The position numbers were made by a program, and so were the translations under genes. A stretch of 64,000 nucleotides of DNA from Ulva prolifera (Eukaryota; Chlorophyta; Ulvophyceae; Ulvales; Ulvaceae), in assembly GCA_023078555.1 (NCBI GenBank), contig CM041204.1:3130430-3194429 (forward strand), in the 5' to 3' direction. The number at the start of each line of letters is the position of its first letter. The first letter of the stretch is position 1. Positions 1 to 64,000 of this stretch are shown one piece after another. The notes under the pieces were generated by a model. That model searched no databases. It saw only the letters and a program-made list of their open reading frames with translations, and was not told the origin of the DNA.

Positions 1-2351
1 GGTGACGGCAAACGCAAACGCGGTCGCGACGGCCTCAGCGGTGGCGTTGATGTTGGCCTCGCTGACGACGCAGGCCGTGGTCTCGCCGGAAATGACGCAG
101 CTGGCGGAGATGTCAGCGATCGCGCGTGCCATGGCCGTGGCGATTGCCTCGGCAGTGACAGCGACGGTGACGTTGGCGTCCTCGCTCGCGTCGCACGCCT
201 CGGCGATGATGTCGACGATGATTTCTGTCTCTGCGTCCTGCACGATGCTGCCGTCCGTCGCGTTGACGTTGACGATGCACGTGCTGTTGCCGGAGCCGCC
301 GCCGACGATGCCGATGAGGTCGCCGCTGCAGCCGTCGTTCACGTCAGCCCGCGCCGTCACCAGCACCTGCATAGCCACAGCTGCTTACTCAAAGTTCCTG
401 AATCCATGCCTCAACAGGACGCGGCATGTTCATTCGTGTGTGTACGTGTGTTACAAGGACAATGGGGCAGGCAGGACCGCGGGCAACGATCAGGCCTAGG
501 GGAAGCATGGATATGTTTTTCACACAGTGTGTGTCTGCGGATCGCCAGGGCGTCGTTACAGCCCCCGCTTTTGGGATTTGGATGTGGCAGATGCTAGATG
601 GTGCAGTACACTCTAGGCAGCTGAGACTCGGGGGCTCGAGCGACTGTATGTGCCTGGCAGAGCGGAACAGGCCTATAGTGCACATCTATCCGTGGCAGGG
701 CAGGGGGCACATGCATACGGCATCGACATCCCTACACAGGACGAGTGTGGCCCTCAAGGCGCTACAGCGGCAGGTTGCAATCTGCAGATCACCCTCTGGG
801 CGCCAGGCTGCGCACCTGCGCAAATGCGGTTGCGGTTGCGCTGACAATGCGCGCGATGAAGTCGTTTGCCGTCGCGTTGATCGAGCCGCCCTCTGCGAAG
901 CCCTGGAGTGTCACCTCCGCCACGGCGGTCGCGTTGAGGTAGATCTCCTCAAAGGTGTCGGCCACAAAGTCGATGGCGACGTCGCAGATGTCGCAGATGC
1001 TGGCCTCGGCCAACGCGTCCGCGAACGACGATGCGATCGCAAACGCCTCCGCCTGAGCCACGGAGCGGCCGTTCACAGTGAACGATGACTTGCCCTCTGC
1101 ATCCCATGAATGATCGCATGAAGGGTTGTGCATGTTTGCAAACGTGCCAATGTACATGTGTATTGCAACACAATTGGTGAGCCATTGAAATTTATCACAT
1201 ACATCTGGGGTCTGATTCCAGACAAATTCTTGCATCTGGTGGCGGGTCTGCATCATCAGGTCAGACAGGCACATGAGACCATGGCCAGTGCTTCCGAAAT
1301 AGCTATACGATAGTAGCAGCGCAGTTCAATTACTCTGTATGGGCGGTGCACCATGGTTTCAGTGCATGTGCACTGACGTACATTTCCCCTGCGTGACGGG
1401 CTGGAATTCCACTGAACACAGTGGTGATGGCGCACCAGCGGAGCAGTCGGCGGAGACGGCGGCGATGGCCGTGGCGGTGGCCGTGGCGATCTCAGTCGCA
1501 GTGGCGAGGGCGTTGGACTCGACGGAGATGACACTGGGATCGTTGCAGATGTACGCTGTCGCCTCGGCAGCTGCACCACAGCACAGCACAGGCGGTCATG
1601 TGCGCGAGGCAATTCGTGTCTGAGGCAGTGTCTGAGGCAGCACGGGAGGGTATTGGAGTGTTACTGTACAGGTTCGAATGATCAACCCTCCCAGCTACAC
1701 AAAACTGTGCATAGTTCTGTCATCCAGGAGCCTCACATGTATGCACACGTTCGCATAACCAAGTGCAAGGCTGCATTCAAGTTGAGGGCAGAGTCACCGA
1801 ATTGGTAAGTTGGCGGAGGGGGGAGGGGGCTTGAGCTAGCGCACCTACAGCCACAGCCACCTCCTGTGACTGAGAGTTGGCGAGGCCAGAGCCCGAGATG
1901 GTGCAGGAGGCCCGAGAATCTGCACGCGAGAGCCAGCTGTGGTCAGCGGTTGGCCAGCTTGGCACAGAGTGTGGCACAGAGTATGGCCAGGCACTGAGGG
2001 GCAGCAGCTGTGCACCACACAGGTACGCCAGCTGACTCCAAGGCTAAACACAGACCAAACTACTCGTAGCCACTGGGTCTGCCACTGCCTCTGCGAGTTG
2101 TGTGGGAACAGGTGTTGTGGACTCCATGGACACCGGTCCCGGAGATTGAAGTCGTCAAAAATCATATGGGCATGGGTAGTCGAGTGTAAGCCATGAACAA
2201 ATACAAGTTCAAAGCAGAGAGGGGCGGCCTCGATAACTCTGTCCTTGTGACACATGGAGAGGAGCGTGCCTTGGGCCGCAGCCGAGGAGGCGGCTAGCAG
2301 GGCGGCCACAGCCGCATGTGGCAGCATCCTCATACCAGAGCTGCTTGCCAT
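1..2351 (-). CDS. Secreted Ala-rich cysteine protein, paralog 1 (5' part, runs off window)
   Basis: Minus-strand gene cut by the left edge. Proposed coding exons, 5' to 3': 2351-2270, 1919-1845, 1570-1436, 1096-816, 366-<1. Intron phases agree at every junction, giving 313 residues before the window ends. The first exon encodes a signal peptide (hydrophobic AAVAALLAASSAAAQ core, about residues 12-27). Exon four has the family signature FTVNGR near its start and a CxxC pair (CDIC). The last visible exon is rich in alternating Ala-x-Ala and has N-glycosylation-type sites (NST, NVT, NAT). Compared with the two intact paralogs, it joins what are separate exons five and six there into one. The first intron would use a GC donor (CAAG|GCACGC) at the same position and phase as the GT donors of the paralogs. 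The proline-rich and eight-cysteine end would lie left of the window. Function is unknown; secretion is inferred from the signal peptide. Confidence 0.83.
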
Positions 2352-5300
2352 CCTGGTACCTTCTTTAGATCACCTGCATGCATGCAAGTGTCTACAGGTG
2401 TTCGGCAGGTTTTCAGTTCAGATGCAGGAGATACAACTTGCAATCTGGATCGATGTGCACATGAGCCCATGGAAGCGCATTCGTCCATTGAAAAGTATAC
2501 GCGTATCTGCCAGAGGAGGTGTAGATGATCACTTCAAGAAATCTCCGCTGCGAGGCAGATGCCAGACTGTGTGGGGTGATGTGTGTTGGAGCCTGCTGTA
2601 CAAGGCACTAGTTGGCACGTGAGGCTGCGCCAGGGTGGCTGGGGTGACATGCCTCATGAGGCAGTTCTTTGTGTGGGCGGGGGGCATTATCAATGAGGCT
2701 GCGTTTGTAGCAGTGCGTGGCAATGTCTGCCTCGTTCCATCGTGACACACAGCTCAATTCAGGCACAAGTGACAATGCATGGGCTTTGCTCGGTGAACGT
2801 CTCCCCCACTGCACCAGGCTCACCAGGCGCTGTGCTTGTATGGCACCCCATACTAGTAGGGTGGCTGGGAATCGCGTGTGACCTCTTGTTCAGAGGCAGC
2901 ATCTATGCAAGCTATAGTATACTAGAAACAGAAACAGATAACTGGCGGTATGGCAGTGGTGTTGCTTAAGCAAGATTGCGAGTGCTGAGCACATGGCTGG
3001 CCATCTAGCCGTGACAGGGTTCCCAGGACAGAGCACATATGCTAGGTATGCTGCATCGCGTGGCACACTGTGGTTCTGTGTGTGTTACATGCATGGGTGC
3101 CTGGGTTTGTACTTGATCTGCTTAAGCAGCATTTGCTGCTTCCACCCTGTCGCATTTATCTGATAGGATAAAAGTACAATTGTATCACTGCCAAGCCGCG
3201 GCACTGGTCTGCAGCAGAAGCTGATGCAGTGTAAGCTTAAATAACAGGCAGCACTGACAGTTGAATTCAACTGAAGCTTCTGCATGCAGCAATTGTTCTG
3301 ACTCAAGTCCATGATGCATCTTCTTCACATGCCCAGCTGGCACCTGGTTGAATTGTCAACCTGCGCAGGTTGACTGAGATTGTTCTTCTCAGGATGGAGA
3401 GTTTTCTCCAGCCACACAAGATACACTAATGCATCGGTGAGTCGGTCATCAGCTGCGTGGAAGATGCCTGGGAAGTTCGCAAGGCTGTACCCACAATCAC
3501 ATGTGGCCGAGCGCCCTCTGCCACGTGCGTCGATGTGAACGAGGGCATCAGCAACGCCACACACTGCACTGCAGTACTGCTGCCTGTACTGGAGTTCGCT
3601 GGGCTCGCTCACGGAATTCTGCTCGAGCAGACGATGTATCTGCGCTGCGATGCACGTTACAGCGCTAAGTCGTATCCACATGACCAGTAGGGTGAGATGC
3701 ACACGTGTAAAACGGGGGCCTCGGGAGACAGGAGAAGAGATATCGATAGGGCCCGATCGGATATATATCCGCGGAACCGCCGGAGGAAGTATCGACATGC
3801 ATGCGACTGTCATCAGCTGAAATCATGCTAATACAAGGTGCCGTCACGACGATCGCGATCGAAGCATACTAGCACATGCTTCTACACGAATCTCCCTGGC
3901 TGCCAGCAGTGTGGACAGCACAGATTCACATGAGAAAAGTGCGTGAAGGTCCACATATATATGTGATCTTGGGACGCACTGCCCACTCACAGAAAGTGAA
4001 CAGGCCTGACCGAACACAGCACACGATTCCCGCTCGAAACACTGCACACGTTCGGCTGCACCGCGGTGCGCCGTGTACAATGTGTCAACGCCAGGGTATG
4101 TGACAATTTAGCAAACGACCGGTCGACATTGCGCGAGGTTATCAGCGCGCTGCGCGGCAGCAGCAATCCATGCATGCGCCAATGATGGATACCTTCCGCC
4201 GCAATTGCAATCGGGCAAGACCCACACCTGCGCGAGAGACCGGTGAGCTGTGGCTTTGCACGTCAGATGCTAAGCCCTGTAATCCAAGCCGTCTCAGGCC
4301 TATCCTAGGAGATTGTCAGCGCTGATGCCTGCGATTGGAAATTTCAGAGACGCTAGATTTAGAGGTCCACTGGCAGGTGCTGCTGACGACGAGCTCCGGA
4401 CGCCGTGGTATATATATGTCTGATCTAGCTATAGGGCAACAGCCAGTGCTGAAGACGTTCCTTGCGCACTGGCAGGGTGTTCGGCTATGTATATTTGTTG
4501 CAGAACGGTGCCACAGCACTTGTTTATAAGGCCTGCGCGCGAAGAGAAGGCACAGCGGCTGCAGCGGCACCTGCGAAGATGCCGGGTCGTTGCCAGCCCT
4601 GAATTCCGAGTCCCGGATTTTGGCCCCGAGTGCGAACTGCTGCCCCCTGTATCTCGGGGCCTCGCGACAAGTCAAAGCATACTAGTCTTTGACGGGTACT
4701 TTGATTGAAGTTTCATGCGTACCCTCGAGGGGCCCCGCGGATGCATGGCCAGATGCTGCTGCATGAGCGCTGGAATTCATCCCGTGCGATGCACGCGCGT
4801 TCACCTCGGCTGCCCTGAATTCTCGCAGCGGGGCGCCGCGGGGCAGTTCACTGGACTGTTTTCCGGAGCGGCCGCGAGGGAGGGGCGTAGTTTGGAGCCT
4901 CGTCAGCAGGCATCCACCGCGTGATGACCACTTTCATGGTGCTGGCCCGCGTGCGATACGTGCGTGGGCGCGTGAGTGCTGATGCCTGCACAATGTGACT
5001 TACAGCCTGGCGCTGCTTTGACCTATCCACCGCCGCAAGAGGTGCAGTGCGTACCTCCCCATCACCCTTGTGTGCAGCTGCCAGGGGCCTGCACATGTAG
5101 CAGCTTCCATGCTGAATGCATTGCATACTTACAGATCTACTGTGATCATTTGTACATCACTCTACTAGTACTGTTGTGAGTCACTTTGTGATTGGAGTAG
5201 ATCTGCAGGAGTAACCCACCTAGGGCATGCAGCACAGCTAGGGGCAGTGTAGCACAGGTCTCATGACAAGCTGCAGCAAGAAGCCAGGATTTTGCTGATT

Positions 5301-5793
5301 GGATGTGAAAGTTTGCTTTGAAACGCTTCCTCCCAGTGGGCAGATATTTGGCTCCCTCTGGGAAACAGCATGGTCATGGCAGTTGAATTGATTGGATCAG
5401 GATGCATAGCCCAGCCTAGCCCAAGCACGAGGGTTGACTAAGATGAGGTTGCAGGCCTAGGGTCATTCATAGTCATGGCGGCAGCCATGGCGAGTGGCCA
5501 TGGGGTGCCAAATTGAATCTTCATGATGAACTTCCCCTCGCCCAGAAAAAGGCTTTTGGTTTTCACAGCTAGACTGGCATGGGTTGGAGCATCATGATGG
5601 TGGATGCAGCAGCAGTCTGCTGTGAGGGCTCAGTGTGCACCATGTGAGTGTCTCAGGATGTGTCCAGGGACGGGCCAATCAAATGGGTTAACCCAATTGG
5701 TTCATTTGATTGCGGGGATTCATGCTGCACTTGCATCCTGAGTTGTTCTGGAGGTGGTCCTGTGGCTGTTGCAGCGCGTAGTCATGTTCATGG

Positions 5794-5889
5794 TCTTGGT
5801 GCGAGTATCAGAACTAATCAAACATGACCACATGCTGTACATCTTGGTGCGAGTATCAGAACTAATCAAACATGACCACATGCTATACA
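5794..5889. repeat. 48-bp tandem duplication, two copies
   Basis: The unit starting tcttggtgcgagtatcag at 5794 is repeated at 5842, almost unchanged (one difference seen, ctgtaca versus ctataca). No coding role is apparent. Confidence 0.9.
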
Positions 5890-7516
5890 TCGTGTTTGTG
5901 TATATTGTGTATAATGTTGCAATACGACTGAAAACATGCTCATGGTCACACTTGCGTCAGAGCTAGTATTGCCAGGAGCATGCCCAGTTGCTGAGGTCAA
6001 GGCTGCACCGCTTGGGATGACTAATCTGAGAGCTTGGTCCAGCACCAAAGCAGACCCAACTCCACATTACACTAGATACTACACCAGCATGGCTTGGGGC
6101 TGGCAGGGGGAGCTGCCACCAGCATTTTCATATCTCGAGGCGGGGAAGCGGCCATCTGCAGCTAGTCGAGACATCCGTCCTTGTCGAATGATTTGTTTTT
6201 GGTCCCCCTGGAAGTAGTTGCACCTGTGGCGCATCACCCGTTGAACTGTGCAAGCAGTGCGCGAGTGCTGCAGATCCACGGACTCGCCGTGGCAATAATT
6301 TTACACATCAAGATGATGTAACATTAGTGAGTTTTCTGCTGTCGCGTGACCCATTACCATGTCCAGCATCGCGACGGTCCACGTTCAGGCGCATCTCGTA
6401 AAAAACGTTCGCTGTCACACCGATGATGTCGCAGGATACGTGAGCAGCCTGGGGGGTCAAAGAGCAGTGCTGCATCGTAGCCATAGCTGTTGGGGCATAG
6501 AGTTCCACGATCCCTGGCGCTGCAGCGACTTGTTGGGAGTCAAGCATGGACTTGCATGTGGTGTTTTTCTCGACAGTCCACATCCGCTTGTCACAGTGCT
6601 GCCAATACGTCAGAGCAGCACATCCTGCGTGTTTCAGATTGCACAGATTAAACAGTCCAATTTGGCATGCAACGCTGCATAGACAGACGTATCATTCTGT
6701 TTAACATTGCGCTGTTTAGCTTGACACATGCGGCTGCGAAGAGGTTGTTCTGCGCGCTCCCGACGACGTGCGATGGATATTACGCTGCAGCATTGAATCT
6801 GCTGTATGTTTGAATACGCGGCGTGTATGCTGCGCATCAATTGCTTTCCAGTGACTTGGACCAGGCCCAGGCACCTGCCCAGCATATTTCCGCAAAGTAG
6901 ACACGGATCGGGAACATCTTATTGATCAGCTCCTGCTAATATCTATAGCACAATATCCTGCGTGTTTCAGTTGGTAGGGCACCGCGGGAAGATCCAGATC
7001 GTTCACGCGCTGGCCATGCGTGACGCCCTCCATGGTTGCACGTCCTCGTAACTTGGCAGTACAGTCACAATTTAGATCTGCCAGAATGAAGGTTCTGGGT
7101 CAGGGATGCCAGATGCGCAGCACAGGTTGTGTCCTCCTGCTGCCCTTGCCTGCAGTGCGTGCCTATACGCGTGCCCGGCGATGCTAATTGGTGAACTGTG
7201 ATGAGTCGAATGATATCATGATTGCTGGGACTGTTGTGTCATGGTGGGTGTGAAGCCACCTTCAGCATGATGGGCACAGCAGGGACATCTGCTAGCATGT
7301 GAAGGGTACCAGATATTTCACACCTTGATCAATGCATCAGGCAGTTGATCAGTTTCGACAAACTTGAAAGTCACCTGGTACATGGCCTCAGCAAGTGGGA
7401 GTAGCATGGGTGCGTGTGTGAACATGCTGTGTATATCTGGGCATAGTGTCAGGAAGACTCAGAAGGAGAGGGGGTTTACACAGGCTGAGGGTGTGGTGCT
7501 ACCTACCTCTCTGACT

Positions 7517-7712
7517 TTGTCCTTGTCACACAGTCTGACTGTTGCTCTCCTTGGAGCCATGCGGTCCTCTCCATGGATCTTCTGTCATGAGTGCAAGGAG
7601 ATCATGGTGAATTTGTCCTTGTCGCATAGCCTGAATGTTGCTCACCATGGAGCCATGGTGCCCTCTACATGGATCTATTGTCACCCAGTGCAAGGACATC
7701 ATGGACATGCGC
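7517..7712. repeat. Diverged ~96-bp tandem duplication, two copies
   Basis: Two head-to-tail copies begin with ttgtccttgtc at 7517 and 7613 and share ggagccatg, catggatct and agtgcaagga blocks with scattered substitutions. An open frame crosses both copies, but I recognise no protein in it. Confidence 0.75.
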
Positions 7713-8924
7713 ACACCATTCTTTCTGCTGCACGGCCGTGTGATGCAGTGTATGTTCCCAGGATCACTTTGAGTTGGCCTTCATGTACCATGGTTTGTGT
7801 GGGTATGAAGCATGCCAGCGTAGCAAGCAGGAGTGGCACGGCTCAGAGGCTCAGCCTGAGAAACCTGATTGACGTGTGCTCCTGCTGAAGCTGCTTGCCA
7901 CTGGCCACCTCCTGCGCCCATGTTTGCATTTTTTGGTTGAGTACAACCATGCCACTGCACTTCATCATCTTCCCTGCACCTGGACCTTGTGGAGGAGCCC
8001 TTACCAATGTGTGGCCAGTCTATCTTTGTGTACGCATTGTGATCTCGATCTGACACCCATACCACACCCGACTACCTGAACCTTCGTTCAGGCGTAAGCT
8101 GGCTGTTCTGGCATTTTCTAGGCAAGGCATCCAGTCACAAGACTGGCTATGTCCGGATGGTACTTCTCCAGGAAACCCTGCAAAACCCATTGTCCACAAC
8201 CCATCAGCTACTCATCACCAGCCTCACCACTCATCACAACTAACCACTGCTCGCCATGGTGAGTAGCACAGCTTGGCCAGAGAGCCCCGGCCAAGCTACT
8301 CAGAGGCTTGCAAATCTGCTTGTTGCTGGACAGCACAGGCTAGACTCACAGGCTGGGGCAGACGATCTGATCTGATGGAACCGATCTGAATTGTGAGTGG
8401 AGCTGCGAGTCTCTCGTCAGCGCCACACTTCCCAGGCCTGGGAAGAACACTTCCCAGGCCTGCTGTGTTTCTGTAGCACCAGCTGTCATTACGGCTGAAC
8501 AGGCACGTCCCGCACTGTGGTAGAGCTTGGCAATGTCGACTGCAGTGAATTTGAGTGACATCTCTCGGCAACTCTACACTGTAGAGTCTATACAGCACAG
8601 CCCCCCAATGGCCCCAAGGTCCAGCAACATCCACGATCCACATGTGTTTTTATGTCCAAAATAGCACTGCTGAGCCCCTGGAAACAGTCAACATTTTGTT
8701 TTCTTGATAGAACCAACGATCTAGGAAGCTTCGCCCTCGCCGTCGGTGCTTGGCAAATTCGCCGTGGCTGCATCTGTGAGAATGTACTGCACCAGCGAGA
8801 CTGAGCTGCATTTGGTGTATGCTATGTTTCAGAGCCTTGCTCCTGTTAGCCTGTATGCGGTGCTCCCACCTTATGCGGTGCTCCCACCTCGCAGATCGGT
8901 CGAGCGGATGTGCAGCTCAAACAA

Positions 8925-8948
8925 CCCCCCCCCCCCCCCCCCCCCCCC
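8925..8948. repeat. Poly-C tract (24 nt)
   Basis: An uninterrupted run of C, followed by further C-rich sequence to about 8962. It creates artificial poly-Pro and poly-Gly frames on the two strands. Confidence 0.95.
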
Positions 8949-9899
8949 ACCCCCGCCCCCACCTGCCACCTCCCCAGCGGGCCCTGTGGACACCACAGTG
9001 TGGTATGCATGATGACATTGCATCTGCCCTTGTAAGCCCTGGCATTCGGTGAAGCATCCCACGCCTTGGCCACATTTGCTTGTTCAGGAATATGTAGGCA
9101 CCAAGAACCTTGGCAAGACACTGCTGGCTTCCCGGTTGAGTGACGTTTACGCGCCGTCAGCACTGCTTGTTCGAATTCGGCAAGTACACAGTGCAATTCC
9201 GGCAGTTCATGGTCACTTCCAAGATCCATATTATGGCGTCCTGTTTTATGTACATACATATTGAACCAGCCTTGCCCTGGGCCGGTACTTGCATCATCGC
9301 CGGCCCCGCAGCCAGCAACAGCAACATGAGACAGCACACGGCAGGCCCGGCTTGAGACTGCCCCTGTGATATCAGCAGCGTCCAAGGCCCGACATTGTGC
9401 GTCGGACCTGAAACCCAGCTGCCATGCGCTCCACGCCGGACAATATTCCATTGCCACGATTCAGTATGTGTTTCTCTCTACTCCGACGAACCTACTCGTG
9501 TGTGGCCTGTGTTCCATCAGGTACCGACGTGGCTTACATGCAGGCCTGCCTAGGTTGGCGGGTCTTTCAAATGAGAGATTAATGTAAGCTGGTCGGATGG
9601 GGCAACACAAAATAAAATCCGGATTGAAATCATCCGTGCTTGCAACGATCTCCATGCCAGGCCAACGCAAGCGCAAGAGAACGATAAAACTCGCGACAGG
9701 ATGGCTTGACACGCCCAGCCAGAAGACGAGCGTAAGCAGGGGATGTACCACATATGTGAATGCGGCTCTACGTCCGCATGCCTTGCCTGAGCATCCCTCG
9801 TGGCGCTTTCGCTGCATTTGTGCTGTGCTTCTATTGCGCTCACGTCCGTTGGCTGCCTGAAGCCACGACGATCAGTGCACCGAAGGAGCGCATTGCAAG

Positions 9900-10905
9900 T
9901 AAGGTCCGCCAACTCCGTATACGTATGGACCTCCGTATAACGTATGATAATGACATTCCGTATTATTTGAATCCGTTCCACATACGGTTATACGGTGCTG
10001 ATTATACGACACATACGGTGGTTATATACGGCTCTATACGGTGGTCATATACGGTTAAATACGGTCATATACGGTCCTATACGGTGGCCATGTACGGTCA
10101 TGTACGTATGCATGAGGCGCTTCGTACGCCTGCTTGACCACTGCACTGCGGCAGCAGCAGCCCGTGGCCAAGCTCGATCAGAACCGTTATATTTATGCTG
10201 TTGTTGGGCACATTTAGCTGGTTTCAGGAACTTTGCTTCGGAGCGCAATTGGACTGAGTGGGGTCAGGTGTATGTGAAGGCCCGCTCGAATCTGGGGCTT
10301 GAACGTGCTACTGACCTCATTTACATCAAGCAGAATGACAGATTGGCACGAGGGAAGCCTGCCACTATGGGGGACCTGGCTGTGATGCTTGACACAATCA
10401 ATGCGCTTTGAGACATTGTGGATCTGAGAGTGATCTTATACTCTGAGTTGGACGTTGTGCTGTACTACTCACGAGATGTTTGCATGTTTAAACAGTGAAC
10501 GCTGCTGTGCCGCCATGTCGCATTCGTCATGACCACAATCCTCACAATGTTCACCTGCCACGTTGTGTTGTTTATATTCAAGTGGCATTACCTCAAACAA
10601 CAAAACTTATAAACAAGTTGAAGATCTTGTGTATGCTGCTTTGCTCACACCAGGGATGAGAACGCTCTCAAACCATCAAGCGGCCTAGTACGTGCCCTCA
10701 GTATGCCATCAAACAGGCGTATATGAACATCGTATGGGTCATCAGGGGCATGTACGGCCCATCATACGGCTATACGGTGCAGCATACGCCCTATACGGCA
10801 GTTTATACGCCATACGGCGATATATACGGCAATATTGGAGATTCAGATATTATACGACGTATGAAACGTATATGACCTGAGATTATACGTTTTTGGCGGA
10901 CCTTA
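9900..10905 (+). mobile_element. Internally deleted hAT-type DNA transposon
   Basis: The element is bounded by perfect 13-bp terminal inverted repeats, taaggtccgccaa at 9900-9912 and its complement at 10893-10905. It is flanked by a perfect 8-bp target duplication, attgcaag, at 9892-9899 and 10906-10913. Eight-base duplications are typical of hAT elements. Next to both ends are dense arrays of a (t)atacgg motif (about 9916-10116 and 10725-10890), resembling the subterminal transposase-binding repeats known in hAT elements such as maize Ac. The middle holds a relic of the hAT transposase C-terminus. At 1006 bp it is far too short for a full transposase gene, so it is a deletion derivative needing a transposase supplied in trans. 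Confidence 0.93.
10228..10411 (+). pseudogene. hAT transposase C-terminal (dimerisation) fragment
   Basis: The frame after a possible acceptor (ggtttcag, ending at 10227) encodes a peptide with SERNWTEWG, then KARSNLGLERA, then IYIKQN, ending at TGA 10409-10411. The SERNW-hydrophobic-KxRxxL-LIYI pattern is the C-terminal dimerisation region of hAT transposases. The zinc-finger and catalytic parts are absent, so this is the last-exon remnant of an autonomous ancestor, kept inside the 9900-10905 element. Confidence 0.82.
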
Positions 10906-10913
10906 ATTGCAAG

Positions 10914-11858
10914 CCAGCATCCTCACGTTCAAGTCGGTGATCATTGTGCGTCACCTCCTACCTGTCTTGCACAGGTAGTGCCTGTTCACGCCGACTCAGC
11001 GATACCAAGTAGGTTCTGCCGTTTATTAGACCAAGCCAGTCTCGCCTAGTCAGGCAACGTGTTCAGGCCAGTTGATCCATAACAGTCCAGCTTGGCACAT
11101 CAACTGCAGGTAAGTTACCGATTTCCGTTTCTGTTCTTCTTCTAAGCCCTGTGCGTTGTGTTGTGAGTGTTATATGGGCTGCAGCACGCTTGAAAGAACT
11201 TCTTTTGCGGCGCCGCTGCGAATGAATTTCTACCTTGGTGTCACTGCAGTATTTTCTCAAGCAATTGTATGAAATTCAGCTGTGGAGTGCAGTTATAGAG
11301 GACACTGTCATACTGTGCAATGCAGTATACCTCGATCTGCTGCACGCCCATTGTGCACGGCACAACACCATTGACTTTCAAGCGGTTCATATCATCTACA
11401 GCCGCTGCCCAAACACAGGTAGGGGAGTCAGTAAAGTGCTGGATTGGCTCTAGACAAGCACCGTTTGGCCTCTGGACTCCCAAAGGCCCCAAAACACGAA
11501 TACACTGGGGAAAAGAAAAAAACTGTGCTGCAGGTCCACGTTTTACCCACTCACCCACAAGTCTTACCCACTGTCCTGCAGAATATCTGCGGCTGACTTG
11601 ACGAGCCCCACTCACGCATCGACCACTACACGCACTGCCTTAGCAGCGGGCGGGGGGACTCCACATCGGCAGGAACTAAGGCGCACTTCAACATCGAGGC
11701 CCCTCAGCCATACACAGCCCGCACCGCATGCATGCTGGCGTATCGTCAACCCTGAAACTCCAGCACACAGAACAAGCACCAGGGGCCCTTCGGCACGGTG
11801 GCCCCGGTGACCCCGGAGGACCACATGCACGTGGCTGCTCAAGGCATACCATGCATCC
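10914..11858. other. Intergenic stretch downstream of the 11859-22789 gene
   Basis: No gene is supported. It lies between the hAT insertion and the 3' end of the minus-strand family gene, so its right part is probably 3' untranslated sequence. I found no TGTAA on the minus strand close to the stop codon. Confidence 0.5.
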
Positions 11859-14800
11859 TCATTCGGCCGTCGGGGTGCAATCCAGCACGGGGCCGTGGAA
11901 AAGATATCCCGACTGCGGGCGGCAGCGGCCGCTGTCGCTGAGGCTGGAGAATGCCTTGCACACGTGGACGGTGCCGTCGCTGCCGTCGCAGCAGGGCGAC
12001 ACGCCGCTGACACCCCACCCGGAGCAGCTCTGGTTCGGCGCAACACACGCATTGGCGCAGCCACTTGAGCCGGGCGTTGGCGCCGTCGGCGGATTTGCCG
12101 GTACCGGGGAGGGGGGGAATGGGGGGGTGGGGAGGAGGACCGGCGGGATGACCGTCGGCGGGTCGACCACGGGGGGCGGGAGGGGCGGTTGAGGGGGGGC
12201 CGGGGTGTCACCCGCGCCCACGCCGATAAGACCGCTCGCATCGCAAGTTTTGTCGATGTTCACTTGAACCTGCAATCATGTTGGCCATGTGTGTGTATCG
12301 TGGCCGTCACGGGGGGGGGGGGGGGGGGGGTTGGTTACGTATTGACCGCGAGGGCAGCAAGGACGTGCAGCACTGTGCTTGCCGCTCAAGCGGCCAGAGT
12401 GACATCCTCCTGCATAACCCCATTACACCTACGGCTGGGTAAGCTCTACGCTGTTTGCATGCGTGGCCAGAGAGGTCTTGACCCAAAACTGCCCATACAC
12501 ATACACCCATGCACTTCTACGGCACGAGTGAGCGCCGCCCATGGACAGTGCGGCATGCATGGCGGGATTAACGAGGGGGGCAAGGGGGGCGAGGGGGATG
12601 GGGCAAACGCACCGACAGGACTGAGATCGCGATGGCTTTCACGGCAGCTGTGGAGAGATCCGCCTGGAACGCCGAAAAGTCGGTGATGCCTGTGCCCTCT
12701 GCACACGCAACCCCTGTCACCTCTGGCCTGCTGCGTAGGCAACGTTAACGCTGCAGCACCGAGCAAGAGAGCATCACAGCCTTCAGCATCAGTGGGAGTT
12801 TCAAATGAGACACGAGAGTCAGGTTATCTGCAGCCTGGGTGCCGCAAAAACATAGCAGTTGCCGCGATCGACATTCTGCAATGATCACCCGGACGTTCCG
12901 CATCCAGACCTGGGCAAGATATCGGCAAGGCCTATCCCGAACTATTTGTGCTCCCGCTTGAACAATGCTCGAGTGTACTGCTTGATTTTGCTCAGCTGCG
13001 GTAACGCATTCCGTGGCGTGCGGGGAAACTCACGGTTTGAACGTGACACCTGAAAAGCTACTTTATGCAGTAAGATCCACCTGCAGCCGCAAGGCAGCCT
13101 TGACTGCGGCGTCACAACCGATGAATTTCGACAACGTGATCGTGTCAGCCGCACTTGAGCTGCTGTCGTGACAACGTGTTGCTCAATACATGTGGCATGC
13201 ATGGGCCACCTGCCACATGCTCAGGGAAATCGGTGTGGTCACCATTACAGTGTGGCAGTCAACATTCCACTTCCCGAGGCACCAGGAATATGTGTTGGCA
13301 CTTGGCTGACAGAGTTGGAGGCAGCGCCGGGCTGGCATGCCTCACCCATGGCCTTGAACAAGGGCTACCTTTGAGTGGCTGTATCTCTCTGCTGGAGCCT
13401 GCAGTGACGAAAAAGCAGTTTTTTGGGCCTAGACAACGCCTAGTACCTTTTCCTTAGCGCCAGCTACCTGGGAGGACTGTTGCGGATCCAGGGAACCAAA
13501 AATTACCGCAATCCGAGAAGTATGCACTGAGATATGGATTGTTGAGTGCACTTGGTCTTGGGCCCCACTTGGAGCTGCACCGAGAGCCCGACTACACGAG
13601 CACGCAGATCTGCGGCTGCGTCGCGACGAGGCGCGCTACTGCGCAGATGATTAGACCTTTATCTATAGATGCTCTGCGATCAGTTTTGTCTCCTGAATTC
13701 TTGGATGTGTTACGTGCTGCATGTCCTTCCGTGACCCATGCATGTGGGGACCTTCAGTCCGGTTGAGATGCACCACGTCAGCTCGACACTGAGACTCGGA
13801 CGTCCACCGCTACGCCGATAAATGTACCAGCACGGATTCCTGGCACGGCTGTCGGTATCCTCGGGGCGCTGGTAGTATAGTCTACGCCGCCGCCGGCTGT
13901 AAGGGCGTATCTCTGACGAGGCCGCTGATTCACGTGCTATGTTTTTGCGGGAGCCTGTGCGTTGGGCTGCCAAGCATCACACAACGTTGGCTGCCGCCAT
14001 ATAAACGAGCCAACGTACTCATATATATTCAAAAATCTGATCCCGAGAGTCTTGACGCACATGCATGAGCTATGCCAGCTTTACCGCTCGAGCAGCGAGT
14101 CGCTATTCAGCAGCTCCACCGCCTGGGAATCGCACACGGCAAGATTGCGAAGGATCTCGTCGTGCACATATCGACAGTCAAGAGATGGGCAGCGAGGGAC
14201 GACAAGACCGGCTCTGTTGCCCTGGGCACGTCTCCCGGGCGGCGTCGACTGCTCTCACGGGCAGCGTGCCAGAGAGCTCTGGGTCTGCTCCTGTCGGGAG
14301 AAGCTGTTGGCGCAAGGTTCGTCGCTATGCAGATCTTCAGTGAGGGGCTGTCAACAGTGCGCGTCTCGCCGTGCACGCTGATTCGTGCCGTCAAGCGCTA
14401 CACTGCTGAGAAGGGCGAGACCCTCATGTGCTTGCGTGGCAGACCGCCGAAGGTGATGACTGTGCTCACGCGCGCTAAGCGCAAGCAGTTCGCATCCAAG
14501 AACCTCGGCCGCAGCTGGAAGCACGTGATGATCACCGACCGTTGTCGCTTCTATTTTAGGTTTCCGGGGTCGCGTGTTTCTCGAACGCGCTGGGCTTTGA
14601 GGTCGTTGAAGCACGCAGAGGGCGTGTTCACTCCGAACAAGCCCATGTGCTACAATGTTTATGGTGGCATTACTCGCTATGGTGTGACCAAACTGCATGC
14701 AGTGACTGGCACCAGCAAGAGGAAGTCTGTGTACACAAACCAGAAGGGCCAGGTGGCCAGGAATATCACCAAGGGTGAGTATAGGGATGTTTTACAGAGC

Positions 14801-17800
14801 ACTCTGCTGAAGGAGGGCAGGAGGATTTTTTCAGGCCAAGGCATGCATGGCTTTGTGCTGCAGCAAGACAATGATCCTTGCCACACTGCAGCTCAGGGCG
14901 TGGTCCAGGCCTGGAATGCAAAGCCTCGTGGTGGGGTGGTGACTGTTTTGCAGCAGTGGCCAGGAAATTCTCCAGATTTGAGTCCTATTGAGAACGTGTG
15001 GGCCTGGGTGGATGCTGAGGTGGCACAGCAGGGCTGCTCAACTTTTGAAAATTTTTGCAAGGAAGTGGATAAGACATTTGCAAGGATCCCTAGGACAATG
15101 CTAGAGAACCTGTTTGATTCAATTCCTGAGAGACTGCAGAGATGCCTTGACCTTGATGGGCACAAGACAGGGTGGTGAGAGGGAGGTTGTGCATGGCCAT
15201 GTGGAGGGCACCTATTGTGTCTGACACTCTGTGTGTACACAGACTTGTAAACTAACAATAGGATGCCTGCTAGCCATCACTGCTGCAATATATCATGCAC
15301 TGTTATCATCTGAGGCCATCTAGTTGTGAATCAATTGCATGATCACCAATCAGGATGGCTTTTAAATAGAGTGAAGCCCACAAGCAGCTGGCCTCATGCA
15401 AAACCAAGCAGCACAATCTGCACCAAGCATGCTGCATGCTCACATTCATACATGCACAGTCATGTTGGATCACCACAGATATGTCTTGCATGTACTGTGG
15501 TGGCAGTTCCTGATCACAGGCTGCTGATTCAGATGAGTGAGGAGGATCACAGCAGGAGTCTTCCTTGCTGAGCAAGAGCACAGCCCCTTGCTTGTAGAGT
15601 GCCCATCACACCTGTGCCAGTGCATGCAGCACCTGCCTCCTCAGACCTCTGCAGACCGTGTCCTCTTGAAACACACACAATAGAGGACTCATGTGTTCAC
15701 CTGCCAAGTGGCTGCAGCTAATTGTGTCAGGGGAGGATGCATGCATTGATGGCAGTGGGTTGGTGTGCATTCACCCAACACCCATGCTGTCAGCCCAATC
15801 TGGCACTAGCATGATAGGCCTGAGGCACTCAGTGGAACAGGATACATTCCTGAGGTCTCTGTGATGTTCCTGGTGTGTGTGTGCATGGTGGATGGTGGTG
15901 CTGCCACTCTGGAAGGTGCTGGTGAGCTGTGCTGCTTGTGAAAGCACAAGGCCTCCATGGGCTTGGCCAGTGCATGCAGCATCTGCCTCCCCAGACCTGT
16001 GCAGACCCAACCCTCTTGACACACATCTACTAGTGGTCTAATATGTTCACCTGCCAAGTGGCTGCAGCTGATTGTGTCAGGGGAGGATGCATGCACTGAT
16101 GGCAGTGGCTTGGTGTGCATTCACCCAACACCCATGCTGTCAGCCCAATCTGGCACTAGCATGATAGGCCTGAGGCACTCAGTGGAACAGGATACATTCC
16201 TGAGGTCTCTGTGATGTTACTGGTGTGTGTGTGTGCATGGTGGATGGTGGTGCTGCCACTCTGAAAGGTGCTGGTGAGCTGTGCTGCTTGTGAAAGCACA
16301 AGGCCTCCATGGGCTTGGCCAGTGCATGCAGCATCTGCCTCCCCAGACCTGTGCAGACCCTGCCCTCTTGACACACATCTACTAGTGGTCTAACATGTTC
16401 ACCTGCCAAGTGGCTGCAGCTGATTGTGTCAGGGGAGGATGCATGCACTGATGGCAGTGGCTTGGTGTGCATTCACCCAACACCCATGCTGTCAGCCCAA
16501 TCTGGCACTAGCATGATAGGCCTGAGGCACTCAGTGGAACATGATACATTCCTGAGGTCTCTATGATGTTCCTGGTGTGTGTGTGCATGGTGGATGGTGG
16601 TGCTGCCACTCTGAAAGGTGCTGGTGAGCTGTGCTGCTTGTGAAAGCACAAGGCCTCCATGGGCTTGGCCAGTGCATGCAGCATCTGCCTCCCCAGAGCT
16701 GTGCAGACCCTGCCCTCTTGACACACACCTACTAGTGGACTAATATGTTCACCTGCCAAGTGGATGCAGCTGATTGTGTCAGGGGAGGATGCATGCACTG
16801 ATGGCAGTGGCTTGGTGTGCATTCACCCAACACCCATGCTGTCAGCCCAATCTGGCACTAGCATGATAGGCCTGAGGCCCTCAGCGATGCATGATGAATG
16901 CCCGAGGTCTCTGTGATGTTCTTGGTGTGTGGGTGAATGGTGGGTGGTGGTTCTGCCACTCTGGAACGTGCTGGTGAGCTGTGCTGCTTGTGCAAGCACA
17001 AGGCCTCCATCGGCATGCAGCATGGCGTGTTCGCGAGGACAACATTATATGCTTCATACAAATTCGCTTGCGTATATATTGATTACATGGGCTCCATAGC
17101 GTTTATAGCTGCATACCATTCGAAGCCCGCGGGATTCTGCAGTGTGAGGACCAATTCCGGCAGCTGGAACGCTGCTGTTCAGCGCCCAGAGACAACGAAA
17201 TTAACCAGTTGTTCTGCTACATCCGGTGCCACGCCTGTTGCGTGCAGCCGATTTCTCGCGTCTGCGTTGCTACATTGTTGGGTAATCGAATCACTGACGC
17301 TCTGGGTGACAAATGACAGATACAAGGAGAAAACTGGAATTATCTAGACATCCTGTGTGTCGGAGATTCTGTCGTGGCATCGGACTGGGTGCCGCAAAAA
17401 CATAGCAGTTGCCGCGATCGACATTCTGCAATGATCACCCGGACGTTCCGCATCCAGACCTGGGCAAGATATCGGCAAGGCCTATCCCGAACTATTTGTG
17501 CTCCCGCTTGAACAATGCTCGAGTGTACTGCTTGATTTTGCTCAGCTGCGGTAACGCATTCCGTGGCGTGCGGGGAAACTCACGGTTTGAACGTGACGCC
17601 TGAAAAGCTACTTTATGCAGTAAGATCCACCTGCAGCCGCAAGGCAGCCTTGACTGCGGCGTCACAACCGATGAATTTCGACAACGTGATCGTGTCAGCC
17701 GCACTTGAGCTGCTGTCGTGACAACGTGTTGCTCAATACATGTGGCATGCATGGGCCACCTGCCACATGCTCAGGGAAATCGGTGTGGTCACCATTACAG

Positions 17801-20800
17801 TGTGGCAGTCAACATTCCACTTCCCGAGGCACCAGGAATATGTGTTGGCACTTGGCTGACAGAGTTGGAGGCAGCGCAGGGCTGGCATGCCTCACCCATG
17901 GCCTTGAACAAGGGCTACCTTTGAGTGGCTGTATCTCTCTGCTGGAGCCTGCAGTGACGAAAAAGCAGTTTTTTGGGCCTAGACAACGCCTAGTACCTTT
18001 TCCTTAGCGCCAGCTAATTGGGAGGACTGTTGCGGATCCAGGGAACCAAAAATTACCGCAATCCGAGAAGTATGCACTGAGATATGGATTGTTGAGTGCA
18101 CTTGGTCTTGGGCCCCACTTGGAGCTGCACCGAGAGCCCGACTACACGAGCACGCAGATCTGCGGCTGCGTCGCGACGAGGCGCGCTACTGCGCAGATGA
18201 TTAGACCTTTATCTATAGATGCTCTGCGATCAGTTTTGTCTCCTGAATTCTTGGATGTGTTACGTGCTGCATGTCCTTCCGTGACCCATGCATGTGGGGA
18301 CCTTCAGTCCGGTTGAGATGCACCACGTCAGCTCGACACTGAGACTCGGACGTCCACCGCTACGCCGATAAATGTACCAGCACGGATTCCTGGCACGGCT
18401 GTCGGTATCCTCGGGGCGCTGGTAGTATAGTCTACGCCGCCGCCGGCTGTAAGGGCGTATCTCTGACAAGGCCGCTGATTCACGTGCTATGTTTTTGCGG
18501 GAGCCTGGCTGCACCGCCCGTAGGGAGTGAGCTCTGTGGCTCATGCGCAAAAGTCGCTGCAAGCCATGCTGATCGACGCGTCTCGGCGCATCTGCTATGA
18601 GCAGCACTGTACACACACACATACACATACGTACCCATGCGCCACCACTACACAGTGCCTGATTGCATAGTGTGACAAAGATGGAGGCGGCGAGGCGTGC
18701 AGCACCGCGAGCAGCCAGCAAGCAGCGCCAGAACACAACCGCCAGCCTGACCCATCGCACCCCCACGCCACAGTCACAACCAGCACATGCATATCCCGCA
18801 CACTCCCCAACCATCTACATAAATGTCCAGAGTGCAGAGTGTTGCCGCACCAGTGCAGCCGTCCGCCAGCGCCGAGGCGGCCGCGCTGACGATCGCCTCC
18901 TCCACATCCTTGAGCATGAAGGTGTCGGAGAATCGGAAGTTGCAGCCGTGGGGGATGCAGTTGCCGACGATCCCGCCGACCCCTTCAGCCACCGCGGTCG
19001 CGACAGCCTGCATGCAGCTAAGACCACTATGGCGCAGCTCCTAGGGGGCTGCTACTGTGTGTGCGACAGCAGTACGGAAAGCCTTTCGAATTGCGCATTG
19101 ATATGTATGCGTCGCATGTGCTGCGCATGCATGTGTGTGTGCCAAAAGGTCGGGTGCACGGGGAGGTGGTAGCCCGCGACCGGCAGCACTGCCAGGCAGT
19201 GCCTTCCGATCGTCTGGATGCCACTGTGTAACACGATTGCACAGCGAACATGCGCCCACGTGCTGGCCACTGGCCAGTGGCCAGTCCATGGCCATACATT
19301 CACCGACGCATGGTCGACCGGAGATGAGTCACCTATGGTACCGGTGTCGGCATGCATGGGGTACGGGTGTCAGCAGGCATACTGCATGCGGCAGAATTCC
19401 GTTACGATTCATCAAAGCTGTCAGATGCATATAGCACAACAACCTCGAGGAGAGACTGCCCTGGGCTGGGGCGCACGTTTGCAATGACTTCGACTTCGGC
19501 GTCGCCGCGCGCACAACCCGCAGAGTTTGCGTCGGACGCCTCGCACGCGCCCACCACCTCCGCGATGGCCAGCGCGGACGCGCTTGCAACCTCCTGCATC
19601 AACACACGAGCCTAGGATACATGCTGCACATATGTGTGCTCGCATCAGGCGGTTTATGCTGACAGCACCAGCACCAGTCCAGTCCCGGGCACTCGCAGTT
19701 ACCGTAACGCAGTTACCGTGACGGCTTCGCACTGAGTCCACTGACAGGAGGGGTCCATGCATGGCAGACGCACACAGCAGCGTGGCGCTAACCATCACGA
19801 TGTCTTTCCCAATTCATGTCACTGTGTGATAGAGGACTTGCCCCACAGCTAGACGCAGCAGCCCAGGGCTCATGCATGGCTGCCTGTTTCGGCAGCTCTG
19901 TTGGTTAGCATATATCGCCTCAAAGGGCAGAAGTGACAGAACACCGAATCGAAACTAGCGGTGTACAGCCGCTTGGCCTATGTAATATATTGTGCACTCG
20001 AGCCTGCGTCCAGGGACAGGGGAGAGGGGGGTGCACGTATGCGTACCTCAGCGAACAAATCCGTGCTGTCAGAGTCCGGGCCATTGCAGAAGTCGACAGA
20101 CACCGCTCCCAGGGCCGCAGCAATCTTGCTCTCGGACACCTTGTCAAACAGCCCGTTGACTTCGATCTCACACTCCACGAAGGAGTCTGCCCGGTCAGGG
20201 TCCCCGGCGGCGACCTGGGCACCGATGGTGCACCCTGAGAGGGCATTCGCCTGCGCCTCCGCAATAAACTGCAAACAGGGCACATTCTCGCTACAATTGA
20301 ACGCCCAATCCAAGCTAGGGTCAAGCGCCAGACATTGCCAACTAGGCCCCGCAATTCCGGACCTGCCCTGTTCCGATTGAGGATGGCCTCTAGTCTAAAC
20401 AACACCACTGCTGCCGATCATGGTCCGCGGAGCTTCACATCAGGCCCGCTATTCCGTGTCATACCCGGCATATGGCATACGTCACAACGCACCCGGCACA
20501 TTATACCTGGCATATGGCACAGCCAGCTGGACGCAGGCCTGTGGCAGGCAAAGGTATATATGCGGCGCAGGATCAGAGAAGCATGCAGCCAGCGAGAATG
20601 CTGCGTGTGCTGGATGCTGCGGCGTTCGACTTCATTGCCGTACACGTACTCGTGCCTGACTTGTGCCGGATTGTGCGGTATACAACTGCCCCTCCGCGTC
20701 CCTGACAACCCTACACTTACGGTGTGTACTACATAGGATGTGGTCCTCATGCATGCGTTGAAGGTGGGCCGGGGAGGCAGCGCACATGCGCAGCGCCGGC

Positions 20801-21682
20801 GACCGTCTCAGTCACAATCTTGTCTTCAAACGCGCTCACGTGGATGCTCACGTCACCAGCTGCCAGAGTGGCCTCCAGTGAAACCTCGTTGTTCGAGACC
20901 GCCGTAGCCACGACCTCCTGGATGTTCTCCATGACGATCTGGACCGCCGAGCTGCACTGGCCGCACACCTCAGCGGACGCGAACAGCGACGCGACCGTCT
21001 TGAGCACGCTGCGCGCTGTGAACTCCGCGTAGCTCTGCCCAAACACCGTGAAGCCCGCTTGGCCGGCTGCATGCATGGTGTGCTCTGAAGAGGTGTCCGA
21101 GTCGCTGTCATGTGGTCGTTTACATTTGCGGGGAGTTGCCGCACATTTGATTCCGTTTGTGTGCAACATAGGTGGTCTGCAGCCCCTGGTACACAGCATG
21201 AGATCTGCAGATCTCATCGCCCGGTCTCTAGAGACCAGAAGAACAGAGGTCAGGCCAGCGCATGGCACAGCACTCAGGCGGACTGCAGCTGCATTTGCGG
21301 CACAGCTAGCCACGATACTCGACCCGAACATTCATTCAATGCACCAGCTGATAAACAAAATCTTGGCGTTGAACTTTCACTGTTCGCCTGGGGCCGCCGC
21401 TGTGACGAGGGTGAGTGCCATGGGGGAAAATGGCGCAAAACAAAGCACAAGCGGCAGGACTCACAGGGCGGTTTCACAAAGGACTGCCTCAGCGGAAAAT
21501 GGCAGCACTGTGGCATGTATGGCAGGGGCTGGCGCCGAAGCGCAGACACATGGAAAGTCCAGTGATGGTACTGTACATGTCGTCGACACCGAAAGTTGGT
21601 TGACACTGAAAGCGCATGACACACAGCAGGGGGGAGGGACGCGGACACGTGCACGCAGCAGTAGCAACAAAGACAGAGAGTT

Positions 21683-21721
<39 letters not shown>

Positions 21722-22789
21722 GAACCTTTGTAGCAATCCACCACGACGCTTGTTGCGGCTTGCGCGACGGCCGTGGCCACTTCCGTAAGCACCAGATCAA
21801 TAGCCTGGGGCCCATCGTCATGGTCGTCACACACGACCGACGCAAGTGTCTCCGCTGCACGCTCCTGTAGGTCATACACGGGCAAACATGTGCAAAGCAA
21901 GTACTTGCTGGCATGTCCTGTTGTGAGTCAAACACAAGCTCGTATCTTCCTGTTGTGAGTCAAACACAAGCTCGTAACTTCAACCTCGGGAGCCTCCCTG
22001 TTTCTGCATCGGAGTTTGAGTATTGACGTGGTAGCGGCCACAGAGCGAATAGCCAGCACCGTAGGACGCAGGTGATGCTGTGTGTGCTGGTGCTCACTAG
22101 CTGTGGAGCGCAAGACCCAGGGCTGCCCGCGGCCGTAGCTCCACGTGTGCACCCCACCAGACCCACAGGCAGCCATTTCAACTTGTACCTCTATACAGCA
22201 GATACTATACAGGCTGGAGGTGTCCGTACATAGGAGGACTCTGCAACTTGCACGGTGTCGCCTGTAACCTTGCTAGATATCGCTATAGATATGATACCGT
22301 ATAATGACGTGACGTCATTTTTTTAGACAAGCACATGCACAGGTGACAGGGCGCACCAACTTCAAAGAGCTTGAACTCCTCGGTCAGCTTTGCGCCAGTG
22401 GCGTACGCCGTCACTGAGCATGATGCGATCGACTGAGTGCTTCCGGTGGTCCTCACAAACACTGCATACAAACATCGCTGCTGAATGAGCGGCCACCCCG
22501 GTTCCCGCCAGCCATCCTGTGCAGAACAAGCAGGTGCTCAACACCGTAACCATGCGAAGTGATATATGGCAGCATGCAGCAGCAAAGTGTGTGCCACCGT
22601 TGGCATGGAGGGCAGTTTCGGCGTCAGGGGCGTCTCCTGTGCGACGAATGCAGCGGTGCGAGACACAGATCTGAGGCTCCAGGTTCAGCGCTAGCTGTAG
22701 ACCTAGGCTGTCGCACCTCCTTGCACAGCCTGAATGCCTACCGCGGTGGCTGCGGCGCCCATCATGGCACCCTGAAGTAGCTTTACCAT
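11859..22789 (-). CDS. Secreted Ala-rich, Pro-linker, eight-cysteine protein, paralog 2 (complete)
   Basis: Nine exons, 5' to 3': 22789-22717, 22461-22357, 21854-21726, 21066-20786, 20268-20047, 19593-19477, 19007-18851, 12698-12613, 12269-11859 (1581 nt, 526 aa). Phases match at all eight junctions. Every acceptor ends TGCAG; six donors are GTGCG and the others GTTCT and GTACG. Residues 1-24 are a signal peptide (MVKLLQGAMMGAAATAVG core). Residues 103-196 hold FTVFGQSYAEFTAR and a CGQC pair. Residues 197-390 are Ala-rich with spaced cysteines. Residues 413-457 are proline-rich. Residues 461-521 form the cysteine module C-x3-C-x6-C-x10-CC-x9-C-x11-C-x14-C. Intron seven (12699-18850, 6152 nt) contains a 5.7-kb composite transposon; intron three contains a 36-nt homopolymer. 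The architecture suggests an extracellular or wall protein, loosely like pherophorins in having a proline spacer, but I see no pherophorin motif. Function unknown. Confidence 0.87.
12311..12330. repeat. Poly-G tract (20 nt) in last intron of paralog 2
   Basis: On the coding (minus) strand this is a C20 run lying about 40 nt upstream of the final acceptor at 12270, inside intron 12270-12612. It may act as a pyrimidine tract. Confidence 0.9.
12835..13957. repeat. 1123-bp repeat, left copy, with terminal inverted repeats
   Basis: It starts ctgggtgccgcaaaaac and ends in the near-complement, ttttgcgggagcctg: 20 of 23 terminal bases pair, including a perfect 16-bp block (ccgcaaaaacatagca). It has the structure of a terminal-inverted-repeat element. 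I count five mismatches and no indels against the right copy, so duplication is recent. Open frames inside are short and unrecognised. Confidence 0.93.
14072..15178 (+). CDS. Tc1/mariner-family DDE transposase
   Basis: Intronless, 368 aa, starting at an ATG. Residues 1-60 form a helix-turn-helix of the type that binds transposon ends (EQRVAIQQLHRLG, then IAKDLVVHISTVKRWA), followed by a second DNA-binding region with a GRPP hook (about 122-125). The catalytic triad is D156 (in MITDRC), D266 (in QQDNDPCHTA) and E307 (in SPDLSPIENVW). These motifs are diagnostic of the Tc1/mariner superfamily cut-and-paste transposases. Forty residues separate the second D and the E, against 34 in classical Tc1. 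The frame is undamaged, so the enzyme could be active or was so recently. It lies antisense inside an intron of the surrounding minus-strand gene. Confidence 0.93.
   Translation: MPALPLEQRVAIQQLHRLGIAHGKIAKDLVVHISTVKRWAARDDKTGSVALGTSPGRRRLLSRAACQRALGLLLSGEAVGARFVAMQIFSEGLSTVRVSPCTLIRAVKRYTAEKGETLMCLRGRPPKVMTVLTRAKRKQFASKNLGRSWKHVMITDRCRFYFRFPGSRVSRTRWALRSLKHAEGVFTPNKPMCYNVYGGITRYGVTKLHAVTGTSKRKSVYTNQKGQVARNITKGEYRDVLQSTLLKEGRRIFSGQGMHGFVLQQDNDPCHTAAQGVVQAWNAKPRGGVVTVLQQWPGNSPDLSPIENVWAWVDAEVAQQGCSTFENFCKEVDKTFARIPRTMLENLFDSIPERLQRCLDLDGHKTGW
15615..17020. repeat. 350-bp tandem repeat, about four copies
   Basis: The landmark cccatgctgtcagccc recurs at 15781, 16131, 16483 and 16833, giving periods of 350, 352 and 350. 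The first and last units are the most diverged; the middle ones are nearly identical, with small changes such as tgtgtgtgtg length. The array fills the space between the transposase gene and the right terminal repeat of the 14002-17105 transposon. Minus-strand frames repeated across it are by-products of the repeat. Confidence 0.95.
17385..18507. repeat. 1123-bp repeat, right copy, with terminal inverted repeats
   Basis: Direct repeat of 12835-13957 at a constant offset of 4550 bp, with five mismatches seen. It begins at ctgggtgccgc and ends at gggagcctg. The near-identity of the two copies is what one expects if they were duplicated together or homogenised recently. Confidence 0.93.
21685..21720. 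repeat. Poly-G tract (36 nt) next to a splice donor of paralog 2
   Basis: On the coding strand this is a C36 run beginning five bases into intron three, directly after the donor GTTCT at 21725-21721. This is the one donor of the family with an odd sequence. Tract length may vary between individuals. Confidence 0.93.
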
Positions 22790-22853
22790 GGCTCCTCACG
22801 CCAGTGTGTTGCAGCTCGACTAGACGGATCCTGCACACATGCATGCCATCAAG

Positions 22854-22912
22854 TTGGCAACACCATCATGGTGTTGCCAACACCATCATGGTGTTGCCAA
22901 CACCATCATGGC
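22854..22912. repeat. Three-copy 20-bp palindromic repeat upstream of paralog 2
   Basis: The unit ttgccaacaccatcatggtg is present three times (first copy ttggc, last copy cut to catggc). Each unit contains the palindrome caccatcatggtg-like core, so the block can fold. It lies 65 bp upstream of the ATG (22789) of the minus-strand gene, in promoter or 5' UTR position. Confidence 0.9.
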
Positions 22913-22932
22913 ATGATGCCATAATCTCCAAA

Positions 22933-22955
22933 AGTATACTATACTATATATAGTT
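22933..22955 (-). promoter_or_regulatory. TATA-like sequence upstream of paralog 2
   Basis: On the minus strand the sequence reads actatatatagtatagtata, about 150 nt upstream of the start codon at 22789. It is the only strong TATA-like stretch near this gene. The promoter role is inferred from position. Confidence 0.4.
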
Positions 22956-25900
22956 ATAACTATTGGCTGCGGACTTTGATTGGGTGCCATGCTGGCTGTC
23001 TGTGGCCCCCACACCCGTCAGCAGCGCACCTATCGCCACTGACGTGAATGCATGTGTGCGGACGGAAGTGCGAAGACTGAGCTGGCACGGCCGATGCGCG
23101 TGGCGAGAGGGGGCCTGTGGTCGAGAGTTGCGTGGGGCAACAATTGGGGCCCAGCACAGCTGTAGATTGTAGATCTAGATGTCACGCCCGCCGCAGTTCA
23201 GTCGTATATACGACCCATTCGAAGAATGAATAACGTGCTCCCCTCAGACGGGCACTGCCTGGGGCGCGGAACGACATGAGTCCGGGGACCACCGCTTCCG
23301 GTGCCCGGGCATGCATCAATTGTTAACATGCATGTATACACGACATTTGTAAGCACACCAGTTTATGCATACTCATGGCAAAGGCAGAAGTCGTGGACGA
23401 CCGGATTGTGAGGTGTGGAAGGCATGCGTGGGTGTGCATGCGGGCTTATCAGAGGCCTGGGCGACGACGCACTGATCAGTGCGTGGCACGCACTGATCGT
23501 GACCCGTGCGGCTTACGATGCCAACACCGATACCAACATCACGGAACATGTATGCGGAAGTCCGCGCACTCAGTTGGCACGCTTGGATGGTGCGTGAGAG
23601 ATGCCGCCGTTGTGATTTCCTGTTTAAACATTTACACGTGTCCGTACATTTTGCATGCTCACGCGCCTCGTCCGTATTGCCTCGTGCACGACGAACTCTG
23701 TATCGATGCCTCGTGAAAGCTAGCGCTGTAACGGGCTCTGCGTGGCACGTATGCAGTCCTCTGACGTAGCCTCGGGCAGAAAGCAGATCATGCCACGCAA
23801 ACATATATACACGTATAGTTGACATTTAAAGACTCACCGTGCAAGCTGTGTCTGACGGAATTCCCTCGGCGGCCCAAGCGCGTTGCCTCCGAGAAGCAGA
23901 TTAATATTCAGCCGTCAGTGGCTACCCCGAGATAGAAGAAACAGCTATGATGTATCCTCGCTAGGTCCTTCAAATGCGTATATTAAATAAGTTACCAGCC
24001 ATCAAAACCAGCACACGTGTGCACGCTGTGCTTGCAGCAACGACCTGCAGGCTGCAGGCTCCATCTATATATGTGCACGTACCAGTGTGTCACTGGATGT
24101 TGCCGTTGTATGTCGTACAAGCTCTGGGCAACGACGCTTTGCGATGGCATGTGCACGATCCCAAGCAGCGAATCAGCCGAAAGGGCATTCGTGCCGAAAC
24201 AAATTTGTTCACACCATGCATGGGGTGTGGTTACTATCCGTGAGATATCTGAGTCGACATGCCCGCCCGTCATGCGTGTTCGGTCAGCGCGACTGACACA
24301 GCCCCAGGGCGCACATGGGCAAGCCTCGACTGCGAGACCAACAGGACGGATTGTGCAAGGCGCTGAAACGTCGTGCCAGAGATGTTTGGCCAGCTGAAGC
24401 GTGCAGAAGTCGCGCTGCACGTTCCAGCCGAGGCATCTCAGGTCTGGGTGTGTACATGTGCGCCGCTGGGACGGAGGCGCTGACTGTTGATAGCGAATCT
24501 GATTCGTGAGAGGCTGGTCTGTTGAGATTGCTCATGCTGTTCAATCCTCTGCGACAATTGTTGCAAGACATGCAGGCGCCTCTAGATTTGGTGAAGCAGC
24601 ATGCATCAAGCTCGAAGACGCTGCGGCGTCGCGATCCGTATTACATGCCGAGCAATGCACGTCTTTATCTGGTGGATATCTCTGGAGATAGGCTGGAACG
24701 TCGTGAGGCAGTCGAGCGTCATAGCGCCACAGGCGAGGCCCAGCGTGCGAGAGGCTGCACAGCGCCACCGCATCATTCGAACGTACATGATATCAGTGTA
24801 GTGAGTGACCACTGGTAACAGGACCAGCATTCGTTGGCTGAACGTTGAGCGTTGCATTGCTGCAAGGACAAGAGGCTGGCTTGACACTTTAGCAAAGCGC
24901 CATCGGTCAGGAGTGCGACACATGTGCAGTGACAACGATGCAACTGTTCCTTGATCGCCATTCCATCTCTTGTCTTTCACTGGCAACACATGAAGAGACC
25001 ACGCAGAAGGCCCTTGTGCACTCTGGAACAGTGCAGTCAGCCTGAAACACCTTTCGCTGGGAGACAGGACTAGGGAGACAGAATTAGCATGCTGCTCCTG
25101 CCTGATGGTAGTGTGTGCAGCAACATGGCAGGCCAGTGGACAGCATCCACTGTGCATCCTTCTGCACCAACTGTGAACCTCTACCTCCCCTCCCACCAAG
25201 AGCTGCTGGCAACTGAACAGATGTGCATGCAATGCACACCACCTGAGCACACCTTATGGGCACCACTGAACAGATGCATGCCGTTTGCCTCAGCCCCAGT
25301 GCAGGTGCTGCAGCTGATCTTGGCGACCTGAGGTGCAGCATCTGCCCACCACCAGGACTCCCAAGACCAGTGTCAGAAGACGGGCGACTGAAAACTGGCG
25401 TGACTGCAGCCACTTCATGAATCCCCTGCAGGGCAAATGCTGCGCGGTTTCAGTGATGGGCCAACAGGACTGAGCACATAAAGTATGTGACGTACGACAT
25501 ATGCCCATTCCTGTGTGGTACCTCTGCCCTTGCGAATGTGAGAGGGAAATCTCAAATGCTGCATTCCTGCGCCGAGACGTGGGCTGGCGGAGGCGGCTGA
25601 CGGAGCACCGACATCTGTTGTGAAGGTGGTCACCAGTGGTGCATGGCCTGGACACCTCGATCAGGTCCAGAATTCGGAGTTGTCTGTGTTGCAATGAACA
25701 TGGCTGTGCAGAGTCATCCATGCATGCTGGTGGCACTGCTTCAAACAGGTGAAAGTGCAGGCGCGTGGAGCAGCCTGGCAGAGCACAGGAGATCAAGCGC
25801 CGTGTTGGGTGTCACAAGGACGGAGCACAGAGGGAGGTAGGAGATGTCGTGGGAACGCCGCGCATCACCAGCACATGAAACAGCACACACTACACAGCTC

Positions 25901-28900
25901 AGGCCTACGAGCACATCAGCCACCGCGACGTGTGCCATCTGGACGGAGTGATGATGGTAAGCTTGATGCTGCAACACAACAGTTTGATAGCTGGCATGGT
26001 CAGCCATCGTATGGCTCGGGTGGATGTACTGGCTCACTCACTGATCATGTAGCAATGTATGATACGTTGTCCAGCTCCTGCGCTGCCCGATCGAGTAGCA
26101 TTGCAGCAGGTGTGCGAGTGCAAGAGACAGGACATCGACCGCTTGCCTCCACGAGACACCAAAATGTTCGCGTTTTCGTTATATTACAAACAGAAAGCTC
26201 GAGCTTGTTCAACGCGCAGGCGCTCACCTGGGCGTCGCGAGGCCGTCAAGCACCGTGCTCGCGCACCGCTATGCCCATCTCATCTCGCCGCTGCATCGTC
26301 AACCGCCGCGCATCGCAAGCACCATTACACTGAATTTTAAAAAGAAGACAATCAAGATCGTCCATTTTTACATTTCTTGCAGGTCAAGCGCAAGGCTTGC
26401 AGGCGTTGGTAGCACGGCAGCTGGCGCTGCGAAGCGGGCTGAAACATCCAACGGGGCCACGGGAGGCGCATATGGCGTGAGGTGTACGTCGGTGGCGACC
26501 AATCCAACCATTGACGTGCATGAAGAGGTAACTACCTCAAATTGTACATAACAGGCCACAAGTCCTTCGAACAGCAGGACTGCAAGGTGTGACGACAGGG
26601 AACCTTCCATTTCCACAGCGATGAGACTTGACACCTCAAGCTTGCCCGCCACCGAGGCAGCAAAACTCCTCACGTGCACGACTCCCTCGGGCTATCTACA
26701 GGCAAGCCGAAACGGTGAATGCTCGTATGCAGCCTCTGCAACGGCGCCCCCGTTGCAGCGCGGCGTGCTCGGTGCCAATGTCGAGGAGCTGCTAATGAGT
26801 GAATGTGCACCCAAGTCAGGGACGCACACGGCACTGTCCTGCCGTATGCTTTGGAACGATGGTGCCACGGCGTTGAGCGGGGGGGGGGTGATGTGTGGCG
26901 GTGGTACAAGGACAAATTCGGAGTGGCCGGTAGCACCGCCAGGGCAACAAACAGGCACGGCAAGGCCCCTTGTGCATGCACGCCAGCATCCTCTCGAGAG
27001 GCCAACCCATGACGAATCCAAGCACGGTGCCCAATCACAGCAGGACAGACACTCACCGAGTATGCAAATACCCATACACCACACCCACACTCACGCACAG
27101 CCCTGGCCAAGGGCCCGCACACAAAACGAGCCCGCCGATCGCGCGGCCGCGGCGGCCCGAGTTGGAAACCCGGCCGTCGGCGGCCCACCGCGCGAGAAGC
27201 CGGGGGCCACCCTCCCCGGCACGCATGATGCCACCATGTTCAGCAGGTCTGTGTGAGGGGGACATGTGCCTGCCATGATCGCCATGTCAGAGCTCCCCTC
27301 CTGCGGCTGGGGGGGGACATAAAAAACCCCGATATCGACCAATATTGCATATGCAACGGTGGCTGAGCAGAGATGCGGCGTGGCAGAATTCAGGTCATGA
27401 GCTCCTGCGTGGAACGAGTACAAAGTGTGCACGGCACGGCCCCATGCGTGGTTTGTACTGCTCATAGGCACAACCGCCACATGTACACAAGCAGCTGTGT
27501 AGCATGCTGGTGTATATCGAGATCTGAATGGCGGGATGCATGCCACGGACGCGATATATACACAGCACATACTGGACGAAACATGCCCAGGTCGCCGCCC
27601 TGGGGGCGACCATGTCAGCCCACCAATTCTTGATCAAGTCTTCAGCCGTCAAGACGCTATAGAAGTGGGCAGCTAACAAGCTGGCGGCTGCAGGGCCATG
27701 GCAGCTGCATGCAACACTTGCCTGCAAGACTTGCCCATGTCTCCATGCCATAATCATGTACCTCGGGCCAAGCCTGCCCGGCGGTGGAGCACGTATGACG
27801 CTGATGATCCCGATCCTAACAGCTTCTGTGTTGCGGAGTACTTCTGGGAACATGTCTTTTGCTTGTGGATTTCGTGTGGAAAGGGAACGCCCTGCTGGAG
27901 GATAGCATGCACGGAATGACCTCTGGTGGTCAATCTTTTCCAGGAAATGAATGTGCAGATTGACCACCAGAGGCGTGCAGAAAAAGGTGAATAGAGTCCA
28001 GTTGGGCGCGGTATATGCAGTCGAGGCTGTGTGGGGGAGGCCTGCCAGCTGCCCGGCGGCGCACATGGATGGTTGGAGGCGTGCACGTTTTACATTGCAG
28101 TCGTGAGGGCATGCCCCCCGTTCGCAAATGCCATGCAGCACGAGTGGCCGAGCACGGCACTCTCGCGTATGATTTGAGAACGGCATTACTGCCTGTCAAC
28201 TGCAGGGAAGTGTCATCCAGCATGTGTTCAAAGAGTCGCACGTGCAGAAGCCCTGGTTGTGCACCGTGGCATGGAGAGCATTCATTGGCATGCTGTAACA
28301 TAGCTTCCAGTTCCGATGCATGCTATTTATTCCTCATGTTGCATCTTGATGCAGCCTGCGCTGTCCTGGGTCCGCTTCGCATCAGGCCACTGCACACCCA
28401 GTGCACGACGCCACATCGATCCAGTTTAACCAGTCTATCTACCGCTCTAACCAGAGCAACGCGTTGCAACGTCCTCTGTGGGTTGGTCCATTCGAGCGCC
28501 GCTGTGCACTCGACTGTCGCATTAACCAATGCGGACCGGGCATGGTCATTCCACTGAGAGAATCATTACATCTTCGGCATGCGCGCTCCCGGTAACTCGG
28601 AGTTGTCAATGTCCACCAGGATACGGCTCAGTTAATTCAGATTCACTTTACTGTACATCTGCTGAACAATTCCAGAGCAGGTGTTCATTGCCCATCCTGT
28701 CGGCCTAGCTTCGTGGTCAACCAGAAGAGGTCCTTTGCCCACTGCAGGTGGAGGTCACCGCATGCCGATGGAGGTCACTGCACCACATGCAGGCCGCCCT
28801 GCTGTCGTATATATACCCTTTGGTGTAGTTATGCACACCATGTGCAGCCAAATTTAGACGTGGACTCAGCAAAGGTCGTGACTACAGTTTACAGCCAGGC

Positions 28901-31499
28901 GTCAAAGCATGATGTATTGGTCAGGCCAGAATGCCAGATCTGAGGTAATGAATGCAGAGTGTGAGGCAAAGAGGGCGCTCGGGCCGAAGTGAGGACCTGT
29001 CTTGCATTGCAGACCTGACACAGAGTCGCCCAATGCCACGATCAAACGCTGGGCCGGGCTGCACCCGAACAGCCCAATGAAACGCATTCATAGACGAAAG
29101 AGATATTCAAGATTCCCAGAACCCATGGAGTTCCACTGAAGTTGCAGTTTCAATTGCAGTGGACTCAGTTATTGGATCTGACATCAAGTTGTTGGCCATT
29201 CTTGGCCATGCAGGATGCCTGGCAGTCTCAGTGTAGGCATGGGATAGAGCATGGTCTGCGAGTCCAGAAGGCCAGGTCCCATTGACAGGCACGTCCACGA
29301 TGTTTCAGAGTGGCGTGGAGTGTATATGCAGATTTTAAGCCTGGTGTCACGATCAATGTGACTGCCTGGCTGTGTGCAGTTGCTGGAGTTGGGCTGTAGT
29401 GGCATCCACTTCCTGGGCATGACACAGATTGGGGTTGTGAGTTGTCAGTGATGTTGAAATAGCTATGAACGCCCAGAAGAAAACTGACAACACTCCATGC
29501 TCGGATGTTTGGGGCGATTTGTACTCCAAAGGACTACTGTCCTCTGGAACTGTAACTTTGGCCCAAGCGAAAGCGTAAGACATCGATACACTGTAATGTT
29601 CAGTGCAGAGGAGGCATTGTCACGCATAGAGTCTACATGACATGTAAGATGGTGTCCTGCACAACGTTTGTTCGGAGCACAGGTGGCACTGCAGCCAGGC
29701 AAACATGATGTCGAAGCAACAAGAAAAATCTGGTGCGATGAGACAGCAAATTGAGGTGTGATCACATCGGTGGCTCGTGAAATCCGGATGGTTTACGAGG
29801 TCATCACGTCTGCATTGACTTTCAGTGAGGAAAAATGCATCCGCGCCTGCAGCAGGCGTAATCGCTCCAATCCAGTGGTACGGTGCCGCATCGCACGCAA
29901 ATCAGCTCTGCTGTAATCAGCTCAACACTGGCTTGGTTCAAGAGTCGCGTACCCCTTACAGCCCGTTCCACTCGCGCAGAAATGCCGCGGTGGACATGCA
30001 AGTGCGTATGCTCGGCGTCCCTGCCAGTATAAGGCAACACATGAAACACGTCATAAACACGAGTAAACGAAACATGTCACAGCTGTCGTCAATGTTTCAG
30101 AGTGCCTGATCGTACAACGCCCTCATTCCGTGGCACAACATCGACGCAGCATCACGTGGAGTTTGGTAGCATTTTGCAAGCAGCGGAAATTACGAGTCAC
30201 ACATGACGACGGGTTCATTGAGATTGAGCTTGGCAGAATGTAGGATGGCTTAAAACGATCAAAGCCGACGACGCCATCAGTGGCTCGTCTAATTGAACAA
30301 TTTAAATACACACCTTAGCGTAGGAATATTTCTGGAATTCAAAGCTGAAGGCTGACAGACCCACGCACGCTTCTACTGTTGGCAGGGCTTCCAGTCGGAA
30401 ATCAAGTTCATGGTGTGTACCGCGGAGGAGATACCATTAGCCAGGCAGCGAGCGAAGACAGCCACAGTACGGGCATATCATAGTGATCATAGTGATGGCC
30501 AGATCGCCGCATGTAGATGTACGACACGAGGCACCGGAAGCATATCAACATCAAGCGATTGGTGCTGGTGGTGCTGATGTTGCTCGTGAATCGGAATCGC
30601 AGTCATCAACCAGTGACGCAGGCGACGGCTTCATCCACCTGATACTTGGCTCATAAATTTGGTGCAGATGATCATTTACACATCCATTGCCCAGCTGGCC
30701 ATCAGCTGTGGCATGCATTCCAGATTGCACTTTCGCCACATTCCTACGGCTGTTGATGAACTACAGTGTCGCTGCGGCGAAAACATACCGAATGAGATGC
30801 TTCCGACTGCGAGAAAGATCGGGAAAGCATCAGCTGTCTTCCAGCTCGGACTGTCAATCATGTGCGGGTTCATGCGTGAAGGTTAGGACGCAAGGTAACA
30901 CCGACAGATTCTGATCTGGCATTCCTTTTGGCCCTTGCGAAGCCTACAATAGCATTCCAGCCGTATAGCCTGTTCAATGTAGTGAGCATATGGGTTGCTA
31001 TCGGCCCTGTGTATTGAAACTTCTGTTTTTGCGCAAGCAGAGGCGATCGTCGTTTCTCCTCGCAGCAAAAGAGTACTCTTGCGATACAAGACAACAAAGA
31101 ATTGAGATAAGGTATGTTGGAAATGATCGATACATGTTGTGTCTCATGTTGAGTCTGGCTGCTTCAGAGGCGCAGCTTGCAGAGCTGCATTGTGACGGGG
31201 CAGCAAGACTGCAATTGACTACGCTTGACTTTCAGTACTGTACGACATAATAACAGCTGACCAAGCCGTATTTGCATGCACATTGTGTCATGCTGGCTGC
31301 GTAGCTTTCCGTCATCGCTTCATCGGAATATAATCCCGTGACTATCTTTTGTCGATCCCCCGACATCCTGAATGCATACACAATATGGCATCATTTGTTT
31401 TGAACCTACCTTTTTGGCCTTGAATCCCTAAACCATTCGTGCAGTTGCGTCGGCCATTGTTAACACCTTCAAGGAGATCGACGAGCACAGAGAAGGAAG
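22956..31499. other. Gene-poor stretch
   Basis: I find no supported gene in 8.5 kb. The longest open frames (plus 26621-27256, minus 27395-28186, minus 24606-25250) overlap other frames, have no recognisable domain and lack consistent splice partners. A minus frame at 26368-26679 is free of stops over 103 codons and could be an exon, but I cannot place it in a gene. Confidence 0.55.
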
Positions 31500-34400
31500 A
31501 TGTTCTCCAATCCAACCTTTGACTCAGATAGTCTATTTGGGAGCCCCGGAGGAAGTTCGGTCAATGATGTGGACCTATTCACAGGCAGGTACACGATGGT
31601 CAGAATGGAGGAATCGCTGGAGCTCAGAAACTCCGCGGACAAGTCACCATTAACGCCTTCGAAGACAAATTTATCTCGTGCTTCTGAAAGTCGTCGCAAT
31701 ATCGCCAGTAGCAAGCAAGGCGAAGAGTGCCAGATCCACGGTGGTTCTCCGCTTCGAATGTCTTCTTCCAAGCTGCAAGGAGGCGAAAACATCGAGCCTT
31801 GCATACCTGTAGAAGTTAGTCTTCATCCCTCTCTCGTCAACGTAGTCGACATCAAGCATCTGATGTCGCCCGACGCAACGCCCCATGATCAGCTCCCAAC
31901 TGCATCGTCGATTCCCCAGCAACTGTCGATTCCCATTGCAGCGATACGAGCTGATATGATTTGCGAAGATGGGAAGAGTAGAGCTGCTGGTAGCTCGGTG
32001 CCATCACCTGCCGAAACCAGAGACAGCGCAGCAGCGTCAGCGATGCAGTCACCGCTCATGGACCGCTTCCTCGATGCTGCGGGACCAGAGCTGAACCTCA
32101 ACCCAGACACTTATCTATCAGAGTGTTCTCGTGATGACTGTTTGACTCCAACGCGCCATCCAGTTTCCTCCCCGGGCATGAGTCGTACGCCATCAGCTGC
32201 AGCTCTTCCTGGCAGCACGCCAACATCGCCAGGAGCCTACCTCTCAGGTGCCTCCCTGTCTCTTGCACAGTCTCTCTCCTTCGCTCGCGAAGCGTACGGC
32301 CTTGGGGACTCTCCGGCAACTTATCGCACCGGGCCAGGCAGCCCCCCAGATCTCGCCCCACCTGCACCTGCCTCAAACTCACCAGGGGACACCCGCTCCT
32401 CCCCATCCCAGCTCCTCGGCCCGACACAAGGCTTCGGCGGCCTTCCTGCTGTCTTCCGTCCGAGCAACCTTCCCCCACCTGCTGCGCTTCCACCCCGACG
32501 ATCAGCCATCTCTGCTCCGTCCAGCTATGCCAGCTCCCCTGGCATGACATACGCGCCGTCGGACTGGACGATCGATGCCACCGCGACCCTCGCAGCCGGC
32601 ACTGATAGTGCCAGCGAGCGGCCAAACAGCCGCCTGACGTCCAGCAGCAGCCCGACAACGCTGCAGCCGCCTGCGTGGGCGGCCGCGAGCGCCCCCCCCT
32701 CCCCGGAGCCCCGCCCGCTGCGGCAAAAGTTTACCGACGCCGCGGCCACAGGCGGCCTCAGCACGCCGCCCTCCCCCGGCCTCCAGCTCGGCGGAGAGAT
32801 GGACTCGCTGGACCTGGGGGGCCAGGACAGCTACTTCACACTCGGCGGTAACAGCAGCGTGTTCAGCCTGAGTGCTGCGACGATGCGCGCTGGCGCGGCA
32901 GCTGGCGTGGACGGTGGCGACGGCGGCGGCGGGGGGGGCCTGCGGGCGCGCTTCGGTGGTGTCGCGGCCAGCGCGGACATCACCCCCCTGGAGATCCCGC
33001 TTGGTGGTGCTTGCTGCGTGTCTGACGATGACGGCAGCCACGTGAGGTGAGCCGCGGCCTGTGCCCCCAGCCCTATGCACGTGCCTGCTGTTTCTTGGTG
33101 CAAAGTGCATCGGTTTTTTGCGGCCGGCGTTGGCCTGTGCCCCCCAGGGATTGTCTTGGCAGGCAGCATGTGTGTGAGAGCGGGTCGGCTGCAGACACGT
33201 CAGTCGTGGCAAATCGCATGCTTGGTACAGTCGGTATTGTGACTGGTTGATGCTTCGCTATGGCGTGTTGTACCTGTTCCGCAACCACGAGATGTGGCTC
33301 CCCATTGTGGATGTGGTGCATGCGCTCTCCCCGTTGACAATGCCACACGTACCCCCACAGCTGCAGCATGTGCCTGCTTTGGTCAAGGTCTTCCGCCTTT
33401 CACCTATCAATTGGCTAGGGCAGGTTGTTCAAATGCCCTTGAAAAGTACATGCCTCAGGTACATGCCGCTGACATGCATGGGAGCATCAGCGAGCATGGG
33501 ATGTAGTTTCAAAGGACAGAGGCCGGGCATCGGTCCGTTTCTAGCGACCCACTCGCAAATAAATGGGATGTATGCATGTGCCAGTCACCAGATGGCTCAG
33601 CCGCATCCTCGCCTGACTGCCCCTCAATCTTGCAATGGCCTGTGTGTGAGTGTGCCTCATGGTGTTGGCACGAACAGGAGTCCAGTCCTGTGTTCCTGCT
33701 TGCTGCCAGCTCTCTCACCGTCATGCAACTCGCCGCCCCCCTCCACAGTGGCAGTCATATATCATTGCCTCTTGTGCGTTGCAGCCCCCTCTCTGAGGAC
33801 GCCCTCCGCCGCCATGACGCCTGCATCCTGCCCCGAGCCGCACTCAAGCGCCAGCCCGTGGTGCCCTCCTTCGACGCCACCGGCCCGACCTCGACCCTGA
33901 CGTCCCCGAAGATCTCCCCCTGCTCGACGCCGCGCGACGAGCTCACGCCTGAGATCGCCCCGAACGGCCCGCCTGATGCGGCCCCGCCGCACGGCGCACA
34001 CCGCCTGCCGCCGGTGGAGGCGAGCCCGGGCGCCGCGCAGGGGCTCGTGCAGCCGGGCACAGACGCCGATGCCGTACCCGCCGCGGAGTACCAGCGGCTC
34101 TCAGCCAAGGCGGCTGTGCCGGCTTCCCCGCCATACGGACACGCGTCGCCGTCATCCGCCGCAGACGCATCCCCAGCAGGCCACGCTGCACCAGCGACTG
34201 AGATCGTTGCAGCTTCCGCCACCGCCCGCGCCGCAGAGGTGCTGCCGGCCGTGGATGCTGAAGCTGTGTCCAGGCGCAGCAGCCCGGCTGCATCGGGCCC
34301 AGAAGTTGTGACGATCACCTTGACACACTCTCCCGGGGCGGGCTCTCCGAAGCGGCCGGTGCGGACGGTCCCGATGGCGTCCATTGCCGCCCGCGCTGCC

Positions 34401-36923
34401 GCCGTGCGGTCCGCGGCAGCGAGCTCGCCGCTGGCCGTCGCCGCGGCGCGGGCTGCTGTGCGTGCGGCGTCCCGTGCGAAGCAGTCCCTGTCTGCACTCC
34501 TGATGAGCCCGGAGAGCGACTCTGATTCCGTCACACAGGTCGCCAACGCAGCTGCATGCGTGGACTCAACTGCTGACTCAGAACCAGCCGCCGCCGCCTC
34601 GCCGGCAGTGGATGACACAGACGACGCCACGACAGCCATGGCCGACAGCCCGTCCCCCCCGGCGAGTGGCGAGGGTGCCTGCAGGGGTGAGTCTTCGGGA
34701 ACAGCACCTGAAGATTCTCAGCTGCCGCCGCTGCCACCGGCGGACACCGATGGGCCCTCGATTGCTCAGTTCCGTAGCACACCACTGCGGCCGATCCCAG
34801 AGGACGCGTCCGTCGCACACGGCATCGGCAGCTCGATCTGGGCCAGCTCGGACGACGCGAGCGAGGGCCTCGCGGCCGCGCTGCATGGCGTGTATGACAG
34901 CACGTCACCGCCGCTGCCGCTCGACCTAGTCGGGGATGCCCCAGACAGCTCAGACGAAGAGTGGATGATGTCGACGTCCGCCGAAGTGTCCGAGGAGGGC
35001 GCCGCGGCGACGCCGCATTCGGTAGAGCGGGGCGTGACGCCGCCGGTGCTGCCCCCGGCTGCCCTGTCGCCGTCGGAGGCGGCCGCAGCACGCGCGGCGC
35101 TGGGTGCCTCGGTCGAGTCGGTGTCCCAGCGTGTGTCAGGGTGGTGGAGCTACAACGACAGTGAGACACCGGTGGACACGAATGAGTCGCCGTCGGTGCC
35201 GCGGCTCGCGTCGCCAGAGGTGGCGGGTGGCGGCGCGCGGCCGTCATACTCACCGGTCGGGCATTGCGGCGGCGCGGATGTGTCGACGTGGGTTCGTGCG
35301 GCGGTCAGCACCGAGGACGTGGAGAGCGAGGGGTCCGCCCCAACGCCGGGGGAGCAGGGGGAGGCCGGTGGCGGTGGATGGTACGGCGCCTGCGCACTGG
35401 AGGAGGAGGATGGCGACGCGCAGAGCGGTGTCAGCGGCGGCAGCGTGAGCCTGCCGGCGCGTACCTCGGTGTCCGCAAGTCCAGCGGGGCCGCCCTCCAC
35501 GGAGGACCTCGACGATTACTCCGGCCTCACGAGCCTGCAGGGCGCGATGGCGAGCCCGGGCGGCGTGTCGGACGTGGCGCCGAACGTTGCCGGGGTGTAC
35601 GCGGGGCGCCGGCTGGAGGGGGTCGGGCTGAGCGTGGCGGACCTTGAGGAGAGCGCCGGGCTGCGGGAGGCGCTCGTGTCGGGTGGCAGCATCGCGAGCT
35701 CGGCGCCACCGCGGCCGGGCAGCATGCCGCTGACGGCTCCGTCCCCGCTGTCCGTGCCGCATGCTGGCCTCGGCGCCGAGGCGAGTGACCCGGAGCTGGC
35801 CCCCGGGTCGCCGCTGAGCGTCTGCGGAAGCCCGGTGGCGTGGGGGCTGCAGGGCGAGGTGAGCGCGCAGGTGTCTGCGCGGCTGCACACCCCGGCAGAG
35901 CCCACGGGCGGCGAAGGTGTCGCAGGTGAAGGAGATGACGAAGAGGAGGAGTCTGCATCGGAGGGCGCGGCGGACGCGCCGTCGCCGCCGCTGCTACCGC
36001 AGCGCTCCGCTGTGACCGGCGGCGGGCTTCCGTCGCTGTCTCCAGTGCCGGAGGCACCGCTAGACCCGACGGCGGACCTGCCGCACATGCAGCGGAGCCC
36101 CGGGCCGGCGCCTCTGGCAATCGCACTCGCGATGACGCGGCGCGTGCCGCAGGCACCGATGGCCTCGATTGATGGCCCGGTTCTCGGCGGCGCGGCCGCA
36201 GCGCCGGAGGCGCCTCCGTCACCGCTGCCACAGACCGGATCGTACTGCACGGCGTACCGGGAGACGTGGGACATCGCGATGTCTTCGTACAGCGAGGCGC
36301 TTCAGGATCGGCAGGAGCGGCTCGAGCGGAAGCGCGAGCGCGCCACGGCGCGCGCCGCCGCCGGTGACGGCGCCGTGTGCGACACCCCTGCGACGACGGT
36401 CACGCCCGGCTCCGCCGGCGCCGCGTCCGCCGCCGCGACCGCGGTGCTGCTCAGCAGCACCGGCTGGGGGGTGTCTACCGGCTCAACGCGGTCGACCGGC
36501 GGGCCGCGGTCTGCCGTGTACCCGCCGCGGAGCTCAGCCGGTGCAGCGCCCATGCCGGCGTCGATGCCGGCGAGCCGGTGCGGCGCCGGGGAGATCACGT
36601 CCGCGGCACGCGCGCAGAGCGGCGGCCTCAGCTGCATGGCTGCGGCACCAACGCCAGAGCTCGTGCAGGCAGGTGTGCCTCTGCCGGCAGGATCCGGCAG
36701 CTCCGGCTCGCGGCATGTGTGGAGTGCCGATAGATCGGTGCGGGGCGGCTCTCAGAGCCCGCCGGAGATCATGGCGGTGCCGGTCACTGCGCCGCGCACT
36801 GCTGCGGTGTCGGAAGCGGCGCCGCAGGCAGCGGCGGCTCAGCGGCCCGGGAAGATAGCGCGGATGAAGGCCAAGGTGAAGAGCGGGCTTAAGGGCCTGT
36901 TTAGAAAGAAGTCCAAGGCGTGA
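31500..36923 (+). CDS. 1561-aa Ser/Pro/Ala-rich protein, probably disordered, with basic C-terminal helix
   Basis: Two exons, 31500-33046 and 33785-36923, separated by a 738-nt intron (donor GAG|GTGAGC, acceptor TTGCAG). The split codon restores AGC and the join totals 4686 nt, a multiple of three. The ATG at 31500 starts the frame MFSNPTFDSDSLFGSP. Almost the whole protein is low complexity, rich in S, P, A, G and acidic residues, with many SP and TP sites of the kind used by proline-directed kinases. One predicted helical segment (DRQERLERKRERATARAA) occurs about 200 residues before the end. The last 25 residues alternate lysines and hydrophobics and end GLFRKKSKA, a likely amphipathic membrane- or nucleic-acid-binding tail. 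I recognise no enzyme domain; a scaffold or signalling role is only a guess. GC content rises sharply from exon one to exon two. Confidence 0.85.
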
Positions 36924-36998
36924 CGTGGTGTGTCAGGCTCGTGAATCATGCCTGGCTGAGCTTGTGTGTGCTGCACATGCATGTGCTGTCTCCTGGAG

Positions 36999-37003
36999 TG
37001 TAA
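36999..37003 (+). terminator. Candidate poly(A) signal TGTAA
   Basis: TGTAA, the usual chlorophyte polyadenylation signal, lies 76 nt after the stop codon of the 1561-aa protein gene. An alternative AATAAA occurs at about 37499. Confidence 0.4.
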
Positions 37004-40000
37004 GATGCATTTGTCACCACCAGTCTTTGTCGCTTGCATTCGAGCACCTGAATGTGTTTGTCGTGATGTGCCGTGGTTTCAGCGGTTTGTGTGGTGTGCT
37101 GCAGGGTCCATCAAGGCTGGGGTGGGCTGGTGTGTTTGGCTGCAGAAGTGGCTGCAGAACTGTGACAGTGATTCACATTGTGGGATTGGTGGGCGTGGCA
37201 GTGGGAACGGGCATGAGCAGGAGCCGCTCCTAGCCAAGGTGCAGCAGGGCATCAGCTCGCTGCTGATGCATGGTCTGCTGGCTTGGTTTTCGTGAATATG
37301 AGATGAGGGAGTGTGGGTGCTGCTTGGTGTTTGCCTGTGTTCGCTGGAATGAAGGGTAGTGTTTCTGTTTATGCTGAGCTGAAGTGAGCATGGATGATTC
37401 CTGAGAGCATATATGGTGGACTCATTCGTGTATCTGGCTTTCTTGAAGCGTGCCTGTGTCATCCTGGGCGTGGTTTTGGATTCTGCCTTGTGCAAGTGAA
37501 TAAAACATTATACACGTGACGCATGCCTGCCAGCGAGCATCGAACGGGACACCCAGCAGACCTCAAGCTGCTGTGCCTGGATGCACTTGACCCCAGTGCA
37601 GCCGCGTGAACTGTGGTTGCCACCCAGGAGGGTTCAGCTTGCTAATTCTCATGAAGCATCCGTCAAAACCAGGAGCAGGTGCATGTGCCTGTTTTGCATT
37701 TTCATCCTTATACTTAGTGCAGAGCTCATTCATTCAGCAAATGGTTCCGCACATCTGTTTGAATGGCAGTGTCAAATGAATTCACTTTCACAATCTCGTG
37801 GTTTGTGAAGGGGGTGAGTTTGTGTGCACATGTGGTAAGCACTTGCCATCATGTGCGGCTATGTGTTGTCAGTGCAGATGTAGAGCTGAACATAAGCCGC
37901 AGTCAGAACCTGCTGACCTTGTCGATTGATCGATTTCATCACATGGGAAATCACTGTGATAGACACTACATGGTTCCTTGGGGCATGTTTGTGCAGGAGG
38001 ACCTGAGAACAGTCGCACTTGGAGTCCGAGAGCAGGCGATGCTGATGCTGAACGTATAATCTGAACGTGACAAATTCAGTGCTGTGTTATGGTGTAGAAC
38101 AAACAGCAGGTGATCCAGCAGGTTGGTGGACGTCGACAGGGATTTGGCTAAGCTGGACATCAACCGAAGCGCAGATTAGCCTATAAGTTGCCTGCAGCCA
38201 CGCAGTGCGAAGCAGGGCTCCACGTCGATGTGACGTGCAGCAGAGGCCACCGAAAACCCACCCCGGCGCGGTATGCGCTGCTGCCTAATTTCTCCCGCAG
38301 CAAAGCTGCACGATCATGCAGCGGGTCCGCTCTGAAGTTGAACGGAAATGTGGATGCGGCTCCGTATTGTGAGAGGATTGCAACCGTCGAACGGATTCTT
38401 CTTGTGGGCTGGCAGGCTTCGAGACGGGTAGTGGCTACAAGGAGCTTCGAGTCTTGATCTCCTTGTTCAAGTGACCGGCGCATTCTACCAGATGCCCGCC
38501 AGGCTAGCCTACAACATTAAAGCGTTTGCTCTAACATGACTGGAAACTTTCAGCGGCTCAAGTCATAGCATTCTTGTTTTTGTGGGCTTTCCTGTAATAT
38601 GAAGAGCGAACGGACTCGTCATTGTCAAGACTTACGTGCGCAAGTATGCAGCAACACGTTTTTGCGTTTTATCTGACGGCGTTCTTGCAAGGACGGGCAG
38701 AATGGCGTTTGCGAGACGAGGTTGACGTACATATCTCAAAGCACACAACTTCAGCCCACGCGATACAATGTGAACAGATCAGAGCAAAATAAATTTACAA
38801 CTTGAACGCTGGCTAACTGTGGTGAAGTCGATGGTTCGTCTCGAGAACATGGTCGGGGCTGGCTTGACAGCGGTAGGCTTCTGACTCTTAGGAGCTGTCT
38901 GACAGCTTCTGAATCATCGCCTATGTGCTCAGCATCGTGCTTGCTGCCTGTACATTTTTCATATTGCGATCCTTGCACAGGCTCACCACACAATGGATAC
39001 ATTCAACGATCGAAAGGCGCAAGCGTTCCTTGTGCCTCTACCCGTGGACGGTGGCCTGCATCACCTATCAACCGCATAAATTATATGGTGACAAAAAAGA
39101 CGTTGCATTTTTTTACTTTGTTGCCTCCATATTTTGCCAAGTGCCCTGCCTGTTGCGGATGCCACACACGGACAGGAACAGATCAGCACATGCCATGGGA
39201 GTGGCTTATCGTATATGCCAGCAGATAGGTCAACTTTCGGAAGAGTGAGTCAAGATTATTTTGATGCTGCGATCGTACAACACAGTGCAGCTGCGTACCA
39301 GCATATCACGCCTGAGACCGTGCACACACGTTGCATAGTCAGAGCCTGAGCACCTATCTACTCTCTGCTTCGAAACTGATTTTAAGCATGTATCCTTGTG
39401 TGTCTTTGATGTGCGGACTGACACGTTGTTTCGCCACGCGGTGACTGGCCCTGGAGCTGCTGCCTGCCTTGTACTATGATAGTACCAGGCAGGTTTGCAG
39501 TGGGGTACAGCCCGCCTAATATCCCCAGGCTGTGCGGCACTGCAAACCTGCCTGTTCTGAACCCAGTGGCTGCAGGTGCTGTCGGAGGTAGAGCGCATAT
39601 GCATCTGCATGGCTGGTGCACAGACAGCAGAACGTCCAGGGGTCATCAACGTGCATGGTCGCGTTGCGTGGTCACCACTTTCGTACGCCATGTCGATGGA
39701 AACATCATACAGGACCAGATCCCCAGCGCACAGCAACTACATCTAGAGTGACATTAACCACCAGAAAAACGGTCACTACAGCTAACCACCAGAGACATTG
39801 ACATTGGCACCACAGCGAGCGCCCAGAGGTGCGCATGCACTGCCCCATACAACGTCACTCCACAGGAACCTTATTTGCCGCGATGAGCCATGCAGCCGGG
39901 CACACAGCATCGATTTGTCACTGGTTGCCTTTTACCCGAAACACTGTTCCCAACCTGACCGCGAGTTTTGGCACTGGCTTGTCGCAACGAGCCGTTCTCT

Positions 40001-40369
40001 CCATGACACCACGCCTCGTCAGGGCATCTGCAGCCCGAGCTAAGACAGCTGCCGGTGGCAGCCGCTCTCCCAGCGCACACACAGATACACTGCAATGCCA
40101 TGGAGTAGCTGCACAAGGACCGGTGATGCCCGCACTACGTCACGGACGATCCGACGCACGTGGCGTGGAAAGCCCAACCGCGGTGCGCCACGCATTCGCC
40201 CACATGCAGAAGCACTGCCCCCTGGCGTCCGTGCACACTTGGTTTGCGTTGGCAGGCCTCAGATCACCACAGGCAACAATGGTGCACATGCTGTGCTCGG
40301 TGCCACGGCGCGCCAGGCCCGGACACCGGCCATGCTGGCTACGACGCAGTCGTGCAGGGTAGCTGCAGC
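37004..40369. other. Intergenic stretch
   Basis: No gene supported. It contains the 39463-39554 hairpin pair. Open frames at 39230-40362 overlap in several frames and look non-coding. Confidence 0.55.
39463..39554. repeat. Two overlapping inverted repeats (stem-loops)
   Basis: The first is cctgcctt, gtactat, g, atagtac, then aggcagg (39463-39493). The second has perfect 17-nt arms at 39486-39502 and 39538-39554 plus an inner acagcc/ggctgt stem, making a hairpin of about 69 nt. The two share the caggcagg block and so could be mutually exclusive folds. Confidence 0.75.
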
Positions 40370-41301
40370 GTCTCGCCGCGGAAAACCCTATCGGGAAAAC
40401 GTATCGTCTGCGGGGCGGCAGAAGGCAGTGTGCGAGGTACCGCGGCCGGTACGCGTGCATTCACAGACTTGGTCACCACCGTCAGGCTGGCAACACGGTG
40501 AAGGTACGTCAAAGCCACGCTCGGCGCAGCGGTGGAACTGCGGCACGCATATGCGGTAGCCGCAGGCGGTGGGGTCAGCCGAGGGAGGGGTGATTGGGGG
40601 GCGGAGCTCTGGGGGAGAGGGGACGAGGACGTCCGGGATGACCGTGGGGGGGGAAGCCGATTGGCCAAGACCAGAGAAGCCGATTGGCCAATGGGCTTCT
40701 TCATGAATCCGCGCTGCTTCGGTCGACTCCGAGGCCATCCGATATTGCCGACACGGATGTCTCGTCGAAGTTGCCTGTGATGGATGCCTTCAAGGATCAT
40801 ATCGCTATTTGCGACGGCCGTGGCGACGGCCTCCTGCAGCCTCTCCACAACAACGTGCACCGCGTGGCCGAGCACACGCTGCAGATCTCCTACTCGAGGG
40901 AGAGCTCCGTGACCGTGTTGAGGATGCTGCGCGCCGTGAATTGTGCGTACCCTTGCCCATTCACTGTGAAGGAAGCTCTGCCAGCTGCATGGGCGAGCTC
41001 ATGTAGAAGGAAATGGGACACCTGTGCATCATGATGTTTTTTGTGTCGTTGCAGGTGTACTAGTCTTGAGCTCGTGAAGCAAGGCAACGCGCCGCAGCTA
41101 GCGAACTGCACAATCCGCATATCACAGCGCTAGCAGCAGGGCGTGATCAGCAGCAGCCAGCTGGGAGCGCACTTGCGTAGCAGGCTGCTGTTGCGTTTGC
41201 AGTGGCCTCTGCAACGGCAAAGATGACCGCCTCACAATCGGATTCTAGATCGATCGGGCTGCCTTGTTTGTCATCGCACAGAGAGACCGAAGCGTCTAGC
41301 A
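40370..41301 (-). pseudogene. Truncated family pseudogene (paralog 3)
   Basis: Two family exons are recognisable: exon three (41301-41173, 129 nt, intact, CDDKQGS region, donor GTGCGC) and exon four from 40984, with FTVNGQGYAQFTARSIL. Exon four has an in-frame TAG at 40892-40890, where the 50526-56409 paralog has a serine codon, and a one-base shift about 15-25 bases later. Homology breaks off near 40770. The sequence then jumps to a copy of the last exon (PPTVIPDVLVPSPP linker, then the CCQPD and AFCRPADDTF part of the cysteine module), which ends at a stop after DDTFSR near 40388. Exons five to eight are missing and I found no exon one or two upstream. A 20-bp tandem agccgattggccaa repeat (about 40657-40692) sits near the deletion junction. 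Confidence 0.82.
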
Positions 41302-41744
41302 CTGCACGCACCAACGCCATGTCTCACTGACAGCACATACATACATGTCCATTTAAATTCGAATATATTTACTGCCATGGCAGTGCCATGTATGCGCTCC
41401 TGTGCACATGTGGGCCACATGATGTGGCGGTGCGCACACCGCTGACAACAACTAGTACTGTGGGCTGCACTGCTGGTGGCATGCATATATATAGGTCCCA
41501 CGCCTACAGACAGGCTAGCACGCTGTAGCATGCAGCTGCGCTACCACTGGCGAGCCTCGCCACCGCCTGTCCCAAGTAGCCATCTAGCCGCTAGTCTAGA
41601 ACGCTACGGCGCCCCAGCACCCCAGGTGATGTCCCCTCCTTTCCGGGAGAATCGCCACCCTGAAAATTTGCATACCGGGCCTAGGTATCGGGTGCCCTGG
41701 GGCGCAATTTTCCATTTACTGGTGTACAGCAATACGCAACCGGT

Positions 41745-41781
41745 AGTGCTTGCTGGCAGATGCATGCTGCCAGCAAGCACT
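41745..41781. repeat. Perfect 15-bp inverted repeat, 7-nt loop
   Basis: Arms agtgcttgctggcag (41745-41759) and its complement (41767-41781) surround atgcatg. Confidence 0.9.
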
Positions 41782-42531
41782 GCCGTACAAGAGCACCATA
41801 GGCCGAGGCGGGTCCATATGGAGATTCGACATCAGGATCGAACCAGGTGTGAGCAAGCAATGCATGCAGTATGTGCACTGGTGGCCGCATGTCGCGCTGA
41901 GGTGTATGTGCAGGCATGGGCAGGGCCGTGGAGGCAGGCCGTGTCGCACCAACCTATTGCAGGCCCTGTTGCTCGCAGAGCTGAGCCCCACCACTGGCAG
42001 CTGAGATTTTGATGACGCGGTGAGATCTGGACCCCCCAGTCGTGTCTGCACTGCCAGTGCATGGCATGCACACAATCATGATTGCTGCAGGAGCTCAGTA
42101 GCTACTCCAGAAGCAGCCTGGGACGCCGGCACATTCCACCAGACCTGCCTACACATGCCGTCCCGGGCCTTCAGGTCTCGGTGGTGCTGGAGTCGCACTA
42201 TGGCTGCCACTGTATACACATGTACGTACATGTGTTGAAGGTGTAGGTCACGTGGCTGCGTATGTGGTGCAAGGACCACGCGAGGGAGGTAGATACTACT
42301 ACTAGTATAATGTACGGAGCGTATGCATGCAGCCAACTCACTGCACACCCAACTCGCGTGCAGGTACAGAAGATAGCAATGAAGAACACGCCCGGCTGAC
42401 ACCCAGATTCCTTCTGCTTTTAGAGTTTAGGGGCGTAGGCTATATAGCTATGCTTGTAAGAGCCTGATCATGGATATGAGGCTGCCCCACATGTCCGTGT
42501 GGACCATGTGCAGGATATGGCCTGCCAAATC

Positions 42532-42585
42532 GCAAGGTGCCTCTGACGTTTCGTGCTTGCAAGGTGCCTCTGACGTTTCGTGCTT
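42532..42585. repeat. 27-bp perfect tandem duplication
   Basis: The unit gcaaggtgcctctgacgttt... starts at 42532 and is repeated exactly at 42559, just before the GA microsatellite. Confidence 0.95.
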
Positions 42586-42589
42586 GCAG

Positions 42590-42720
<131 letters not shown>

Positions 42721-43073
42721 TACTGCGTACGGTTCGGGAGCTTAGGCTGGGACTATACTACAGTACTACTGTGCTAATTGCGTGGCCCTGTAGCTTCAAA
42801 CGACGTGCACGACCAGTTCATAGGACTTAAGGCGAATTGGATGAAGTATATACGATACATCATGTGATACAGATGTCTGGGATGCTGGAGGAAAATCGTG
42901 CACAGTTCAAAGTTGCCGCGCTGGTACTTTGCTGTCCATGCTAGCTCAAGAATGTCCATTGATCAAGTATACACTGGCAGCTGTAGACCAGCTGGAGGAT
43001 TGGGCAGGTGCCTACATGTATGCCAGCAGTGCTTTGCTCTTGCCTGTATATATGCATCAAGGACGTCATCAAG

Positions 43074-43129
43074 GGTAACGCCGTGGCCAGAGGTAGATCC
43101 TAGGATCTACCTCTGGCCACGGCGTTACC
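43074..43129. repeat. Perfect 56-bp palindrome
   Basis: The 28-nt arms starting ggtaacgccgtggccag are exact complements with no spacer, centred on cctagg. Such a sequence can extrude a cruciform. It contains restriction-like and TE-end-like symmetry but I see no element attached to it. Confidence 0.95.
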
Positions 43130-45997
43130 TCGAGCTCGGACCAGACCACAACACTAGCTACTCCAGTAGGGTGTTGACATTGACGTCACGTCAGCCAGGT
43201 ACAGAAAGGTACGAAGAAACTGGCGTGGTTCCTGGTAGCCACGCGAGCGATGCAGCACGTTTACCTGCTGCAGGTGCAATGTCACTGCATGCAGCCCTTC
43301 CGCGCTCATATTAATACCGTACCAAATTAAACCCATTGACATCGAGGCCAGCGTTATTGTGTACAAAATATATCTGGGGCACGACAATTTAGCCACCGTT
43401 ATGCGTGATAGCTGTTCAAAGAAAAATTGAGGATCGGCGTAACAGTTGCGCGTTACACATGACGAAGGCGCGTGCGCAGAGCGCGCGACCTGCTGCACCA
43501 GCGCGGTGCAGCGCGCTACATGTTGCGCGCTGTACACCGCGCTGTACCAGCGCGGTGACACACGGCACGTGTTTGAAAACCAGCACCGAAGTACATGTAA
43601 CGGACATGCTGCAGCTAGGACACATGAGCTGATGTGTCTCTATGCCAGATGGCACTACGTGCCTAGCCCACCGGGCGGGCGTAGGCGCGGGGTGGCGGGG
43701 TGGCGGGGTGCGGGGTGCGCGCGGGGTGTCGGGACACCGATGACTGTGATGTGGTTGCCGTAGACAGGCCCGTCCACGGGAGGGGCTGCGGAGGTGGCAT
43801 GTGGGGCCGAGGTGCTGAGGTGGTGGGAGCGTGGCACTTAGACAGCAGCAATAGCTGTTCTGTATGTTGTAGGTAGTTGTGGACGTGTGTATGCTCCGAC
43901 GGGGCAGACGGCCGAGGGTGTTGGTATGGGTCTGCATGCTTTGGAGTTTGAAGCTAGTGTGACTGCATGTTTATTGGTCCCTCGCAGCGGGAGGATGGCC
44001 TGGGTCTACAAGTGCAAGCTTCATTTGTAGCAACTTGTGCTGTGTTCAAGTTGCTCTATGTTGTGGTGCCCATTGAGTTCCTAGCAAAGGACAGATTGTG
44101 CAAGCTTCTGTTCCGATAACTTGTGTTTTTCTGTACAGAAGACATGTGATCAGATGACATCTGTCCATGTGCAGAGGATGCAGGCCTGAATGTGCATGCC
44201 TCAAGCACCGCAGTGCTGCTACTGGTGTGACATTGTGTTCAACAAGTTGTTTGTTGCTATTCCATCGTCCACTGCTTTAGTTGGTCTGCCTGCTTTACCA
44301 TCACAAGGCCAGCGCCAATTGTGCTATAGAGGCGACTGGCCGGATCTCTGTTGTGAGGGGCTGCAGCAGGATGTGGTGATAAACATACTGTATGTGCTGT
44401 CACGGCGCGGCTCAGTGAAATAGCGGATTGTGGCCGTCGGCAGACAGCGTCACATGTCATTTGTCGAGATCTTGTGCAGCTGAGTGCGCAGCGGTAGTGC
44501 ATCTTCGCAACAGCGACGGTACATGCCCCTGGAACAGCAACGCAGCGTATCGCTTCTCCAGCTACATGTCTGCAGCAGAAAGGTACCTGTCCTGAGCAAA
44601 CAATCGATGATAAGTTGCATCTGGCGTGCTTTGTAGCTGGTACGCTGGGACAGCAACGTCATGCTGCTGTGCAAGCAGCCGAGCAGAGGAAACGGCACAT
44701 TCCAATGCGGTGAGATGAGCCTCGTTACCTTTCTCGAGAGATCTCTGCGAGTGTATATCTCGGCAAAGCGGTGCACAGCAAAGGAGAGCTGCCAGGCGTC
44801 GCGGGCAAAACAGAGCGGTTGCATCATTGACAGCTCTGGGTGGAGCATGCAGTTGTGACAACAGGACGTAAAATACTCGATGCAGCATGGCCTCACGATC
44901 GACAGGGCCGTACACAGCAAGAGTGTGATTTGTGACAGCATACCCGGACCATCAGGCCGAAGATGGCTACCAATCGAACTTCATCGGAGCCAGACCAGGG
45001 CAGGCAGTCACAGCATTTACAGCTGCTTGAGAAGATATCGATCCTCTGCAAGATGTGCGCGGTGGGATTCGCACACAGCAGGCATTCAGCACGGCTCACA
45101 GCGCGCACATAGCATCGTCGACTACAGAAACAGAGGATGCAGCCGGCGAAATGATCAACGCATGCAGCGGGAGCGCCGTTTGTGTACTATGGAATGTCGG
45201 CAGCTGCATGTGCAGCTGCAAAGTTTGTTTGATCGGTGAAAGCAACCGTCCGTGCCAAGTCTGCTCGGCAGCCGGTACGCCGGGACATGAACGGGCTGCA
45301 GCGCTGTCCTGCTGGAACAGGAGGCTGAAACATGCAGCAGGATTGATTGGTCACCTGTTTCCGGCTGTGTCGCTGCACGTCCGCACGCTACAGGTGTCGC
45401 GCAGAGCTGTCAAGGTCGGTGCCGGGACCATGCCGGAACAATTCCGGAACAGTGGACCATGTACGCGGTCGACGCGGCGCAAGGCGGCGATCGCTTCACA
45501 ACGAACGCGTGGAGACGGTGGCGAGGGGGGCGATGCCACACGTGGGGAGAGGCGCGAGCCTCTAAGGCCCGGTGGGCAATTAGCACAGTGAAATTGCTTT
45601 GTCGCAAAGCGTGAAATTGTTTGCGTAGCAAACATGTCGGAAGTGTCTGTCGGACAGTGACAGCATCGGAGATGATGCCTACGTAGACAAACAACAGTAC
45701 GGTGATGATAACTACGATTACGATGAGTACGTCAACTATGATCCAGATGTTTATGCTGGAGTGAGTGTATGAGATTGGCGATAGTCAGTGCAGCATTGAA
45801 CCGTGACGTGAGGTGCCATAAGCGTTGCGGGTGTACGAAATATTCCTGGAGATGCGGCCCATCTGGCCACCGTTACGCGTTACAGCGAGGTGTTTCAACG
45901 CCACTGCAGGCCTGCGGTATGTGTTACGTGTCGATGGGTTTAATTTAGTGCGGTACTTGAATAGTCTGTAGTCTTCACTTCGTACTGAGGCTACGCG

Positions 45998-46003
45998 TAT
46001 ATA
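45998..46003 (+). promoter_or_regulatory. TATA-like box upstream of LRR gene
   Basis: gcgTATATAct lies 38 bp upstream of the ATG at 46041. Position fits a core promoter only if the 5' UTR is very short. Confidence 0.3.
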
Positions 46004-46040
46004 CTGCCCAGAGTTTCGGCAGAGACGTTGCTAGCGCATC

Positions 46041-48428
46041 ATGCCATTCATAGACGGTCCTGTGTGCTTGACGCGCTCAGCCCCTGACAAGAGATACGCA
46101 GGACAGCTTTTGATATTTGATGTTGTTCCCCCTGACGCTGTTTCTCGATCTGGCGTCTTGTCGTCCATCGCAGAAGCGAGCGGTGATGGCTTGACGCTGC
46201 CCGACTTTGTGACTCTGGCAGAGTTTGTGATATGGAGCAGCACCATCAGAGATAAAGAAGTCATTTCAGACTGCAAGGATATGGCGCACGCATGCACCGT
46301 GCTGAAGGTGAGAGGTCGAGTCATCAGCTCTGAACATCCGATGCAGCTTGAGTGCCTGTCGAGGATCCTCAGGGACAGCTCGTGATCTGATACGAACATT
46401 GAGCCTCAGTAGAATTTAAGAGACTGCTACAGTCTCGCAGTTGGCGCCTGTGGTACGGCAAGGCTGATCGAACATGATGTGTTGCAGGCTGCTGATGCTC
46501 TGGACGATCACTGTGCTGGTGACTGGATGGACGTCTCGGTGAACATCTTCCGTGAGCAGTGTGTGGCCCACCACCGCGCGGGGGGCTGCGGTTTGCCGCA
46601 GGAAATTTCAGATGGTTTCTCAAAACTACCAGATCACCTGCAGCAACGTGTGATCGAGGCAGTGACCTGCTGCCACACATCAGACCACCTCCTCGCAGTG
46701 TGGCTGGACCTGCTGCCGAGCCGCCACCACGCTGCCGTCGTTTCAAGGTTCATATCAGACGGTCCAAACAGCAGTCTCATCGCCCCTGACGAGATCCAGT
46801 CCCTCCCCTTCCTCAAAGCCCTCAAGCTGCTCCCACAGTCGCCCTCTTCGCTGCTTTCTCTCACTCTAGACAGCTCTCTGGAAGACGTGGTTTCCTGCAA
46901 CTGTCGCCCTGATCGCATCCATCCACGAGCCGCGCCCATGCTTGACAGAGTGGCAGCGCTCGCCACGGCGCTGCGCCACCACTCCGGCCTCACCAGCTTG
47001 CGCCTCGATCCATTCTGCGGTGAGGCCTCCCTGCAGGCTCTCGCTCCAGCCATTGCCACCCTCACAGCCCTGCAGGTCCTGCACCTGGGGCAACCGTACC
47101 ACTGTAGAATTCCCCACAGCGCTCTGCCGCTGCTGAAGGCCGCCCTTCAGCCGCTGTCAGCCCTCCAGGAGCTCTGTGTGTTCATCGGGATGCCGTCGGA
47201 CCACAAGCTGCCTGCCAAGCACCCACGCCTCGCCGACAGCGCAGACCTCAGCACAGCGACGGATGCCCCACGTCACTGTCTGGCCGAGCTGCTCTCTCCG
47301 ATGACGGCGCTCAGTTCTCTCAGAATCGATCAACGGTGGGGTAAGCGGCGCGTCACGGCGACGCGCCCGCTGAGCCTGCCGTGCCTCAGGCACCTGGACA
47401 TCACCAGCGGGTGTAACAATGTCTCCAGCGACCTCCTCAGCCAGATGACTGCCCCGCTTGCTGCCCTTGTGATCACAAATCGACTCGAGACACAGTGGAG
47501 TGTCGATGATGTCCCCCTAGCTCAGCAGCTGTGGAGCAGCCTGCAGAAGTTTGTGCTGCTCAGAAGCCTGGACATCGAGACGCGCATGTACGCTCACAAC
47601 GACCAACTGGAGGACGAACTGCTTGCCCTGGCCCCTGCAGCTCTGGCGCCTCTGGCGCGCCTCCAGGAGCTCAGGTTCGGCGGGGAGTTTCTGGTCGTGC
47701 TGCGTGTGGTTCAGCAGCTCGCTGTCAGTGAGTCTGGGGTGCAGCGACTGAAGGTGGAGTGCGGTGGGTATCGCGAGCGCGCAACCGCGGACAGTTTCCG
47801 GGAGTTCCTGTTCAGCCTGAGCCGCTTGCCGCTGCGGCACCTGCACTTGACCTTCTACCAGCGTGCCCTCGGCCCCAAGCTTCCGGGGCTTGGGGCCCTG
47901 CAGCCGCTGACGCAGCTCACAGCCCTGCGCATCTACGGCTGGCGCAGGTGCCTGCGCCGCGCAGAGGACTGCGGCGCGCTGGCGGGCATGCGGCAGCTGC
48001 AGAGCCTGTGCATCTGTGAGTTTTCGGCGCCGCCGGCGCTGCAGGCCGACTGCGTCCGCACCCTTGGGGCGCTGCCGGCCCTCACCGAGCTGGCGCTGCA
48101 GCCACGTGATGTCGCCGATGGTTTTCAGGCCACGTTTGTGCAGGCCCCGCCGGGTGCTGCATGGGCAGCGCTGCAATGGCTGGGGCTGTACCCCGACGGC
48201 CCGGGGCAGGCGGAGGCAATCGCGCGGGCTGTGGCCGCGTTCCCCGCACTCAAGGAGCTGATGCTTGGGGATGATCCTTACAGTCCCGAGCTCGGTGACG
48301 GGGAGGGGGGTGAGGATGGATACTGTCCTGAACTCGAACGAGCTCTCTGTGTTGCGGCAGATGCGGGGTTTGCAATCGAGGTCGACTGTGATTGGGGACG
48401 GTTTGACTGGCACAGTGCGCGGGCGTAG
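46041..48428 (+). CDS. Leucine-rich-repeat protein with Skp1/BTB-like N-terminus
   Basis: Two exons, 46041-46307 and 46488-48428, with a 180-nt intron (AAG|GTGAGA donor, TTGCAG acceptor), both in phase 0; 735 aa. The first exon carries the ATG. Residues about 20-110 follow a Skp1/BTB-like pattern: SGVLSSIAEASGD, LPDFVTLAEFVIWSS, then LKAADALDD just after the splice point. Joining the exons across the intron completes this helix motif. From about residue 170 on there are many leucine-rich repeats (e.g. LTSLRLDPF, LQVLHLG, LRHLDI, LQELRFGG, LTALRIYG, LTELALQP, LKELMLG), giving a horseshoe for protein binding. There is no signal peptide or transmembrane segment, so a cytosolic or nuclear location is likely. 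An adaptor role in ubiquitin ligation is plausible from the domain pair but not shown. Confidence 0.85.
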
Positions 48429-50525
48429 GCTCTTCTGACGCGCTGAGTCGCCCAAGCACGGCGTGGAGCGTCGCCACTCGCCAGCTGCAGCAGCAAAACT
48501 GTGTGTAGAGTTATAACACCGCGAGTCCGGCGCGGGATTTTTGACACAGGCGGATCCGATTCGCAGTCACCCCGGGTGGTCACTGTACGCTGCGCCCCGG
48601 CAGCGCCACTGCATTTATAGTATTGCTTGTCCCGATCTCAGCAGTTACTGCGATGGAGGCACGGTCAGGACATGGAAGCGTGCATGTGCCTTGCAATTGT
48701 GTCCATAGCTGCATGCGCGTCGTATCGATAGCGAGCACGCCCCGCAGCTCGGTGGCATGCACAACTTTGTGACTGTCAGAACCATGCAGGGTGGCCATCA
48801 CAGGTGCCTGTGGAAGGTGACAGTAGCGTCGAGTCCAGTGCGCAGCATGTGTGCGTGGCTCTGAGAGCCAGATCCGCTCGTTGGCCATGGCCAACTGCAG
48901 TAGCACGCATGGGATGGTGGCCGTGAAGGTGTTGCGCCACGGAAGTTCGTCGAGGGGTCCACCATCTGAGTCTGTAATGCAGGACAGGCTGCTGAGCTTA
49001 CTAACTTAAGTGGGGGTGCAAAACAGCATTCGATCAGGCTGCAAGTTGCAGCCTGTGCACTGTAGAGAACCAGCATCCGTCCAAGGAGGCGAGAGGTCAG
49101 AAGCTCCTCTCCCGCTTGTGCACTGTGGCAGTGACAGAATCGAATGTATTTCTGTAACATGGCCTCAAGTTCCAGTACATAATTTCGATTTCCATTGTCG
49201 CATCTGGTCGCATTTTTTTGCCACTGGCCACATGATGCCTGTGTACATCTCGTCTTGATTCTGAGATATGTGTATATAGCATGCCTGTTATATTTGAGGA
49301 GGATATGTATCCTGTCTGTGTGTTTCAAGGGTAAAGTCGAGGAGGCAGGTGGCACACACCCAAGCAACCATCACCACGCAACATAGATCAGCATGCCTAT
49401 ACCGCTGCACACGCCAGCCCCCATATGGGCATCCCAACCTGCAGCCATACACTCAGGACTACCCACACACACCCTCATGCACTCCCGGGGTGGGCAGGCT
49501 AGCGCTTCGGCCCAGGCGTGCGGGTGGATGACGGCGCGGCTTTGGTGATGCGCAGCACTGGCTCTGCCCCGGCTGTGCATAGGATTGCATGTGGCCCGCG
49601 GAGGGGGGTTTTTGTGGGTTGCGAATCTTGGGGAGACCCCCGGCTTCCTGCAGGGTGGACCGGTGGCGGCCAGGCTGTCGGCTTGGGCCACCGCGGCCGC
49701 GCTTTGAGTGAGGTGCCCGACTTCGCGGTGTCCTATATGACATGCAGAGCGAAGGGTACACGATTTTCAACGAATGAATATTCATTAATGCGCAGCGCCA
49801 GCGAGTCAGGCAGAGTTCTGTGCAGTCCTTCTGACATGCGTCCTCCCGAACACGGCTTGAGTATGATAATTTTCCAAAACAGATATTTTAGCCACGGTGA
49901 AGACTCGTCTGGTGTCACCCTGGCGCGCGCCTGCAGGTGCATTTGGAGCTATGGGACACACAGCCCATGCAAACTTGGAAGGCACCAGAACAGTCAGGGT
50001 TCACAAAATTGCACAGATTACAAGCTCCTTTCAAAGTCATGTACACAATATGTCTTTGGTATGCCACATTCGCAGGCCCAATGCTGCTCACACTCACACA
50101 GAGACAATCGCTCCATGACGCTATGTCCAATCAGGACATCTGCATCCCGAGCAAGTACAGATACAGCTATCTAGCTGCGTCTATGGCACTTTACCGGTAG
50201 TGCTAGCGCTCCTGTCACGTGGATGCAGACAAAGCGTGCGGCGTCATGAAGCCGCACCTCCGCCACAGCAGCTCTAGACCCTCTCTCCGCATATGGAATG
50301 GCGACACTGTCTGCTCATGATGGATCAGGCGCAACAACGATTGAGGCGCAGACACAAGCACAAGCTTGCATTTGCAAGCCCACTTGACCTCCATGGCAGC
50401 GCAGACATATGCCGTACGTACTTGGGACACGTGCAGCCGCAGCCTGAGGCCACAATGCATCGGGGGTGATGCGCGCACGTGTTCAGGCCGCTACATCCCG
50501 CAGCCCCGCAGCAACGTACGTTGCA
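48429..50525. other. Intergenic stretch
   Basis: This is 3' flank of both the LRR gene (+) and the 50526-56409 family gene (-). Candidate poly(A) signals are TGTAA at 48972-48976 (+) and TGTAA on the minus strand at 50022-50018, each about 500 nt past its stop. No further gene is supported. Confidence 0.5.
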
Positions 50526-53500
50526 CTAGGTCGCGATTGTACAGGGCACCGTGGCGCCGCGGAAGAACGTGTCGCTTGCGGGCCGGCAGAAGGCGGTCTC
50601 CGAGGTGGTGCGGCCCGTGCGCTTGCATACGAAGGCCTCGCTGTCGTCGGGCTGGCAGCATGGCGACACGCTGGACAGGGCGCCGCCAGCGCAGCGGCGG
50701 AACGGCTGCACGCATGCGTTGGCGCAGGCGGAGTCATCGGCCGGGGGGTCCGGGGAAGGGACGGCGGTGATGGTGGGGGGTGGGAGGCCTGGAGGGGAGG
50801 GCACGAGGACGTCCGGGATGACCGTGGGAGGGTCCACAATAGGAGGGTCAGGAGGCGACACCGTCGGCGGTTCGATTGGATTGTCGAGGTTTTGCTGAAA
50901 GCTGAGGATGCAGTCCGATGTGGCTTGGATCGGCTGCAGACACACGGAACTGTTGCCGCACGCGCACTCACTGCTGCCATGCTTTTGGCTAATCATTCCG
51001 CTGTTGGAACGTGGATGCCAACCAGTGGCTGGGGGAGTGCGGACGAGGTGTATCGAAGAGTGACAGCGGGGAAGTGGCTGGATCAAGCTTTGTGCACACG
51101 AATGGTACACCGCACGCATGCATGGCTGTAGCGTGCATAGATGTACACAAGTGTAAACATGTAGCTGAAGTTAGTTCAGCCTCCGATGCTGCAGCATGTA
51201 TGTACATACACATGTGTAGGCTGGCAAGTGAGGATGCATGCATTCAATACGCTAGCAATAGTCCAGTTAGGCAGACCTCGGCCCCAAGTGTACTACGATA
51301 GAGATCGATGATGGCGTGCCATGGCCGATGGGCCCCCACTTCATGCAATCTCAAGTTGAGGACATTCAACGCGCAGCGCTGACAGGATCGAGCGTCTTTA
51401 CCAACTCGCACGGCAACAGGCTTAAGAAAAATATATTCAGGAAATCGACTGAGGGCGTGTATGTATGAGAGCCTGCATTTTTCATCAGAACAGGCATGCA
51501 GGACCCTGCAGGGAGCTGGATACTGCGCGAGGGGACGCCAGGGTGCATGCGTGTGCCACAAGTGCGAGGTGCACTTGCACCACTGGCAGACACCGTGACG
51601 CAGGTGCGGTGCGGCCGGAGGCAGGCCTGGGCACACTGGGCAGACAGGTGCACACCTTGAGGAGAATCTCGACCATAGCCCGCACCACCAACTCGTTCAC
51701 AGCCTCTGCAAACGCTTCAAAGTCCACGATGCCGACACCCTCTGCACCACAGCACTGCCCCTGTCACGCAGCCCATACTGTGGCGCGGTCTGGCGCGGAG
51801 CGGAGTCATGCGGGTCTGATATATACACACTCAGCAACACTGTGCCCCAGCAGCATTGGCAGCAGAAGCAGCAGCTGCAGCAGCGGTGCAAGCATCCCAA
51901 GACAAACGCTCCTACGGCCCCGAAGCTCGAGCTCGCGCGGCGCCGGCACACCGACGCTGCCGCTCTACCATCAATGCTAGAGCTCGAGGGGACACGTGGG
52001 CTACGCTACCGCGTATACGTACTGGCGTGCATACAGGAACGCATGCTCTTGCGCAAGAGCATCGCCCACTCACACACACTGTGTCAGGGCACACAATGAG
52101 ACTTGTGCCACGCCAGGGGGACAACGCAGTGTGGACTGAGAGGGGGTGGCAACCAGTGCGCGCCGGTATGTGGACGTGGAATGCAGAGGTGCGGACAGCA
52201 GCGGCGGCGGCGGCGGCGGCGGCGGCGCACCAGTGCAGCCATCAGCAAGCGCATTGGCCAGAGCCTGTGATGTGAGGGTGAACACGGCGGTGATATCGAG
52301 AGGGTCGACGGGGCCCCTGCACTCCTCCAGAACGCAGCTCGCGTTGACGAGGTCGCCCACGATCGTGGTGATCAGCGTAGTTGTTGTCTGCACACATCAT
52401 GCATATGTCTCGGGACTGCGCACATGGGGAGACGATGTGTTGTTGCCCAAGCAGGTGCAGGGCAGATCGATCGAGCCTGTTTAAGGGGATGCAGCTGCGA
52501 CTCGAAGTCTACCCACTAGTGCTGAATCGCCATGCAGCATTGTTGGGGCTCCCATCCCGAAATTAGACATGATTAATCGGAATTGTTCTATGTGATTGGG
52601 CCCGACGCCCCAACACTACTAGCAGTACTGCTGCCCACGCTGATCGGCGGGACGGACATTAAGGTTTGTCAGATATCATCGATGCTGGAGGTAAGGTATC
52701 GATGTCACAGCTGCCACAGACCAACGCTGATGAGGAAACAGGAACAGGTGCACCGATAGATCGGCTTCGAAATTCGAATTGTGAAATTCCTGCATCGGCG
52801 CAGGCCTGCGGTTCAAATCTGCTACGGCGGACATTCTCACGTGTTCCTGCACATCCGACACCAGTACCACCATCCCAGCAAATACGTGATGAAGCATGCT
52901 GTGGATCTGCGCAATGGCGTATCATGCATACGATCCATTCTTTGGTGACAACCAGTAGGCTGCTCCTGAGGGCACACAGCAGATGAGCATCAGATTTCCT
53001 GGTGCATTTGTACATGAGGCCAGCCATCGGTGTCCCAAGCGGCCAGGGTTGAAAGGAAACGAACGGTCGCACGAGGTCGAACACCCGGCGAGATCAAGAC
53101 GATTGCAGCAGGCATGCATGCAGAGGCCCTGCAGCTGCCTTCAAATGCCAGCAGGTAATTGTTCAAACATGTTGTACAATGCCTGGTTTGCATACTATCG
53201 CCTCTTGGGTGAGACGCTAGCCAGATGAGCCCGGAACAGCTGTAGCGGCACACATCACAAAGGTGTACGGCCTGAAATCGGGCTTGGTGTGGGGGGGAGC
53301 GCACCGTGGCAACGGCGTCAACCTCTGCGAAGCCACGTGCACAGGCGGCTGAGTTCGGATCTGTCGATCTGCATGTTCCCACAATATCGGCAAGCGCCGT
53401 CGCTGTGGCGCGAAAGACTCCCTGCACACACCGTGACGTGCTGCGTCTTTTGATATATTCACATTCTGCCAAAAAATTTATGCTCTTCTGACGATCTATC

Positions 53501-56409
53501 GTTGTGGTCCGAACTCTGAGACTGCATGACCCCAACGCAGGAAAAGCGCAACCCAGCACTGCTGCACATGCGCCAAGCGTGATGATACATGTCCTGCCGC
53601 TGCCCTATCAGCCTGTAAGCCCCTGGCTAGGCCCTACTCGGTAGACCCGGGTCGGACCTGCGGCTGTAGTCTGCGCATATTCATTGGTGCCGCATCGATT
53701 CCGCAAGTGCAATGCACCGCAGCAAACTAGCGTGTTCATGATGGCGATACACACATCGGCCCTTGCCGGCGCACAAGCAGCGAGCGCAACTGGAACAACA
53801 CCTGTGGCTACAGGTGCTACCCAGGCCTCCAGCTAGCTCTCATGCATGCCTCGGTGAGGCCGATTTCCCGGCGGAGTCGTGCTGCAAAGAAAGTGCGGGT
53901 GTGCACGGTCGAGAGCATGGTGGGGTTCGGCTGTGCACGGTCGGGTATGCATACCCAAACTTTGAAGGAATGCGCCAAGGTGGCCACAGGGCACTTTGGC
54001 ATTGCTGACGCGAGAACACAAATGTATATGAACAGATTTGAAGCTGGCGCACCTCCACCGCGAGGATGACCTGATCCTCATCCGGCGTGTCACAGATGCT
54101 TGCAGTGAGGTCTACAGTTATTCCTTGTGTGAAGTCGTCGTCGAAGGTTTCCAAGACCCCGACGGTGCTGATGACGCACTCCGCGAGGGTGTTGTTGTCC
54201 GCGTCGGTCACGGCGACTTCGGCGTCGATGATGCAGCCGGACAGGATGTCTGCCTCAGCCGAGATGATGACCTGCACACCGTATGACAACCGCCTGGGCA
54301 CTCGCTGTGTGTATGCATATACATGATCCAAATCGAGCTTGAGGCCGACGGCCACAAAAGACTGCATACACACAAGCCTGCGTGGGCGATCAGGGGTCCC
54401 AATGGTGCACACACTCGGCAATGCCAGGTGCGTTGGGTATCTGCCGTAGCACAGCACAGCACAATTGCAGCGCCCGCAACACGTATGCTCAGAAGGTGCC
54501 GTCCAACTAGTACTACAGGTCCCTGTCTTTGAAATTTGCGCACGGACGCGGCGTGCATACAGAGGTGGAGGCCGCGCACGTTGGCGATGCCGGTTACCGA
54601 GACGTTCGCAACAGTCTCCGCAAAACCATTCGCGCTTGCCTCGATCCTGTCACCGGTGGCGAGGGCGCTTGCGTTCGCGGTTGTCGAAGGGTCTTCACCG
54701 CTTGCGATTCCAGTAGCGGATGCGAAGGACCCGTCATCTGTGATGGAGCCTTCAAGAATCACAGTGCTTTCCGCGATAGCGTTAGCAACGGCCTCTTGCA
54801 GGCTCTCCACGACGACTTGCACCGAGGCGGAGCACGTGCTGCAGATCTCCGACTCGAGGAAGAGCTGCGTAACGAACTTCAGGATGCTGCGCGCCGTGAA
54901 CTCAGCGTACCCCTGACCATTCACCGTGAAAGTCGCACGGCCGGCTGCACATGTGCGCATCACGTGAGCACAGGAGGGTGAGTCTCGAACATGTTTAAAT
55001 CTCAGGCAGAGCAACTACAGCCAGCCGACTGCACTATGTGTGCTCATGCATGGCAGGCACGCCAGGTAAGGGTGTGTGGCGACAGGCATGAACTCATGCA
55101 AGCAAGCGGCGCACGGGAATTCTTAAAAGCGCTGTGTTACGCGGTGCGGCTGCAGGACGTAACCAGAAGAATGCTGGGCCGCACTTGCATAGCATGCCGC
55201 AGTTGCATCCGCAGTGGCTTTGGCAACCGCAAATGCGACTGCCTCAAACGAATCTTCTATCTCGATCGGGTCGTCTTTCTGGCCATCGCACAGCTTGACC
55301 GAGGCATCCCCCACTGCACATGCCACGGCCATACCTCAATGACAGCACAAATCAACACATGCGTGTGCGCAAAACAGATGAATGCAGTATACACTGCATT
55401 ATATATGGGAGGGTGTTCACAGCCACGCAACTAGTTTAAGTTGCCCGGGTGGCGCGAGTGGTGAGTCCACGGCCTTGTGGGTGGGACGTCGACGTGCCGC
55501 CCGCCTGAGAACTTTCACAACATATGTACATGCCTGTACATGTGCCCAGGGTCACTGTACAGGCTACACACAACCATTCATCTGGGGGGAATACAGACCA
55601 ATGCGAAGGTGACGTCTGCAGAATCTGCACATGAGCATCATGCTCATGTGCAGCCCAGAACGGAGCCCGATCCGCAAATATGCACGGCAGATGAAGCCGG
55701 CTTTGTGCTGACGTTGCAGTGGAGCGGGTATGGCCACGGACCAGATTGAGACAATGCATGCAAAACCGCCGCACGCTGTGCTGAGGCCGCCTGCTGCGGC
55801 GTCGGGGGAAGGCATGCGCAGGGATGTGGGGGCAAGCGGTCTCGCACCAAGTTCCGCCAGAATCTGCTGCTCGACCAGTTGCGCACCGCCGGCAGATATG
55901 TTGATGGTGCAGCTCGACACGGAGTTGCTGTCTGCATGCACATGATCATGAGCAGCTTGTGAGCAGAGCCGGCTGGGGCCGGGCCTTGGCCATCACGGTG
56001 TGGAAAGGTTCCACGCTGGTGCTAGAGTGACATCGTCACAGATCTAGAGATTCTGCTGCTCTAGATATAGAGCAGCACGCTCTAGATCCGTTTGAACAGA
56101 TGAACTCACATCTACGTGGATAGTGTGCACTACTCACTCACCAGTACATGTATACCTGTAGAGCTGACTGTCAAAAAGTCATGCCACATCATGATGATCT
56201 GTACCTGACGCTAGCCACAGCGCTAGCTGTGGCTAAGCTTGGGCCACGGGGCCCATCACAATCAGCCGCACGCGAACGCGGCACTACATAGTTATTTTTA
56301 AATCTACTGCCAGCTGGACTGCCTGTGCCACACCTGCATGAGCCGCTGGCAGCCCAACGGCGGCGAGTACTGCAGCTCCCAGCACGACGCCAGTGACAAG
56401 ATTCACCAT
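50526..56409 (-). CDS. Secreted Ala-rich, Pro-linker, eight-cysteine protein, paralog 4 (complete)
   Basis: Nine exons, 5' to 3': 56409-56334, 55931-55848, 55313-55185, 54944-54580, 54271-54053, 53421-53305, 52387-52231, 51741-51656, 50933-50526 (1641 nt, 546 aa). Phases match at all eight junctions, all acceptors end TGCAG, and six of eight donors are GTGCG. Residues 1-25 are a signal peptide ending LPAAHA. Residues 97-218 contain FTVNGQGYAEFTARSIL, the pair CSTC and an Ala/Ser/Gly-rich tail. Residues 219-411 are Ala-rich with spaced cysteines (e.g. CIIDAEVAV, CARGFAEVDA, ALADGCT). Residues 432-476 are proline-rich (PPTV, PSPPG). Residues 481-542 carry eight cysteines: C-x3-C-x6-C-x10-CC-x9-C-x12-C-x14-C. 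This is the cleanest member of the family and the best reference for it. I do not recognise the family; secretion is supported by the signal peptide, wall or matrix function is inference. Confidence 0.9.
52201..52228. repeat. (GCG)n repeat just after a splice donor of paralog 4
   Basis: On the coding strand the donor GTGCGC at 52230-52225 runs straight into (CGC)n. The intact exon ends ADGCT; read-through would add a poly-Pro run. Confidence 0.9.
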
Positions 56410-56731
56410 ATGCATGCTCTTTGCAGTTCAGCCGCTGGTAGGAACCGCTTTGAACGTGCAGCCTGCTGAGCTGGTGGAATGGACCCTGATGAGCAACCAG
56501 ATGCCTGGAAGCAGAGCTAGATTGATCCAGCTGGTCTGCAGAGTCTCTGAGGCAGGTGAGCTTGAGGACTCCTGCAAGGCAACGCTGCACACATCACTCA
56601 ACATCGTTGCACACACCTCACACAAAGAGATCAGCTTGGACCACTCATGAGTGGAAGTGATCACTGCCGGTCTTGGGGGGGGGCTGTTTACATTTCACAT
56701 GTACACCCAAACCAAGTGCAGCACAAAATTA

Positions 56732-57295
56732 CGACAGAGTGAACGGGAGAAGACAAACCCCATGTAAACAGCACATGCACTGCACATGGCATGCACATTT
56801 TGTCGGCAAGAGCTCGAGCAGCCTGATGGTTGAGGGTGTCGGATCATGTGCAAGGGAGGCTTCGAAGAATTCTGATGAGTGGGTTTGTACAGATGGCAGA
56901 GTGCTTCACTTGGTGGGGCCGGAGGCGCCGCATGCGTGAGCTGGTGTAAGCGCATGTGTTCAGATGACTTCGGCTGCTGAGCGGGGCTCCAGGAGCTCCA
57001 ATCACGGCATGCACGTGCGTGGTGATGCGTGGTGACGTGGCACTGTTGAAATACCGACCAAGCACCCCATTGATTCGGATGAGATTCGGTTTCAGTGTTT
57101 GTTTTCTCCCGTTCACTCTTTTGTAATGACCAAGCACCCCATTGATACTTGCGAAACGTTTCCCAGGTCACTGTACGGAGTACTAGTGAAGACTGAACTG
57201 CCTCACCGATACAAGCTTTGCAAACCTTTGTCTTTGGAACAATTAATCTAGCCCTGCTTGGGCTTGCTGTTTGTCTTCTCCCGCTCACTCTTTTG
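56732..57295. mobile_element. Inverted-repeat element with TA duplication (564 bp)
   Basis: The left end cgacagagtgaacgggagaa and the right end, in complement caaaagagtgagcgggagaa, are inverted copies. Both are followed inward by the same gacaaac variant, and both are flanked by TA. A third end of the same family (57072-57123) lies inside, so it is probably nested or rearranged. Confidence 0.65.
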
Positions 57296-57589
57296 TAATA
57301 CTCTCTTGTAATAAGCTTTGTACAGCACACATGCACAGCGAGACTTTAGGCGATGCATGGCTCTAGCCTCCCGACTTCGACACGTTGTCTGATGGACGCA
57401 GTACTTGACACTGTGAGTTGAGGTCGGAAGCGAACGGAAGCTACTTCCAAGGAAATTCCTGTGCTGCGTTTGATTTGACTCGCACACTCTTCTGCGATGA
57501 TATCGATATCATATCCTTACATCACAGGCATAGCATGTGCAACAATGGTCAACACAATTGTACATGCATCGTGCCAGCTCGTTGCGCTA

Positions 57590-57742
57590 CAAAAGAGTGA
57601 ACGGAAGAAAACAAACACTGAAACCGAATATGCACTGCACTCATGAGTGCGGTTGTGGTGTTCGTGTGTGTGTGAGTGTATGTTGCAGTTGATTCGGATG
57701 AGCTTCGGTTTCAGTGTTTGTTTTCTCCCGTTCACTCTTTTG
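57590..57742. mobile_element. MITE-like inverted-repeat element (153 bp)
   Basis: Terminal inverted repeats of about 40 bp start caaaagagtgaacgg, pass through caaacactgaaaccga, and are flanked by TA on both sides. The interior is only about 70 bp with no coding capacity. The fold-back shape and TA duplication match non-autonomous Tc1/mariner (Stowaway-like) elements. A fragment of another copy abuts it at 57747-57790. Confidence 0.88.
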
Positions 57743-59286
57743 TAATTAGACTGAAACCGAATCTCATCCGCATCAACATCAACACACACTCAGCCAGCTC
57801 GTTGCGTAGGTTGCACACGAGCTGTTCCGAGGTTGACATGGCACAGCCGACATTGGATGGTCGGATCTGGAACCCACTACGATGTCGTCTCGATCTCTAG
57901 AGTTCGGAAGGAGATATACGCTTGGTCTCGTTCAAGCTCGTGGGCGCCACCCTCGTCGACGTCGCACAAGGTATGGCACAAGGTATGTAGCGAAAGCGCA
58001 CACGTTCTATGTCTACAGCGTAGCTACGCGTAGACGACGACTAACAAGCGTCCACGTTTGCAGACTTGGCAGCTACAGCTGGGCCGAAGCCTCGCGAGGT
58101 TGTCGCACGGCAGTTCGGCTGGCCATGGTCGCATACAGCCACGAACTTTCGCTCTGCATGCATGTTCATGCATTTGACCTATGCGACCTCAGCGGCCGTT
58201 TGCAGGTGCGTAGTTCGTGATGGGGAAGCACCAGGGATCAGGCTTCACAAAAAAAAAAAAAAACGCACCGCTATTTGGTACTGACTAAAGCGACTGTGCA
58301 GTTCCTCGTGCGCACCTTTTAGGAATGCCACCTGAATGTGCATCGACGCACGATGATGCTACCGTGGAATGTTATGGCCTGATGATCATGGTGACACATG
58401 CATTCCTGTTCTTTAGTTGCCAGCGTTCGTGTACATGCGTTGTCTGCGCACGGCAAGAAGCAAGGCATGCATGTGCAACACAAAACTCTGAGATACCAAT
58501 CAGTGCAAACTTGCAAATGTATGACACCTTGATCACGACACACCGAACAACGACAACCCACCCGCCAGCCTGCATGCAGTGCCAGGACGACAGCATCGTG
58601 CCAGTAAAGATTTTGGCAGAGTGAACTGATCCGAACAAACAAGGTAACAGAACAAGCATAAGCAACGCCATCAGAGATTTTGCATATGTGCACATGTATC
58701 AACATTGGAAACTCAAAGGTTGCGATTGCCTGTTGCATGTACATGACCTTCCGCCAGGGTCCAAGATCTGTAACAGTGCACATGGCGCCGCGCTTGAGCC
58801 GAACAGTTGTGTGCGTCGTGATTGCATGCAGGCTACCTCCAGGTCATGCGCGCATGCAGCTGCGAGAAATACAACTCCCTGCGACAGTGGATAGCAGCTG
58901 ACAGATGCTTATCACCAATATCCGCACACGCTTGTTGGAGACACGAATGCAGGAGCGGTGTCTCGGGAAAGTCTTTCCAGAATCGAACATATGTGTTTTG
59001 CACAGTCGAATTTGCAAGTGTGCATTGATTTCAGCATGCGGACTTCCAACAAGCTCGGCTAACAGTGGCACCCAGCGTCCGAGTGCGAAACTGGATCGCG
59101 AGATTGGTCGTGCCGACCTGTCCAAAGACTGGTACCTCGGGAGCGATTTCTGCGGTAGTTCTGTCGATGGCGAATTATTCCTCTATTAAGTCGGTCGCAT
59201 GCCAAGGATACCAGGCAGTGTCCATTCTGCAGTTGAGCCGTTGCAGCTAGCTAGCGATCCGCGGTTACATCACTGTCGTGTGATTA

Positions 59287-60530
59287 CAAAAGAGTGAACG
59301 GGAGAAAACAAACAATGAAATCGAATCTCGTGTTGCTGTCGTGTTGCTTTCGACGTGTGGCATCATTGATTGCGTGCAGTTTGTAGATGCACATGTATGT
59401 CCGGTTGCGGAGGAACCAATTTTAAGCTAGCAGATTTAATGGATAAGTACCTGAGCTCAGCTGAGTGCCACAATGCGCGTGGCCTTGTTTGTCCGACTGA
59501 AGCTAAAGGAAACACAGTGCACTGTCGAGACTTGTGAGCTCTTTGTACGTATACGAACACAACGTTATGCCATGGCATGCCAGACGATCGATAATCACGT
59601 ACCACAGTGTCTGTTCTAATACACGTGCGAGGCGAGCCTAAGCATATGCTGCAGACGTCTTGGATCGGGCCATGTCTTGATCGCCCGGCAACGCGTGTTG
59701 CAACGTCCGTGTGGCTTCCACGCGCTCCACGTTATTTCAGTGACCTGCACACGTGCGCGGGGGTCGTGTGCACTTTCACAGTTGACACATTCGCCTGTGA
59801 GACCTCATCCTGTACATAATCCCATGCTCGCGATAGCATCAGCATCTTCAGCATGATCATGATCATGCACAACGCATGATGGCATGTACTACTGTAACGT
59901 GCATGCCTGCACATCTGGTCTGTGCATGAATTACTACAGAAGAGATCACTCTTCTGTATAACAACGACTGTGGGACCGTCGTGTGAAAGTGGAGACCGAG
60001 GTGGAAGACTGGCAGGACCTGCTGCTCGACAAGCTGGCGTGGGTGCGCCACTGTAGCAGAAAGTCGCTGAAGTCTCGGTGTGCACGGTCGATGTTCGTTA
60101 CGGTGCGAGCACCGCGCAGCAGGGCCCTGCAGGGTTGGGCCGAGCCCGATCCCCCGATGCATCGCGATGTGGTATTTTTCAAATCGGGCCCGATAAATCG
60201 GGAATTTTCGGCTGGATCCGGATAAGCAAATTGAGTATTCAGGGATATTTAGGGATGTCTACAACTGGACGCACTTCAATCGAGCTGCCCAAAGTTTGAC
60301 ATAAATTTGATACCAATGAAGCGAGAACACATCATCATAGCGCTATGATTGTAGTCTTGCATGAGTTGTGATGGATTCACATGAGCAACAATCACTGATG
60401 GCACTGATATGACAGGCTGTTCAGATCGCGATGCTAATATAGCTAATATAAATTTGTGTGTGAGTGTGTGTTGATGTTGATGCGGATGAGATTCGGTTTC
60501 AGTGTTTGTTTTCTCCCGTTCACTCTTTTG
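59287..60530. mobile_element. Longer member of the same inverted-repeat family (1.24 kb)
   Basis: The left end caaaagagtgaacgggagaa at 59287 and the inverted right end finishing cactcttttg at 60530 are both flanked by TA. The interior has no transposase-like frame. The two ends could instead be separate solo copies, since they differ slightly (aacaatgaaatcg versus aacactgaaaccg). Confidence 0.5.
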
Positions 60531-60608
60531 TACACACTTGTGCTAATATAAATTTCCCCATTAATCGGCCCCGATTAGAAAAATCCCGATTAATCTCCCG
60601 ATTTGGTC
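60179..60608. repeat. Imperfect inverted repeat of CAAATCGGG type
   Basis: caaatcgggcccgataaatc at 60179 is mirrored by a complement ending at about 60608 (caaatcgggagattaatcgg in reverse). Both go on to a TTTT tract and a CGG-rich segment. It resembles terminal repeats of another small element, interrupted by the caaaagag-type end at 60466-60530. No clear target duplication was seen. Confidence 0.5.
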
Positions 60609-62822
60609 ATCTTCGAGCTAGAATGAACTCTGCTGACGATTATCGAGGTGTCATATGATTGATGAACATGTTTGCGGATTGTGGCAAGTGTTCCTGTCGA
60701 AAAATTCGACCTGTGGACGTGTACACGGCGCCGGTCTGGTTGGGGAGAAACTCGATTTGCCGTCCTCGGCTCCCCAATGTTGCCCAGTGTCTCAGCTCCT
60801 TTCCCAATCTTTCCCAAACTTCTTCTACAACCTTTGCTATTGTGTTATGTTGCCCCTAGACGGCCGCGCTGCATCGAATTTGTCAAATGGGAGGCAGCTG
60901 ATTCGTGCACTTTGAGACGGCACGCAGGGGTAACAGTGCACAAGTGAGACAAAGCGAGTAGCTTTGACTGTGTCGATTCGCAAATGTTCACACCATTTTA
61001 CGTGTCTTGGTATCTGCAGTTTCAGCGCTCTCGAATCGTTCCTGTGTCTCTGACAGGGCAGCAGACGGTGACCCGGAGGTGCACCAAATGGACCCTGCTT
61101 GACAACATAAGCAAAATCACGAGAGCATATAAACTCGTTTTGTTGCCTGGACATCGACTGGAACCAAGTCACGGCCGTTCGGAGCATTTGTGATGGTGTA
61201 GTGTGCAAGCCAATGCAGTTGCCGAGCTGAACAACGGTCGAGGCTCTAACGGGCCCACATACAGGATGCAAGTCCAAAGCCTGGAGTAAGTGGCGTAGTG
61301 TGGTCGATGTGTTTAGTGAGGTGGCGAGTCTGTCGTGGTGAATGAGTGCTTGACATCCTCCGATGTGGGCTACTTCTCGCGAGGACGCTGTCAAACAGCG
61401 CAGAATGCTTGTTCCGACTGCTGATGTGATGGTCGTGTTTTGGTATGCGATGAGCGCGTGGTTGAGTCGCGTTACGAAAGAACTGTGCGTGCAAACGTGC
61501 CATACAGCCGTCGACGCACGTAATTATAATCGGCGTTGTCTCATTGATCCACGACACTGCACTACAAGAATGACTTTTGCAGGAACAGGCCTCCGGAACA
61601 CTATTTTGGGAGCTGTTCCGGGGGAAAAATGCCGTGTTCAGCGACTCTCAAACAAAGTGTGGGAAAGTAGCTTTGCAGTGGTGTCGGCGTGAGAACATCG
61701 TTTGAGGTTGTTGTAGTTGTATGCTGCACGCCCGCATGATTTCGCGGCGCGCACCGACGCTTACAAGCGCGTGTTCTCGTGTGCATGTAAGCCAGTCGCG
61801 AAGTTTTTCATACCATGCCGAACTCCACTGCCGTGAAGAGTAAAACGGGCGCACATATGGATGAATTTTGAGTGTTTTTACGCTTGTTGTCGTTCTTCCC
61901 GAGCCCAGCTGGTGTTCAGCACCAGGTGCGGGTAGGCTGCCTGTCTCAGCTCGGGCTCGTCATCCGACTGGCACAGGTCGACTTTCGTGACGCGATGTTT
62001 TAGCTTTAAGGTTAATTGTGTTGTTTCGGTGTCGCTGTGACTCAACGGTAGCATGTTCCGTGTCGGGCGCCCGGATGAAGCAGAGATGCGTCTTACTCGC
62101 ATCGTGCGCTACACCACACCATTTAGGCGTGTCCACACTTACTCACGCCCAGTGGCCCAAATTAAATGCGTGAAGGTGCATGGGCTTGCCTGATTTGCTC
62201 ACAAAGCATCGATACGATGTACCGAGTGTCAGTGTACGAGAGCACCGGTGCTGTAGTGCAGCTTGTACGTGGTGATGAGAAGGTCTGCCGACCGATCATT
62301 CTCCGCGCTAATCATTGAAGTTGCCTACTGAGTGTTTGCGGCTGTGTTTCCGTGCACTTCTGTATGTTGCCAGCCTGGCGTGGCCGTGATCGTGTGATCA
62401 GTTGGCTGTCCGTTGTCACGGGGCGGACGCCGTTCCACCAGCCCAGCCGTGCAGCGACTCAATGCAAAACAATATAACTGACATATACTGCTATTTTCAC
62501 CCGTCCTGGGGCTCTAATTCGCGTGCTTCTTTGGTTCCGCCGGGCCCGGAACAGCCAATCTGGGGTAGAGATTTAGAGTGTTTGGGGGTATGGCATGTTC
62601 CGGCGATGCTTGTGGACACGCAGGCGATCGCGTACAGACCACGCTGCGCTGGCATTTGCTGCATGGAATACTTGATTACATCGAAAACAACTGTTACAAT
62701 AGCTCTCTCCGGGCGGAGATCGCACAGACGGCTACGGTCACCACTGCACCGCCACGGTGGTCGTGGCACCAGACAAGAAATATTCAGTTGTCGGCAGTCT
62801 CTAGTCTGTATAACTCTATCAG

Positions 62823-63231
62823 TCAGCTGTACTTCCTGTTCGGCTTCCTGATGCGTCCTGGGTTCATCTTCGCCTGTGGCCCTCCCTCTACTGTCGGCTG
62901 CTGCAAAGGAGGGACCGGATGTTCATCATTTTCGTCACCACTGTCCTCGTCCAGTGTCGGCTTGGCTCTTTTCTTTGCCACAGCTACGCTGCCCTTCGCC
63001 TGCAATGAGAAAATATCAGTCCGTGTTGCAACGCCATCAGCTCCAGGTGCCGACATGTCCGCATTTACACCCAGTGTTCAGAACTTCAGCCACCTACAGT
63101 GTGATGCTCACCTTTCTCTGCTTCTTCTCGTTGGCTTTCGGATGTACTCGTTTCTTTGTGTCCTGATTGCCCTTCTTGTGGTTGGTCGGTGGAGACTGTA
63201 AAGCGGAAAGTGCTGCTCGTCTGACCTCCAT
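62823..63231 (-). CDS. Small lysine-rich protein, 98 aa
   Basis: Two coding exons, 63231-63112 (40 codons) and 62999-62823 (58 codons plus TGA), separated by a 112-nt intron with donor AAG|GTGAGC and acceptor ATTGCAG, phase 0. The ATG at 63231 opens MEVRRAALSALQ, followed by a basic stretch (KKRVHPKANEKKQRK), then KKRAKPT, an acidic patch (DEDSGDENDEH) and an ending RIRKPNRKYS. The charge pattern suggests a nuclear or nucleic-acid-associated protein; I recognise no family. A minus-strand TGTAA lies at 62698-62694, about 125 nt past the stop. The frame continues only 12 codons upstream of the basic run, so a further 5' exon is possible. Confidence 0.55.
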
Positions 63232-64000
63232 TGTCGGCACACACAAGCCCTGCTCCTGATGGTTGCCCTGCATGGGTCAGCGTTGCATGTAGAGGCACGT
63301 GTTCTATCAATTTGTTCTCAGCTGCTTAACAAATAACAAAAACACCATCGATCGACGCTTGCTTGCCGTCTCCAGCAAGTTGATTGGCAGCCGAACGACA
63401 CTACGTACTGTACACACTGTGTATGTTGCAGTTGCTTCGGATGGGATTCGGTTTCGGTGTTTGTTTTCTCCCGTTCACTCTTTTGTAACAGACTTCGTAC
63501 TGTACACACTGTGTCGGGTCACCCGCATACAACGGAAATACACCAACCACAAAGATAGCAACATATTATAGCTTATTTATGACGTGGTTCGTGTTCTGGA
63601 AGCAAAGGCGAGTGATTGGGGACGTTATCTCTTCGTTCTGTCGATGTTGGGGAGAATGGCTGATTTGTGCCGAACAGGGTACGAACCTTGGGGACTTTTC
63701 CCAAGACTGAGATCGAACACTACGAGTTCCCAAACTACCTAAACAATAGTGGAAACCTTCCCCAATTTGGCTGTTTCGCAGCGGATTTTGCGCGCCCGGG
63801 GGGGGACCACCCTTTAGTGGGAGTCGATGACCCCCTCACGGAAGCAGCCCCTCGGTCACCGGTCACCGGTTACGGTGGTCGCGACTCTTGCCAGTGGAGC
63901 CCGGCCTTGGGCATCATGCGCTGTACACGTGTGGCCAATGTTGGAGGGAAATTCCAGGACAGCATTGCCTATGGGCGCTGGGCGTCGGGTTGCAACTGCT
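63232..64000. other. Right-edge stretch
   Basis: No gene seen. It contains a solo end of the caaaagag inverted-repeat family at 63433-63485 (followed by TA). Confidence 0.55.
63433..63485. repeat. Solo end of the caaaagag inverted-repeat family
   Basis: The sequence from tgcttcggatgggattcgg to cactcttttg, followed by TA, matches the right end of the other copies. No inverted partner was found upstream within the window. Confidence 0.8.

Follow-up and report, generated by a model that had tools for sequence, protein, structure and literature searches.

The genes in the window, that is, the whole 64,000-nucleotide stretch of Ulva prolifera DNA analysed here, are real, and the family to which they belong is far larger than the window. 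This large Ulva family probably consists of secreted proteins of the extracellular matrix or cell wall, and the most likely role, judged from sequence, is that of wall or matrix proteins stapled by disulfides. The data show a gene family with its own exon plan and cysteine scaffold, with close pairs under purifying selection and with a tail related to the carbohydrate-binding module CBM1. A full-length member is predicted to start with a hydrophobic segment that would serve as a signal peptide. Next comes a core of about 375–410 residues, in which 14 cysteines are conserved and alanines alternate. A linker, rich in proline in most members, leads to an 8-cysteine tail that likely descends from a CBM1-type module.

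Gene 4, on the minus strand at 50526..56415, has nine exons (56415-56334, 55931-55848, 55313-55185, 54944-54580, 54271-54053, 53421-53305, 52387-52231, 51741-51656, and 50933-50526) and encodes 548 residues; its spliced translation is open, with consistent phases and splice sites. A second ATG at 56409 is an equally possible start. Exon 4 (54580..54944) encodes the core module with its CxxC and an insert not present in the other 11 aligned modules, and exon 9 (50526..50933) encodes the Pro-rich linker and the 8-Cys CBM1-like tail. Gene 2, also on the minus strand (11859..22789), likewise has nine exons (22789-22717, 22461-22357, 21854-21726, 21066-20786, 20268-20047, 19593-19477, 19007-18851, 12698-12613, and 12269-11859), encoding 526 residues in an open spliced translation. 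Intron phases are 1,1,1,0,0,0,1,0 in both genes. All 16 acceptors end in TGCAG, and 14 of the 16 donors resemble GTGCG or GTGTG; the other two, GTTCTC after exon 3 and GTACGC after exon 5, both belong to gene 2. As the sequence-only reading had it, the exons of 129, 117, 157, and 86 nt are equal in the two genes.

The proposal that four paralogs share this exon plan is correct for genes 2 and 4 but not for the other two. Gene 1 (minus strand, 1..2351; exons 2351-2270, 1919-1845, 1570-1436, 1096-816, and a last exon from 366) shares only junctions 1–4, having a single exon from exon 5 to the stop. This last exon runs out of the window and ends about 600 bases beyond it, giving 513 residues in all; the first donor is the non-GT GCACGC. 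The spliced product matches the gene model jgi/Ulvmu1/5460/UM228_0002.1 (P0009; we take Ulvmu1 to be Ulva mutabilis) at 68% identity. It also matches an uninterrupted public frame of 522 aa, continuous on a 2,558-base contig, and both the frame and the gene model agree with the first four gene 1 junctions. The third copy, at 40.4–41.3 kb, is a broken fragment of a family gene. Its exon-3-like stretch (41173..41301, minus strand) is open, has proper splice sites, and at 129 nt is as long as the third exon in genes 2 and 4. The exon-4 stretch (40740..40985, minus strand; C9:3171169-3171414) contains one TGA and one TAG, and the stretch for the linker and Cys tail (40388..40654, minus strand; C9:3170817-3171083) contains one TAG.

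Two further features had been thought general. Among the conserved motifs, CxxC, ALADGCT, G.GI.DF.AF, and CANACV.P are seen by eye in the translations of genes 2 and 4, but FTV.GQ.YAEFTAR is not general: among the modules listed, this form is confined to genes 2–4, with a close form at C9:4.140 Mb, and gene 1 has FTVNGRSVAQAEAFA at that position. A signal peptide had been assigned to each intact gene. By hydropathy, the N-terminus is plainly hydrophobic in gene 4 (Kyte-Doolittle 2.22) and less so in gene 2 (1.47) and gene 1 (1.25).

The earlier picture of a single local cluster is not borne out. A genome search places the exon-4 module at 66 places on seven contigs, 50 of them falling into 15 clusters. 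All 66 score at least 30 bits with the best single-sequence query; reversed sequences, a control that belongs to the profile search only, top out at 20.7 bits. In a quick tree of 40 modules from this genome plus four public ones (of its 40 inner branches, 5 are starred and 17 open), genes 2 and 4 lie in one branch and gene 1 in a different one. Splice sites accompany the modules: among 42 distinct modules (loci L001–L077), a phase-1 GCAG acceptor is at the expected place in 33, versus 8% at random places, and a phase-0 GT donor in 25, versus 7%. Of the 54 places then known, 23 are followed by a same-strand Cys tail no more than 6 kb downstream, against 0.19 expected; this count took three of the five places of one tail search, one being a duplicate of another search and C3:8514830 (E = 0.009) being left out. 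Against the proposed plan, the other 31 places have no tail within 6 kb. The tail of gene 2 is 8.7 kb away, and elsewhere the tail may be too diverged or absent. Duplication and loss would have yielded many variants of a wall or surface protein.

The 14 core and 8 tail cysteines are in register in a full-length comparison of six proteins (genes 1, 2, and 4, C7_2074, P0008, and P0009) at 24–79% identity, with 21 columns invariant and 22 kept in at least five of the six; in this comparison, the C7:2.074 Mb protein is hand-joined, with its signal exon unlocated and some junction residues approximate. The notion of a secreted-looking, modular Ala/Cys family in which structure has outlasted sequence is supported. 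We suggest that the proteins are secreted and that the cysteines pair as disulfides, which would produce a rigid, stapled core. A secreted protein with a different job, such as protease inhibition or a metal- or redox-binding function of the CxxC pairs, with the tail as a mere knottin-like stabilizer, is improbable: the presence of CxxC in 12 of 12 aligned modules would fit, as would the aromatics missing from the gene 2 and gene 4 tails, but the remaining cysteines are equally fixed, which points to a disulfide scaffold, and the spacing in some C7 modules is wider than CxxC.

The core is also marked by a strong A-x-A-x alternation, which in every one of the six members exceeds all 2,000 shuffles, narrowly so in gene 2 (0.65 versus 0.58). 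N-glycan sequons are more frequent than in shuffled sequences in gene 1, P0008, and P0009; the excess is not clear in gene 4, and gene 2 shows none. Could these be adhesive or mucilage glycoproteins of spores or rhizoids, with the Ala core forming cohesive sheets, disulfides curing the material, and the tail sticking to walls? Ulva spores are anchored by glycoprotein adhesives, according to the accessible part of PMC11966768, and the Cys-rich, period-2 Ala pattern and the sequon excess in gene 1 and its relatives would suit such a material. Nevertheless, we consider it a poor candidate, as the single sequon of gene 2 is in the tail, and helices, not sheets, are predicted over most of the core in low-confidence models. 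AlphaFold gave no confident fold for exon 4 alone (pLDDT 46) and no usable model for P0008 with 8 alignment rows (pLDDT 40).

Database searches leave the core without a name. Five core stretches and two full-length relatives have no Pfam match above the cut-off, including pherophorin and other catalogued wall families; NCBIfam likewise returned nothing above the cut-off, and the PDB nothing credible for the core, the matches obtained appearing to be chance. A Pfam match of gene 1 exon 4 to Cas_CXXC_CXXC (E = 0.0039, 17.7 of 21 bits) was taken as a chance CxxC match. When the whole of gene 4 was compared with 5.8 billion proteins, none of the 7,999 candidates scored reached E ≤ 0.1. The exon-4 profile found seven proteins (E = 3e-28 to 2e-9) among 8,000 candidates scored, one of them 98% identical to the gene 4 exon, and gene 1 with a region found two among 1,724 candidates. 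P0008 and P0009 are full-length relatives of gene 1. Relatives of P0008 were absent from bacterial and archaeal genomes and viral contigs in searches with six short peptide patterns each, a method by which distant relatives would be missed. In the searches made, no relative of the core turned up beyond this group. No title in the literature searched names the family, the Ulva mutabilis genome paper lying outside this scope, and the accessible portion of PMC11126685 contains nothing bearing on it. The family is undescribed in that no name was found for its core, but a full-length relative already exists as an unnamed Ulvmu1 gene model.

The tail is different. By sequence, it is a divergent relative of CBM1, so the earlier statement that no named family applies is right for the core and wrong for the cysteine module, where alone a profile match to a characterized family occurs. 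With a profile of six family tails alone, CBM1-type chains are the first nine of ten PDB matches (best E = 0.0012, the rest 0.028–0.48), and hhalign of this profile against the true CBM1s of this genome gives 93.9% and E = 1.6e-7 in a single comparison. The cysteine framework is that of CBM1: C8, C18, C25, and C35 of true CBM1 are invariant in 13 of 13 aligned rows, one of them hand-joined across an intron. Unlike CBM1, the family tail has extra cysteines on its N- and C-sides, with a WDG-type extension in several members, and falls below the Pfam cut-off. That is, every core-bearing member tested scores under the 20.6 bits of PF00734 (C4:7703185, 14.8; P0008, 13.5; gene 1, 12.5; no match in C7:2076478, P0009, and genes 2 and 4); the best score of any related module, 16.5 bits, is in a gene of another kind, and nine other genome places exceed the cut-off.

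The binding face of CBM1 carries three planar aromatics, and these are mostly replaced in the window genes. An alignment read by eye leaves one in gene 1 (F of NARFSQC), one in gene 4 (F before the third Cys), and none in gene 2. As genes 2 and 4 keep the tail cysteines while losing most aromatic contacts, their ligand, if any, has probably changed. The tail may anchor the protein to a wall polysaccharide, cellulose or another glycan. Given their fixed cysteine pattern and a tail resembling a cellulose-binding module, the proteins are probably components of the seaweed cell wall or surface coat. Cellulose is present in Ulva walls, as stated in the accessible text of PMC10762512. A search for cellulose synthase gave two exon-level matches just past the cut-off (30.0 and 28.0 versus 24.7 bits).

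A glycan-binding tail would also serve a diversified recognition or defence family of secreted lectin-like proteins, binding microbial or self glycans, in which many variants are kept because microbes change. The members are many, mostly clustered, and strongly diverged with fixed cysteines, and at another locus, L082, a related CBM1-like module is followed downstream by a weak PAN-like stretch (PAN_2, 20.6 of 21.1 bits); CBM1-like plus PAN is the architecture of oomycete cellulose-binding lectins. The corresponding stretch of the C4:3.3 Mb cluster, however, has no PAN match, and no C-terminal hydrophobic stretch is present to hold a receptor. Selection also speaks against recognition: dN/dS is 0.11–0.63 across eight pairs, from a comparison of 39 modules of at least 30 bits, and although these values are pairwise rather than site-level, they indicate that closely related copies are under purifying selection. 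Alignment of one close pair on C3, L019 and L020, gives five long blocks, which are exons 2, 3, 4, and 5 and an exon 6/7 stretch; the remaining pieces are short. We regard recognition or defence as unlikely, if the least so of the alternatives, and retain a wall or matrix role.

P0009 is like gene 1 in being full-length, with 22 cysteines in register, a linker, and a tail; it differs in being an unnamed prediction with no function assigned, and its model is extended at the N-terminus. Another parallel is with the pherophorins and other wall glycoproteins of volvocine algae, which likewise form large secreted matrix families with Pro-rich linkers. The GH9 cellulases of Chlamydomonas, Gonium, and Volvox carry cysteine-rich putative CBMs and PS-rich linkers (PMC6032398, accessible part), sharing with the Ulva family a modular build with a Pro-rich linker and, at the C-terminus, a Cys-rich module. 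The Ulva proteins, in contrast, have no glycoside hydrolase match, and their tail is CBM1-related, whereas no CBM1 motif is reported for the GH9-linked modules in that part of the source. The Ulva matrix, in the accessible sections of the review PMC10762512, comprises polysaccharides, arabinogalactan proteins, extensins, and expansin.

Among green seaweeds, Ulva serves as a model of multicellularity, of growth guided by bacteria, and of fouling. It is a long shot that these proteins are a new class of disulfide-stapled, alanine-alternating matrix protein, special to Ulva or its kin, with a possibly silk-like core and some members acting as structural glycoproteins of spore or holdfast adhesive. 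If the family is what we propose, its 66 places, fixed 22-cysteine plan, and CBM1-related tail would represent a sizeable unnamed share of the secreted proteins of Ulva. Its members would be direct targets for wall proteomics, and the core, with strong alanine alternation and no known fold, would be a good structural target.

The genome searched comprises 88.9 Mb in 44 contigs, with the window at C9:3130430–3194429; for PF00504, the light-harvesting family, it yields 38 exon-level matches. The spliced models of the minus-strand genes 2 (window 11859–22789) and 4 (50526–56415) each have nine exons, encoding 526 and 548 aa, respectively. Their intron phases are identical and four of their exons are equal in length, both as the sequence-only reading had it. 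That reading also assigned a single exon plan to four paralogs, which holds for genes 2 and 4 and for exons 1–4 of gene 1 (1–2351; five exons, 513 aa). The plan fails in gene 1 exon 5, which contains the whole content of exons 5–9 of genes 2 and 4, and in the third copy (40.4–41.3 kb), where an exon-3-like stretch of 129 nt is still open but the exon-4 and tail stretches are both broken. In a further member at C7:2.074 Mb, a single exon corresponds to exons 6 and 7 together. Intron phases and positions are thus conserved, but the introns vary among members.

Intron 7 of gene 2 contains two direct copies of a 1.13-kb sequence (window 12828–13961 and 17378–18511; 12 mismatches, 4,550 b apart), the ends of which look mutually inverted by eye, as in a terminal-inverted-repeat element. 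Also in intron 7 are four copies of a ~350-b tandem unit (15616–16967) and a plus-strand 369-aa frame (14069–15178), which, from weak DDE_3 and helix-turn-helix matches under the Pfam cut-off, is probably a Tc1/IS630-like transposase. A minus-strand poly-C run of 36 b (21685–21720) lies a few bases past exon 3 of gene 2, and the exon 3 donor is GTTCTC rather than the GTGCG usual here; splicing of this gene may be poor. Other plus-strand frames in the window are a 671-aa frame between family members (46413–48428), with weak leucine-rich-repeat matches, and two long Ala/Ser/Pro-rich frames (31464–33050 and 33507–36923) without a Pfam match.

The core module of exon 4 was found at 66 or more distinct places by combining five queries, one of which also holds exon 3. 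This lower bound (each place at least 30 bits with its best query, 62 at least 40) counts module places rather than intact genes, and takes in the second module of one gene (C7:2269906) and the broken third copy. The places are on C7 (23), C2 (18), C9 (10), C3 (7), C1 (5), C4 (2) and C6 (1), and 50 fall in 15 clusters. The window lies within a minus-strand run of six places (C9:3120569–3198471); the family, spread over seven contigs, is not the local one-strand cluster proposed earlier. Composition is a real hazard for module searches, as reversed sequences score up to 20.7 bits with the profile. Several places scoring weakly with the first queries (~24–30 bits) rose to 52–210 bits with a closer member as query. 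Splice-site evidence is independent: a phase-1 acceptor is present in 33 of 42 modules and a phase-0 donor in 25, against backgrounds of 8% and 7%.

A quick tree, with few firm branches, clusters genes 2 and 4 with C9:4.140 Mb (SH-aLRT 93). In the same tree, three genes of C9 at 2.88–2.94 Mb form a group with gene 1 (SH-aLRT 90). In a second sub-family, chiefly on C2, exons 3 and 4 form a single continuous match.

The spliced gene 1 protein matches two public proteins, P0008 (E 1e-39; 79% identity over the aligned length) and P0009 (E 7e-30; 68%). The source gives P0009 as jgi/Ulvmu1/5460/UM228_0002.1, a label we take to mean Ulva mutabilis; these matches make an Ulva host very probable. P0008 comes from a 2,558-base contig, where its unbroken frame of 522 aa reads straight across the first four junctions of gene 1; from this absence of introns, the contig appears to be a transcript. 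A short-pattern search found no relatives of P0008 in bacterial/archaeal or viral contigs. The exon-4 profile matched seven unnamed public proteins, one of them 98% identical to the exon of gene 4.

Among six members (genes 1, 2 and 4, C7:2.074 Mb, P0008 and P0009), cysteine is invariant in 21 columns, and 22 columns carry it in at least five members; five proteins have 22 cysteines and one has 23. The dN/dS values of eight close pairs, two of them with dS above 1, are 0.11, 0.17, 0.23, 0.26, 0.34, 0.38, 0.61 and 0.63. Loci L019 and L020, a C3 pair, align in five long blocks corresponding to exons 2, 3, 4 and 5 and an exon 6/7 stretch. In every one of the six members, alanines alternate more strongly than in any of 2,000 shuffles, narrowly so in gene 2 (0.65 vs 0.58). 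The alternation would suit extended strands, yet low-confidence predicted models draw helices.

The C-terminal tail resembles CBM1. A tail query from C7:2.076 Mb matched 50 places, including C6:2682223 and C3:5246256, two of the nine true CBM1 places above the Pfam cut-off. With three extra tails added, 23 of the 54 core places have a tail no more than 6 kb downstream, 22 distinct tails in all. The expectation was 0.19, with a maximum of 2 in 500 trials, for which approximate lengths of C1, C5 and C6 were used. A profile of the six family tails alone gave ten PDB matches. Judged by name and position, nine of them belong to the CBM1 type (best E 0.0012, remainder 0.028–0.48), and the tenth is unrelated (E 6); in the methylesterase and xylanase matches, the matched stretch is presumably the CBM1. 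Profile-to-profile, the family tails match the genome's true CBM1s with an hhalign value of 93.9% (E 1.6e-7 for a single comparison). A mixed profile includes true CBM1s and so is not independent evidence.

Other tails sit in genes of a different kind. At C4:4.744 Mb, a CBM1-like module has a weak PAN-like stretch downstream of it on its own strand (PAN_4 20.7 of 27 bits, PAN_2 20.6 of 21.1, both under cut-off). The two neighbours may belong to one gene, and their order is like that of oomycete cellulose-binding lectins. At C4:3296984–3397038, about 12 CBM1-like tails are crowded in other genes; at locus L086, such tails lie beside Cys-containing stretches, one of which, the counterpart of the PAN-like stretch, gave no PAN match. 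At C3:9.950 Mb, there are three consecutive CBM1-like modules, two of which have a WDG-type stretch after them, apparently with introns within the module.

These data demonstrate a gene family, its cysteine scaffold, purifying selection between closely related members and the ancestry of its tail. We propose that the proteins would be secreted, that their cysteines would form disulphides and that they would be tethered to the wall. Wall or matrix proteins are the reading we moderately favor. A family devoted to recognition or defence is unlikely, and an adhesive, like the remaining roles together, is less likely still. The tails encoded by genes 2 and 4 may no longer bind glycans.
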